Below the pieces are notes generated by a model. It saw only the letters and a program-made list of their open reading frames with translations. It made no database searches and was not told where the DNA came from. This document shows, in pieces, positions 1 through 64,000 of a DNA stretch of 64,000 nt. The first letter of the stretch is position 1. Each line of letters starts with the position of its first letter. The translations under genes and the position numbers were made by a program. Source of the DNA: Tridacna crocea (taxonomy: Eukaryota > Mollusca > Bivalvia > Cardiida > Cardiidae); assembly GCA_943736015.1 (NCBI GenBank), contig OX031061.1, positions 13,153,290-13,217,289 of the forward strand, in the 5' to 3' direction.

Positions 1-898
1 TTAGAGAGATGTTCCTTAGGTGACCCTTTCCAAAAAAAACTATTTGCGAAATTTTGATGCATCAAGAATCATGACTGTTGTGAATAGGGGCTACTTGCAC
101 TATACTGAAGAATTGAAGAAATTCTTAAAATTTCTTCTCTGAAATGGCTGGTCAGATTTTGAAATAATTACGCAGAAATGTTTCTTGGGTGACCCATTTT
201 GCAACGTGTTCAAGAAATTTTGATCCATCGAGAAATGTGGCTCTGATGCCTGTGGGCTATTTATATTTTAAGGACATGAAGAAATTCTTAAAAATTCTTC
301 TTATCTGAAACCGCTGGTCAGATTTCAAAATAATTTCACAGCAATGTTCCTTGGTTGACTCTTTTCAAAAAGTGTTTCTAAAATTGTGATCTGTCAAGAA
401 ACATGACTCTGGTAAGGGGGGCTATTAATAACACTACAGGGACATGAAGAGAAATTTGTTGATTCTTCTTCTCTAGAATGGCTGGTCATATTTTGAAATA
501 ATTTCACAGAAATGTTCCTAAGGTGACCCTTTCAAAATATGTTAGGGAAATGTTTATCCATTGAAAATAACAGCCAATTGTTGGCACCTACATGTGGTGC
601 TCTTGTTCGACTTCCGTCTTTAGTCACTATTGAGCTTGTGCTTTCCTTCAAGAAATTGTCCTTGGGTAATCAATCCAAAAAATTATTTGCAGAATTCTGA
701 TTGATAAAAATCATTGCTGTAGTGACGATTGCAGGGGTGGTGACAGATTTTGAAATGACTTTTACAGGTGACCTTATCAAAATTGCTTGGCAGAATAATG
801 ATTTGTTTCCAAAGTTTCAATACCTCAAAAACACTTGGCTATGGTCCTCTCAAAAATATAGGTGAGTGATCCAGGGCCGCTTTTGCACTTTTGTTTAT
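1..898 (+). repeat. Tandem-cored interspersed element, left end cut by window
   Basis: About 160-bp imperfect units, each with a CTCTGAAATGGCTGGTCAG-like core (near 137, 299 and 467) and a GTTCCTTGGGTGACCC-like segment. The element ends with a TTTGCACTTTTGTTTA tail near 880-895, which resembles the GGGCC...GGCCCTCTTGTT tails of complete copies. No gene is visible here. Confidence 0.6.
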
Positions 899-1017
899 AA
901 TATCTTGCCAGAGTCAGCTTTCATAAAAAGATATCATATTTTAGAAAAACCTTTTTTGTGCTCTAGAGACTTAACTTTAGTCAAATGGTTATAAAAATGG
1001 ACCAGAGTTTGCCCCTT

Positions 1018-1246
1018 TTAACTCGTTACCAAACAACAATATTTTAGACTTGTCAAAATCAAAAGTATTTGCAGACGACAAAATAAAAGTGACTGAAAAT
1101 ATGAAATTTGTTTTGAGAGGGGTAGAAAACATTTTGGGAAAAGGAGAAAATGCTGGTTAGCAGCATTTTCTCCTTTTCCCACAATGTTTTCTAAGGCTTC
1201 TTCCTTCAGGGTCGTTAAAAGTAGGGATTGTGTGGTAATGGGTTAA
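1018..1246 (+). mobile_element. TTAA-flanked hairpin MITE, copy 1
   Basis: A non-autonomous element of about 229 bp with TTAA at both ends and inverted termini (TTAACTCGTTACC / GGTAATGGGTTAA). A central near-perfect hairpin reads GAAAATGCTGGTTAGCAGCATTTTC within AAAACATT...AATGTTTT arms. TTAA plus CCC-like termini suggests a piggyBac-type origin; this is inference. About 20 more copies lie in the window. The interval 1247-1763 holds a short TACTGGAATCAGCCTGTCTGTCC repeat head near 1540 and no supported gene. Confidence 0.75.
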
Positions 1247-1763
1247 ACAAACTATTACTTGAAAAACTTAAAGGGGTAAAAAAAACTAGGTCAGAGGATA
1301 AACTTAAAGGACAACCTAACATTTGCCCAAGTTAACAGTATTATTTCCCCAAAATTTGCCCCTGAAATCTTGGGAGATATTTTTTATCTTGAGTAAAAAT
1401 ATACACAATTAGTGATATTAATTCATACCTATGGTGCAATCATGAATGTTGGTTACTTTTGGAATAGGTCAAAAAGTTCAATCTGGGAAAAGCTTTTTAT
1501 GAATTACAGAGTTAAAGTTTCAGTCGTATATTTATACTGGAATCAGCCTGTCTGTCCATGTGTTCGTAAATCGGTATGTCCTTCTGTGTACAAAATACTA
1601 GTAATTTTGTGTTGCAAACTCCTCTTACAGTTTTTCTTCAATTGTATTGAAACTTTGCACATATATTAATCATATATTGAAGATTTGCAAGACGCAATTT
1701 TCTAGTGTTAACTCTTTCTGGTTGAGGAATTATCTCCCCTTGAACTTGACACTTTTTTCTGTA

Positions 1764-1980
1764 TTAACTAACAACCACATGACAAAATTTTAGGCTTGTC
1801 CAAATAGAAAGCATTAGCAGACGACAAAATAACAGCGACTGAAAATTTGAAAAAGTAGAAAACATTGTAGAAAAAGGAGAAAATGCTGGTTACCAGCATA
1901 TAGTCCTTTTCCCCACAATGTTTTCTAAAGGCTTCTTTCTCAGGGTTGTCAAAAGTAGGGATTGTGTGGTAATGGGTTAA
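1764..1980 (+). mobile_element. TTAA-flanked hairpin MITE, copy 2
   Basis: Same family and orientation as 1018-1246: TTAAC at the left, the ACAAAATTTTAGGCTTGTCC block, the hairpin TGCTGGTTACCAGCA at about 1882, and GTGTGGTAATGGGTTAA at the right end. It is followed directly by a GTGACAGCTCTAGTTA tail of another repeat family. Confidence 0.75.
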
Positions 1981-2290
1981 TTCACATTTAGTGACAGCTC
2001 TAGTTATAAAATATGGTAGTAATGATTGTCAAGATAACACTTCTGACAAAGTTTGGATATTAAATTAGTCAAAGATTTTGTTGTTTTTGAAAGGGTTTAA
2101 AGAGACCTTTAATGGTCATGAAACTTTTTGAAAGAAATTATTGTTCTCTCTGTGATACAGAGACTCAGTTGAACAATGAAGGGTCGTCGGTTATCTCTTG
2201 CTTATTGATGATAGTACTTGAATCCTTGACAATGCTTCAGCACATGAACCCGAGGTGATCAAGGGTCAACTCTATATCGAGCAATTTGTA

Positions 2291-2432
2291 ACTATTTACC
2301 AATTGACAAAATTCAAGACTGATCCAAACTGAAAGCATTTGCAAATGACAGTATAGATATTACTGCAATTTGATGGTCATGTTTTGAGAGGTAGAAAACA
2401 TTGAGGGAAAAAGGAGAAAATGCTGATTACTT
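2291..2432 (+). mobile_element. Truncated hairpin MITE next to exon 1
   Basis: The left arm only: TTTACCAATTGACAAAATTC through AAGGAGAAAATGCTGATTAC. The right half of the hairpin is missing. It ends about 70 bp before the exon at 2500, so the polypyrimidine region of that exon borders MITE sequence. Confidence 0.6.
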
Positions 2433-2499
2433 AAATAATTTTGAAATTGGTTCAACCATTCAAACAGAAAAATAAACCAATAAAGTATTGTATTTTCAG

Positions 2500-2939
2500 G
2501 TATGAGCTGTCGATAGCTGTTATCTTTTTTTTAGTCAGTGTTATGGTGGCTTTTTCTATCTCAAGTCCAAATCAAGAGCTAAAAGAGCTAAAAGAGAGGC
2601 TAGACAAATTGCAGAAAGGCGACGACTCAGTGGATATGAAAGATATTCCAAACATCAAGCAGGAACTAAGGAAATACTATGAAGAAGTAAATTATTTCAC
2701 TCAGTCCTTGAAGTCAGAAATTGGTGATTTACGAGAAGACTTAAACTACATGTATAAGGTTGCCCAAAACAAACAAATACAGGACAAGTTGGAAATGCTA
2801 AAAGAGCACCATGAAAATCAAGCTCAGGAAATGACCGGAATTATGGCAGAATTGAAGTCCAAAATGAAAGAGCTGTCAGAGAAAGTTCAAGATCTTGGGA
2901 AAGATATCAGTCAAGTACAAGGCTACTTGGTAGCACATG
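2500..2939 (+). CDS. Exon 1 (in window) of host gene: membrane segment plus coiled coil
   Basis: Internal exon of an unrecognised gene, bounded by acceptor TATTTTCAG before 2500 and donor ATG|GTAAGT after 2939. The first base is the third base of a split codon and the exon ends on the first base of one (phase 1), so an upstream exon is needed; I could not find it between 1 and 2499. Counting the Tyr encoded at 2501 as residue 1, residues 2-21 are a hydrophobic membrane segment rich in Ile, Val and Phe. From about residue 26 the protein is highly charged with heptad-like Leu/Ile/Met spacing (QELKELKERLDKLQK and onward), which predicts a long coiled coil. The phase-1 end joins in frame to the exon at 10217, giving Gly147. 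The reading frame runs open upstream through the acceptor without an ATG, so I place the exon start at the splice site rather than at a translation start. Function is unknown. Confidence 0.82.
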
Positions 2940-3004
2940 GTAAGTCTGTAAATGAGCTATGCCCTGTGAAAAAGGGGTTTAATGCATTTCCATGCTCCAT
3001 TAAA

Positions 3005-3214
3005 TTAATCCTTTCCCAAACAAAACCTGGTGAAAGTCTTTGAAAACACTGTGAGAAAAGGAGAAATTGCTGGTAACCAGCAATTTCTCCTTTTCCTACA
3101 GTGTTTTCTAGCCTTTATGAGAACTTTTTGCAATTTTCTCCAAATCTAATATTGTCGTCTGCAAACTCTTTCGGTTTGGAAGGGTCCAAAATTTGTTGTT
3201 TAGGAAAGGGTTAA
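3005..3214 (-). mobile_element. Hairpin MITE copy just inside intron 1
   Basis: TTAA-bounded copy in the reverse orientation (AATCCTTTCCCAAAC ... GGAAAGGGTTAA) with hairpin TTGCTGGTAACCAGCAA. It begins 66 bp after the exon 1 donor. Confidence 0.75.
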
Positions 3215-3243
3215 GCAAGTCATCGCATATTAATCATGGACCC

Positions 3244-3472
3244 TTAACCCTTTCCCAAACAATCCCTGGTTTTTATGGGTCTAGAATAGTAGCCTTTTGA
3301 AAACATTGTGGAAAAAGAAGACAATGCTGGTAACCAGCATTTTCTTCTTTTCCCACAATGTTTTCTACCCTGCCATAGACAGAAATCATCTTTTCAACAG
3401 GAATTGAATTGTTGTCTGCAAATGCTTTCAATTTGGTCTAGTCCAAAAATTTGTCGTTTGGGAAAGGGTTAA
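3244..3472 (-). mobile_element. Hairpin MITE copy
   Basis: Full-length copy, TTAACCCTTTCCCAAAC to GGGAAAGGGTTAA, with hairpin ATGCTGGTAACCAGCAT. It is the second of three head-to-tail copies following exon 1. Confidence 0.78.
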
Positions 3473-3518
3473 AGTCAGCTTTGTCTCACAACTAGCTGAA
3501 TCATAAGTAAACTGGTTC

Positions 3519-3748
3519 TTAACTCTTTACCACACAATCCCGACTTTTAATGACTCTGAGAAAGAAGCCTGTAGAAAACATTGCGAAAAGGAGTAGATGC
3601 TGGTAACTAGCATTTTCTCTCTTTCCCACAATATTATCTACTCTATCAAAGTAAGTAATCATCACATTAGCAAGATTTAATTTGTTGTTGTCTGCAGATA
3701 CTCTAAATTTGGGCCAGTCCAAAAATTTGTTGTTTGGTAAAGGGTTAA
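3519..3748 (-). mobile_element. Hairpin MITE copy
   Basis: Full-length copy, TTAACTCTTTACCACAC to GGTAAAGGGTTAA, with hairpin ATGCTGGTAACTAGCAT. It is the third in a row after exon 1. The interval 3749-4106 holds a poly-T run at 3850-3868 and nothing else I recognise. Confidence 0.78.
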
Positions 3749-4106
3749 CCTGCAGAAAAAGTGACCAACAGTGAAATGTTTGTGCACGCTGAGCTGGGTC
3801 AATACATTTTGCAAATATATAATTCCTCTTTTAACAGAACATGGCTTAGTTTTTTTTTTTTTTTTTTTACAATTGTAGTTTGTACAATTGATTCTTATCA
3901 TCAGTCACTGTGACAAGAAAGGACAAGTTTTTTAATCATAAAAACAGCAAATAAACCCAAAGTAAAGCAGACATTGTAGATCAAAGATAAGGCTGCATAT
4001 TTTGTGCGGTTAAACCTTGGTTTACACTGGACAAAAAGGAAGCTTTAGTGGTGAAAGCTGCTTCAATAAATGCAGAAATAGACTGGTGCTCAGTGATAAG
4101 AAGTTT

Positions 4107-4238
4107 TACTCTTTACCAAACGACAAATGTTCAAATTGAAAGCATTTGCAGACGAAAAGTATATTATTCAAAATTTAAAATTTGTTGTTGGATGTTTAGA
4201 AAAAAAATTGGAAAAGGAGAAAATTATGTCCACCAGTT
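4107..4238 (+). mobile_element. Truncated hairpin MITE
   Basis: Left arm from TTTTACTCTTTACCAAACG to GGAGAAAATTATG. The element at 4239 starts inside its hairpin position, so the MITE is older than its neighbour. Confidence 0.55.
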
Positions 4239-6038
4239 TTTTAGCTCACCTGAGCATGAAGTACTCATGGTGAGCTATTGTGATCATGCTGTATCCATCG
4301 TCCGTCATCAACTCTTTACCTTGTGTACGCTAGAGGCCACATTTTCAGTCCGATACTCATGAAAATTGGTCAGGATGTTTGCCTCCATGAAATCTCACAC
4401 AAGTTTGAAAATGTCGGGTCAAAACTAGGTCACTAGGTCAAATCTTAGAAAAACCTTGTGTACGCTCTAGAGGCCACATTTTCAGTCGGATCAGGATGTT
4501 TGTCTGGATGATATCTCGGACGAGTTCGAAAATTGATCATGTGGGGTCAAAAACTGGGTCACTAGATCAAATTTTAGAAAAACCTTGTGTAGACTGTACG
4601 CTCTAGAGGCCACATTTTCAGTTGGATACTCATGAAAGTTGATTAGGATGTTTACCTCGATGATATCTCGGACGAGTTTGAAAATCGGTCATGTCGGGTC
4701 AAAATCTAGGTCACTAGGTCAAATCTTAGAAAAACCTTGTTTAGGCTCTAGAGGCCAAATTTTCAGTCCAAAACTCTTAGAAGTTCTTCAGAATGTTTGT
4801 CCTGATGATATCTCAGACAAATTTGAAAATGGGTCATGTCTGGTCAAAAACTAGGTCACTAGGTCAAAATTTAGAAAAACCTGGTATATGCTCTAGAGGC
4901 CACATTATCAGTCCGATACTCATAAAAGTTGGTCAGGATGTTTGTCTGGATAATATCTTAGGACGAGTTTGAAAATGGGTCATTTGGGTCACAAAATAGG
5001 TCACTAGGTCAAATCTTAGAAAAACATTGTGTTAGCTCTTAAGGCCACATTTTCAGTCGGATACTCATGAAAATTTGTCAGGATGTTTGCCTGGATATCT
5101 CGGACAAGAATGAAAATGGGCCATGTAGGGTCAAAAACTAGGTCACTAGGTCAAATTTTAGAAAAATGTTGTGTACCCTCTAGAGGCCAGATTTTCAGTC
5201 CAAAACTCTTAAAAGTTGGCCAGAATGTTTGTCTTGATAATATCTTGGACAAGTTCGAAAATGGATGATGTGGGGTCAAAAAAAAGGTCACTAGATCAAA
5301 TCTTTGAAAAACCTTGTGTACGCTCTAGAGGCCACATTTTCAGTCCAAAACTTTTGAAAGTTGGTCAGAATATTTGCCTTCATGATACCTTGAAGGAGTT
5401 TGAAAATGGGTCATGTGGAGTCAAAAACTAGGTCACTAGGTCAAATGTTAGAAAAACCTTTTGTAGGCTCTAGAGGCCACATTTTTAGTCCAAAACTCTT
5501 GTAAGTTGGTCAGAATGTTTGCCTTGATGATATATTAGACGAGTTTAAAAAAGGTCATTGGGAGTTAAAAAACTAGGTCACCAGGTCAAATCTTAGAAAA
5601 ACCTTGTATATGCTCCGGATGCCACATTTTCAGTCCAACACTCTTTAAAATTAGTAAGAATGTTTGTCTTAGATGAGTTTGAAAATAGCTCATGTTGGAT
5701 CAAAAACTGGGTCAGTAGGTCAAATGTTATAAACACCTTCATTTTCAGTCTGATACTCCTAAAACTTGTTCATAATATTTGTCCTGGTGATACCTTGAAT
5801 GAGTTTGAAAATGGGTCATGTGGAGTCAAAAACTAGATCAATGGGTCAAATATTAGAAAAACTTTGTGTACACTCTAGAGGCTACATTTTCTACCTGATA
5901 CTCTTCAGACTTGGTCAGAATGTTTGTTTTGGTGATGTCTCAAAAGAGTTTGATAATGGGTAATTGTTGGGTCCAAAACTAGGTCACTCGGTGAAATCTT
6001 AGAAAAACCTTTTGTACGCCTGTGCAGACTGAGAAGCT
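4239..6038 (+). repeat. Tandem-cored element with about 140-bp units
   Basis: The head reads TTTAGCTCACCTGAGCATGA and then CGTCCGTC. A long array follows, with imperfect units of about 140-150 bp carrying GGTCACTAGGTCAAATC, TTAGAAAAACCTTGTGTA, CTCTAGAGGCCACATTTTC and a GATGATATCTCGGACGAGTT block. About a dozen units are visible. The hairpin head and palindromic tail seen in other copies suggest a Helitron/HINE-like element; this is inference. The short open frames here come from the repeat. Confidence 0.75.
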
Positions 6039-6250
6039 TTAACCCATTACCAAACGACAAAATTTTAGGTTTGTCCAAACTGAAAGGAATTGCAGACGAA
6101 AAAAAAGTGAAAATTTTAAATTTGTTTTGTGAAGGGTAGAAAACATTGCGGGAAAAGGAGAAAATGCTGGTTACCAGCATTTTTTTCCTTTTCCCACAAT
6201 GTTTTCTAAAGGCTTCTCTTAGGGGTGTCAGTAGTAGCGTAATAGGTCAA
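6039..6250 (+). mobile_element. Hairpin MITE copy
   Basis: Runs from TTAACCCATTACCAAACG through hairpin ATGCTGGTTACCAGCAT to GTAATAGGTCAA. It cuts the array at 4239-6038, whose tail is missing. Confidence 0.72.
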
Positions 6251-6549
6251 ACCCCCTTTCCCCAGGCATGGCTCATACTGTTATGTATAAGTTCAAGTTA
6301 AAACATTAGTCATCTCCATTGAAGCTTTTTCCTTGAGTATAAAGTTACTGTTTGTGACAGTTCAAGTTGCGCTCGCCTGTTATCAAAGAAAACTAAAGGT
6401 ACTGCTTTAGCTCTGTTTTTGCATGCATTTTGCAATTTTCTGCAGTTAGGGGCAAAAGGGGTTACTGCATCTTTATGATGCATGATAGCATGCTAGTCAT
6501 TGCAAAATTATGGATACTTAAAATCTTTTTTATATAAGAATTGACTGGA

Positions 6550-9300
6550 TCATGATGTAGAATGGTCCTTTGATGTGGAAAAAATCAACCAATAGCAAAG
6601 TATTTCCATCCAGATTAGCCTGGAGAGACCCTTCATGGATTGTTTTCTTCAACAGAACATGGTACAAATATGTAACAATTTTTCTTGTATGAGCATGTTT
6701 TTTCTGTCCAGCACATTTTGTTACATCACCTTGGTGTACAACTTTTTTTATTTAAATATTAAAGATACATTGTTTTACTTAATTTATACTAACATGACAA
6801 GTTTTATTAAATTGATAAGTGTTTCCAAAGTAATATTAAGAAATCTAAAGCAGTTTCAAAGTTATAAACATTTTAACTTCGACATCATTTGTGATGTAAC
6901 TTTGGACAGAATGCACAAAACGCATTCAAATAAGAATAAAAATAAGTTCATTTTCCACTACCTGTGAATGTTCTGTTAATGAAGCAGTGGTATTTCAATA
7001 CTGTGAGGTAATATTTACATTTTACATAAAACTAATGATCCTTTTTGCCGAATATGTTGGTGATGTAACAGGACACATAATTGGCAAAACCTTGTTGGTC
7101 AATTTTGTATTTTGAACAAAATATGAATAGATTGTTAAATATTCTTCAAATTTTAGAATGTATTGAATTTATAAGCATATAGAAAATAAAATTGGGGGTA
7201 TTTCTGGGACAAAATACATTATTAAAAAAATTTAGTGATGTAACAATGGACACAGAATTATAATGTTGGTATAAAAAGTCATCAGAAACCAGAATTTTGT
7301 GCTTACATATGGCTCCTTATCAGATAAATGTAAAAAATTTAATGTCTGCGAAATGAAAAAATAAACATAACTCAGCTGTTTTTTTTTTTTGTTTTTATGA
7401 TAGAATGATTGTAACAAATGTAACCTAAATCTGAAAATACCTCCCAGTAAGGCCAAAGAAAAAAACATTTTAATTCTCATCCAGATTTTGATAAATTATG
7501 GGACGGATACCTGTGTTTTATCTTTTGGCAGTATTGGACAGTCAAACTTAAAAAGCGCTTCTTCAATTGGATTATTCAGACAAAGTACATAAAATTAACA
7601 ACTTCATCATTTAAAATGTTTAAATAGTTCATTCACTACAGCTCATATACTGGTTAACAGTATATGCATATTTTAGGCTTAGGTTTACTTTTATTCAGTA
7701 AAGATTTTGGGCAGGAACTTTGTGGATAAGAATCTAAAATATTTTTCTCCAGCCTGAGAAACTGGTTAGCCAGGCAATTATAGTGCATTGGACCTGGGGG
7801 CTCTCCATAGCAGTTGCACAGACAAAATCGTATCTATTGTCTCAGTTTATAGCTACTAAAACACATACTGTATATGTATTTTAACCAAATTTATAACTGA
7901 TAAAACATTGACAGTAAAATTTCAGATATTTCATCACAAGTTTGCAGTTACTTTAAGTCTTCCGCCTAAAAAGAGAATAAATAAAGAAGCATGAGAAATT
8001 TTGGTGATACACATAACAACTGGCATTTTAAGTGAATTTAAAAAAAAAAAGAATTTTCAGAATTGCTGAACTGCAATCAATAAAAAGAATCTATAAATAA
8101 TTTTAAGGTAATTATTTTATTTTGAAGATGGTGTTCTTTGAAATATTTCATATTTCAATCCATGATGTAACATTGACAACAAACAAAGCTGAAACACTTG
8201 GATGTCCAAATGACATCTTAGCATAAATATCCTCATTTTGGGATAAATGGCCTGCAATAAAACTCAGTAACCAACTCTGGATATACTCAGTCTGATTTAA
8301 AGCAGGTATGCATGTGTAATTTACTGGCTGTTCAGTTTCACGGAAGTTATCTATCAAATTGAAAAAAAGTCATTAGAACAGTTGAGGGTGGGGTACTTTT
8401 CGCCCTGCTAACGTCATTTTTCCTTTCACTATAAACGGCAAATTCATTCAAGTGCAAAAACCTCCATCTATTAAACTAACAATATCTTATCTTCATTCCT
8501 TCAGAAAAATATTAAAAAAAAAAAAAAAATACAGCTTTTCTTTGCAACTGGGGATGTAACAATTCTAAACACTTACCCCATTGTCACTTTCGGTTCTGTC
8601 ATTTTTCCTGCTGTGTCGCATATGCCTTCTAAAATTAATATCAATGGCTTACATCACTGATGAATTATGCAACATATTTTACAAATCTTGTAATATTATC
8701 GTTTTATTGATTTCCTTCTTTGAAAAAATTCTAGGGACGTAACATTTATGGACATGGTTTCCATACCGTATTTTGCCGATGCAATTATTTATGGCGTTAG
8801 CAGCATTGATTAATTCCTAGGTGTTTCGTACCACCGGCATTGAACCTATGTTCTAGCATGTTTTCAAAGAAAAAATGATTTTATAGGCATTTTGCCATGT
8901 CGTAACCATTGGACACGAATAGTTACATCCCAAACCCTAATTATTAAATGATATTTTCTAAATATTAGTGAAGTGTTTGGCATTTTGAAAGTTAGAATCT
9001 GAAAAAATTACCTACATGTATCTTTGAAATACTCAAAGGGTAGATATGAAGGACAACTCATCAGATTGATGTAAAAGACATCGAATTTTCCATTGGTTCA
9101 AAACGTTTTTGTTTTCTGTCCAAGATTCAGGATATATATTGAAAGATTTCTTCGCAAAAAAATGCTTAGAACTAAATATTTTTAACATTATTAATGTAAG
9201 ATTTATTAATCTTCCAGTACATGTTACCTTTGGTATTGTCATGTAAACAAGAAAGGAAATATTTGAGTCTTTTGGGATGTAACCAAAAAATGCAGGACAG
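6550..9300. repeat. Degenerate dispersed motif GATGTAAC...GGACA
   Basis: This AT-rich intron segment has no supported gene, but GATGTAAC followed by a GGACA or similar recurs near 6893, 7063, 7233, 8162, 8552, 8733 (GACGTAAC), 8893 and 9275. A weaker ATGTAACC lies near 7420. Several spacings are 165-185 bp or about twice that, as expected for a decayed tandem array. Confidence 0.4.
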
Positions 9301-9415
9301 AAAAAACATGCTCATATATTTGTCATTGGTAAAGAGATTTACTCTTAAGAAAGGCTAGTTGGTCAATATCAAACAGGGACCTCATACAATTATAAAATAT
9401 TACCCTGAAATAATT

Positions 9416-10113
9416 ATACCCCCCAAAACTCTGTTTGGGGAGTATGTAGGAGTCAGCTTGTTGGTCGGTCGGTCTGTAGCTTTTTGTCTGCTCTATTTCT
9501 CATAAACTATTAAACGAATTTTATTCAAACTTCACAAGTAAACTCAGTATCAAGCAGAGATGTGCATATGAAATATTTGTTATGGTTCATTGATTTTTCA
9601 CTGAGTTATGGCCCTTTCATGAAATTTCTTGTCTGCCCTTTTTCTCATCAACTATTGGACAGATTTGGTTCAAACTACACAAATAGACTCAGTATCAAGC
9701 AGAGAGTGCATATCCTATTTTGGTTATGGTTTATTTAGGTTTCATGGAGTTACGGCCCTTTGATGATTCTGAACAAATTTCTTTCAAACTTCATGGATAG
9801 ACTTTGCACTCAGCAAAGATATGCATATCATAAATTGTTCTTAGTTAATTAAATAAAATTTCCAAGAGCTTAGCCCTTTTTTGTCGTTCTCTTTATGACG
9901 GTGCCCTTGCTGAATTGATGAAAATAAATTACACTTTTGAGAGAATACTTTTAACATAGCTTCAAGAAGCCATTGCAGGATATTCATCACCTTCAGTGAT
10001 AGCTCTGGTATAATTGACTCTCCAGTCACTTATTTTGCATTCCTGTGACATTAATCTGTTTTGTGACAAGGAGCTGTTAGGGGATATGATCACGTTTAGT
10101 GATAGCTCTAGTT
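9416..10113 (+). repeat. Interspersed element with CCCCaaaa/ttttGGGG head
   Basis: Starts with the small hairpin CCCCCCAAAACTCTGTTTGGGG-like block at 9419, then GTCGGTCGGTCTG. Repeated units follow with TTTCTCATCAACTATTGGAC and CAAACT[TA]CACAAGTAGACTC (near 9495, 9645 and 9770). The likely end is TTTAGTGATAGCTCTAGTT at 10,095-10,113. Similar tails occur at 1981 and 43,115. Confidence 0.55.
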
Positions 10114-10216
10114 TTGACACAATTAGTGACCCTTTCTTCAACTAAGAGTCTTTTCTAAAAACCCACCCTTGACTATGTCTTAACACCTGCATATGTCTCT
10201 GTTGTTGTACTTACAG

Positions 10217-10471
10217 GCAAAGCAGTTGATACTTTAAAACTCCAACAAGGCACCATGAGGGAAGATACAGAAAAAAATAATCATACCATAGAAGGCATAC
10301 AGTCAGACCTGATTATTTACCAGAATGATATTAAAAACAATTTTTTTGAAATCCAGGCAAAGATGGCACAAGCTGACAAAGCTCAGAAAGAATTTGAGGA
10401 GCAAACATCAGGAAAATTTCAAAAACATGACCAAGAATTAGATACTGTTTTTGACAATTTAATTCACAAGA
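10217..10471 (+). CDS. Exon 2 of host gene: coiled-coil continuation
   Basis: A 255-bp phase 1-1 exon between acceptor CTTACAG and donor AAGA|GTAAGT. It encodes residues 148-231 of the visible product, starting KAVDTLKLQQGTMRED. The composition is again rich in Glu, Lys, Gln and Asp with regular hydrophobic spacing, so it continues the coiled coil of the preceding exon. An Asn-His-Thr sequon lies near the start of the exon; if the segment between the two membrane helices is extracellular or luminal, it could be glycosylated, but that is inference. The exon joins in frame to 2939 upstream and to 12092 downstream, where the split codon becomes Lys232. It has no stop in frame. The length is divisible by three, so skipping it would keep the frame and shorten the coiled coil. 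Confidence 0.85.
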
Positions 10472-10749
10472 GTAAGTATGCTGTTCCGTTAAGCCTCAGG
10501 TACAAAAGTGCCGCAAAATGTGCTTTTGTGGCCAGCATAGATCGAGATTATACTGTGCAGATCATGCACTGTCAGAAAGGTTTTGTAGCCGACAGAGTGA
10601 ATATTACCTATTGAAAGGATAGAAATATCGTGAAGAAAAAGAGACATTTTTGTTTACAAAATCGTAGATTATGAAGTAAATGTGGCTTAAAGGAGGAGAA
10701 TAGTTATTAGTATATGAAGCCTTGGGAAAATATTTGGAGAAAAATGCAA

Positions 10750-11180
10750 CAGCATGTCATTTTCCATCAAATCTATCGTAAACCATCTTCAGAACAATAA
10801 AGGCATGGTGCTTTTGGCCAACTTGAACACAAAGTTCTCAAAATTAACTTTAGTGATCATGCCTGGAGGCAATATATTCAATCTGATAGTCTTGAAAGTT
10901 AGACAGAATTTATGCCTTGACATATTCTTGGACACATTGAATATTGGGTCATGTTAGGTCAAATATTAGAAAAACCTTGTTTACACTTTCCAATATCAAT
11001 GAACGCTAGTCAGATAACTTGTTTTGACTTTATCTCTGACAACTTGAAATTGAGTCACAAAGGATAAGAAATTAGGTCACTGTGGAAAATCATAAAACTT
11101 TAATGTTCAAAATTTAGTCATGTGTGCTCTGTTAAGGTCACTATGACAAATATTAGAAAAACTTGGGTACAGTCATACCA
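10750..11180 (+). repeat. Diverged tandem-repeat fragments
   Basis: Two to three decayed units related to the array at 4239-6038 (GGTCATGTTAGGTCAAATAT, TTAGAAAAACCTTGTTTACA near 10,965-10,985). It directly follows the exon 2 donor region. No gene is seen. Confidence 0.5.
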
Positions 11181-11394
11181 CTTAGTTCTTACCTATGAAT
11201 CGGTCTCATGTCTTAGATTTTCTTAGTTCTTTCATAGAACTACTCAATTTTAAGCAACTAATTTGCGACTAGACAAGAATGTGTGAAAAAAGCTCAACAG
11301 CTGTTGATCTAATTTTCGTGTCAATTGGGTGTTTTAAACACAGGTTTTAGTGATCACTGTATGATCTACTATACTAGTAAAGGCTTCCAGGTTA

Positions 11395-11600
11395 CCAGTG
11401 GGTGCGTTCCTTTACATTGTAAAAAACCTGAATTGGTTTCCTGTTAAGAAACAAGTAGAACAAACTATTCTATGTAACATCTTTAAAGTTTATAACCATT
11501 CTTCACCAGAATATTTGAATGAAAAATTTATTCCTCAAAATTCTTTACACAATTATGAAAATTATGAAACTAGATCAAATCTGAAAGAAGGTTTTGTCTT
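11395..11600 (+). pseudogene. LINE reverse-transcriptase C-terminal remnant
   Basis: The frame reads LNWFPVKKQVEQTILCNIFK, then VYNHSSPEYLNEK and ETRSN. This corresponds to the LHWLPV...R-Y/F-K-ILL-YK-SPxYLxxLL...TRS signature near the C-terminus of CR1/Jockey-type LINE proteins. Upstream RT motifs are missing and there is no start, so it is a short dead fragment. It lies in intron 2. The AT-rich stretch to about 11,930 may be its 3' UTR but shows nothing decisive. Confidence 0.6.
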
Positions 11601-12091
11601 TCAAAAAGTAAAAAGCTAAAGGCTGAGTAACTTTTAGGTATGCTATGAAAACAATTTTATTGGACAAGCTTTAATATTGTGTGATTTATCAAACATCCTC
11701 TGATCTTCTGTGCTTATCAATTTAAACTTGATGATATGTCAAGCTTAATGTGATTAATTTAATTTGCCACTTGTCACACTGAGGGACCACAATGTGTTAT
11801 AACCTGTGCTTGGGCCAATTACATAGTATTAGTATACATGTCTGTATCTTTTAAATGTTACACATGTTTTATTGTTACCGTGTTATGTACATTTTAATCT
11901 CATAAAACTCTACCATGGTAGTTTGTCAAAATGTTTTTTTTTCTCAAATATGTAAGGCATGTTTACGATTGGGTCATGTCAGGTCAAAAAGAAGATCACT
12001 TGGACAAATCTTTGAAAAACCTTGTGTACAAATGTAGAGACCTGATTTTCTGTCCAATAAACTTGTTCAGATAAAGTTTTCTTTGTTTCAG

Positions 12092-12255
12092 AGGTGGCAA
12101 TGGTAGTCAGCATACTAATGCTGAGTGTAATTATCGGACTCATGATTGCTGTGTACATTCTCTGTCAGAACCAAACAAGATTACGCTCCCTTGTACATGG
12201 AAGGTGGGGTCAAAATGGTTCTGTGGATTTAAGTGATGGAGCAGTTGCCACATCT
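12092..12255 (+). CDS. Exon 3 of host gene: second membrane segment
   Basis: A 164-bp exon between acceptor TTTGTTTCAG and donor CATCT|GTAAGT, starting at phase 1 and ending on a complete codon (phase 0). It encodes residues 233-286. Residues 233-256 (VAMVVSILMLSVIIGLMIAV and the following Tyr-Ile-Leu-Cys) are an unbroken hydrophobic stretch of membrane-spanning length, directly after the coiled coil. They are followed by a basic stretch (RLRSLVHGRWGQ), consistent with the positive-inside rule and a cytosolic C-terminal side. With the helix in exon 1, the coiled coil would form a loop between two membrane anchors, with both ends of the protein in the cytosol. The topology is inferred from sequence only. 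The acceptor sits next to a fragment of tandem repeat at 11,960-12,075. Confidence 0.85.
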
Positions 12256-12274
12256 GTAAGTGTTTTGATACTCC

Positions 12275-12905
12275 TATTTAGCTCACCTGAGCACAACATG
12301 CTCAAGGGGAACTTTTAGGATCACCTAGGGTCTGTCGTCTGTCATGCGTCGTCAACAATTCTATATTCTCCTCCTAAACCGCTTGGCCAATTTGGACCAA
12401 ACTTGGATGGAATGTTTCTTTGGAGGTCCTCTTTGAAAATTGTTGACAGAATTCAAAAACTCTGGTTGCAATAGTAACCAAATGAAGTTTTCTAGGAAAT
12501 TCAGTAAAAATCTTCTCTGAAACCACTGGTCAGATTTTAAAATAATTTCACAGAGATGTTCCTTGGGTGACCCTTTCCAAAAATTGTTTGTGAATGGGGG
12601 CTACTTGCAATATATGGCCATTGAAGAAATTCTTTAAAAATTCTCTGAAAGGGCTGGTCAGATTTTAATATAATTTCACAGAAATGTTTCTTAGCTGACT
12701 CTTTTCAAAAACTGTTCGAGAAATTTTGATCCATCAAGAAATATGACTCTGATGGCTGTGGGCTATTTACGCTATACAGACATTAAGAAATTCTTTAAAA
12801 TTCTTCTTCTCTGAAATGGCTGATTAGATTTTGAAAAAACTGGCTTTGGTCCTCTCAAAAAATCAGGTGAGCAATTCAGGGCCATCTTGGCCCTCTTGTT
12901 TAGTA
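12275..12905 (+). repeat. Complete tandem-cored element in intron 3
   Basis: Head TATTTAGCTCACCTGAGCAC, with GTCGTCTGTCATGCGTCGTC after it. The core units carry CTCTGAAA...GGTCAGATTTT and GTTCCTTGGGTGACCC; the tail is CAGGGCCATCTTGGCCCTC followed by TTGTTTAG. It shows both ends of this element type and starts only 20 bp after the exon 3 donor. Confidence 0.68.
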
Positions 12906-14700
12906 AAAACTCTGGAAAACACTTAAAAGGACTATTCAGATTTAATGTCTGAAAAATTTAAGCCTTATCCATCTGAAAAGTCTAAATAAAACTTTTAAGC
13001 CAGTTGTATAAACTAGAATGATATTATTTCAAACTTACTTTAATATCTACATACTGGACAGTGTAGATCCAAGATCATTCAGTGCAATCTAATTTTGATC
13101 TAATTTCTCCACAAAACTTTAGTGTGTCGTGCTTGGTAGCCTGAGAGTTAAGTGTGTACCAAACAATAATAAATACCACTAAATATACTTTGTCTACAAT
13201 TGTAGTGAAACTGGACATTTACATGCAGTAAAAAGATGCAAATTTTGTGTAAAAAAAATACAGTTCTGTTGATAAATTTTATATTAGAAAAACAGATGAA
13301 TAGCTTTGCAGTAGATTTTTTGCGTAATTTTAAGAAGTGAGATTTGACATCATAGTTTTATCTTTTGCATACAATCTCACACGATCAAAACATATATCAT
13401 TTGATATTTCCACAATCAACACATGTTAGAGATTCTTTAATATTCCCTCAACTAAAACTCTTGCACAAAAAATTCCTGAAGATAAATCCCATCGTTTGAG
13501 TCTCTTTTATCATCTTGGAATGCTTTCAATTTGGACAAGTCTAATATTTTGTATGGGAAGGAAAAGAAACAAAAACCATTTCAGCAGTAGTTCTATATGC
13601 TTCACCATTTTATCCAAAGACATCTCCATTCCAAAGAGAATCTTAGATTCTGCATTACGATTCAAATTGTTTAGCTTACTAGGATTTTATATAATACATT
13701 GAAATCTATCCTCATGATCACCTTGACAATACAAGCAACCTGTTATTACAAATGATTTTTGTCAGAACGGAATTTTTCCTTCATAAAGATCAATGATCAC
13801 AACCCTGGAAATTTATCACACATTGCTGACCTGGATGACAAACATGTATACACTGGGTTGATCATGATTTATTTTTTATACCCAGCTGATGTTGAGTGTA
13901 GTGGGGATCGACATAGAATTATCGTTTTCTTTTGACACGTTACATACTGTAATTATATCATGACAAAGATGTGATGTAAACAAGTGACCATGACAACTGT
14001 GAGATAGAAGATTCGCAGTACTGTTCAAATAATCAACTTGGGTAAACATGGAAAATAAGGGTGAGAGGGAGATTTTTCAGAGATAAATATAAATAGATGA
14101 TATACAAAAGGAAAAATAAATGCAGAAGTCAAATTTAACTATGTCACACAAACAACCGCCGTTTTTTGTGTGCTTAACTCCGCCACCTAGAGTTACGTAA
14201 CAAATTCTCCCGTCTCGAAAAATTAGCCCACATTATTAATGTTATTATTTATTTAACATTGAGCTGTTTCAAAATAAATAACTGCGAAGGTTTGTCATTG
14301 CTTTTATGTGATCCACTAGTTCTAGTAGCCCACTAGTTCTAGTAGCATCAATGAAGGTGGTTTACCAATGGTTATTTTTTGAGGATGCACTTTTCCAGGT
14401 GACCTTTACCTGAGTGTAGTGTGAGGTGCATTAGATACATGTATGTAGGGGCCCTGTTAATTGGCATGCTCTTCTCTAAATTTCTTGTTAAGCTTTCTTC
14501 GGTTAAACGTGAGAATATTGTTTACTTGTTCTTCTGATCTTTCGTAGTTGGGCTTAAATTGAAATGGAAAAAGCAAATATCATTTAAGGACCTTGGGACC
14601 AAAACCTGTCTATAAAGATTTGCTTGGCCTTAGAGAAATTTGTTTTGTCACGTGATTTTCATTCATAAAATGTAAACATTTGCAGACGAAGCAATGCAGA
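12906..14700. other. AT-rich intron sequence with no recognised feature
   Basis: I see no conserved coding frame, RNA gene or clear repeat here. The only local oddity is a 17-18 bp direct duplication of CCACTAGTTCTAGTAGC at about 14,313-14,346. Confidence 0.5.
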
Positions 14701-14704
14701 CGTG

Positions 14705-14826
14705 TTCACGGCGGGGAATCACGTGACACAACAACACTGTTTTCCTGTGTATTTTTTTTTGCTTTTTTTTCGTCATTTCATCAAAAATCGCCCCTAAAGT
14801 CATGAAATACAATTATAAACAATACA
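14705..14826 (+). repeat. Left arm of long inverted repeat pair with foldback end
   Basis: CACGGCGGGGAATCACGTG is followed by ACTGTTTTCCTGTGTATTTT, poly-T blocks, and CGCCCCTAAAGTCATGAAAT. The reverse complement of this segment lies at about 16,385-16,490, so the two may be the ends of one large inverted-repeat element. Confidence 0.6.
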
Positions 14827-14985
14827 ATACAATACAATACTTTATTGGTGACTTAGGCCTCCGGCCCATTACACATGAAAATAACAGCATAATACGTATA
14901 CAACACCAGGAATAAACATACGAATACAAAGATAAATTTTACATATAATACAATACAATTACGATACAATACAAACAACTTTATA
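14820..14985 (-). mobile_element. 3' end of a non-LTR element, minus strand
   Basis: Read on the minus strand the segment ends in GTCACCAATAAAGTATTGTA followed by (TTGTA)n repeats, the usual layout of a LINE or SINE 3' terminus with a short tandem tail. Plus-strand coordinates start with (CAATA)n at 14,820. No coding part is attached. Confidence 0.5.
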
Positions 14986-15034
14986 CTTCTCATCGGGAGT
15001 ATGCATGTAACGTCCCATCGGGATAGGCAAAAAT

Positions 15035-15266
15035 TTTACTCTTTACCAAACGGCAGTATTTTGAACTAGTCCAAATTGAAAGCATCTGCAGAAGACAATA
15101 TAATTGTGAATAAAAATAATTGAAATCTGATTTGGGAAGAGTAGAAAAATGTTGTGGGAAAAAGAGAAAATGCCGGCTACCAACATTTTCTCCTTTTCTC
15201 ACAGCGTCCTCTACTGGCTTCTTTCTCAAGGTCGTCAAAAGTAAGGTTTGTATTACAATAGTTTAA
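15035..15266 (+). mobile_element. Hairpin MITE copy
   Basis: TTACTCTTTACCAAACGG to ATTACAATAGTTTAA, with a degraded hairpin near 15,170-15,190 (ATGCCGGCTACCAACAT). Confidence 0.68.
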
Positions 15267-15513
15267 ATACACGTAAGTAGCAAAACAACAAACAATAAAA
15301 CGTTTTGAAGATCAAACGTCGATTTTTTTTTTTTATACCGATCCAAGTTGAAAGCACTTGTAGACAACAAAATAAACATAACTCAAAAATTGAAATTTGT
15401 TTCCAGATGAATTTCCCACATTGTAGGGAAATGGGAAAAAAAGGGTTTCCAGCTGATTTTCCAACAATGTAGGGAAGTGGAAAAAAAAAAGTTACAGTAT
15501 AAGGAATACATTT

Positions 15514-15751
15514 CTAACTCATTACCACACGAAAAAACTTTAGACTGGTCCAAATTAAAAGCATTTGCAGACGAAAAAATAAAGGTGATGAAAAATAGAA
15601 ATTTATTCTGGAAACGGTAGAAAACGGTAGAAAACACTGTGGGAAAAGGAGAGAACGCTGATTACCAGCATTTTCTCCTTTTTCCACAGTGCCTTCAAAA
15701 GGCTTCTTTCTCAGGGGCGCCAAAAGTAGGAATTGAGTGGTAATGGATTAA
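15514..15751 (+). mobile_element. Hairpin MITE copy
   Basis: CTAACTCATTACCACACG to GAGTGGTAATGGATTAA, with hairpin CGCTGATTACCAGCAT and a duplicated GAAAACGGTA at about 15,610-15,630. Confidence 0.7.
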
Positions 15752-16075
15752 ACACCGTCAAAACGAGTTATAGTAGATTATACTAGATAAACAGTGAATA
15801 ATTATGCCAACTTATACAATTATTGGGAAAAGACAACATTTTAGTTTTAATCATAGATGAGATATCAGACTATTCATAAAAAGTAAATGAATTATTGTGA
15901 ACTATATGCCTTTCGCCTTTTAATTAAGAGAAAAACGAAATGAGCTACATTTTTCAGAATTTTTGGATCATCGATTGAGATCAACCTACTTAATTCAATT
16001 TCCCTATTTCTTGTAGGTACTGCATAAGGGCTTATATACTGTTGGCGCAGATCAGAATACAAATTACAATCAAAC

Positions 16076-16410
16076 ACCACGGCGGGGAATCACAACAACA
16101 ACAACAATGACTGTTATGACTGTTAGATGTTTTAAACAACACCTGATAAAAAAGTTATTGACAAGCAAACAAATTTTTTACCCTGGATAATTTGTTTGCT
16201 CGTCAATAACTTTTTTATCAGGTGTTGTTTAAAAAATCTAACACATCAAGCAAATCCCCGGAGTCCTTCCGCCTTCTCTGCTTCAAACCAAATTCCAATC
16301 GGTCACGTATTAACGGAATTATTGAAGATTTTCTTACCTGAAGTTGGGTAATTTTTTCAAATAACGGTCATTGTTGTTGTTGTTGTGTCACGTGATTCCC
16401 CGCGTGGTGT
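16076..16410. mobile_element. Foldback element, copy with a deleted left arm
   Basis: The ends are CACCACGGCGGGGAATCAC and GTGATTCCCCGCGTGGTG. The centre folds on AACACCTGATAAAAAAGTTA / TAACTTTTTTATCAGGTGTT around ACAAATTTTTTACCCTGG. The left arm lacks most of the segment present in the right arm (the GAAGATTTTCTTACCTGAAG side), as comparison with the complete copy at 21,933-22,383 shows. Confidence 0.72.
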
Positions 16411-17440
16411 TTACAGTTGTATTTCATGACTTAAGGGGCGATTTTGACGAAAAAAAAGCAAAAAAAAAAATACACAGGAAAACAGTGAGTGGACATAAAG
16501 ATAGAGATAAATATCTGCTTACATCTCAACTTGTGATGAAAACCATTGGATTGTATTTACTATGATGTCGTAAAAACTTCGCACTGTCAGTCTCGCGCTC
16601 ACTGAAATATCGCGAGATTTTGATGAAATAAGAAAGGAGATGGGGTTACGACAGGGGCGCAGTTAGGGCACCCGACGATACTGCTTTTACGCATATTATT
16701 CATCCCTGCACAAGTCTACTCAGAGCAAGGATCTATTTCAAAATATAGGAGTGTGAAGCCCGAAAATCAGACCGCCCCATCAATGAAAAAAAAAAATGAT
16801 ACCAAATTTTAAAAGTACCAAGGGTTGTCTAAATAGGGGAGTTTTACTGTTCAATGTGGATAAATCTGGCCACAAAGTGGTCAAAGATCATAAAAACTTC
16901 TACTCATAGACCAGCAAAAGGAGTTTTCAATTATTTTACAGAAATATTGCTTGAAAGGCCCAGCATACTTTTTAAAAAATTGTTTTTGCTTAGTTGAACA
17001 AGATGGCCACCAAAGCTAAAAATACAAAAAAAAACAAACTTTTAACAAACTATACCTTTCAAGCTTTTGAATTTTGATTGAAAGAATTTCTCTTGTGTGC
17101 ACTCCCCCAAAATTGCTGAAACTAAGGCCTCTCTCCAACAAGGCTATCACAGTTAAAAATTTGAAAAGGACTAACACAAAATCTAGAGTTTTTAACAAGG
17201 CTGAAGAAGGTTTTTGAAAACTTTGTAGGGAAAGGAGAAAACACTGATATAGAAGTGTAGAATTAAACTTTGCATGGGTTCACTTCAACCCTTTGTTCAA
17301 AATAAACATATAATTTTAATATACAATGTACTACCTAATAATACACCAAAAAACATAAAGGCAACAAACATGAACAACATAAAGATACCGGAACATAAAC
17401 AAGGTGCAGGGAAGACTAAACAACAATAACATGTGTGACT
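16411..17440. other. Intron sequence, right inverted-repeat arm then nothing recognised
   Basis: Up to about 16,490 the sequence is the inverted partner of 14,735-14,826. The rest to 17,440 has no supported gene or clear repeat, apart from a weak MITE-like GGGAAAGGAGAAAACACTG near 17,229. Confidence 0.45.
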
Positions 17441-17445
17441 TTCTA

Positions 17446-20170
17446 CCTCACCTGAGCACGAAGTTCTCAAGGTGAGCGTTTGTGATTGCCCAACGTCCAT
17501 TGTGCGTCGTCCACAATTTTTTTAATCATCATCTTCCCCTAAGCAACTGGTCCAATCTTGATGAAACTTAGCAGGGATGTTCTTTGGACAAAGCTTTACC
17601 AAAGCTGTTCAAGAGATTGAATTCCATCCATAACTGTGATTGCCATGACAACCAAAAGGAATAGAATAGCGATATCTTGGAAATCTTCTTTGAAACTAGA
17701 AGGCGTAGAGCTTTGATATTTGGTATGTAGCATCTCCTAGTGGACCTCTACCAAGTTTGTTCATATTATGCCCCTGGATCCAAAACTGACCCCGCCTTGA
17801 GGGTTACAAGTTTGAACATAGCCACAAAGAAGGAAAACTTTAAAATTCTCCTTCTATTGAAACTGGAAGGCATAGAGCTTTGATATCTGGTATGTAGCAT
17901 CTCCTAGTGGACCTCCACCATGTTTGTTCATTTGATGCCCCTGGGGTCAAAACTTGCCATGCTCCGAGGTTCACATGTTAGAACATAGTAACAAATGATA
18001 TGGAGCATCTCCAAGTGGACCTCTAATAAGTTTGTTCATATGATGCCCCCAGGCTCAAAACTGGTCCCGCCCGGGGGCACACAAGTTATAACATAGAAGG
18101 AAAAACTTTTAAAACCTTCTTCTCCAAAACTGGAAGGCATAGAGCTTGATATCTGGTATGTAGCATCTCCTCGTGGACTTCTGCCAAGTTCGTCCGTAGG
18201 ACCAAAGCTGGTCTTGCCTTGGGGGTCATAAGTTCAAACATGGGTTTAAACATAGGCACAAAGAAGGAAAACTTTAAAATTCTTCTTCTTTTAAACTGGA
18301 AAGCATAGAGCTTTGACATTTGGTATGTAGCATCTCTTAGTAGACCTCTCAAGTTTGTGCATATGGTGCTCCTGGATGCAAAACTGGCCCCGCCCCGGGA
18401 TTTACAAGTTTGAACATGGAAACAAGGAAAACTTGAAGATTCTTTTTCTTCTCTGAACAAGTGTGGCCAAATTATAGCCCTGGGGTTAAATTTGGTCTAG
18501 CCCCGAGAGTCACAAGTTTGACGTAGGCTTTAAAGTCTTCTCGGACCTAGCCATAGGGCCAACAAATTTTGCATGTAGCTTTATCTAGTAGATGCCAACC
18601 AAGGGTGCTAAAATTATAGCCTTGGGGTCAAATTTGGACCCATTCCGGGGGGTCACAGGTATTACATGGGCTTTCATTGGGAAAACTTTAAAAAAATCTA
18701 CTTGTACCTAGCATGAAGGCCTAGGGCAACCAAAATCTGCATGTAGCTTTATCTTGTGGGCCTCTATCAAGAGGACCAAATTATGGCCTTGGGGGTCAAG
18801 TTATTCCTACACCAGGGGTCACAAGTTTAACATGGCTCTCTCTTGTTCTTAACTATTATAAGACTTAGCCCTATCTCATGGATCTCGTGTTTTTCAGGGC
18901 GTTTTATTGAGGAAACTTTAAAAATCTTCTCAATTATAACCATACTTACCACAGTGTAGGACCGGAAGTGTGTATTGTTTGATATTGTATGTCACTTGGG
19001 AGTCTGTACAGTGGCGAAATGTCACTTGATTCTAGAAAACTGTGTTTCCATGGTAAGTGAAGTTAATATTTTTTTCATTTATTTTTATATTTGATTGAAT
19101 TCTTTCCATCCACATGTACTTTTGATATAAATTATATTAAATATGCCAGGCACCTGATCAGGCAATATGCATCCTCCTTACAGCAATAAGAATGTCTTAA
19201 TTATCTTGAGGTGAGAAAATTGAAATGATTTTTGACTGCAAAAAATAGCAGAATTTTCGCTTTAGCGCACATGAGAGAGTTCTTTCTAAGATTAAAAGGT
19301 TTGCCGATGTGTCTGTCTGCTTTCTCTTTTCATCAACAAGTTCCAAGTTGTGACCTTAAGAGTGATTAAAATGACGAAATTCCAGCATGTCTACCAACAG
19401 AATTTTGTACTGTCACTTGTATAAAATAGTGTAGATCTCAAGTGACTGTACAACAGCTTGTCAAGTGACAGTACAAATTCCCAGTTGACATGCCATTTTA
19501 AACGAATGAGTAGGAGGATTGTAGTCGATTTTGTTACCAATTCTTTACATGTTTTCAAAAAAAAGTGAAAAAGGAAACTGTCTATACATTTTCCATTCAG
19601 CAAAAAAGCTTTTAAGGATGATTAATCAAACAAAATACCCCGTTGTTTTTAGGCAAAACCATCTGTATTTTAGTATGGTTACATGATCAAGGCATCCCCA
19701 TATCTCCAGGAAAGCTTTTCAGAGCACATGAGTGTTCTTGATACGGTCCATGATTAACAAACAAACAACTGGATATGAAGGTTTTATAATAGCTATCAAA
19801 ATAAATGAAAAATCACCAGCTTGACTTACCGTGTGTTAGCAATTTTCACGACCAAGTGACATTTCACCGCTGTACAGACTCCCAAGTGACATACAATCTC
19901 AAACACTGTACACTTCCGGTCCTACACCGTGCTTACTAGACCTGTATTATTTGGTATGGTACTTTATCTTGTCGACCTCCACCAGGATTCAAGTAATTAT
20001 AGCTTTGTGGTCAAAAAGGGCTCTGCCCGGGGTCATAACTTTATCGTAGGCTTTTATAGAAATATTTTGTATGTCTTCAAGTTTGAAACCAATTGGCCAA
20101 GTATTGTAATGTTGGCATGTAGTATTTTTACTTATTAACCAGTGGAGCACTACAGGGCCATCATGGTCCT
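17446..20170 (+). repeat. Large tandem-cored element, interrupted
   Basis: Head CTCACCTGAGCACGAAGTTC, then GTCGTCC. Many units carry GGCATAGAGCTTTGATAT...TGGTATGTAGCATCTCCTAG...GGACCTC and CCCCGCC...GGGTCACAAGTTTGAACA (unit about 150-190 bp). It switches to TTTGCATGTAGCTTTATCTAG units near 18,560. The tail CAGGGCCATCATGGTCC ends near 20,170. A long-TIR transposon is inserted at 18,950-19,931. Antisense open frames here are repeat artefacts. Confidence 0.7.
18950..19931. mobile_element. Long-TIR DNA transposon (non-autonomous), 982 bp
   Basis: Termini CACAGTGTAGGACCGGAAGT and, reverse-complemented, CACGGTGTAGGACCGGAAGT. The inverted similarity extends for about 100 bp and includes GTATGTCACTTGGGAGTCTG and TACAG. 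It is flanked by a 5-bp direct duplication CTTAC (18,945-18,949 and 19,932-19,936). No transposase frame is visible inside. The CAC...GTG ends loosely recall CACTA-type elements, but the 5-bp duplication leaves the superfamily open. Confidence 0.75.
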
Positions 20171-20259
20171 TTTGATGTCTTATCTCAGATGAGATAAAAA
20201 TGGATACTGTCAATATAAAGGATATCACCGTATCACCTCAATGAAAAATTTTTAACACT

Positions 20260-21230
20260 CTTCAGCCACTTTTTTCAGTGTCCAGTGGTCATTTACGATG
20301 GTCAGAATGTGTGTCTTAATAATATATCAAATAATTTCGAAAACAGATCATGTCAGGTCAAAGACTACGTCACTAGATCAGATCTTTAAAAAGGAAAAAA
20401 TATCTTGTGTACACTCTAGAGGCTACATTTTCAGTCCAATATTCACGAAAGAAGTGAAGAATTCTTTTCTTTATGGAATAAATGTGTCAAAAACTAGTTC
20501 ACCAGATCAAATCATTGATGAACCGTATGTACACTCTAAAGACTACACTTTCTGTTAAATATATACACAAGTTAATCAGAATGTGTTTCATTGTAATCTC
20601 ATTGACAAATATGAAAATGGGTCACATGGGGGTTGAAAAAAAATATATGCCACTAAGTCAAATATTTAAAAAAAAAATCACTTACGCTTCAGTGGCCACA
20701 ATTTAATCCAGACCAACAAAAAATGGTCAGAATATTTTTCTCGATAACATATTGGACGATTTCGAAGATGGGTTACATAGAATTAATAGTAGGTCACAAG
20801 ATCAAGTCTGAAAAAAAAACTGTTTGTATAGTGTTGAGGCATGATCTGATGTCCAATATTTATGAAAGTTTTGATATCTGTTTGATTATGAAAGCGGATT
20901 ATGTAGGGCCATAAACTAGGTCAGCAGGTCATTTTTTTTCCAAAGCTTGTGTATGTTTTAAGGGGCAATATTTTCTGTCAGTACTAACGAAAGTTAATCA
21001 GAATGTTTGTCTTGATGATATCTTAGAGAATTTTTAGATGGGTTATATCATGGCAAAAAGTAGACAAATCCGAGAAAAAGCGTGTATAAACACTATAGGT
21101 CTCATTATCAGTCCAACACCTATGAAAGATTATAAGAATGCTTGTTTCGATATATCACAGAAAAAACCAGGAAAAGGTAATGTTGGGTCAATTTTAGCCT
21201 ATCAGAAATTGTGTTACTTTCAAATTTAGA
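20260..21230 (+). repeat. Diverged tandem array before exon 4
   Basis: Six or so decayed units of the 4239-6038 type: GGTCAGAATGT, GATCATGTCAGGTCAAAGAC, CTAGA(T)CA...AAATCTT, TTGTGTACACTCTAGAGGC. The array ends about 75 bp before the exon 4 acceptor. Confidence 0.62.
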
Positions 21231-21304
21231 AAATAGTGGTGAGTACCAAATTTCAAAGGTAGTTTAAGGGGCTAAATAGTTTGTTTAAAAAATATTTTTT
21301 GTAG

Positions 21305-21534
21305 TTCAGTCTTGTTTTGGAAGAAATACCTATGAGACCACGTCTTCGACCAGCTTTGGGTGTGATCAGCTTTAGTAGGGAGTATCAGCAACTACATAAG
21401 AACCTTGTACAATCTGTGATGCAAAACTGGAAGGAAAACCTCAGTGTCGAATATTGTACCATCCTAGAAAACAGAGATATTCCGAAAATTCCACATTGTC
21501 GGCTGGTTGTTATTTTTGTTGAACACAGTGACAG
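21305..21534 (+). CDS. Exon 4 of host gene: start of C-terminal alpha/beta domain
   Basis: A 230-bp exon encoding residues 287-362 plus two bases of Arg363. Of two nearby acceptors I chose TTTTTTGTAG before 21305, because it keeps phase 0 with exon 12092-12255; the TTCAG ending at 21309 would break the frame. The donor is GACAG|GTGGGT. The exon encodes a likely beta strand (ALGVISFS, residues 303-310), a long amphipathic helix (about 311-331), a second strand (VEYCTIL, 334-340), the motif Arg-Asp-Ile-Pro (343-346), and a third strongly hydrophobic strand (CRLVVIFVE, 351-359). This alternation is typical of a Rossmann-like, flavodoxin-like or TIR-like fold. ISFS followed by a helix, and RDIP further on, recall TIR boxes 1 and 2, but the match is weak and I do not name a family. 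A TCTG microsatellite starts about 30 bp after the donor. Confidence 0.85.
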
Positions 21535-21562
21535 GTGGGTACCTCCTTTAGCAGAACAAATG

Positions 21563-21594
21563 GGTCTGTCTGTCTGTCTGTCTGTCTGTCTGTA
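21563..21594 (+). repeat. (TCTG)n microsatellite
   Basis: About eight GTCT repeats, 30 bp after the exon 4 donor. Confidence 0.9.
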
Positions 21595-21635
21595 ACACAT
21601 ATTTCTATTTTGCAAGCCTTGTACAATTTTTAGCC

Positions 21636-21750
21636 CTTTTACCACACAGTCCCTACTTTTAACGACCCTGAGAAAGAATGCTTTTGGAACCATTGTGGGA
21701 AATTAAGATAATGCAGGTAACCAACATTTTATCCTTTTCCTGCAATGTTT
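21636..21750 (-). mobile_element. Truncated hairpin MITE
   Basis: TTTTACCACACAGTCCCTAC to TCCTGCAATGTTTT. It is cut at the right by the next element's TTTAGCTCACC head. Confidence 0.62.
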
Positions 21751-23730
21751 TTAGCTCACCTGAGCACGAAGTGCTCATGGTGAGCTTTTGTGATAACCCA
21801 GTGTCCGTTGTCCGTTGTCTGTTATGCGTCGTCCGTCGTCCACAATTTCTTTAAACATCTTCTCCTAAACCACTGGGCCAATCTGTATGAAACTTGGCAG
21901 GGATGTTCCTTGGGTAAAGCTTTATCAAAGTTCACGGCGGGGAATCACGTGACACAACAACAACAACAATGACCGTTATTTGAAAAAATTCCCCGACTTC
22001 AGGTAAGAAAATCTTCAATAATTCCGTTAATACATGACCGATTGGAATTTGGTTTGAAGCAGAGAAGGCGGAAGGACTCCGGGCATTTGCTTGATGTGTT
22101 AGATTTTTTAAACAACACCTGATAAAAAATTTATTGACGAGCAAACAAATTTTTTACCCTGTATAATTTGTTTGCTCGTCAATAACTTTTTTATCAGGTG
22201 TTGTTTAAAAAGTCTAACACATCAAGAAATTCCCCGGAGTCCTTCTGCCTTCTCTGCTTCAAACCAAATTCCAATCGGTCACGTATTAACGGAATTATTG
22301 AAGATTTTCTTACCTGAAGTTGGGGAATTTTTTCAAATAACGGTCATTGTTGTTGTTGTTGTGTCACGTGATTCCCCGCCGTGAAAGTTGTTCAAGAGAT
22401 TGAATTCCACCTATAATTCTGGTTGCCATGGCCACCAAAAGGAAAAAATAGCAATATCTTTGAAAATCTTCTCTGAAACTAGAAGGCGTAGAGCTTTGAT
22501 ATTTAGTATGTAGCATCTCCTAGTGGACCTCTACCAATATTGTTCATATGATGCCCCTGGGGTCAAAACTGGCCCCGTTCTGGGGGTTACAAGTTTGAAA
22601 CATAGAAATAAAGAAGGAAAACTTTAAAATTCTTCTTCTCTGAAACTAGAAGATGTAGGGGTTTAATATTTAGTATAAAGGATCTCCTAGTGGATTTCTA
22701 CAATGTTTGTTCATGTAATGTCCCTGGGGTCAAAACTTGCCCTGCCCCATGGGTCACAAGTTTGAAACATAGGAACAAAGAAGGAAACCTTTCCAAATCT
22801 TCTTCTCTAAAACTGGACGGAGTAAAGCTTTGATATTTGGTATGTAGCATCTCCTAGTAGACCTCTACCATGTTTGTTCATATGATGCCCCAGGGCTCAA
22901 AACTGGCCCCGCCCCAGGGGTCACAAGTTTGAACATAGGAACAAAAAAGGATAACTTTAAAATTATTCTTCTCTGAAACTCGAAGGCTTAGAGCTTTGAT
23001 ATTTTGTATAAAGCATCTCTTAGTAAACTCTTCAAATTTTGTTCATATGGTACCCCTGGGGTCCCAACTGGCCCCGCCCCGTGGGTCACAAGTTTGAACA
23101 TGGGGGAAAAAAGGAAAACTTTAAAATTCTTCTTCTTTGAAACCAGAAGTTGTTGAGCTTTGATATTTGGTAAAAAGCATCTCCTCTTGGACCTCTGCCA
23201 AGTTTATTTATATGATGCCCCTTGGGTCATAATTAGCCCAGCCACGGGGGTCACAAGTTTAAACATGGGAACTAAAAAGGAAGAAATTAAAATTATTCTT
23301 CTCTGAAACTAGAAAGTGTAGAGCTTTGATAGTGGTATATAGCATCTACTAGTGGACCTCTACCAAGTTTGTTCATAAAAAAGATGCCCCAGGGGTCTAA
23401 ATTGGCCTGCCCAAGGGGTCACAAGTTCTAAACATAGGAACAAAAAAGGAAAACTTTAAAGTTCTTTGGAGAGCTTTGATATTTGCAATATCAAATTGAC
23501 TTGAGACTTGGTGAACATATTTGTTGTATTGCTTGCTCTTTGCAGCTATTATACCTCCTTGACAATTGCTGGTGGAATGGGTATATGTTGCGACAATTTG
23601 CCACTCTTGTTTCATTATCATTTGGCCTTGAACCTCAATATTTTGTATTTATCTTCATTGTAGACCTTTACTACTTAGTACTCAGGTGAGGGATATAGGA
23701 CCATCATGGTCCTCTTGGTTACCCTTTCTA
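21751..23730 (+). repeat. Complete tandem-cored element in intron 4
   Basis: Head TTTAGCTCACCTGAGCACGA, then GTCCGTTGTCCG...GTCGTCC. Units of about 150-170 bp have GAGCTTTGATATTTGGTATG, AGCATCTCCTAGTGGACCTC and GGTCACAAGTTTGAACATAG. The tail is GGACCATCATGGTCCTCTTG. The same core units occur in 17,446-20,170. A foldback element is nested at 21,933-22,383. Confidence 0.75.
21933..22383. mobile_element. Complete foldback element, 451 bp, 6-bp target duplication
   Basis: Near-perfect palindrome of two arms of about 220 bp. The ends are CACGGCGGGGAATCACGTG and CACGTGATTCCCCGCCGTG; the centre is around GCAAACAAATTTTTTACCCT at 22,141-22,160. It is flanked by the direct duplication AAAGTT (21,927-21,932 and 22,384-22,389). 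Without it, the host repeat reads ATCAAAGTTGTTCAAGAG continuously, matching the sister repeat at about 17,600. The ORFs on both strands are mirror images of the arms. Confidence 0.88.
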
Positions 23731-24959
23731 ATTCAAATTTCATTTTTTTATAATTCAATATTAGTTGTTTTCATGAAAAATGGTGAGTTCTGATGGGCTG
23801 AAAATTTTTTTCCATAGCTCCATGAAAAATATTTTTCAGCATTGCCGGGACTACTTTTGCAATAATGTAAACAAACATGTAGACTGCCTCTTCATATGCT
23901 CGCGGTACTTATGCGTACGCGACCAATATAAACTAGAAAAAACAGAAGGCACTTATTATTATCATGAATTCACTTATCATTTCATTCAGTTTGGTCAAAT
24001 AAGTCGTCATACAGCGGTTTTGAAAGGGAATTCCAGTCTCTTTCGGCGTCTGGACGTGTGTACCCAAACAACAGCCATCTTTGATGATGACATCATGTAT
24101 TCGCAGTAAATGAGAAAACTTGTGTATGGTGGTCTGAATGTATCATATATTTACTTAAAGGCAGTTCATGTGACTTATTTGTTTACAGTTTTGTGCAGCT
24201 GAACCGTATATCGGTAAGAATTCGATGGGACTTTTTTTTTTCAAAGGGAAAATGGGGTTTGTAGGAGATAAAGGTACTGAATTAGCATATCTGCATTGAT
24301 TTTTTTCTTGTTTAGTTACCGATAAACGAAACTTTCTTGGGTTTTCTTTTTTCGTTTGACAGTCTCCCGTCACGGTTTTGCATCCATAAACAGCCGATGT
24401 TAGATGCCGCTAGTGTTTGTTTATATCGGAAAATACCGTTAACGCGAGGATATGACGCCCGCGAGCATATGATGTTACAGTATATACGAGGTTTCATAAT
24501 GGTTTTCTTTCTGAGTTCTGATCTTCATCGAGTCTGAAGTTCAACTTGCAAGCTGAATTTATTTTCTCTTAGTATTGAAAAAAAAAAATATCCAACAGTA
24601 AATTCAACAAGAGAGCTGAAAACATGTTGTCACTTTGCTGGGTTCTAACAATCTTATTTTCAACTTAGCTCTAGATAGCGTATTGAACTTCTAATAATAA
24701 ATCTACTGAACCTGCAAATGTTCAATACTTTAATGACGTCACAAATTATTACGACATTGTTACATCATGAACCAGCAGTTTTACCACTCTAAGAATTATG
24801 AATGAAATGGACATTAGATAAATAGTCTATGCAATGTTATATTTTCAATGAAAAAAGCAGTTAGTATTTTTCAAGTGCATCATTCGCGGTTTCATACAGT
24901 GTGATTAGGTTTTTTTTTCATATCTCCATGAAAACAAAAAAATTCTCTTCATTCCTTAA
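23731..24959. other. Intron sequence with no recognised feature
   Basis: I see no supported gene or repeat. Short open frames on both strands (24,150-24,540) overlap each other and have no conserved motif or splice context. Confidence 0.45.
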
Positions 24960-25033
24960 ATGTCATGTTTTTGTCATCTGCAAGTTCCTTCAATTTAGGC
25001 AAGTCTAATGTTCTGTTGTCTGGGAAAGATTTA
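24960..25033 (-). mobile_element. Hairpin MITE fragment, one arm
   Basis: TTTTTGTCATCTGCAAGTTC, TTCAATTTAGGCAAGTCTAA and CTGGGAAAGATTTAA match the terminal arm of the family; the hairpin is missing. Confidence 0.55.
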
Positions 25034-25263
25034 ACCACAAACTGGGGTTGTATTCATTGTTAACTATATACATGTACTTAGTATAATTCTCAAGAAGGTT
25101 TTAAATCTCAAGGGAATTAGAAGTTCTGATTGGTTAAACCGTATGTTTTAGCCAATCAAGAATTGCATTACTGTCTGAATCTAGAATTAGACCTTGGAAT
25201 CATTTTGAAATGGGTGGTGATTACAACCCCTGTAGATGTGCAAGGCATAGTACCTTCACCAAT

Positions 25264-25492
25264 TTAACGCTTTACCCCATAAGGCATTTCTATGGTATCT
25301 CTAACTGACCCTAAATAACAGCAAGGATGAAGCCGTTTCTTAGTTGTATATTACACCTTTTGATAGTATAGAAAACATTGTGGCAAAAGGTGAAATTGCT
25401 CGTCACGAGCAATTTCACCTATTGCCACAATGTTTTCCAAAGGCTCCTACAAGCAATGCGTAGAAATGAGTATCTATGGAGTAAAGGGTTAA
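25264..25492. mobile_element. Divergent hairpin MITE
   Basis: TTAACGCTTTACCCC to GAGTAAAGGGTTAA. The hairpin has its own loop, TTGCTCGTCACGAGCAA, inside the family's GTGAAAT arms (ACATTGTGGCAAAAGGTGAA), so this is a subfamily with compensating changes on both sides of the stem. Confidence 0.68.
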
Positions 25493-25929
25493 TGGAGTAA
25501 TCCCTCTTTGAGCAATGTGATATACATTTTTGAACAAGTCTGATACGAAGGCTTGAAGGCATGTGATTATCAGTGTTTATGATAACACCGATAGTGTCAG
25601 AACATGCAGTCTGATATTTGATCTGCTCTGTCTACTCTATTACAAGGTTCAAGAGAAAAACAACCATGATACTGCTGTTACACTAGACTGAAAATCTTAC
25701 ATAGGTAACAATGATCAGCCATTGTTTCATAACATGTTACTAGTACAAGGAAAATTGTAGACGTGAAACTTTTGAAAGTGGCAATTTTTGAATGTATGAT
25801 TGCAAAATGGACAATTTTTGTTGTCTGGCAAAAAATATATAGTGATTATTATTACAGCCATCAGGAATTGCACCAGAACGTATTTAACTATATACCAAAA
25901 CTGAAAGATGTCAAAACTAGTGTTGCTCA

Positions 25930-26055
25930 AAAGATGATTCCTGCTTTTCAAATGGTAAAAAAGCCATTGTGGGAAAAGGAGAAAATTCTAGTTGCTAGAA
26001 TTTTCCTTCTTCTACAATGTTTTATGGATGTCTGTTCTTCTGGATCATAAAAAAG
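25930..26055. mobile_element. Hairpin MITE core fragment
   Basis: CATTGTGGGAAAAGGAGAAA, then the stem TTCTAGTTGCTAGAA and a shortened right arm (TTCCTTCTTCTACAATGTTT). The stem sequence again differs from the main family but stays self-complementary. Confidence 0.55.
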
Positions 26056-26692
26056 GCGTTTGTTACATAAAGAGTGAATTCTAGTCTTCAGTGCATTTCA
26101 TAAAGATCAAATCATCACATAATTATGGATTCATAAAATGTATTTTGTGTAAAACTGATTGAATAATGAGGTTCATTGGTCCTTGGACAGGCAGGAAAGT
26201 TATCAAAAGCAAAATATTTCGACCCTTGTCGGCCTGTGTTGACAGGGAGGAGTGATCTGGTTCAACACTTTTTGCGTTTAAGCCCTTTGCTCTCAGACAA
26301 TAAGTCATATTTTATTGCAAACATGAAAAGATTAGATGGTAGTAAGGAACAAATGTAGCTGGTAAATACACTGTAACGGGATTCTCAATTCACTATTAGA
26401 AGCTCGAGCTATTTAGCCAGAATGATGTCCTCATATTTTTTATAGTATGCTGTAATATTTTGAAAAGCTAGGTAGACGATTAATGTGAATATTGCGGAGT
26501 ATGGCATTTTTTTCCATTGTTCTAAAAATGATAAGTATAACTGGAATTAATCAGGTACAAGTACAAGAAACTTTTTTGGTCTACTACAAAATGGAAAAAA
26601 AAAATGTGACAAATTAAATACACTATACAGTTTGTATATATATTCCTCTTAAAATTAAGAGGTAAATTCTTTCATATGTGTATATACTATAA

Positions 26693-26818
26693 GTTGTATG
26701 GGCTGGTGGCAGGGGACTTGGAAACATGTTCATGGCTGTGGCAAATAATTGGGCTGGGGGCGATTCTTCCTAGCCAATAACAAGTTTCCAAGTCTCCTGC
26801 CACCTAACCGTACAACAA
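26693..26818. repeat. Short inverted-repeat element
   Basis: The arms GGTGGCAGGGGACTTGGAAAC and GTTTCCAAGTCTCCTGCCACC enclose about 70 bp containing GGCTGTGGCAAAT. A related, more eroded copy is at 30,110-30,225. Confidence 0.68.
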
Positions 26819-27722
26819 AATTATCTTTCTGCAAAGTTTCACAATACGATTAAAACGTTAAATCAGCAAAAGTTCCCTGTTTTATGGTCTGACAAATTGA
26901 GTAGGATGAAGAAATAGGATTTCTTTTTTTAGTGCCCCCATTCAGTGAAAAGTGACATCACTGAAATCTTTGTAAAACGTGCAGTTTGGTCATGTCACTG
27001 TAATATACATTCGGCCTTTTTTTTAAACATACATGTAGATTTAAACACTTTCAAAGTAAGTAACTATGCATTGCAATCATTTGTTGGGCAAAGTAAACAT
27101 CCTCAGTCAATCATTAGGTTATCCTTATAACGTTATCCCAACATATGGGTTTCAACACTTTACAATTGACTTACCTGATGAAGGAATGACTTGTTCTAAC
27201 CCAGTGTATTTGTTTCAGATTGATAACAAGGATGATACGTGTAACTATAATTAATTTATTTCAGAAATCATCTTTTCTATTTGCTTTTATGACAATCATC
27301 AACGGAAAATAGTTTCATTATGGTGCTAGCTACACAGTAGGTTTGTCTTATGGGCGGCCTATACTGATCAATACCTTCAAATTGAATCTTGTGTTGAAAG
27401 TATAGTCATGTGCGGGGCTTCCGAAAGCAAACTTGTTTTACATGGATTTTGCCACTATGCAAAAATATTTATTAAACTGCAAATTAAAATATCACGATCT
27501 GATTTGGCACTATACCCTGAACATATATCATGAACATTGGTAAAATCCACGTAAAAGCAGTTTTCATTTCAAGAATCCGTATGCATAATTTTCAAATAGC
27601 ATTCAATATGGCAGCGTCGATCGGTACGAGCCAAAAGACCCACAGGACAAACCTACTGACTGCACCATATTATTACTAGTTTCCGTTCATGGTTGTCATT
27701 TAAAAGGAAAGAATAGGTAATT

Positions 27723-28160
27723 TTTAGCTCCACTGGCCAAAGGCCAGCGAGCTATTGTCATGGGGTTGTGTCCGTCGTGTGTCCATTCGTCTGTGCATGC
27801 GTCCGTAAACTTTTTCTTTAAAAAACTTTTCCTCAGAAACTATTGACTGGATTTTTACCAAATTTCACAGGAATGTTCCTTAGGTGGTCCTCTTTCAAAT
27901 TCCTTCAAATACTTCTGTTCCATGAATAATTCTGGTTGCCATGGCAACCAAAGTAAAAAACCTTTAAAAATCTTCTCCTCCCAAACCGCTAATTGGATAG
28001 CATTATTTTGCAGGAATGTTCCTTAGGTAGAGGTCTATAGAATTCCTTAAAAAAAAGGATCTGTAAAAAAGCATGGCTTTTATGGGAGACTCATTTTCCT
28101 TTTATGGTATAAAGTACAATCTTTGAAAAATTCGTTAGATTTCATTGTTGTATTGCAGGT
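27723..28160 (+). repeat. Second-type element head (AGCTCCACTGGCC)
   Basis: The head hairpin TTTAGCTCCACTGGCC...GGCCAGCGAGCTATTGTC is followed by GTCCGTCGTGTGTCC and core units (TTCTGGTTGCCATGGCAACC, GAATGTTCCTTAGGTGG). A matching tail GTGGAGCGATACAGGCGCTC is at about 28,885-28,915, beyond a MITE. Sequence 28,385-28,885 contains another decayed MITE-like core near 28,750 and no gene. Confidence 0.6.
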
Positions 28161-28384
28161 TAGTTCCTATGGTTACCATACAATTCTGACTTTTAACATC
28201 CCGAAAGAAGTCTTTGGAAAACACTCTTGGAAAAGGAGAAAATGCTGATAATTAGCATTTTGTCCTTTTCTCTCAGTGTTTTCATCAAAGAGAGAAATCA
28301 TTATTTCATCAATGTTTAATTTGTTGTCTGCAAATGCTTTCAGTTTGGTCACATCCCAAATTTTGTCATTTGGTAAAGAGTTAA
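28159..28384 (-). mobile_element. Hairpin MITE copy
   Basis: GTTAGTTCCTATGGTTACCA to TTTGGTAAAGAGTTAA, with hairpin ATGCTGATAATTAGCAT. Confidence 0.68.
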
Positions 28385-29539
28385 AGATGGTTGCTTTACA
28401 TAATCTATAATCCTTTTCATATAAAACAAGAGAACCGAGATCTGCACTTTTATTAGTTCTGGTAAAGGTTTGTTGACCTACTGGTGACCTAGTACAAAGA
28501 GGGACAGGGCTTTACTGTTGTGATAAGGCATTTTGTTATCCAGTCAAACTGATCCTGCAACCTCAATAAAACAATTGCTACAATGCATATTTTTTTCTGT
28601 ATTTTCATGTTTCCCCACCCAAAATGGTTTGTAACAAGACCCTCTTTAACTATAACCAGAATACAAAATTTTCATATCTGGCCATAATAAAATCTTCAAA
28701 TTAGTAAAATTTTTATCAAAAAGGGTAGATATTATTGTGTAAAACTTTGAAAATGTAGGTTACTATTATTTTCTTCTTTTCTCACAATGTTTTTCATAGC
28801 TTTTTTTCTTTAGTGACCTAAAATGCAGGAATGAATGGTAATTGTTAAAAACTTCTCTTCACCGTTACAGAAAAATCAGGCCTGTGGAGCGATACAGGCG
28901 CTCAAGTGCCTCTAGTTAGAAAAGTAATGTAGGTACATGTATTATCGTTTGATGTCATTCTGAAACAAATACACGGGGATTGAAATGAGCCATGCCTTTG
29001 CCAGTTGTTGACTGTTGTAAATCTATTTATACACGTGATTGCGTACTTCCTGATTTTCCCTATGGTAATGTTTGCATAGCCACGCCCCTAGCCAGCACTG
29101 GCGCTCGTTTTCCTCTTTGCTATCTTGAAAGGCATTTACTATCTCAGTTTTTTTTTCCAAGAAATTACCTGCTTTCAATTGAAATAATAGATAGAAGAAA
29201 TGTTGCTCTTCACTGTGAAAGTCATACTCTGCTTCATGTTACCCTAGGCACTGTATGCAGATTGTAGATGAAGATCAGCCTGTACCTACTTACAGTCTGA
29301 TCTTGGTTTCCACTTCATGCAAACGTGCCAACAATCCCATACAAATAGTAGCATGTTTATAGAATGAAACATTTTAAACTTGCATTAATGTGTAATAATT
29401 GTAAATTCTGCTGGATACCAGCTGAATATTCAATTATTAGGGTTACAACTCCTAAAATGATTTTTGTTTTTTAGTATAAGCAATACCCCATGATTTATCA
29501 ATAAAAAGGATGTTTTTTCGACATGATTTCCCCCTCATG

Positions 29540-29697
29540 AATTTATTAAAAGTGTGTATGAGTGAGTGCTTGTGAGTATGTATGTTCACTGTAAATTATT
29601 GTCTTCACCAAACTTTATAACTTTTCATTATTCTGTCATATCCCCATGTATAATGTTTCACATTACTGGGTGAATAAAGAGATTTTGACTTTGACTT
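29540..29697 (+). mobile_element. 3' end of a non-LTR element
   Basis: Ends with CACATTACTGGGTGAATAAA, GAGATTTTGACTTTGAC. An AATAAA followed by a short tandem (TTTGAC)n tail is the usual 3' end of CR1/L2-type LINEs and their SINEs. No coding part remains. The rest of 28,920-30,100 has nothing I can support. Confidence 0.45.
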
Positions 29698-30107
29698 GGT
29701 AAGCAAATTATGTAGTACTGAAACTCAGACATTATACGTAACATTTAATGTTAACCCAATGGTTGTTTGAGGCTAGAAATAGTCGTTTACATTTGCAAAA
29801 AAAATCATCAAACTTTCATAGTTACTTACCTTTAAGGTTTTATTTAAATCCATGTTTAGAATAATAAAAAAATGCCGAATGTCTTATTGGAGTGAGATTA
29901 TCAAGATTATACAACACACTGCACGTTTTACAAAGGTTTCAGTGACATCAGTTCCTATTGACGTCAATTTTCATTGAACTTGGGCACTTAAAAGGGCAAT
30001 TCTATTTCGTTAGTTTACTCAGTTAATAAGATCATAAAGAGGGGAAATTCTGCTGAACATAAGTATGTTGGAATGCTAAAACTTCGCAGTATTATTAATG
30101 TTTTGTT

Positions 30108-30225
30108 GGATTAGGTGGCAGGGGGCTTTGAAACTTGTTCACGGCTGTGGCAAATCATGTTGCCACCTCTCCTCCGGCTTGGAGGGATATGATTAACCAC
30201 AGCCTGCCAACTGACCATACAACTA
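30108..30225. repeat. Eroded inverted-repeat element
   Basis: TTAGGTGGCAGGGGGCTTTG, then GGCTGTGGCAAATCATG and an inverted partner CATATGATTAACCACAGCC-like arm, ending AACTGACCATACAAC. It is related to 26,693-26,818. Confidence 0.5.
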
Positions 30226-30840
30226 ATAATGTTCCACGCTTATTATCCAATCAGGTTGCAAGAAATTTCCATGGAGTTTAATATTGTCATAAGTATTATG
30301 GGTCTGAGGTGTTCAAGGTTTCATTATACAGTCGTTTCCACTGCGGACAGTCTGGGTCTGTATTAGTCTGCATAAAACATGCGGTCTGGTCTGGAGTCTT
30401 AATTGTCCGTCAGTGAGTGAATCTGCTCATGAATATGGTAGTATTCTGAGTAAAAGTTATATCTTTATATCTGTTTTTTATTGTCATTGTAGACATACTG
30501 GATTAGGATCAGTAGATTTTGGATGCCTATCATTGGGGATGGCATTCCGCATTGATTCAATCGGCTGTTAAGTCTGTGCAACTTGTGCATTCTATTACTG
30601 AGTTTTTTTTTCTGTAAAGCATAAAAAATCATATACAAACATGCCATTTAAAAGTTGTAATTATTTGACTCGATCTGTTATGTTGATGTGTATATGTGTG
30701 TCAGCAGTATTATGGACTGGTGACTCTTAAATTTTGAAATTTTGAATAAAATATAATTACCCATAAAATAACTTGCTCTATATAATGCATCACAGAGATG
30801 CATTAATTTCCGTGTTGCCTGACAAAAAATTGTTTTTCAG

Positions 30841-30920
30841 GTATGTGATCCTTGAAGAAGAAGGCGATGCCCTTGGTAATTGCAACAGGAGCACATTGAT
30901 GGAGGTCCAAAAAATTGGAG
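30841..30920 (+). CDS. Exon 5 of host gene: alpha/beta domain, GC donor
   Basis: An 80-bp exon after acceptor TTGTTTTTCAG, encoding residues 364-389 (YVILEEEGDALGN, then NRSTLMEVQKIG). Its first base completes Arg363 and its last base starts Ala390. The donor is GGAG|GCAAGT, which fits the consensus of minor GC-AG introns (AG|GCAAGT). No GT donor that keeps the frame and phase lies nearby. The segment after the third beta strand is acidic and leads into a short helix, where many nucleotide- or NAD-binding alpha/beta folds carry functional residues; which residues matter here is unknown. A Harbinger-like element begins only about 60 bp downstream of this donor, within the intron. Confidence 0.78.
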
Positions 30921-30978
30921 GCAAGTTCGATTTGTGCAGTCGTATCTGTTCATCAATTACATGTATATGGATTTCCTT

Positions 30979-32032
30979 CCGGTCACACCAACCGAACTTT
31001 GCTGGAGCGTTCCTTGAACGGTAGGGAGGGGGTGCCGAATTTCAACAACGCTCGTCACCGCGCACAAACTGGGAAAAAATCGAAAACACGGGCGTTGGCT
31101 TTGGAGTGCACCGCTGAAGCCGGCGCTGCTTTAGCGTTGGTTTAGCAGTAGCCCGCGTTGGTTTAGCAGTGACTGGAGCGTTGGTATAGCGGCGTTCTGC
31201 TCACGCGGGCTTTGGCTCGACGGGGGTATAAAGTTGGTTTAGTGGCATACCGCTTGTGACTACAGAGCTGAACGGATCGTTTTCAGTATCCACTGTCCGA
31301 CCCACACAACTCTGTCTCTCCTACTTCTCTCTCTTCTCCTTCTGTCAACAGCTTGTTGCAGTCTGAGGAGGTTCTGATTCTGCTGCTGGACTAGTGCACC
31401 AATCATAGACTGTAACTTTGAGCAATTTCGATATAGATGAGGTCTGAACTCACCGCAGCTCGATTCCAAATGAGCCTCTGGTCCATTTCTTCCTGTATTT
31501 ATAGCCAAATTCTGGTCCCGCTCCGACACCTCTATACCAATGCCAAAACAAAGTACGTCGCTGCCATGGCTCGCTGCTTCAATGGCCGACACCGTTCCAG
31601 CAATACCCTGTCCACTTGTAAAACGCTTACAACCGCTCCACCGAAGTTTGTGCAACGTTTAATCGCCGCCCGGGCAACGCCGGCGAAGTAGCGGTGGTCC
31701 AGCGGTCAAGATTTCTGCGTTGGCCTAGCAGACCCAAGCGTCCATGAACTTGCGTCCAGTGGTGCCAAACTTTGAATGGGCGTAGGTGGAGCGGGGGTGA
31801 AATTTGCCGGGGTGGAAAATTGTCCCCTCCTCAATGCTCACAATATTTTGTGCAGCTTAAAACTTTCGGAGCGGTAGGAGAGCCCCTCGAGAAACATCAG
31901 CGGTGCCCGAGTGTATACAGGGTTGCTTTAACGGGGGCCAACTTTTGTTAAACAGAATGGTTACGAGCGGTGATGAATTCTTTTCACCGCTCCAGGAACG
32001 CCCTAGCAAAGTTAGGGTGGTGTGACTGGGCC
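30979..32032 (-). mobile_element. Harbinger-like non-autonomous element beside exon 5
   Basis: A GC-rich block of about 1.05 kb in AT-rich surroundings. Its termini are inverted: GGTCACACCAACC..AACTTTGCTGGAGCGTTCC at the left, and GGAACGCCCTAGCAAAGTTAG, GGTGGTGTGAC at the right. The minus strand carries a 131-codon frame (31,260-31,655) whose end reads AVDRRRRERSRRDRVVWVGQ. This resembles the Arg-rich RRRRR..R.VWVR start of HARBI1-type transposases, and then it breaks off without the DDE nuclease. The superfamily call rests on this motif and is tentative; exact ends and target duplication are unclear. Confidence 0.5.
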
Positions 32033-32119
32033 TTTAACTAGATTTACAGGAGACAACTTATGAAACATCCGTTTTGTTTTGGAGTTCACCTTTGACCCTT
32101 TTTCACACAATCCCATGTT

Positions 32120-32349
32120 TTAACCCTTTACCAAACAATCCCTCGTTTTTACGGGTCAGGGATAGAAGCCTTTTGAAAACATTGTGGGAAAAGGAGAAAA
32201 TGCTGGTAACCAGCATTTTCACCTTTTCCCACAGTGTTTTCTACCTTATCATATAGAAAAATCATCTTTGTAGCAACTGTAAAGTTGTCATCAGCAAAAT
32301 GCTTTCATATGTGGTCTGGTCCAAATTTTGCTGTTTGGAAAAGGGTTAA
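32120..32349 (-). mobile_element. Hairpin MITE copy
   Basis: TTAACCCTTTACCAAACAAT to TTTGGAAAAGGGTTAA, with hairpin ATGCTGGTAACCAGCAT. Confidence 0.76.
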
Positions 32350-32514
32350 AAAACCCGGAAGAAGGACGGTCTTTGAAAGCATTGTGAGTATTTGTGGTAA
32401 AGGGTTAGCATCGTCTTACTACGGTGAACTCTTCAAAAATCTTCATGTTCCTGTCTATAAATCCTACTGATAACTTTTGGATCAAAGCCTAATCTATTGG
32501 ATCGCTACCAAGGT

Positions 32515-34094
32515 TTTAGCTCATCTGAGCACGAAGTTCTCCTGGTGAGTGTTATGTCTCGATTGGGGAAAGACCCGAAACTCCATTTTCACGGAACCTA
32601 CAGCCAAGGTTTTCTAGAGCAAACTTAACTGAATTATGTTTTGAATAGTATAACATATAGGGGACATTAAAATTGCTCACAATACACTACAGAGAGCTGT
32701 TGTAGTCGTGCTGTGTCCGGCGTCGGTAGTCTGTCGTGTGTCATCAACCTTTTACCTTGTGTACACTCTAGAAGCCACATTTCAGTTAAATATTAATCGA
32801 ACTTGGTCAGAATTTTTGTCTTGATGATACCTCGGACGAGTTCAAAATGGGTCATGTTAGCACAAATTAGGTCACAAAATCAAAGCTATGTAAAATCTTG
32901 TGTACGCTCTAGAGGCCACATTTTCTGTCCAGTACTCCTAAAACTTGGTCAGAATATTTGCCTTGATAATATCTCGGATGGGTCAAATCTTACAAAAACC
33001 CTGTGTACTCTCTAGATGCCATATTTTCAGTTAGATATTCTTGAAAGTTGGTCAGATTTGTCTTGGTGATGTCTGGGACGAGTCTGAAAATGGGTCATGT
33101 TGGGTCAAAAACTAGGTCACCAGGGAAAATTTTGTACTTTTGTACCCTCTAGAAGCAACATTTTCTACCCAGTACACTTGAAAGTAAGTCAGAATGTTTG
33201 TCTTGTTATCTCGGACGAGTTACACCACCGGCCACGTTGGGTCAAATATTAGAAAAAACCTTGTGTACTTTCCAGGAGCCACAATTTTCTGCCCGATGCT
33301 TTGAAGGTTGGTCAAAATGTTAGTCTTGATAAAATCAAAGATTCAAAAATGGGCCATATCGGGTCAAAAACTTGATCACTAGGTTAAATCTTAGAAAAAC
33401 CTTGTGTACACTCCAGAGGACACATTTTCAGCCTGGCAATGCTCTCCAGAGCTGTTCATGATGTTTGAATGAGTTTGAAAATGGTAATGTCAGGTCAAAA
33501 ACTAGGTCGCTTGGTAAAATCTTAGAAAAACCTTGTGTACGATCTAGAGGTCAAATCTTCAGTCCAATACAGTTGAAATATTTATGTTGATAACATTTTA
33601 GACTGGTATAAGAATGGGTCATGTTGGGGAAAAAATGGAGCACTAGGTAAAATATCTGAAAAAGCTTTGGTACACACTAGAAATTACACTTTCAGTCCAA
33701 TATTCTTAATACTTGGTATGAGTGTTTGTCTTGATGATATCTTACATGACCTTGAAAATGAATATTGTGGAATCAAAAACTAGCTCACCAGGTCTAATGC
33801 TGGATAAACCTTATGTAGGCTCTAGAGGCTACATTTTTTTTCCGGTAATCTTAAAATTTGTTAAGAATTTTTTTCGTGATAATATCTTAGAATAGTATGA
33901 ATACGGGTCATGTTATATAAAAGACTAGGTCACTTGGTCAAATCTCATAAAAACCATATGCAAAGCCTACAGGCCACATTTTCTCTCGAATTCTCATGAA
34001 AGTTTGTCAGAATGTACATCTGGATAATTTTCACATGAAATACAGGGCCGTCATGATGACTACAACACGACTACAGGGCCATCATTGCCCTCTT
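32515..34094 (+). repeat. Tandem-cored element in intron 5
   Basis: Head GTTTTAGCTCATCTGAGCAC. The core has about nine units of the TCTAGAGGCCACATTTTC / GGTCACTAGGTCAAATC type. The tail is ACTACAGGGCCATCATTGCC, CTCTTGTTAG. Confidence 0.7.
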
Positions 34095-35160
34095 GTTAGC
34101 TCTTGTTAGCGGGCTTATGTCATGGCCCGGTGTCCGTCGTGCGTCCGTCCGCGCGTCCGTACGTCTGTCCTTCCATGCTTGCGTGCGGTAACTTTTACTT
34201 CAAACATCTTCTCTGAAACTACTCTTCAAATTTTGATGAAACTTCACAGAAATGATCCTGCCATGGTCCTCTTCAGAATTCCTTGAAAAATTTTATTCCT
34301 TCAAAACTCTGGTTACCATGGCAACAAAACTGATAAATATTGAAAATTTTCAAAAATCTTCTCTGAAACCGTAAGGCTTAGGGCTACCAAATATTGAACA
34401 TTTTCAAAAATCTTCTTCTCTGAAACCGTAAGGCCTAGGGCTACCAAATTTGGCATGTAGCTTTATCTAGTGGACTTCTACCATCTTCCTTTAAGTGATA
34501 GCCCTGGGGTCAAATTTGGCCCCGCCCCGGGGGTCACAAGTTTTATATTTATATGGGCTTTTGTAGGAAAACTTTGAAATCCTTCTAGTATCTAGCCATA
34601 GGGCCTAGGGCTGCCAAATTTCGCATGTATCTTTATCAAGTGGTTGTCTACCAAGAGTGCCCAAATGATAGCCCAGGGGTCAAATTTGGCCCCACCCATG
34701 GGATCACAATTTTTATTTGGGCTTGTGTAGGGAAGACTTTAAAATCATTCTGGTACCTAGCCGTATGGCCTAGGGCTTCTCAATTTTGCATCTAGCTTTA
34801 TCAAGTGGTTGTCTACTAATGGTGCCCAAATTAAAACCCTGGGGTTAAATTTGGCCCCGTCCTGGTGGTCACAAGTTTTACATGTGCTCCTATTGGATCT
34901 TTTTTAAAAATCTACTTGTACTTAATCATAAGGCCTAGGGCTACCAAATTTTGCATGTAGCTTTATCTAGTGGGCCTCTACCAGGAGGGCCCGAATTATA
35001 GCTTTGGGGTCAAGTTTGTCCCCACACCAGGGGTCACAAGTTTTACTTGGGCTTTTATGGTGAAAACTTTTTAAGTCATCATGTTACCAACCATTATAAA
35101 GACTAGGGCTACTAAATTTAGCCCTGTTTCATGGTTTTCATGTTTTACAGGGCCTTTTAT
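34095..35160 (+). repeat. Second-type tandem-cored element
   Basis: Begins with GTTAGCGGGCTTATGTCATG, GTCCGTCGTGCGTCC. Units carry CTAGCCATAAGGCCTAGGGC, TTTGCATGTAGCTTTATCTA and GGGGTCACAAGTTTTA. It ends ACAGGGCCTTTTATTTAA. Confidence 0.65.
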
Positions 35161-35858
35161 TTAATTCATTTGAGATATTATGACAAACAATTCTACCAAG
35201 AATTTCAGGAGTATTTGACTGAATAGGTTTTTCAAAGATTTGAAGCAGTGACCTAGATATTGACCCGAAATGATCCACTCACAAAATGTGGTCTCAGAAA
35301 TTATCAAAACAAACATTGTGACTAAATTTCATGAGTATTGCACTGAAAAGAGGACCTTTAGAAAGCACCCAACATTTTTCCTATGATTTGAACTAGTTTT
35401 TGACCCAAAATGACCCATTTTCGAACTCTACTGAGATATTATCATGACAAACATTCTGACAAATTTTCAAAGATTTTTTTTTCTAAAAATATGACCTCTA
35501 GAGCATACAGAAGGTTTTTCTAAGATAAGACCTAGAGAGCCGGTTTTCAACTTAACATGACTCATTTAACAAAATCTTGTGAGATGTCTTCAAGACAAAC
35601 ATTCTGACACTTTCAAAAGTAATGGGCAGAAAATGTTGATTCTAGAGCGTTCAGAAGTACAAAATTGGACCTGGTGACCTAGAAAAAGTGACCTCTACAG
35701 CATACACAAGGTTTTTCAAAGATTTGACCTAGTGACCTAGATTTTGAACAGACATGACCCTTTTTCAAATTCGTTATATGTATCTTCAAGACAAACATTT
35801 TTAAGAATTTTCAACGTTTGTGTACTGAAAATGTGGTCTCTGGAGCATATACAAGGTT
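35161..35858 (-). repeat. Tandem array in antisense orientation
   Basis: Reverse complement of the 4239-6038 units (CTCTAGAGCATACAGAAGG, AAAGATTTGACCTAGTGACC). It is cut at 35,859 by the head of the next element. Confidence 0.65.
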
Positions 35859-36456
35859 TTTAGCTCACCTGAGCAAAAAGTGCTCAGAGTGAGCTATTGC
35901 GATCACCCTCCGTCCGTCGTCGTTCGTCCGCCTGTTCACATTTCTTTGTTTACACCCTAGCATTTACAAATACCAACCAATCAGCACCAAACTTGGTCAT
36001 AGTAGATATGACCATAAGATCTTGGAAAAGTGTGATTATGGGTCTCTTCGCACCAGAACAACTTGAGTAATTTGCCCTTGAATTCAAGAAATGCTTTATT
36101 TCACTTTGTTTACACTCTAGCATCTACAAATATCAACCAATTAGCGCCAAACATGGTCAAAATATAAATGACCATAAGATCTTGGGTGAATTTGATTATG
36201 GGTCTAATCAGAGTAGAACGACTGGAGTTATATGCCATTGAATTAGCTCATTAAATATTTGATACAAATGACATTGGATAAGAATTGCCTCTATTCTTTA
36301 AAATCATCTTGGTTACATGTTTGAAAAATATTTTTTGTGGCTAGTGCAATATAGGATGTCTAATGGTTACTGTGATTATCATTACCTATTATGACATAAT
36401 GACATAACCATCTTTTTTGGCAATGTAGTGATAGAGGGCCACCATGGCCTTCTTAG
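35859..36456 (+). repeat. Short complete element just before exon 6
   Basis: Head TTTAGCTCACCTGAGCAAAA, CGTCCGTCGTCG. Two units carry TTGTTTACACTCTAGCATCT and ACCATAAGATCTTGG. The tail is AGAGGGCCACCATGGCCTTC. It ends about 130 bp before the exon 6 acceptor. Confidence 0.68.
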
Positions 36457-36589
36457 TCATTCTTAATTAGAGTTAATAGCCATGTTCTTATAATTTGTCC
36501 GCATGAAAAAAGCAAGTCTTCTCTAGAATAACATAATTAAGGTACAAAATCTGGTTTTAAGTTCCTTTAACAAACTATTTCCTTTTCAG

Positions 36590-36852
36590 CTGTACCAGTT
36601 ATAGTCTATGACAAAGACCTAGGCTCACGACGACTTTCAAGGGATCAGCTATACAACAAAAAAATCTGGAGTGTCAGATGCCAGAGAGAATTGATCAAGC
36701 TCAGTAGTTCTGATAGATTATTCAGTGTGTATGAAGAATTTACAGAGACACAGAAGCTAGCTTTTCGAAAGTTGATAGAATATCATCTACAACCTAACCT
36801 GCCAAAAAGACCACCTACAGTAAACGACTCCCTGCTGGAAACAGCTCCATGA
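36590..36852 (+). CDS. Exon 6, terminal coding exon of host gene
   Basis: The last coding exon starts after acceptor TTTCCTTTTCAG. Its first two bases complete Ala390, and the frame then runs open for 86 codons to a TGA at 36850-36852. It encodes a fourth predicted strand (VPVIVYDKD, from residue 391), a basic linker (GSRRLSRDQLYNKK), a segment with Trp and alternating hydrophobics, and a final helix (TETQKLAFRKLIEYHL), then a short Pro-rich tail. Together with exons 4 and 5 this makes an alpha/beta domain of roughly residues 300-460 on the likely cytosolic side. No AATAAA lies shortly after the stop; the nearest one I see is at about 37,370 inside a repetitive element. The C-terminus therefore ends cleanly, but the 3' UTR is not defined. 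I do not recognise the gene, and TIR-like signalling is only a hypothesis. Confidence 0.83.
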
Positions 36853-36936
36853 AATCCCACCCAACAAATTTTTTAACATAAATGACCTGTAATATGCAAC
36901 CTTCAGGTATAGACCAGCAACCAAGCAATTTATACT

Positions 36937-37577
36937 AGTTTTAGCTCTACTGGCTGAAAGCCAGCGGAGCTTATGTCATGTTGTGGTTTCCGTCGTCCGT
37001 CCATCTGTCTGTCCGACCATCTGTCAGTCCGTCAGTGTATTAGTCTTTTTCTTCTTTATGCGATAAAGTCTGTATTTTTGGTCACATTTTGTGTAAAACT
37101 TGCACAGTTTGTTTATGTCATCAACAGCTTTAACCCTATCGATTTTAAAAAAATATCCGACAAAAAGCATGGGAATAGTAGCCATTTCAAGTTTAAAATT
37201 TCCATTTCTTGTTTACGCGATAAAGTCTGTCCTTGTGGTCAGATTTCCATGAAACTTACAGAGTTTGTTTACCTTATCAATAGCTTCAACCCTATCGATT
37301 TTGAAAAAAAAAAACCTACAGTGTGGGAAAAGTAGCCTTTTCAAGTTGAAAAGGTTCTTTTCTTGTTTACACAATAAAGTCTGCACTTGAGGTCAGATTT
37401 TCATGAAACTTGCATAGCTTGTTTATATCATCAATAGATTGAACTCTATTAATTTTGAAGAAATCCAACAAACAGTACGGGAAAAGTAGCCATTTCAAGT
37501 TGAACATTTTTATTGCTTGTTTACATGATTAAGTATTTATTTGTGATCAGATTTTTGTGAATTATTCAGTTTTTTTA
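36937..37577 (+). repeat. Second-type element after the host gene stop
   Basis: Head TTTTAGCTCTACTGGCTGAA, AGCCAGCGGAGCTTATGTC, GTCCGTCCATC. Four units of about 130 bp carry TTGTTTACGCGATAAAGTCT, ATCAATAGCTTCAACCCTAT and GGGAAAAGTAGCC. It contains the only AATAAA (about 37,370) near the host gene's end. The next element's head replaces its tail. Confidence 0.66.
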
Positions 37578-39995
37578 TTAGCTCACCTGAGCACAAGTGC
37601 TCAAGGGGAGCTATTGTGATCGGTCATCGTCCGTCGTCCGTCCGTCCGTCCGTTTGTCTGTCCGTTAACAATTCCTTTAAAAATCTTCTCATCCAAAACC
37701 AGAAGGTCAATCTTGATAAAACTTGGCAGGAGTGTTCCTTGGGTGAAGTTCTACAAAAATTGTTAAAAGAATTTAATTCCATGAAAAAACTCTGGTTGCC
37801 ATGGCAACAAAATGGCTGAAAATGGAAAAAATCTTTAAAAATCTTCTTATGACAAACCATAAGACCGAGAGCATTCATATTTTGTATGAAGCATCATTGG
37901 GTGACCCTTTACCAAAATTGTTAAAATTATTCCCCTGGGGTCATATTAGGGCTTTGCTCGGACGCACCCTATTTTAGACAGAAACAAAGAAGGAAATCTT
38001 GAAAAAATCTTCTGATGACAAACCAAAATGGCTAGAGCATTCATATTTGGTATGTAGCATTATCTGATGATTCTCTACCAAAATTGTTAAAATTATTCCT
38101 CTGTGGTCATATTTGGGCTCTGCCCGGGCACACCATATTTTAAAATCTTTAAAAATCTTCTTGTGACAAAACATAGGGCTGGGAGCATTCATATTTTGTT
38201 TGAAACATCATTGGGTGACCCCTTATTAAAATTGTGAAAATCATTCCCATGGGGTCATATTTGGGCTTTGCCCGGGCGCACTCTATTTTACATAGAAACA
38301 AAGAAGGAAATCTTTAAAACTTCTTCTGATGACAAACCATAATGGCTAGAACATTCCTATTTAGTATGTAGCATTATCTGATGATTCTCTACCAAAATTG
38401 TTAAATTTATCCTTCTGCAGTCATATTTGGGCTCTGCCAGGGCGCACCCTATTTTAAAATCTTTAAAAATCTTCTTGTGACAATTAAACCATAAGGCAGA
38501 GGGCATTCATATTTTGTTTGAAGCGTCATTGGGTGACCCCTTACCAAAATTGTTAAAATTATTCCCCTGGGGTCATATTTGGGCTTTGCCCGGGCGTACC
38601 CTATTTTACATAGAAACAAAGAAGGAAATCTTTTAAAAAATCTTCTTCTGACAAATCATAATGGCTACAGCATTCATATTTGATATGTAGCATTATCTGA
38701 TGATCCTTTACCAAAATTGTTAAAATTATTCCTCTGCGGTCACATTTGGGCTCTGCCCGGGTGCACTCTATTTTAAAATCTTTAAAAATCTTCTTGTGAC
38801 AAAACATAAGGCCGGGAGCATTCATATTTTGTTTGAAACATCATTGGGTGACCCCTTAACAAAATTGTTAAAATGATTCCCCTGGGATCATATTTGGGCT
38901 TCGCCCGGGCGCACCCTATTATACATAGAAACAAAGAAGGAAATCTTTAAAAAATCTTCTTCTGACAAGTCATAATGGCTAGAACATTCCTATTTAGTTT
39001 GTAGCATTATCTGATGATCCTCTACCAAAATTATTAAAATCATTCCTCTGTGGTCATATTTGGGCTCTGTCCGGGTGCACTCTATTTTAAAATCTTTTAA
39101 AAAATTCTTGTGACAAACCATAATGCTGAGAGCATTCATATTTTGTTTGAAGCATCATTTTGTGACCCCTTACCAAAATTGTTAAAATTATTCCTCATGG
39201 GTCATATTTGGGCTTTGCCCAGGCACACCCTATTTTACATAGAAACAAAGTAGGAAACCTTTAATAAATCTTTTTCTGACAAATGGTAATGGCTAGAGCA
39301 TTCATATTTGGTATGTAGCATAATCTGATGATCTTCTACCAAAATTGCTAGAATTATCCCTCTGTGGTCATATTTGGACTCTGCCCGGGCGCACCCTATT
39401 TAACATAGAAACAAAGAAGGAAATCTTTTAAAATCTACTTGTGACAAACCATAAGGGCTAGAGCATTCATATTTTCCATGTAGCATCATCTAGTGACCCT
39501 TTATAAAAATAATTAAAATTATCCCTTGGGGTCATAGTTGGGCTCTGTGCCCTGGTGCACACTATTTCACATACATGTAGAATCATAGAGGGAAATCTTT
39601 TAAAATCAATTCCATCTAAAAAGGAGAAATTGTTTGTAACAAGCATTTTCTCCTTTTCACAATCTTTTCTACCATATAGATCACTTATCTTTCATTTCAA
39701 ATACACTTTAAAATGTCGTCTGCAATTGATTTCAATTTGGACCAGTCTAAAATTTTGTCATCTGGTAATGGGTTAAACTACAAGTCAAAAAGGGAACAAG
39801 ACACTGTGAAGAGAAAAATTGATGATAAGCAGCAGTTTTTAGCTCCACTGGCCAAAGACAAAGAAGAAAATCTGTAAACATCTTTTTGTGACAAACCCCA
39901 GGGTATGCCTTATTTGAAAAGAATTAATAGCCTGCCCTTGATAAACCATACAAGTTACAAATATACTCAGGTGAGCAATATAGGACCACCATGGT
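37578..39995 (+). repeat. Tandem-cored element with 315-bp higher-order array
   Basis: Head TTAGCTCACCTGAGCACAAG with GTCCGTCGTCCGTCCG. From about 37,975 the landmark ACAAAGAAGGAAATC recurs near 37,983, 38,299, 38,616, 38,933 and 39,245, about every 315 bp. Each period contains two related half-units of about 157 bp, one with GCATTATCTGATGATCCTCT and one with GCATCATTGGGTGACCCCTT, so this is a higher-order repeat. A tail GGACCACCATGGTCCTCTTG ends near 40,000, after a nested MITE and a short AGCTCCACTGGCC fragment. Confidence 0.72.
39608..39776 (-). mobile_element. Truncated hairpin MITE
   Basis: AAAAAGGAGAAATTGTTTGT, AACAAGCATTTTCTCC, then the arm ending GGTAATGGGTTAA. Confidence 0.6.
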
Positions 39996-39999
39996 CCTC

Positions 40000-40372
40000 T
40001 TGTCTCATCAATAGCTCTAACCCTGTTGACTCCAACAAACAGTAAATGGAAAATTAGCAATTTCAAGTTGAAAATATGGATTTCTAATTTACATGATGGA
40101 AGTCGGCATTGTTGGTTGGATATTCATGAAAGTTGCCCAGTTGCTTTGTCTTATCAGCAGCTGGAACCCTATTGATTTTGAAAAAAAATCTGACAGTCAG
40201 TTCTTGAAAAGTAGCAATTCAGAGTTGAAAATTTCCATTCTTGTTTATAAGTGCTTCCTTTACTCTGATTTTACTGGCTTTCTTTTTGCATCATTAATTC
40301 ATAATGTATGTCCTACATAAAAGGAAAATCTCTGACAATAGAGCGATTCCAGGCCCTTCAGGGCCTTCTAGT
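40000..40372 (+). repeat. Tail part of second-type element
   Basis: Units like 36,937-37,577 (CATCAATAGCTCTAACCCTG) end with the palindromic tail CAGGCCCTTCAGGGCCTTC near 40,370. Confidence 0.55.
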
Positions 40373-42089
40373 TTATCATTTTACCACTACAATGGAACAG
40401 TAAATTTCAGGCAATCCTTATCCGACTATTCATCTATATGCGTCGGCGACCATAATATAATAAAATTCCAAGAAGAGATAATCACAATTATAATTTTCAT
40501 TTTATTTTCCATCTCTCTGTATAAAACAGAATTTACCATTTGTGTGGACTCCTCAGAATACCATATAAACAACCATCTGAAACAAAAATGTTTATATTAT
40601 CTAACTGCAGCAAGAGATCGTGAATTTTCAGTTTATTTGCTTGCACATCTGAGAACTAAGTATTGCAAGTCTATGTTAAAATATTAGTGCCGTGCCATTG
40701 ATAACCCAGGAACCACACAGATAATGTAGTGAACTTGAAAATCAATAAACGCCGTGTTAAGAGTAAGTTAACATAAGATTTACAGTATGTTGAGCAGAAG
40801 GAGCCTTGCTAACTAATGCAGGTGAAAATGAAGTTGATAATGAATTGCAAACCCACGTACATATATAACAGGTAGTTATTAAATCGCCATTCTGTCAAGA
40901 ATGGCAGATTTATATTTATTCTTTCGATAGAAAGCCATTTTTTTAGTTGTATCCTTGATCTACAACAGAAAGAATTTGCATATAGGAGAGTTTCAAAATA
41001 CATGGATACCTGGCCTTAAGATAAATCGACTTCCTTGTTTACTTTTGCTATGGGCTCCTTAACATCAGTGGGTTACTTACATTAACCTTCAATACATCAG
41101 ATAGGCTACCTAGGTAAATTATGCTGTGATGACTGTTCTTAATAAAATTCACGTTTCTGCTGCTGGTGATTTTTTTGGTAAGATGATTAAGAGTTGCTCG
41201 AATTAATCCACACAACGATAATTAATATTTTCGGAGGGCCTATAGAGCACTTGTTTCACAAATTTTAAACTACTATGAGAAAAAAAATGAAACACTTCAT
41301 AAACCTCAGTTTTGAGAATGAATAATAGAATTTAAGATGTTTGTTTTTTTGCGAGGTTAGTTTAGTCATCCAACATCCAGTATCATATCAACAAACGTCA
41401 GTGACAGTTGTATGTCTTTGGATATAATAGCAAACACGGGTGTCGAGTGGGTTGTAGCATCTGTTTAATTTGCAATCAAACACTTCTTACCAATCATCAG
41501 TTTATAGGCACACCAATTAAAATGACTATCAGCTTAGGTATGGCTAAGTCAGAGTTTCATTAAATTATATATCATTTTATATAGCTGTCCATGGAGCTGA
41601 GCTTCCAAAGAGTACAGAGCAGAACTTAGGTGGTTTCATAATTAAACTTTACTTTCAGTAGGGAATTCACGTAAATGTACTTTATTTAAGTAGGAGATTT
41701 TTTTTTAAATCCAAGATTAATCTGTATATTATTAACAATATATATTTACATCTACATATTCATCATATTCTTCAGCACCAAAGCTTAACATCAAACAGAA
41801 AGGTTTATGACAAGTGGGTGTTTGAATTAGGAGAGGCTATGATGCAAGTGTGGTTACGGAAGTGAACCTACATAATTTTTATTACTATTTTATATATTTT
41901 TAACTTTGATTTCACCTGTAAACCACTTTACGTCTTTCAGAGAGAAAAGTTTCATTAATTAATCCATTTTGTAATGTAGCGACGGTCAAAACACGTTACA
42001 CATGTCACTTTATCAATCTTGATCATAATGCAAACTTACAGCCTCAGCTTATATCCAAGGTCAGCATTTACAGTTTCTAAACACATCAT
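40373..42089. other. AT-rich sequence with no recognised feature
   Basis: A 127-codon open frame (40,304-40,687) starts inside the repeat tail and has no domain, signal or splice support. I see nothing else. Confidence 0.45.
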
Positions 42090-42317
42090 TTAACTCTTTA
42101 CCACACAAGAAAATTTTAGACTGGTCCAAATTGAAAGCATTTGCAGACGATAAAATAAAAGTGACTGAAAAATTGAAGCTTGTTCAGGGAAGGGTAGAAA
42201 ACACTGGGGGAAAAGGAGAAAATGCTGGTTACCAGCATTTTCTCCTTTTCCCACAGTGTTTTCAAAGGGCTTCTTTCTCAGGGTGTCAAAAGTAGGGATT
42301 GTGTGGTAATGGGTTAA
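42090..42317 (+). mobile_element. Hairpin MITE, well-preserved copy
   Basis: TTAACTCTTTACCACACAAG to TTGTGTGGTAATGGGTTAA: termini inverted over about 16 bp and TTAA on both sides. The central hairpin GGAGAAAATGCTGGTTACC continues as a perfect palindrome. A good reference copy of the family. Confidence 0.8.
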
Positions 42318-43019
42318 ACTTTTTCTTAAATGCTAGCGTTTTAAACACAAAATATCCCCAAGAGCACTGATAAACCAAAGGATATCTCTATCTTGAATTA
42401 AAGAGAAGAAGCCCATTTACTCATTTTAAGCCAAATAAAACCAAATTTGTAGATATTTTATCAGACTATAGTCATTCTGGTGGCTTCATGACAGAAGTCA
42501 CTCCTGGTGGTTGCAAGATTGCATAGATTACGACGGATAGAAAATGCAATTTTTGACTTGGCTCATAGGGGTCAGTATTGTGATTACTGGCACCCGTAGA
42601 CTTTATATTTTAAACACAAGATTTAACTGTGCGAAGCTTGTTACTCGATTCTGACTGTGTATCTATCCGCATGTCCGATATATTCACATCATATCGCATC
42701 TATGCTGCAACGTTTTCCCTTAGTCTCTGTGATACGATGTGTAAGATCCTCCTTTTTCATGATAGAGTTTAATTGTGCGCACAAAATCTGTGCAGTGATT
42801 TTAACCATTTTTCTTGTGATCGTGTCTGTACCCAGATGTTATCAGTCAAATTCTAAAATCAAAATTGAGAACAGTTATCTGTACTAACATACGCTCAGTT
42901 TTGATAGCTTCACTGCTAAAAGGTCAGCAGACTGATGTTGTGGACCTTGGTCAGTCATGTAAAGCGTAACTTTATTTCAAATGTTTCTTTTTTGTGTGAA
43001 GCTTCTTAAAATGACAATT

Positions 43020-43730
43020 GTAACTGGAATCAGCCTGTTTGTCCATGTGTCCATCCGTCCTTCTATGTATCCGTCTGTGTATGAAATACTGTCAAAGCGC
43101 TGGCGGGGGTAAAAAGTCACAGTTAATGACAGCTCTAATTTAAAAATGGGTCATGTCAGGTCAAAAACTAGGTCACTGGATCATATCTTAGAGGTTATAT
43201 TTTCAGTCCAATACCCTGTTGATATCTTGCATGAGTTTGAAATTGGGTCACATTGGTTAAAAGAATAGGTCACTAGGGTTAATCTTTAAATGCCTTGTGT
43301 ACGTTCTATAGGCCGTATGTTCAGCCTAAATATTCTTGAAATTTGGTCGGAATCTGTCTTGATAATATCTGAGACTAGGATGAGGCCAGTATGAAAGTGG
43401 GTCATGTTGGATAAAAAACCCAAGGTCACTTGGTCAAATCTCGGACAAGACCTTCTGTACACCCTGTAAGCCATCTTTTTTCCCAAATACTCATGCAAAA
43501 TGGTCAGAATGTTTGTCTGGATAATTTCTACATGTTTGAAAATAGGTAATATTGAGCTTAAAAGTAGGCCACTTAGACAATTTTTTTTTTTAAAAAGCTT
43601 GTGTAAACTCTAGAGGCCATAGTTGTTAGTACAATATTAATGAGTGTTTGTTAGAATGTTTATCTTAATATCTGTGAAGAGGTTGGAAATGGGTCATTAT
43701 TTGATCAAAAGGCTAAGGTAAGTGACTTCA
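43020..43730 (+). repeat. Repeat head plus diverged tandem array
   Basis: TAACTGGAATCAGCCTGTTT, GTCCATGTGTCCATCC and the GTTAATGACAGCTCTAATTT tail are followed by about four decayed units with GGTCATGTCAGGTCAAAAAC and AGGTCACTGG. The interval 42,318-43,020 has nothing recognised. Confidence 0.58.
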
Positions 43731-44364
43731 GTTCCATCCCAACCCTCTTCTTAGTAAATTTTTTACAGAAATGATCCCTAATTGATGTAAATGATATTTT
43801 TGTGATCTTTTATATTTATTTGAGACAACTTTGATCCTGCGAAGAACATTACTGCTGTTGGTTTAGCTTACAGATGTTTTAGTGCATATGCAAAATCGGG
43901 GGAAAAGCTAGATTCACAAGATTTACCGCGATAGTCAGGTATTTCAAATTCTTAAAAATTCACCTTTTCCCATTGATTACGATGGTATACTAAAAAACAT
44001 AAAGAAGAAAAAAGAGTTAATCAAATCTTAGACTTATGGTATTTCCTAGGAGGTTTATTTATTCACAGTTCGTAGTATCATTTGATTGCAAATGGACACA
44101 GGGACGTCAAGGGAAACAACTTCGCTAAAATTTTGATTATAATTATTACTGGTATCGAACGACAAATCTCCCTATACATGTATAGATCATTGTGTAAAGC
44201 GTGGCTATTTCTCTTTTAAGATACCTGCATTGTCAAATTCATTTCCTACAATGTTAGGCTTCTCCTTTAAATGAGTGCAAAGATCTGTTAGCCACTTTGC
44301 ATCAAAAGTTTTAAGTCTGGCAAAGGAAGATCCACTCTGATGGGCTCCGTTTCACGTCACAGAA

Positions 44365-46650
44365 AGGATTTCCAAATTGTGTGAAATATTTAGCGAATAT
44401 GATTTTCACAAGAATGACACACTCTCGAGAATTTCCATCCCGTAAAAAGAAAAACGATATAGGGTATTCATTTTTATAAACAAAAAAATGTTTTAGAGCT
44501 GGGTTTTTTTTTTTTTGGCAGAGGGTAAGGGGATAGGCATAGTTACTCTATGAAGTTAGTAACACATTAGTCAAACAAAATCAACAGACTTATAAAAATA
44601 ACTCGGCCTGACTTCCTCAGGAAACCTTTTCACTTTGATTTTCAAGTAAATGTTACAGATCTATAGCGCTTTTCTTTCCAAGATGCAGGTTTCAAACCAA
44701 GTTTTACACCTGTAAACATTGGCCCGTGCACCAAGATAAAGTATATCTTGTACCATATAGAAGATATAGTGATGATGGAGAACATTGTTGCCTTGTTTTA
44801 TGTCAAAGATAGAGTCTCACATTTGTGAGAATCTGAAATTTGTGTTTATGTTTTTTCATTGTTATTAAACTTTACTAAAATAGATATGATGCTCACCAAG
44901 GCTCTTATAACACCACAGGACAAGTAGCGGATTCGCGGGATAAGAAACAGACATAAAACGGATATGAACGGACACAAACAGATGAAAGGATTTTTTATCT
45001 GTTACTCGTCCGTTAGCTCGGTGTGACCAAGTCTCTAAGAAACAATTTTATTCGAGTTTCTTTGGAGCTGTACATGTACAATACACATGTACATGTAGGC
45101 CTATGTTTTAACACATGAACTGTTATTCTTGACCTTCATTTATTTGATAAGAATCTTACATTTATTGGCATTTTATGTAAATTTCTATGAAACGCATCAA
45201 CTGAATTTTTTTATCACGCTTGCCAAAGGCTCGCTTTACTCTACCAAGTGACAAAATTTTAGTGTTATGCAATTTTAAAGCATTTGCAGTAGATAAAAGT
45301 GGTATAAATGACAAACTTTCTCCTTGATTCTTTGAAACAGTAGAAAACATTTTGATTACCAGAAAGTTATTTTTTTTCCCCACAATGTTTTCAAAAATCA
45401 TCTTCTAGGGTTTTTAAAACTGTGTTATGTTTGAAAAATGGTAAATGATATTTTTTTCTAGACTCTGTATTCCTTTTATATTTTTTTAGGTATACTGGCC
45501 GAAGACCAGCAGGCTTATGTCATGGCCTGGTGTCTGGCGTCCGTCCGTCCACCCATCCGTCCATCGGCCCATGCGTGCATTAACTTTTATTTCAAACATC
45601 TTCTTCTCTGAAACTGCCCATCCAATTTTGATGAAACTTCACAGAAATGATCCTGCTATGGTCCTCTTCAGAATTCCTTGAAAGAATTTGATTCCTTCAA
45701 AAACTCTGGTTGCCATGGCATCAAAACTGAAAAATATTTATTTTTTTTTAAAATCTTCTACTCTGAAATCGTAAGGTGTAGGGCTACTAAATTTGGCATG
45801 TAGCTTTATCTAGTGGACCTCTATCAAGTTCCTTCAAATAATAAGCCCGGTCCCCGAGGGTCACAAGCTTTACATGGGCTTATATTGAGATTTTTTTAAA
45901 ATCTACTTGTACCTAGCCATAAGGCCTAGGCCTACCAGACTTTGCATGTAGCTTTCTCTAGTGGGCCTCTACCAGGAGGGCCAAAATTATAGCCTTGCAG
46001 TCAAGTTTTTTCCCACACCATGGTTCACAACTTGCTCATAGGATTTTTATAGAAAAAAAAATGTGTATGTCTTCAAGTTTGAAACCAATTGGCCAAAAAC
46101 TGTAATTTTTGGCTTGTAGTATTTTTCCTTATTAGCCAGTGGAGCGATACAGGGCCATCATGGCCCTCTTGTTTATTTATGTTATGCACATTCACGCCAT
46201 AAAACAACAATTATTCATTCATTCATTATGCACTTTCGATGTCACAAATGTATGACAATTTTGACATCATTTTGTACATATTGCATTGAATTGAATGGAT
46301 GTTAAGTATATAACCACAGTTGTATCTTAAGTGTAGACGGCTTTGCATCTTCTGACCTGTAATTTGTGAAACATAGGGCATATTCCTTTCGCTACTCCGA
46401 ACACTCCAAAAACATGTAGGTCAATGTAACATTTTAGAACACTGTGTCGTGTTCTTCAGAACATGTTTTGATTGTTCTAATTCAATCGAGGTGCAGCACA
46501 CTTGCTGAACGGTTGCTAGGTGATACAAGATGGTAAAAATATGGACAATTCTTCATAGCGGAGCTTGCAACTGTCTCAGTTTTACGCCATAAATAGGAGC
46601 ATTGTAGACTCGTCTCTCCCTCTCCGCAGCTAATCATATTCTCCACTATT
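44365..46650 (+). repeat. Tandem segmental duplication, copy 1
   Basis: Aligns by eye with 46,651-48,397. Shared landmarks include TATTTAGCGAATAT, CCAAGATGCAGGTTTCAAAC, ATTGGCCCGTGCACCAAGAT, ATGATGCTCACCAAGGCTCT, a truncated MITE (45,230-45,440), GTGTAGACGGCTTTGCATCT and CTCTCCGCAGCTAATCATAT. This copy carries a further inserted element at 45,484-46,172. Confidence 0.8.
45484..46172 (+). repeat. Second-type element inserted in copy 1 only
   Basis: Head TTAGGTATACTGGCCGAAGA, CCAGCAGGCTTATGTCATG, GTCCGTCCGTCC. The core has GGTTGCCATGGCATC and GCATGTAGCTTTATCTAGTG. The tail is ACAGGGCCATCATGGCCCTC, TTGTTT. Copy 2 reads TTTTATAATATTTATTTACA at the same place, without the element. Confidence 0.78.
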
Positions 46651-48397
46651 TCCAGGATTTCTAAATTGTGTGGAATATTTAGCGAATATAATTTTCATGA
46701 GAATGACATACTTGCAAAAAGTTCCTTCGCGCGAAAAGAAAAATGATATAGGGTATTCATTTCTATAAAAAAATAATCAATTCCATTGAAAACATTTTTT
46801 TTTATGTAAATAGTCATGCTTAGATGAGTTGAGTGTAATTTGCAGAGTGTTTTGTATGGTAGTTCTCTGTTTTAGAATTTTAATGTGTATGTTAAGAAAA
46901 AATATTACTTCTGCAACTAAATTTTTCGGAATATTCTTGTCAAAGTACATTTTTGTGAGAGTTAATTGATATTTTGTTTGAATTATACTTGATCATACCT
47001 ACTTGTTTTTAGTGATATTATCTTGAAATGTAAAATTATAGAAGGTTTTAAAGCTTTTTTTTTTCACTGTGATTTTCAAGTAAATGTTACAGGTCTATAG
47101 CTCTTTTCTTTCCAAGATGCAGGTTTCAAACCAAGTTTTTACACCTGTAAACATTGGCCCGTGCACCAAGATAAAGTATATCTTGTACCATATACAAGAT
47201 AAAGTGATGATGGAGGATATTGTTGCCTTGTTTTATGTCAAAGATAGAGTCTTACATTTGTGAGAATCTGAAATTTGTGTTTATGTTTTTTCATTGTTAT
47301 TAAACTTTACTAAAATAGATATGATGCTCACCAAGGCTCTTATAATACATTTCTCTTTTGCATGTTTCTGTCCATTTTGTGCGGTGGAAAGGTTTGAACT
47401 GCTCAAAACTCCCCACCGGGCGAAAATGACATGGCCTGACACCACCAGACAAGTAGCGGATTCCCGGGATGAGACACAGACATAAAACGGATATGAACGA
47501 ACTCAAACACATGAAATGATTTTTTATCCGTTACTCGTCCGTTAGCTTGGTGTGACCAAGGCTTAGAAACAATTATATGCAAGTTTCTTTGGAGCTATTT
47601 TCTGTCGAATAAGTATATTTCAATACACATGTACATGTACGCCCATGTTTTAACACATGAACTGTTATTCTTGACCTACATTTATGTGATATAAGAATCT
47701 TACATTTATTGGCTTATGTAATTTTTTATGAAATTCGTCAACTAAAATTTTCATTAAGCTTGCAAAAGGCTCGCTTTACTCTACCAAGTGACAAAACTTT
47801 AGTGTTATGCAATTTTAAAGCATTAGCAGTAGATAAAAGTGGTTTAAATGATAGACTTTCTCCTTAATTCTTCGAAACAGTAGAAAACAATTTGATTATC
47901 AGAATTCTTTTTCCCACAATGTTTTCAGAAATCATCTTCTAGGGTTTTTAAAACAGTGTAATGTTTGGAAAATGGTAAATTATATTTTTTCTAGACTTTC
48001 TGTATTCCTTTTATAATATTTATTTACATGTATGTTATACACTTTCGATGTCACAAATGTATGACAATTTTGACATCATTTTGTACATAATTATGACATA
48101 GAAGGGAATGGATGTTAAGTATATAACCACAGTTGCATCTTAAGTGTAGACGGCTTTGCATCTTCTGATCTGTAATTTGTGAAACATAGGGCGTATTCCT
48201 TTCGCTATTCCAAACACAATTAGGTCAATGTGTCGTGTTTTTCAGAAGATGTTCTAATTCAATCGAGGTGCAGCACACTTGCTGGACGGTTGCTAGGTGA
48301 TACAACATGGCAAAAGGATGGACAATTCTTCATAGCGAACTTAAAGAAGCATTGTAGACTCGTCTGTCCCTCTCCGCAGCTAATCATATTCTCCACT
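46651..48397 (+). repeat. Tandem segmental duplication, copy 2
   Basis: See copy 1. It has about 90 bp at 47,343-47,432 (GTGCGGTGGAAAGGTTTGAA ...) that is missing in copy 1, and lacks the 0.69-kb element. Both copies contain the same MITE remnant (here 47,760-47,960), which therefore predates the duplication. Confidence 0.8.
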
Positions 48398-48988
48398 AAC
48401 ACAGCTTAAACAGTAGCTCTTGCAAAAACCATCATGGCAATGTACATTCATTTTGATATTGATAAGAACAATATTTCAAAAATGCTACATTCAGAACACA
48501 ATTCCAGAACAGTGTTTGTGTTCTGACATATTCCATTCTTCCAGAAGAGTATTCCAGAATACAGATGACTCTGTCAGAACAGGTGAATGGAATACACTCA
48601 TTGTTATGCGATAATATGAATCAGATAACTGTTGGCGTTTGAGATAACATTTTATTAAACTTGTGAAGAGAAATCGGTATTAAGGGTGCCAAAGGTATGC
48701 TTTATAATGACTTTTTTAATAAAGTTTTAACTCGAATGTCAACTCCCAATATTAACGAATAATATGCTTTTTCAAAATATGTTAAAATCATTTCCTGACA
48801 AATGAATGCAGATTGGATTTGAATTAAGCTGTAATAAATCTGTTAGCATGAAATAGTTTATGCCATTTCTTAAATTATTGTTAAAGAAAGGGCTGTCTTT
48901 AAGTACATGTATGAGATATTTGCTCCTTTTTGATGTTTATTTTTTTATACAATATCCAATTATAAAGTAGGTCACATTTCTCCCGTTT

Positions 48989-50350
48989 TTTAGCTCACTT
49001 GAGCACAAAGTGCTCAGAGTGAGCTATTGTGATCACTCACCGTCCGTCGGCGTCCGTCCATCTGTCGTCCGTACATCCGTCCACATTTCCTTGTTTACAC
49101 TCTAGCATCTACAATTTTAGCCAATCAGCACTAAACTTGGTCAAAATATAAATAAAATCTCAGACGAGTTCTATCATGGTTATTTGCCCTTGGATTAGAA
49201 AAAAAATGCTATATTTGACTTGGCTAACACTCTAGCATCTACAACTATTAACTAATCGGCACCAGACTTAGTCAAAATATACATGACCATCAGATCTCGG
49301 ATGAATTTGATTATGAGTGTAATCGGATTAGAACAACTGGAGTTATTTGCCCTTGAATTCGAAAAATTGCTATGTTTCACTGTGTTTACACTCTAGCATC
49401 TACAAATATCAATCAATTAGTTCCAAACTTGGTCAAATTACATTTAACTCTAAGATCTTGGATGAGTTCGATTATAAGTGTAATCAGACCAGAACAACTG
49501 GAGTTATTTGCCCATGAATTAGAAAGTTCTTTAGAATAGTTCTTAGTCCGGAGCATACCTGTCATCTTCAGTCCAACTGACTTGAAACTAGGCATTTGTG
49601 TTTGTTCCAATAATACAGAGTGCAGTGTGAAAGAACCATAACTCTACCTAATAATGTTTATAAGTTATTTCCCTTTGATTATCATTTTTACATCATTTTC
49701 TGATCGTCTGGAATATAACTTTGTCATCTACAGCCGGAACATCTTCAAATTTGATATGCATAATGGTTGAAAAGTTATAGTTTGCAGTGCACAAGAACCA
49801 TAACTCTTCCTAGCATAAATTTTGAGTTATTGCTCCTTTGACCTTCATTTTGATAGCATTTCTTGCTTGTCCGGAGCAAAAGTTTGTCATCTTAAGTAGA
49901 AATTTGGTATGCTTATTTGTCGAAATATTTGGAACTGCAGTGCCTAAGAATTGCAACTCTACATTGTGCTGTCTTTGACCTATTTCCCTTTGAATGTCAT
50001 TTTTACAGCATTTAGTGCCTGTTCAGAATAAAATTTTGTCATCTTAAGTCAGAACGACTTCAAACTTGGTATGCATCTTTGTTGCAATATTACGGAGTAC
50101 AGTGCGCAAGAACAATAACTCTCCCTAGTGCGAATTTTGAGTAATTCCACTCTGATCTTCATTTTTACAGTATTTCCTGCTTGTCTTGAAAGGAACTTTG
50201 AATCCTCAAGTTAAATTGCGACAATTTGCTGCTCCTGTTTCATTATCATTTGGCCTTGAACATTGATATGTGATATTTATCTTTATTTTAGACCTTTGCT
50301 GCTTGGTACCAAGGTGAGCAATATAGCACCATTATGACCCTCTTGTTTTT
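48989..50350 (+). repeat. Tandem-cored element
   Basis: Head TTTTTTAGCTCACTTGAGCA, CACCGTCCGTCGGCGTCC. Units carry GTTTACACTCTAGCATCTAC, then a second set with AGAACCATAACTCTNCCTA and TTGGTATGC. The tail is AGCACCATTATGACCCTC, TTGTTTTT. The interval 48,398-48,988 has no supported gene. Confidence 0.66.
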
Positions 50351-50739
50351 TTCATGTCTTTTCCACGATGTTGCTTTTATTAACGAATTCAACATTAAGT
50401 TATTTAGATATAGGTCATGGCACCTAGTGCACCTATGCTTGAATTTGGCCAAAACATGTATTATTGCTCCTGCGTTATCAAGTGGGACGAGCATATAATA
50501 CCACAGCTACCTGTCTGTACTGGTATGTGTGCTACAAGCTTAATCATTTTCAAGACAAAAAATGGCTATAAATTTTAAACATTCATAGAAACAACTTTAT
50601 ATATGCGAGACTCAAGTAATAAATCGTGTCACAAACATGATGGGTTTTAGGTGTTTTTTTTTTTTATTTAGTTCACTTGAGCAGGGGCGATCTTGGACGA
50701 TATTCAAATACCACTGGTTGTGAATGAATGTTTTTTCTT

Positions 50740-51270
50740 CTTTACTATTTTCCACACAGCCCATGTTTCAATGACACTTCTTTCTAAACATTGAAAGAAA
50801 GGAGAAACTGCCGGTGACCAGATTTTTACCTCTTCCCGAAATGTTTTCTTTTTGAATGATAAATTCTAAAATAAATAATGATAATCATGGTATTAATTAT
50901 AATTCATCACATATTAAACTCCCTCGTTTTCAGTGTAATATACCCATTACGAACTTTATTATCTTATACACGTTTGATGTCACATTTGTGTGACGTCATT
51001 TTTGACGTCATTTTGTGTGCATTACATTCAAGTGAGTGGGTCTCATGGAAAATACCGCGGGTGCATTTATGAATGTTTTTGCATCATCTGATCTTTATTT
51101 TGTGAAATATCGTTATGTGATAAAAAAAAATCTGACAATCGTAGGCGTTTGGGATAAGATTTTATTAAACTCGTCAAGGTAAAATGTCATTAAGCTCGCC
51201 AAATGCTCGCTTAATAACATTTCCCTAGACTTGTTTGATAAAATCTTATCTCAAATGCCCACTTACGTCA
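50740..51270. repeat. Diverged third relative of the duplicated segment
   Basis: Contains a decayed MITE core (GAAAGGAGAAACTGCCGGTG), then TTTGATGTCACATTTGTGTG and GCATCATCTGATCTTTATTTT, which parallel 48,045-48,180. It ends in an inverted repeat (GATAAGATTTTATTAAAC at 51,153; its inverse GTTTGATAAAATCTTATC at 51,233). Confidence 0.5.
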
Positions 51271-51391
51271 GATCCTATATATCTTTTTATGGGTAGAAAA
51301 CATTGTGGAAATAGAAGAAAATGCTGGCTACCGACCTTTTCACCTTTTCGTATAGTGTTTTCCAACACCCTGTTTTTCAGGGTCAATAAAT

Positions 51392-51556
51392 AGAGTTTAT
51401 TTCATCAGCTTGTGGTTAATATGGGGAAATATTTGCCGAAAAAAGGAAAGTTATGCGAAAATAACGAGTGTCGTAAGGCACGTGTTATTTTCGCGGACCC
51501 TTCCCTTTTGAGGCAAATATTTCCACATAATTATGAACCACAAGCTGATGAAATGA
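51392..51556. repeat. Foldback hairpin about 160 bp
   Basis: The arms pair TTTCATCAGCTTGTGGTT with AACCACAAGCTGATGAAA, GGAAATATTTGCC with GGCAAATATTTCC, and GCGAAAATAAC with GTTATTTTCGC, around the loop AGTGTCGTAAGGCACG. The 63-codon open frame here is a by-product. Confidence 0.75.
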
Positions 51557-51567
51557 ATCATAATATT

Positions 51568-51789
51568 TCCTCTGATCATTTTATCAACGAATGCCACTTT
51601 TAAAACTACTGATCTCAAGTCTGTTAACCGGATAATAGTTATTTTCAGAAAATGTAGTTCCAGATTTTCGGCAGGAGGACCTCTGATAATTTTATCAATG
51701 AAAGCCACTTTTAAAACTACTGATCTCAAGTCAATTAACCGGATAACCGTTATTTTCAGAAAAAGTAGTTCCAGATTTTCGGCAGGAGG
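51568..51789 (+). repeat. Two direct 111-bp repeats
   Basis: Units 51,568-51,678 and 51,679-51,789 share CCACTTTTAAAACTACTGAT, AACCGGATAA and TTCCAGATTTTCGGCAGGAG, with few differences. Confidence 0.85.
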
Positions 51790-52019
51790 AAAATATTTAC
51801 TGTGACGGGGAAATAATTCCCTCAGCTTAAATTACGACATTTCTTTATGCACAACATTTCTAAAAATAGACACATGAAGTATAATATAAATTCTGGATTG
51901 TTGAGGGTTCATTCTATACCTTGCGGCAAATATCCAAGACATATGACGTCTATGGAGAAAACATTTTAGAAGACTTATGAAATTTAACCAATAGGAATAG
52001 CTTCTGGAAATTTTGTGTT

Positions 52020-52155
52020 TTTGAAAGTAGAAAATATATCGTAGGAAAAGGAGGATGTCATGGGTAGTAGTATTTTTTTCTATTTCCCATAATGCTTACA
52101 AAAGCTCTTACTCCAGGGATGCAAAAACCAGGGAATTATTTGTTAGAGGTTTAAC
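52020..52155 (+). mobile_element. Decayed hairpin MITE
   Basis: GTAGAAAATATATCGTAGGAAAAG, then TTCTATTTCCCATAATGCTT and GTTAGAGGTTTAA. The hairpin core is largely lost. Confidence 0.45.
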
Positions 52156-52438
52156 ACGCGATGAATTGGCAAAAATGAACCAAGATTATCCTTTCATAAC
52201 CTTAAACGACAACAGATGTGCATTTTTAATCACCGATTTATTGCAATGAAACAAGTCATGAGAGATGTTTGGTGTCGACCGACTCAGTATTTCTAGAATG
52301 CATTGACACTACTTGCCACTGACATCGCTCGGTTGACAAGAATATTTCAACCTTACAATGCTCTGTTAATGAGTCAAAGGCGTGGGAAGGTTTTGTAATG
52401 GGGGTTCGTATAATCCTTTGACATACATGCTGGTCTTT

Positions 52439-52667
52439 TTAACTCATTACCAAACGACAATATTTTAGGCTTGTCCAAATCGAAAGCATTTGCAGACGAC
52501 AAGATGAAAGTGACTGAAAATTTGAAATTAGTTTTGTGAAGGGTAGAAAACATTGTGGGAAAAGGAGAAAATGCTGGTTACCAGCATTTTTTCCTTTTCC
52601 CACAATGTTTTCAAAAGGCCTCTTTTCCAGGGGAGTCAAAAGTAGGGATTGTGTGGTAATGGGTTAA
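52439..52667 (+). mobile_element. Hairpin MITE copy
   Basis: TTAACTCATTACCAAACGAC to TTGTGTGGTAATGGGTTAA; hairpin ATGCTGGTTACCAGCAT; TTAA on both sides. Confidence 0.8.
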
Positions 52668-53284
52668 CGTGTCCATGGAAAAAACTATGTCAAAGACAGT
52701 AATTAAAATGTTTCTACAATTTCGTTAATTAATCGGGAAATAATAGTGGATTATTAGGTTGAATAATTAAAAGTTAAGACCAGCAGCGTAATTAATCGAT
52801 TTCATAGCAACTACTAGTAATTCGGAACTGGATCTACATGTTTATAACTTGGACCTTTTGTACGCATCAGGTCTATTTCAGAAGTGGTTAAATCTAATTA
52901 TCTATAAGAAAAAAAAGTACCTTTTCAAAATATCTATTAATCCATATATTTTCAGATTGATATGTTGTGTCACTTTTTAAAAATGTATAAGAATAGCGGA
53001 CACTAGGGACAGGAACCTAGAAGAAAACATACTCATGGAAATTAATTAAACAACAAAAATTCATAGTTGTATACGAAAAACACGATTTTTATAAGAATTT
53101 ATTGAAGTTGTTCCATCTTGCTAGTCAACATGATAATAACATGGGAGATGTAATGCCAATACAAAGGCACGCAATGCACTTGAAGCATCATACTCTGTTT
53201 TTGTAGAAAAATCAAGTTTGCTGCTCTCCCATTCTCCAGTTTGTCCTTTCAATAGCGTGGAAAATTCAGTTGACATCAAGTTGA

Positions 53285-53460
53285 CCACAGTCCTTCAATA
53301 GTTTCCAGACTCTTGAGCAAATAACGATCTACGAGCGATGTCAAAGACCGTCAAGGGTATGACAGACCTCGTAAGACAACACCCAGCGAGGACAGAGTGC
53401 TCATCAGGTTTGTGCGGCGCCGTCCATGGGATTCCAGCACATTGTTAAGACAGTAGTGGT
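53285..53460 (+). pseudogene. Tc1-like transposase N-terminal fragment
   Basis: One frame reads VDHSPSIVSRLLSK, a TAA stop, then RSTSDVKDRQGYDRPRKTT and PSEDRVLIRFVRRRPWDSST. This matches the helix-turn-helix recognition segment and the GRPRxTTxxEDRxLxRLVRR segment of Tc1-family transposases: HTH (STVSRLxxKY), basic GRPRKTT hinge, then the second HTH. The in-frame stop, the absence of any DDE catalytic part, and a MITE remnant starting at 53,485 show a dead fragment. The upstream boundary is uncertain because the frame is not conserved before about 53,285. Confidence 0.72.
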
Positions 53461-53484
53461 TATCAGGTATTTCTAATAGAACGG

Positions 53485-53632
53485 TCAGATAACCAGCATT
53501 TTCTCCTTTTCCGGCAATGTTTCCTACCCTTTTCTAATCAAATTTCAACTTTTGATTCACATTTATGTTGTCGTCTGCAGAACCTATCAATGTGGACTAG
53601 TCCAAATTTTGTCGTTTCGTAAAAGTTAAAAA
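53485..53632 (-). mobile_element. Truncated hairpin MITE
   Basis: ATAACCAGCATTTTCTCCTT, CAATGTTTCCTACCC, then GTTGTCGTCTGCAGAACC and TTTTGTCGTTTCGTAAAAG. Confidence 0.6.
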
Positions 53633-53956
53633 GTACTTAATATATCTGTAAAAAAACATCAGTTCGTGTCAACCTGCGCAGTCAAAACAGGCTGATATGA
53701 ATCAATTTTTTTGTAACATCCAATTTTTCTGCATGTCGCAGGACCACTGTACCTCATGATTTAGTCGGTTGTTGTACAAAATTAATTCTAATTTTGTGAT
53801 GACGTGCTTGGTATCGTACTTTTCGGAGATACATTAAGGTAGTGGACCTGTAACAGAAAACCGTTATTTCCACGATAATATTAGAGTTGACAAACTGTAC
53901 ATTGATGAGCAATTGTATGAGGAAAGCAGCTAGGATCAATGTGAGAGTGTTGTAAA

Positions 53957-55171
53957 GTGCCTATCTTGGAACATTGAAGGATTAACAAATGAGAAATTGA
54001 CTGACAGTAACTTTCTATTATGATATAATCTGCTTCAGAGAAACATGGACTAATAAACATTCAAACATTGAGATAAAGGGTTATTCCGATCCAATACATT
54101 CATTCCGTAAATTTAAACATAAGCGTGCAAAAAGATCAAGCGGCGGTTTGGTAATCTATATTAAAGACAGTATTCGAAAGGCAGTAAGCATTGTGAGAAA
54201 TGAAGTTGATTGTATTGTTTGGTTAAAATTTGATAAGGGTTTCTTTGGCTTATCAGAAAATTTATTTCTGGCTGCCTTGTTTTTTGCCCCAGAGAATTCC
54301 CCTTCCTATGATTTATACGATGGTGACTTGTTCCAGATTTTACAGAATGACGTTATGCATTTTAGTAATATCGGAAGCGTCTTCATCATGGGAGATACAA
54401 ATAGCCGAGTTGGTCTAAAATTGGATTATGTAGAGAGGGATTATTTTCTGGATATGGAGGAAATTTCATATGCTGATACTCCTCCCAAACGCACGTCACT
54501 TGACACTGGGTATAATAGATTGGGTGACCATTTGCTAGACTTTTGTAAATCTACCGGAGTTGTGATTGTTAACGGTAGATTTTCCCAAAACTTACCTGTA
54601 TTACTTACAACGGTCAAAGTACCGTAGACTATTTATTGACCCATGCGCACAATTTTTCTTACCTGGCTGATTTTAAAGTTTATGATTTTTTTAGAATTTT
54701 CGAATCATGCTCCTGTATCATTTTCATTTAAAACCAACCTACTTAAACAAAACAGTAAAAATAAATAGTACATACTTCAAATGGAACAATACTTGCAAGG
54801 CCCAATTCTTGAACGATATTTCAAGAGGAATCGAAGATCTTCGAGAAAGCCTACTTTCTGACATAGAAAATCATAGCGAGTCTGACGTACATGTATTACT
54901 TACCAAGTTTACGGATTTCTTATGCAAATGTGGCAACAAGTACTTTAAAAGGCATGTGTGTAACCCGGACAATAATTCAGAAAACCAAGATCAAGCATGG
55001 TTTGATAATCATTGCCGCGACAAGCGCATACTGTACCGCGCAGCTCTAAATCATTTAACAAGTTTAAAACCGAATCGGCTCGTAAAGGGCTATTTGAAAA
55101 ACGCAGAGAATATAAAAGCTACTGCCAAAAACGGAAATCTCAATATAATTCAAATATGGCCAATCAAATGA
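53957..55171 (+). pseudogene. Outer LINE: endonuclease domain and linker
   Basis: Encodes an apurinic-type endonuclease in broken frames. WNIEGLTNEKL and, after a shift, YDIICFRETWTNKH correspond to the N-terminal strands with the catalytic Glu of the ETW motif. The open frame 54,148-54,627 holds SSGGLVIYIKDS upstream, IMGDTNSRVG (the GDFNAR motif) and RLGDHLLDFCKSTGVVIVNG. Frame-shifted STVDYLLTH and SNHAPVSF (the final SDH motif) follow at 54,610-54,720. The next frame (54,707-55,171) is the usual linker to RT, with NQDQAWFDNHCRDKRILYRA. Several stops and shifts make this a pseudogene. In an active LINE this domain nicks target DNA to prime reverse transcription. Confidence 0.82.
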
Positions 55172-55425
55172 ATGACATGAAGCGAACGTGACCGCGAGAA
55201 TTTTGGAAACTATTGTACGAGGGTTGTTCTGGAAGTTCGTAGAATTTTTTTATAGGACAAGTTATAATCGCAGTTTAATAAAATAGAATATACGGGCACA
55301 AATTTCAGATTTTATTCTATCCATTCCCTGTGTATTTTTCTAGTATCTTAAATAGCAAAATTTTCCTAACAGAAATAAAACAGCATGTAAGTCATACCCG
55401 GAGCACGCCGACGTCATAAGTAACG

Positions 55426-56630
55426 TCAAGCGTCATTTAAGTCCAACGAACGTCGCACTTTCTCCACATAGTCACCCGCAAGATCCACGCATTTCCGATG
55501 CCTGCTTATCCACTTAGTGTACGTTTCTACATACCACTCTTCAGAAAATGACGACACAACTGCTTGGGCTTGTTTAGTAAGGTCGTCAGCTGAATCAAAC
55601 AGTATTCCACGTAACTGTGCCTTGAGCTCCGGGAACACGCGAAAATCCATGGGGGCGAGGTCAGGACTGTATGGTGGGTGCTTCAAGACCTCAAAACCCA
55701 GCAGAGTGATCTCTAGCTGTGTAGATTCCGCTCGGTGTCCTGGGCATTATCCTGGTGTAGTATTACTTGGTCATGGTTCAAGTGGGGCCGTTTCTTCCGT
55801 ATCGCGTTAACGAGATCCCGCCTCAGAACCTAAAGAAAGAAATGCACGGTTCATTAGGTTTGCGTAAATCAATATCTCATTTTTTGTTATTTATTTGATT
55901 GATTGATTGATTGATTGATTTATTTATTTATTTATTTATCATTTACCTTAGAATAGTATGCCGCTGTGACTGTTTGGCCCTCTGGAATTCGGTGCTGTAA
56001 TAGCATCCCGTGCCGGTCCATGAAGTAAACGAACATCTGTTTTCCTGCGCTTTTTTGGACCCGAGCCTTTTTTGGTGGAGGGGTACGCGGGGTTTTCCAC
56101 ACCGATGACATGCGCTTAGTTTCCGGGTCAAAGTGGTGCAGCCAGGTCTCATCCGTGGTGATAATCCTGTCTAAAAATGCGTCTCCCTCTGTTTCGTAGC
56201 GGGTAAGAAACTCCTGTGAACATCGCACCCGGCATTCTTTTTCACTTTCCTTGAGCAATCGGGGCACCCAACGCGCACTAACTTTAGACATGCCCAGTTC
56301 ATCTGTTAATATCCCATGCACCGTGGATACCGAAACATCGAGTTCATCTGCAATCGACCTGACAGTAATTCTCCTATCACAATTTACCATGTCTTTCACT
56401 CGATCCCTAACTGAACACACTACGACGGCCGGCCGACCAGATCTAGGATCGTCCTCAATAGAATCATGTCCGCTTCTAAAACGCGCATGCCACTTATATA
56501 CAGTAGCTGGGCTGCATTTTTTATATTTTCCTGTAGATTTGATCATGTTCAGCGTTTCTGTTGGTGATTTTTCCAGCGCGACACAAAATTTCACAACACT
56601 TTGCAATTCGACGTCGCCGGTAGACGTCAT
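55426..56630 (-). pseudogene. Mariner transposase, DD34D, with one intron and one frameshift
   Basis: Two coding parts on the minus strand: exon 1 56,630-55,947 (228 codons) and exon 2 55,829-55,426. Exon 1 has the N-terminal HTH (VVKFCVALEKSPTETLNMIK), SPATVYKWHARFRSGHDSIE, the hinge DDPRSGRP, a second HTH (VRSIADELDVSVSTVHGIL), and TTDETWLHHFDPETK with the first catalytic Asp. Exon 2 starts VLRRDLVNAIRKKRP, has HQDNA with the second Asp, and later YSPDLAPMDF with the third Asp. Restoring the shift puts 34 residues between the second and third Asp, the mariner DD34D pattern. A one-base deletion just after HQDNA (about 55,750) shifts the frame, giving a stop (TAG) before the LEITLLGFEVLKHPPY block. 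The protein is therefore inactive as it stands. TIRs and TA are intact. Confidence 0.88.
55830..55946 (-). other. Apparent 117-bp intron in the mariner transposase
   Basis: On the minus strand: TATTCTAAG|GTAAATGATA ... TTTCTTTCTTTAG|GTTCTGAGG. The donor, polypyrimidine tract and acceptor all look normal, phase 0. The inside has (AAAT)n and (CAAT)n tetranucleotide runs. Removing it joins YYSK to VLRRDLVNA, the continuous mariner sequence; left in, a stop occurs five codons later. Confidence 0.8.
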
Positions 56631-57026
56631 CTCTTTCGGTCAGCGACTTTTTGATATCTCCTTCAAAATCGTGTAGCTCGTTTGAAAAAACCGAAAACGT
56701 TATGAAATTTGCAGGAAATGACGTCATTACGTTGTGTTAACGATTGACGTTTTCGCGCCATTTTGATGCCAATAGAAAGTATAAAAGATACAATGTAAAA
56801 TCTGTTATACTATGTTATACATTGTTAAGAAATGGACTGCTCCGGTATCCCGATATTGTGTTGCTAGGGTTACCGCTATTTTCGGTTATTGTTGATATTT
56901 TCGAATAATCTTTTGGAAATGTAGTCACGGTATGTTTAAGTACTTATACCTTGATATTTACCTATAAATTACAAATAATATGGATTTTAGAGCAAAATTC
57001 TACGAACTTCCCGAACAACCCTCGTA

Positions 57027-57873
57027 AAAAGAAACAATCGAACATTGCGGGAGAGGAAATTTCAATCGAAAACTTTCTGAACTACTTTAAAACTCTAGCG
57101 TCAGAAAATGACGAAAAACCCGACGAAGAGGTAGAACATCTTATGTCGAATTTTAATATGGCCGATTCTCCCGTTACATTCGAGGAGCTAGATACCAGAA
57201 TTACACAGTCTGAGATCAGACGTGCATGCAAACAATTGAACACTAACAAGACATGCACGATAGATAACATACTATATGAATACCTGAAAGAGAGCATCGA
57301 TCTAACGGTAAGCTCCTTCGAAATCCTTTTTAATTACATACTGGAAACAGGAAACTTTCCAAAAAATTGGTCAAAAGGTCTCATTGTCCCCATTTATAAA
57401 AAAGGTCGATCCGTCCGATCCTTCGAACTATCGAGGCATAGCACTGATAAGCTGTTTTGCAAAGTTATTTACGGTTATACTTAACAATAGGCTGAAAGAT
57501 TGGGCGGAAAAGAATAGTATCCTAACGGATGCTCAGTTTGGATTTCGATCGGGCTTGGGCACTGTCGACGCGGCTTTTATTTTAAATTCTATTATTGAAA
57601 CACAATTCAACAATAGGAAGAAACTGTTCGCCTGCTTTATCGACTTTCGCAAAGCGTACGACTTGACTGATAGAAATGCGCTATGGTTCAAATTGATAAA
57701 GAGTACTTCTCCGCGTGCTCAGATCCATGTATTCAGATGTTAAACTATGTGTTAAACATAAGGGCAATATTTCTGATTTATTCGACAGTAACTTGGGTTT
57801 ATTGCAAGGGGAGGTAACCTCGCCTATCATGTTTTCTCTGTTTCTAGAGGTACATTTACAAAATAACCTCCAT
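57027..57873 (+). pseudogene. Outer LINE: reverse transcriptase, N-terminal half
   Basis: Two overlapping frames together make the RT fingers and part of the palm. The first (to about 57,400) has SEIRRACKQLNTNKTCTIDN, then GNFPKNWSKGLIVPIYKKG. The second, after a one-base shift near 57,400, has DPSNYRGIALISCFAKLFTV, ILTDAQFGFRSGLGTVDAAF and FACFIDFRKAYD, which contains the first catalytic Asp region (A-F-x-D-F-x-K-A-Y-D). After another shift come MYSDVKLCVKHKG and GLLQGEVTSPIMFSLFL, the Q-G motif. The frame then breaks at 57,873, where the inner LINE starts. GEVTSP replaces the usual GD/GC..SP. The domain is inactive because of the breaks. Confidence 0.85.
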
Positions 57874-57879
57874 CAACGA

Positions 57880-60670
57880 GTTTTTGAGTTAGAAACGTTT
57901 TGTGAAGAAAGTATTTGGCTATCCATTTCATTTAAACGAAGTAAACTTTTAATTGGCACCTTTTACAGTCCAAAAACTTTCGATCCTCTTTTCTTTGAAA
58001 ATTTTAACCAAAATATTGAAAAGGCATATGAAATAACTCATAACATTGTTATTCTAGGAGATTTAAATGAAGACTTGCTCAACCCTAATTTTAGGAAACT
58101 AAATGATATTCTTATTATTAATTCATTACAGAATGTGATATCTGAACCAACTAGATTGAACGCTCTACTAGACCCTACATTAGTTCCTACTGATACGCAA
58201 TACTTAGATTCTGGGATACTACCGAATCCACCTGAGGTGACTGATCATAGTGCTACATATATAACTCTCGCATTCCCATACGACCCAAAACCGATTTATG
58301 AGAGAAAAGTCTATCAGTACAGTAAAGCTAATTTTGATCTTTTACGTATAAACATTTCATCTTTTGACTGGGATGTTCTTTTTGATGTTACTATAGACGA
58401 AGAATGTGACTTCTTTACCAAACAATTTCTTACATTTATTGATGCTTGTATCCCTTCACAAAAAGTTACCATTCGCCCCGACGATGAGCCATGGTTTAAT
58501 GGCGAACTACGAACGTTATGTAGGAAAAGAGACCGTTTGAAACAGCTTTTAAAACAGGAAAGCTTTCTCTATTAAGTAAGTACAAAACAATCAGAAACAG
58601 AATTAATAATATGAAGAAACATGCAAAGCAAAATTTCTTCAATTCACTTGAGCTTAACCTATGTGATCTGCAAAGGAACGATAAAAAAGGCTTTTGGCGA
58701 CTTATCCGCTACTTCATCAAAAACAATGATTGCTCATCGAACACTCCCCCTTTAATTAGTATGTCTCTAAATGGTGAGACTTCAGCATCTATATCTGATC
58801 TGGAAAAAGCTGAGTGCTTGAACAATTTTTTCGCCTCTATATCGACTGTAAATGAAGAATTCGCCTCTCTCCCCCCCTTTACTAAAATAACTAATAATAA
58901 TCTCTCTCAAATCACTATTTTTGAATCTGAAATAAAAGACCTCATCCGATGCCTTAACCCAAATAAGGCAAGTGGGCCAGACTCTATCAATCGTAGAATG
59001 TTAAAAGGTGTAGCAGACCAAGTGTCTAAACCCCTAGCAATACTATTTAATCGATCAATATCTGAAGGTGTTTTCCCTAACTTATGGAAACTGGCTAATG
59101 TAATTCCTATCTACAAAAAAGGGGATAAATCTGCTGTATAAATATCAATCTGGATTCTTGCCAAAGCACTCCACAACTTTCCAACTTGTTGATATCTACC
59201 ACCACATATGCCAATCATTCGATAATAAACAATTTTCATGCATGGTTTTCTGTGACATTTCAAAAGCCTCTGACCGAGTATGGCATAAAGGTCTTCTCTT
59301 TAAACTCCGACAAAACGGTATCGAAGGAACTCTTCTTAAATGGCTTTCAAATTACCTCTCAAATAGGAGCCAGAAAGTTGTTTTACAATTCGCTACTTCG
59401 TCTTCAAAACAGATAACGGTTTTGAGTACCCCAGGGCTCGGTTCTAGGTCCGCTGCTTTTCCTGATTTATGTTAATGACATTACTGATTTTTTACTAAGC
59501 TTAACTAGGCTATTTGCAGATGATAGTTCCTTCTATTATTCAGCATCATCCATCAGTGATATCGAAGGTATAATAAACCATGACCTCAATCTAATATCTT
59601 CATGGGCAAAACAATGGCTCGTAACATTTAATCCACAAAAGACCGAAGCTATCCTTTTCTCTTTGAAAAAAAGTTGACGAACTACCTAAGCTAATATTCC
59701 AAAACACCAATGTTACCTTTGTTAAAAATCATAAGCACTTAGGGATAACTTTTAGCCAAAATGGTCAATGGAACGCACATATTGATACTGTTTTAAAATC
59801 TTCTTCTAAAGTACTTGGAATTATGAGAAAGCTGAGATTTACACTGAATAGGAAATCATTAAACCAAATTTATTTGTCTTATGTAGCACCATTACTAGAA
59901 TACGCGTCAATTGTTTTGGATGGCTGTTCTGATTCCTGTGCAAATTCTCTACAAAAAATTCAAAACGAAGCTGCCAGAATTGTAACTGGTCTTACCCGTT
60001 CTGTTTCCTTAGAAAACTTGTTCTTAGAATGTGGATGGCAATCTTTGAAAGATAGGCGGGAAAACCAAAAAATGTTTTTTATGTATAAAGCAACCCATCA
60101 GATGGTTCCCCAATACATTGCAGACTTGATTCCGCCACTTATAGCAGACACAACGCAATATGCTCTTAGAAATATTAGGGATTTAAGAAACATATCTACT
60201 CGCACTACAATTTCTCAAAAATCCTCTATCCCTTCTTCAATTTATATTTGGAATAATTTAAATGAAAACCAGAAGAATGTTAATTCGTTTTCGACTTTTA
60301 AAAATTTAATCTCAAGTAGGTTCCCATTAACCCCTGTCCCCGCCTATTACCTTGAAGGCAATCGTTTCTTATCAGTTATGCATGCCCGGATTAGGAATAA
60401 ATGTAGTGGACTAAATAGTGATTTGGTTCATAATTATCTTCGTAACAGCTTTGCACGTGCTCGGTGGAACCTGAAGACGCCGAACACTATTTTTTCAGAT
60501 GCAATCTTTTTGTTATCCAAAGACTGTACTTATTTAATTCTATTCAGCACCTTAATCCATTGAATGTAGATGATCTTCTTTTCGGCAAACCATCCATAAC
60601 AGATCGAGAAAATTCAGAATTATTTGTATCAGTCCAGGAGTATATTCAACAAACTGGCCGATTTACTTGA
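57880..60670 (+). pseudogene. Inner LINE: endonuclease and reverse transcriptase, broken
   Basis: The endonuclease C-terminal half is in frame to 58,575: IVILGDLNEDLL (GDxN motif), DSGILPNPPEVTDHSATYI (SDH-type motif) and DDEPWFNGELRTLCRKRDRL. The RT follows from 58,611: LNPNKASGPDSINRRML, FPNLWKLANVIPIYKKGDKS. Then about 40 codons are missing before QSGFLPKHSTTFQLVDIYHH. Next come MVFCDISKASDRVWHKGLLF, frame-shifted PQGSVLGPLLFLIYVNDI, LFADDSSFYYSASS (catalytic FADD at about 59,510) and, from 59,823, the connection and C-terminal region with YVAPLLEYASIVLDG and LQKIQNEAARIVTGLTR. The last frame ends with an EDAEHYFFRC motif, near 60,480, and a stop at 60,668. The RT deletion and several frameshifts make it inactive. 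The AFD-to-ASD change at the first catalytic motif is notable. Confidence 0.87.
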
Positions 60671-60737
60671 TATAAGCATACTGTCGTATGCTCTGATCTT
60701 TCCTTTTTACTATAGTGAGCAAATGGACAAAACCTCT

Positions 60738-60802
60738 GTCTGTCTGTTTGTTTGTATGTCTGTCTGTCTGTCGTTCTGACTGTCTGTCTGTCTGTCTGTC
60801 TC
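60738..60802 (+). repeat. (TCTG)n microsatellite in inner LINE 3' UTR
   Basis: Several short GTCT/TCTG runs, interrupted, between the inner LINE stop and its 3' end. Confidence 0.85.
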
Positions 60803-60965
60803 TCCTTCTCTCAATATTTCTTTCTTGTGTATTATAATTAGTTGTGGAACACTTGTAAATTCATTATATTGTAGGGGGAGGGTCGATTTCTAAGTTGTTA
60901 TAACTTGTGACCCAACCCCATTTCCATGCAGATTTGAGGGAAAATAAATATGTTTAAACCTCCAT

Positions 60966-62198
60966 TGTGGTATTGATATTTACCAATTATCGATATATTT
61001 GTTGCTCTTTGCAGATGACGCGGTTATTTTATCCGATAAAGAGACGGGTTTACAGGATTCATTAGATCGATTAAAAGAATAGTGTTTGAAATGGTATTTA
61101 ACAATTAACACGGATAAGACAAAAATAGTTATATTCCGAAAAGGTGGACGATTACAAGATATAGAGGTTGTCAGTACTTTTAATTATCTTGGATTAGTGT
61201 TTTCTAGTGGTGGCTCATTTGTACATGCCACGGACGCTCTGGTTGGAAAAGCGTTAAGGGCCATTTATTCTTTATTTAGTATAACCAAAAATATCGAATT
61301 ACCTGTTCAAGTCATGTTTAGCATTTTTGACGCCTTTGTTGGATCCATTTTGGGATATAATTGTGAAGTATGGGGTTTTGCCAGGGCCGAAAATATTTCA
61401 CGTATTCACAGAAAATTTTGTAAATGGTTACTTAATGTAAAAATGTCAACAAATTCTCTTGCGCTATATGCAGAAGTAGGCAGGTTCCCCCTAACTATTA
61501 ACAGACAAACTCGAATCATCAAATATTGGCTAAAATTGTTCAATCAGAAATAGTTTAATTATTTATTATCGACGATCATTAATGACCAGATCTACGAAAT
61601 AAACAAAAATTCTCGAATTCATAATTGGGCAAACAAAGTAAAAAATCTTTTAGAATCATGAGGTTTCGCTGACGTATGGATATATCCAGAGTCAGTGATA
61701 CTAGATAAATTTATTCCAATTTCCTCGAACAGACTAAAAGATATCTACTTTACTCAATGGCATGAAGATATTCAAGAATACAGCTCACTATCGCTCTATA
61801 CATCGATTAAAACGGATTTCCTTCGAGCGAAATACCTTGATGTGATTGGGAAAAGGTCATTACGAAATATAATAGCTAAATTAAGACTATCATCACATAA
61901 TCTTATGATCGAAAGTGGTAGGCATCAAAAAAATAGAAAAAAAAAAAAAAAAAAAAAAACCAGACAAAAGTGTATATTGTGCGATAAGGAGGACATCGAA
62001 GATGAATATCATTTTATCATAATTTGCCCTTTTTTTCATGATTTAAGACAAAAGTTCATAGATAAATACTACAGAATTAAACCAAGTGTATTCAAATTTA
62101 CGAAATTAATTAATTCAGACCAAAAGAAACATTTGACAAACCTTGCCCTTTTTTGTAAACACGCATTTTTAAAAAGAAACCAGTTCATGTTACAGTAA
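60966..62198 (+). pseudogene. Outer LINE: reverse transcriptase C-terminal half and C-terminal domain
   Basis: Resumes the outer RT where 57,873 left off: IYQLSIYLLLFADDAVIL carries the catalytic FADD box at about 61,010-61,021. A stop (TAG at 61,081) falls within LKE*CLKWYLTINTDKTKI. Frame 61,086-61,553 continues with TFNYLGLVFSSGG, LGYNCEVWGF and RIHRKFCKWLLNVK, the thumb and post-RT region. Frame 61,695-62,198 follows and ends in a Cys/His motif, CILCDKEDIEDEYHF followed by Cys about five residues later, a putative zinc finger. A run of about 21 A at 61,937-61,957 inside this frame encodes a lysine tract that may have grown by slippage. The stop is at about 62,196. Confidence 0.85.
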
Positions 62199-62330
62199 GT
62201 ATTGCACTCTCACTCAGCCTTTTGTTACATTGCTTTTGGACTACAATTTTCAACGACATGCATGTTTTTACTATGTATTCATTGTACAATGAGTATGTAT
62301 ACTTGTGTGCACAATAAAGCTATTATTATA

Positions 62331-62990
62331 GATAATATTATCCTACAAAATTCGATATGATTATAAATGAGTATTATTGTACTACTTTAAACGAGCCACT
62401 TTTTCTTTTTTGTCCGTCTTAGAATTATCATTTATAAATCTAAAACCACTAGATTCTCATTACAAAGGGAAATGATAATTACCTCCCACTTCTGGAAACA
62501 ATAATAATTACGTCCCTTTTCAATCAAGAAATGATTTCAAGATAGACATCAAAAGGAATTTCTCGTCGGTTAGAATGTGCAAAGATATATCTGTATGAAT
62601 CCGTATTTATCATCTATCAAGAAATTGTATATCGTGTTGCACTAGAAGTGTTACAGTTCTACTATCTTAAGCCCCTTTTTTGCAAGAGTATGACTCCGAT
62701 ATACTCAACTGGTGCCGATTGGTTAGATTTGTCGAGCAAACTTTTACACAGAGTGAGATCATTACCAGATCAGCACAGTCTGAGATCGATACACACTGTA
62801 TGCTGTTGTATCCAAAGGCATGCTGTTTAGCCTGGTAGCTAGATAAAAAATTTACAGGACTTCAAACCCAGGAGGTGACTGAGAAAAAGTCACAACACAA
62901 TTTGATAAGATCTGAAAGAGCGAGGGCAATCAGATACGTGTTAGTCGATGACGTCATTTCTTTCTGTGACATAACAAATATGCTCATGAC
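62331..62990. other. Intergenic sequence with no recognised feature
   Basis: AT-rich, no supported frame or repeat. Palindromic ATAATTATCATTTNTAA-like bits near 62,430-62,510 are short and not convincing. Confidence 0.45.
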
Positions 62991-63049
62991 ATTTCTGGTC
63001 ATGCCGAAGATACAGATGATTGGGTAAAACACTAGTCCAGTGATGAATC

Positions 63050-63552
63050 GTGCTCGTAGGTAGAAAATCTCAAAGTTAGGACACTAGGTAAAATCTCGAA
63101 AACAACTTTTATACCCACCAGAAATTACATTTTCAGTCCAGTTTTAAAAAGTTCAAACTTGGTCAGGATGTTTCTCTTGATGATATCTTGCATGAATTTA
63201 AAAATGAAAATTGTGGAATCAAAAACTAGGTCACCAGGTTTAATGCTCGAAAATCCTAGTGTACGCTGTAGAGGCCGCATTTTCATTCCAGTAATCTTGA
63301 AATTTGCTAAGAATGTTTGTCTTGATAATGTCTTGGACTAGTATGAATATGGGTCATGGTGGATAAAAAACTAGATCACCTGGTCAAAATTCATAAAAAC
63401 CACATGTTCACCCAGTAGGTCACATTTTCTCACAATTCCCATGACAATTTGTCAGAATGTATGTCTGGATAATTTCCACATGAAGTACGCCGCCATTATG
63501 ACCAGTACAACTACAACATGACTACACGGCCATCATGGCCCTCTTGTTTTTT
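63050..63552 (+). repeat. Tandem-cored element, right end intact
   Basis: Three to four units (TCTTGATGATATCTTGCATG, AAAACTAGGTCACCAGG) and the tail ACACGGCCATCATGGCCCTC, TTGTTT. A head is not clearly visible. Confidence 0.62.
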
Positions 63553-63927
63553 CTAAATCTGGTCTTTCGGTCAAAATTGGCTTTGGCCAGAGTGTGGCAG
63601 GTTTTAGAAGAACTTTGTATTTTGAAAACTTCAAATATCTTCGCCTTAAAGGTGGGTACTTAGAATTTTCACATCACACCAAATCAAAAAATATATATAT
63701 CACTGAAATTTATATGAAAAAACTACACAAATCATCAATAATTAAGAATCATAAAATTACCAAAATAATTTTTTTATGGTATTCTCTTAAAAGGCTACGT
63801 AGCCTCTTTAGCTATTTTTAGATTTCGCGCCAAAAATAAAAAAATGCAGTGGGAATGTTAAGTGACTGGCACGTGACTAATGACGCTTAAATTCCATTCC
63901 ATAACAAACATGTAATTATTTTTCATA

Positions 63928-64000
63928 ATGTCTTCTTCGGACGCTATATTTAAAGCTTCGTCTGTGTATTTCCAGTATGTAAATGAGCGAGTTGTTCATG
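63928..64000 (+). CDS. Possible first coding exon, cut by window end
   Basis: ATG at 63,928 opens a frame that stays open to the last base: MSSSDAIFKASSVYFQYVNE, then RVVH. It lies in non-repetitive sequence just after repeat-rich DNA, with CACGTG (an E-box-like hexamer) about 55 bp upstream. The amino-acid composition is plausible for a folded protein rather than for repeat noise, but 24 codons cannot establish a gene and I recognise no family. It could be the start of an unrelated downstream gene on the plus strand. The GTATGT within it could also be read as a donor, which would shorten the exon. Confidence 0.3.
   Translation, partial: MSSSDAIFKASSVYFQYVNERVVH

What the first reader, a model, noticed from the sequence alone, without database searches (positions are those of the whole stretch)
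2500..36852. Unassigned gene: two membrane segments, coiled-coil loop, alpha/beta C-terminal domain
Six exons join with matching phases (1, 1, 0, 2, 1) into one 476-residue open frame. The layout is membrane helix, about 200 residues of coiled coil, membrane helix, then a domain with four predicted beta strands separated by helices. Strands ISFS and CRLVVIFVE, and the RDIP and VPVIVYDKD segments, have the order expected of TIR-like or flavodoxin-like folds. A membrane-anchored coiled coil that brings together cytosolic TIR-like domains would be an uncommon receptor or adaptor design. The gene model is seen in the sequence; the fold and role are inference.
Basis: partly seen in the sequence, partly recalled or inferred. 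Interest (0 to 1): 0.85.

Follow-up and report, generated by a model that had tools for sequence, protein, structure and literature searches.

The report
Unassigned two-pass coiled-coil membrane protein gene
This looks like a real animal gene for a membrane protein with a long coiled coil between two membrane segments and an unassigned inner end, but nothing found here shows that the inner end is a TIR-type signalling domain.

Summary
The six exons are in the sequence as described: same coordinates, phases 1,1,0,2,1, 476 residues. Coding signal is clear for exons 1, 2 and 6, moderate for 4, modest for 3, weak for 5. The 80-bp exon 5 ranks 34th of 695 candidates and the exon 4 acceptor is poor. 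The gene extends further: two strongly coding, phase-matching exons lie 7 and 13 kb upstream of the window and add 235 hydrophilic residues before the first membrane segment. The likely product is a two-pass membrane protein with both ends in the cytosol, a helical, probably coiled-coil outer loop and a C-terminal alpha/beta domain. No relative of that domain was found in Pfam, NCBIfam, PADLOC, PDB, a 5.8-billion-protein set, or bacterial and viral contigs. TIR membership is not supported: no TIR model matches, and strands 2 and 3 lie 9 to 11 residues apart, which leaves little room for the usual helix. Paralogue number and mollusc expansion are untested, because the own-genome protein search did not complete.

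The parts
2500..2939 (+). coding exon 1: first membrane segment (about residues 3-21 of the 476) and first part of the coiled coil; acceptor expects phase 2
   Evidence: codon LLR 20.6, no open intron segment of this length; single copy within 284 kb
10217..10471 (+). coding exon 2: second part of the loop, with the loop's only N-glycosylation sequon (NHT, residue 168)
   Evidence: codon LLR 12.7, 0 of 187 null segments, 0 of 803 with both strands
12092..12255 (+). coding exon 3: second membrane segment (about residues 232-256) and basic linker
   Evidence: codon LLR 1.6, 120 of 1328 null segments as high, 727 of 5010 with both strands; single copy within 284 kb
21305..21534 (+). coding exon 4: predicted strand 1, helix 1, strand 2, strand 3 of the C-terminal domain
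   Evidence: codon LLR 4.2, 1 of 320 but 159 of 1275 with both strands; strong donor CAG|GTGGGT, weak acceptor
30796..30875 (+). putative coding exon 5 (80 bp), the least certain
   Evidence: phase-compatible; rank 34 of 695 by splice plus coding score; 299 of 7410 null segments as high, 2536 of 27766 with both strands
36590..36852 (+). coding exon 6: predicted strand and helices of the C-terminal domain, short tail, stop TGA
   Evidence: codon LLR 9.8, 0 of 161, 7 of 709 with both strands; fewer differences than its flanks in a duplicated copy

Best explanation
A real host gene encodes a two-pass membrane protein. A long hydrophilic N-terminal tail (two exons upstream of the window, 235 residues seen) lies in the cytosol. 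TM1 leads into a roughly 209-residue helical, probably coiled-coil loop on the outer or lumenal side. TM2 returns to the cytosol, where a basic linker carries a C-terminal alpha/beta domain of about 165 residues. Most likely mechanism (inferred): the loop makes the protein oligomerise or bind a partner on the far side of the membrane, which brings the cytosolic C-terminal domains and tails together to recruit partners, so it works as a clustered receptor or adaptor without a known enzyme signature. Shown by sequence: exon chain, phases, coding signal, two hydrophobic segments, helical period in the loop. Inferred: topology, oligomerisation, role. Not shown: the fold of the C-terminal domain.
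For: Exon chain and phases; coding periodicity 0 of 5000; per-exon coding scores; upstream exons at window positions -12863..-12366 and -6964..-6758, which end in phase 2, the phase exon 1 needs, with LLR 26.3 and 17.8 (no null segment as long as the first, 0 of 2088 for the second); exon 6 differs from its copy at 17 of 254 sites against 61 of 420 in the flanks, Fisher p 0.0018; hydropathy; helical period in the loop, one loop sequon, and 3 K/R with 0 D/E in the 20 residues after TM2, which suggests a cytosolic C-terminus.
Against: Exon 5 and the exon 3-4 junction are weak, and with both strands as null exons 3, 4 and 5 are not exceptional. No transcript or homologue confirms that exons 1-3 and exons 4-6 belong to one gene. 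The start codon is not found. The loop's period peaks slightly above 3.5, and its second part has no significant 3.5 period (p 0.28). Models of the C-terminal exons are low confidence (pLDDT 54 and 47). The last 30 residues before TM1 are only slightly basic (7 K/R, 5 D/E). Four sequons lie in parts placed in the cytosol, which says nothing either way. Differences in exon 6 are not concentrated at third codon positions (8, 5, 4), so constraint on the protein itself is not shown.
Confidence: 0.4

Rival explanations
1. A structural tether or scaffold of an internal membrane (ER, Golgi or mitochondrial): the coiled coil spaces membranes or shapes a lumen, and the cytosolic parts bind cytoskeleton or vesicle machinery, without signalling.
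For: Two membrane segments joined by a long polar helical loop, a charged hydrophilic tail, no enzyme or receptor family above cut-off.
Against: A compact alpha/beta-looking C-terminal domain would be unusual for a pure spacer; a sequon in the loop is compatible with either. Nothing here tests localisation.
Confidence: 0.3
2. A two-pass receptor or adaptor whose C-terminal domain is a divergent TIR domain.
For: Order ISFS - helix - YCTILENRDIP - CRLVVIFVE - VPVIVYDKD resembles a TIR strand order (recalled); the low-confidence model of exon 4 gives strand, helix, strand, a three-residue helical turn, strand.
Against: No TIR or SEFIR model at E up to 10; 9 to 11 residues between strands 2 and 3, little room for helix B; RDIP is not the RDxxPG loop; no WCxxE-like catalytic motif in the reading (motifs recalled); best structural match E 1.2.
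Confidence: 0.1
3. Two neighbouring genes, or one gene plus decaying exons: exons 1-3 with the upstream exons form one membrane protein that ends after TM2, and exons 4-6 belong to something else or are partly dead.
For: Weak acceptor of exon 4, weak exon 5; exon 4 is reached by 159 of 1275 null segments; introns of 9 kb and 15 kb with no transcript; exon 3 read-through meets a stop after 20 codons; a dead copy of exon 6 exists downstream.
Against: Same strand, consistent phases, coding signal in exon 4 on the + strand null and in exon 6, strong donor of exon 4.
Confidence: 0.2

Closest known systems
TIR-domain receptors and adaptors (Toll-like receptors, IL-1R family, SARM1, TRAM; features recalled)
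   Same: Cytosolic alpha/beta domain near a membrane anchor; superficially similar strand order.
   Different: No TIR model match; spacing leaves little room for helix B; no RDxxPG loop; loop is helical, not LRR or Ig; two membrane passes.
BST2/tetherin (topology only, recalled)
   Same: N-terminal cytosolic tail, membrane segment, extracellular coiled coil, second membrane anchor.
   Different: Second anchor is a transmembrane helix followed by about 220 residues, not a GPI anchor; the membrane and loop part matched no PDB sequence at E up to 0.01.
Bacterial two-pass chemoreceptors and sensor kinases (topology only, recalled)
   Same: TM1 - helical outer domain - TM2 - cytosolic output domain.
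   Different: No chemoreceptor, HAMP or kinase model among the 14 Pfam families listed at E up to 1, all 14 below their cut-offs.
Bivalve receptor-like TRADD-N proteins (PMC8195603, passages seen)
   Same: Bivalve membrane proteins with cytosolic immune-type modules, expanded in Crassostrea virginica.
   Different: Those have a cysteine-rich ectodomain and DED plus TRADD-N; no such Pfam domain listed here at E up to 1.

Membership tests
TIR domain | matches a TIR or SEFIR profile | tested here: not met
   No such Pfam model at E up to 10 for the C-terminal 190 residues or at E up to 1 for the 711-residue model; HMMER filters drop most matches above about 0.1
TIR domain | strand A - helix A - strand B order | tested here: inconclusive
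   Exon 4 model has strand 16-22, helices 24-29 and 31-45, strand 49-53, strand 65-70, but mean pLDDT 54
TIR domain | helix B between strands B and C | tested here: inconclusive
   9 to 11 residues between the strands by sequence reading and model, with only a three-residue helical turn in the low-confidence model; leans to not met; the feature is recalled
TIR domain | BB loop RDxxPG | tested here: not met
   Sequence reads NRDIPKIP; motif recalled
TIR domain | NADase or adaptor activity through TIR-TIR contacts | not testable with these tools
   needs assays
flavodoxin-like fold | five-stranded parallel sheet with alternating helices | tested here: inconclusive
   Only exon pieces were modelled, pLDDT 54 and 47; the short link between strands 2 and 3 argues against
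tetherin-like topology | N-terminal TM followed by a coiled coil | tested here: inconclusive
   TM1 by hydropathy; loop has a helical period, not exactly 3.5; the start of the protein is not seen
tetherin-like topology | C-terminal GPI anchor | tested here: not met
   TM2 is followed by about 220 residues in the model
lineage-expanded molluscan family | many paralogues in the genome | not tested
   own-genome protein search unanswered in 28 requests; within 284 kb around the gene only one copy, of exon 6 and dead

The most novel reading that the evidence does not exclude
A previously undescribed animal receptor design: a double-pass protein whose outer coiled coil clusters a new class of cytosolic alpha/beta signalling domain, not TIR but built on a related strand order, with a long, possibly phosphorylated N-terminal tail on the same side.
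Probability: 0.12. Interest if true: 0.7.

Novelty: new variant of a known kind. Interest (0 to 1): 0.35.

Why it matters
If the model holds, it adds an unassigned cytosolic domain joined to a double-anchored helical loop, an arrangement that could sense or bridge membranes. It also shows that the gene is larger than the window suggested, which matters for anyone who folds or clones it. As it stands the domain is an orphan only with respect to the collections searched here, which may hold few molluscs.

Tried and rejected
TIR, SEFIR or flavodoxin membership: not supported or undecided, for lack of any profile or structure match and because of the strand spacing. A ferredoxin-like beta-alpha-beta-beta-alpha-beta order fits the strand order as well, but is only a reading. 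Weak Pfam matches of the loop (DUF948, Apolipoprotein, Prominin and others; those shown are below their cut-offs, and one search showed 25 of 77 families) were taken as coiled-coil noise. RasGEF_N_2 on exon 4 (E 0.035, 14.9 bits against a cut-off of 27) and MgtE in PDB (E 0.35) were taken as chance. A 5' exon at 755-861, or its twin at -3598..-3483, was rejected: good donors, but coding scores (start context included) of 1.3 and -0.6, against 26.3 and 17.8 for the exons preferred here. Exons between 3 and 4 were sought; the ones listed had coding scores from -2.2 to 1.8. Fold search with the exon 4 model: 292 matches at E up to 10, best 1.2. Literature: five answered searches; judged by titles and starts of abstracts, none of the listed papers is on such a protein; passages of PMC8195603 alone were seen, the rest only as listings.

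Full report
What was checked. The six exons are 2500-2939, 10217-10471, 12092-12255, 21305-21534, 30796-30875 and 36590-36852 on the + strand.

Is it more than chance? The joined exons carry a codon-position G bias of 0.136, against 0.035 +/- 0.022 for open intron segments, 0 of 5000 resamplings as high; reading the exons one or two bases out of frame gives -0.122 and -0.016. A codon log-likelihood score, trained on other open frames of the region, gives 20.6, 12.7, 1.6, 4.2, 2.4 and 9.8 for exons 1 to 6. Open intron segments of equal length on the + strand reach those values in: no such segment (exon 1), 0 of 187, 120 of 1328, 1 of 320, 299 of 7410 and 0 of 161. With both strands and 70 kb as null, the figures are: no segment, 0 of 803, 727 of 5010, 159 of 1275, 2536 of 27766 and 7 of 709. 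The segments overlap and are not independent. Within 284 kb, five exons have one copy and exon 6 has two, while 14 of 20 random 240-bp pieces of the gene region have further copies; the rest of the genome was not searched.

Weak points. Exon 5 ranks 34th of 695 phase-compatible candidates in its 15-kb intron when splice and coding scores are added, and 30th of 289 non-repetitive ones by splice score alone. The exon 4 acceptor at 21305 scores -7.8 against -0.1 for the one five bases later, which would need a different phase. No transcript is available.

Support for exon 6. A 690-bp stretch containing exon 6 has a copy 30 kb downstream (window coordinates 66317-66986, in L021). Relative to exon 6 the copy lacks 7 and 2 bases and has a stop, so it is taken as dead. 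The two differ at 17 of 254 aligned exon sites and at 61 of 420 flanking sites (Fisher p 0.0018), which fits constraint on the exon. The exon differences are not concentrated at third codon positions (8, 5, 4 at positions 1, 2, 3), so most of them may have arisen in the dead copy, and constraint on the protein is not shown.

The gene is longer. Exon 1 has no in-frame ATG ahead of the first membrane segment. Scanning upstream found two open segments, L010:7137-7634 and L009:3036-3242, that is -12863..-12366 and -6964..-6758 in window coordinates, with coding scores 26.3 and 17.8; no null segment is as long as the first, and 0 of 2088 reach the second. Both have an AG acceptor and a GT donor, and both end in phase 2, which is what the next acceptor needs. 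They add 235 hydrophilic residues with 36 K/R and 41 D/E. The first has an acceptor, so at least one more 5' exon should exist; it was not found. The longer model has 711 residues.

Anatomy. Hydrophobic segments lie at about residues 3-21 and 232-256 of the 476. Between them are 209 residues, 51% E, K, Q, R, D or N. Their hydrophobic period at 3.5 residues exceeds shuffles (p 0.001; first part 0.0025, second part 0.28), but the power is a little higher at 3.6 and 3.67, so the helix is better supported than the heptad. The loop has one N-glycosylation sequon; four others lie elsewhere. After TM2 come 3 basic and no acidic residues in 20, which by the positive-inside rule (recalled) puts the C-terminus in the cytosol. 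The N-terminal tail, long and hydrophilic, is put there too, although its last 30 residues are only slightly basic. The C-terminal domain, about residues 290-465, reads strand-helix-strand-strand-(exon 5)-strand-helices. AlphaFold2 models of single exons without an alignment give strand, helix, strand, strand for exon 4 (pLDDT 54) and an unusable model for exon 6 (pLDDT 47).

Relatives. None in Pfam above cut-off. For the C-terminal domain none in NCBIfam, PADLOC, PDB sequences, the 5.8-billion protein set in three searches (39, 578 and 4 candidates, none within the E-value limit), bacterial and archaeal contigs or viral contigs; the last two reach close relatives only. The membrane and loop part matched no PDB sequence at E up to 0.01. 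None of these collections is known to be rich in molluscs, and no control for that was run, so absence says little about animals. The protein search of the window's own genome did not complete 28 times; paralogue number and expansion are untested.

Interpretation. The layout is credible; the TIR reading is not supported. TIR and flavodoxin folds put a helix between the second and third strands (recalled), whereas here 9 to 11 residues separate YCTIL from RLVVIF. The RDIP segment lacks the RDxxPG form (recalled). A ferredoxin-like order would fit equally well. The explanation chosen is a two-pass protein whose helical loop clusters cytosolic parts. The main rivals are an organelle tether and a mis-joined model.

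Surroundings. More than half (56%) of the 284 kb around the gene matches itself elsewhere in that stretch, the window has many tandem arrays, and its right half holds frames of mobile elements. No Rfam family reaches its gathering score in the window. Downstream of the window lie a BIR-domain frame, a RING frame and a BEL/Pao element.

Noticed in passing
L010:7137-7634 and L009:3036-3242 (window coordinates -12863..-12366 and -6964..-6758): Two strongly coding, phase-2-to-phase-2 exons upstream of the window that fit the 5' side of this gene and give a long hydrophilic N-terminal tail; neither has a Pfam match.
   Followed up: partly
L021 near 2653-2901 (window coordinates 66653-66901): A dead copy of exon 6, lacking 7 and 2 bases and with a stop, in a 690-bp duplicated stretch 86% identical.
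   Followed up: yes
4491-6010, 22467-23466, 37828-39573 and others: Tandem arrays with periods of about 145, 167 and 314 bp, some similar to arrays 30-60 kb away.
   Followed up: no
55935-56639 (-), 54001-62200 (+): A mariner/Tc1-type transposase frame (Transposase_1 and HTH models above cut-off) and LINE-like frames, one matching Exo_endo_phos just below its cut-off and three tested without a match.
   Followed up: partly
31263-31658 (-): An open frame with a high coding score (14.7) on the opposite strand in the intron between exons 5 and 6, with no Pfam match.
   Followed up: partly
L022:1795-2190, L025:6089-6427, L026:530-5752 (about 76, 110 and 115-120 kb in window coordinates): Downstream neighbours: a BIR-domain frame, a RING frame whose end resembles MDM2 (recalled), and a BEL/Pao retrotransposon frame.
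   Followed up: partly
about 77-86 kb in window coordinates (L022-L023), minus strand: A cluster of long frames that looks like a Polinton-type element, with one frame like a packaging ATPase (recalled resemblance, not tested).
   Followed up: no
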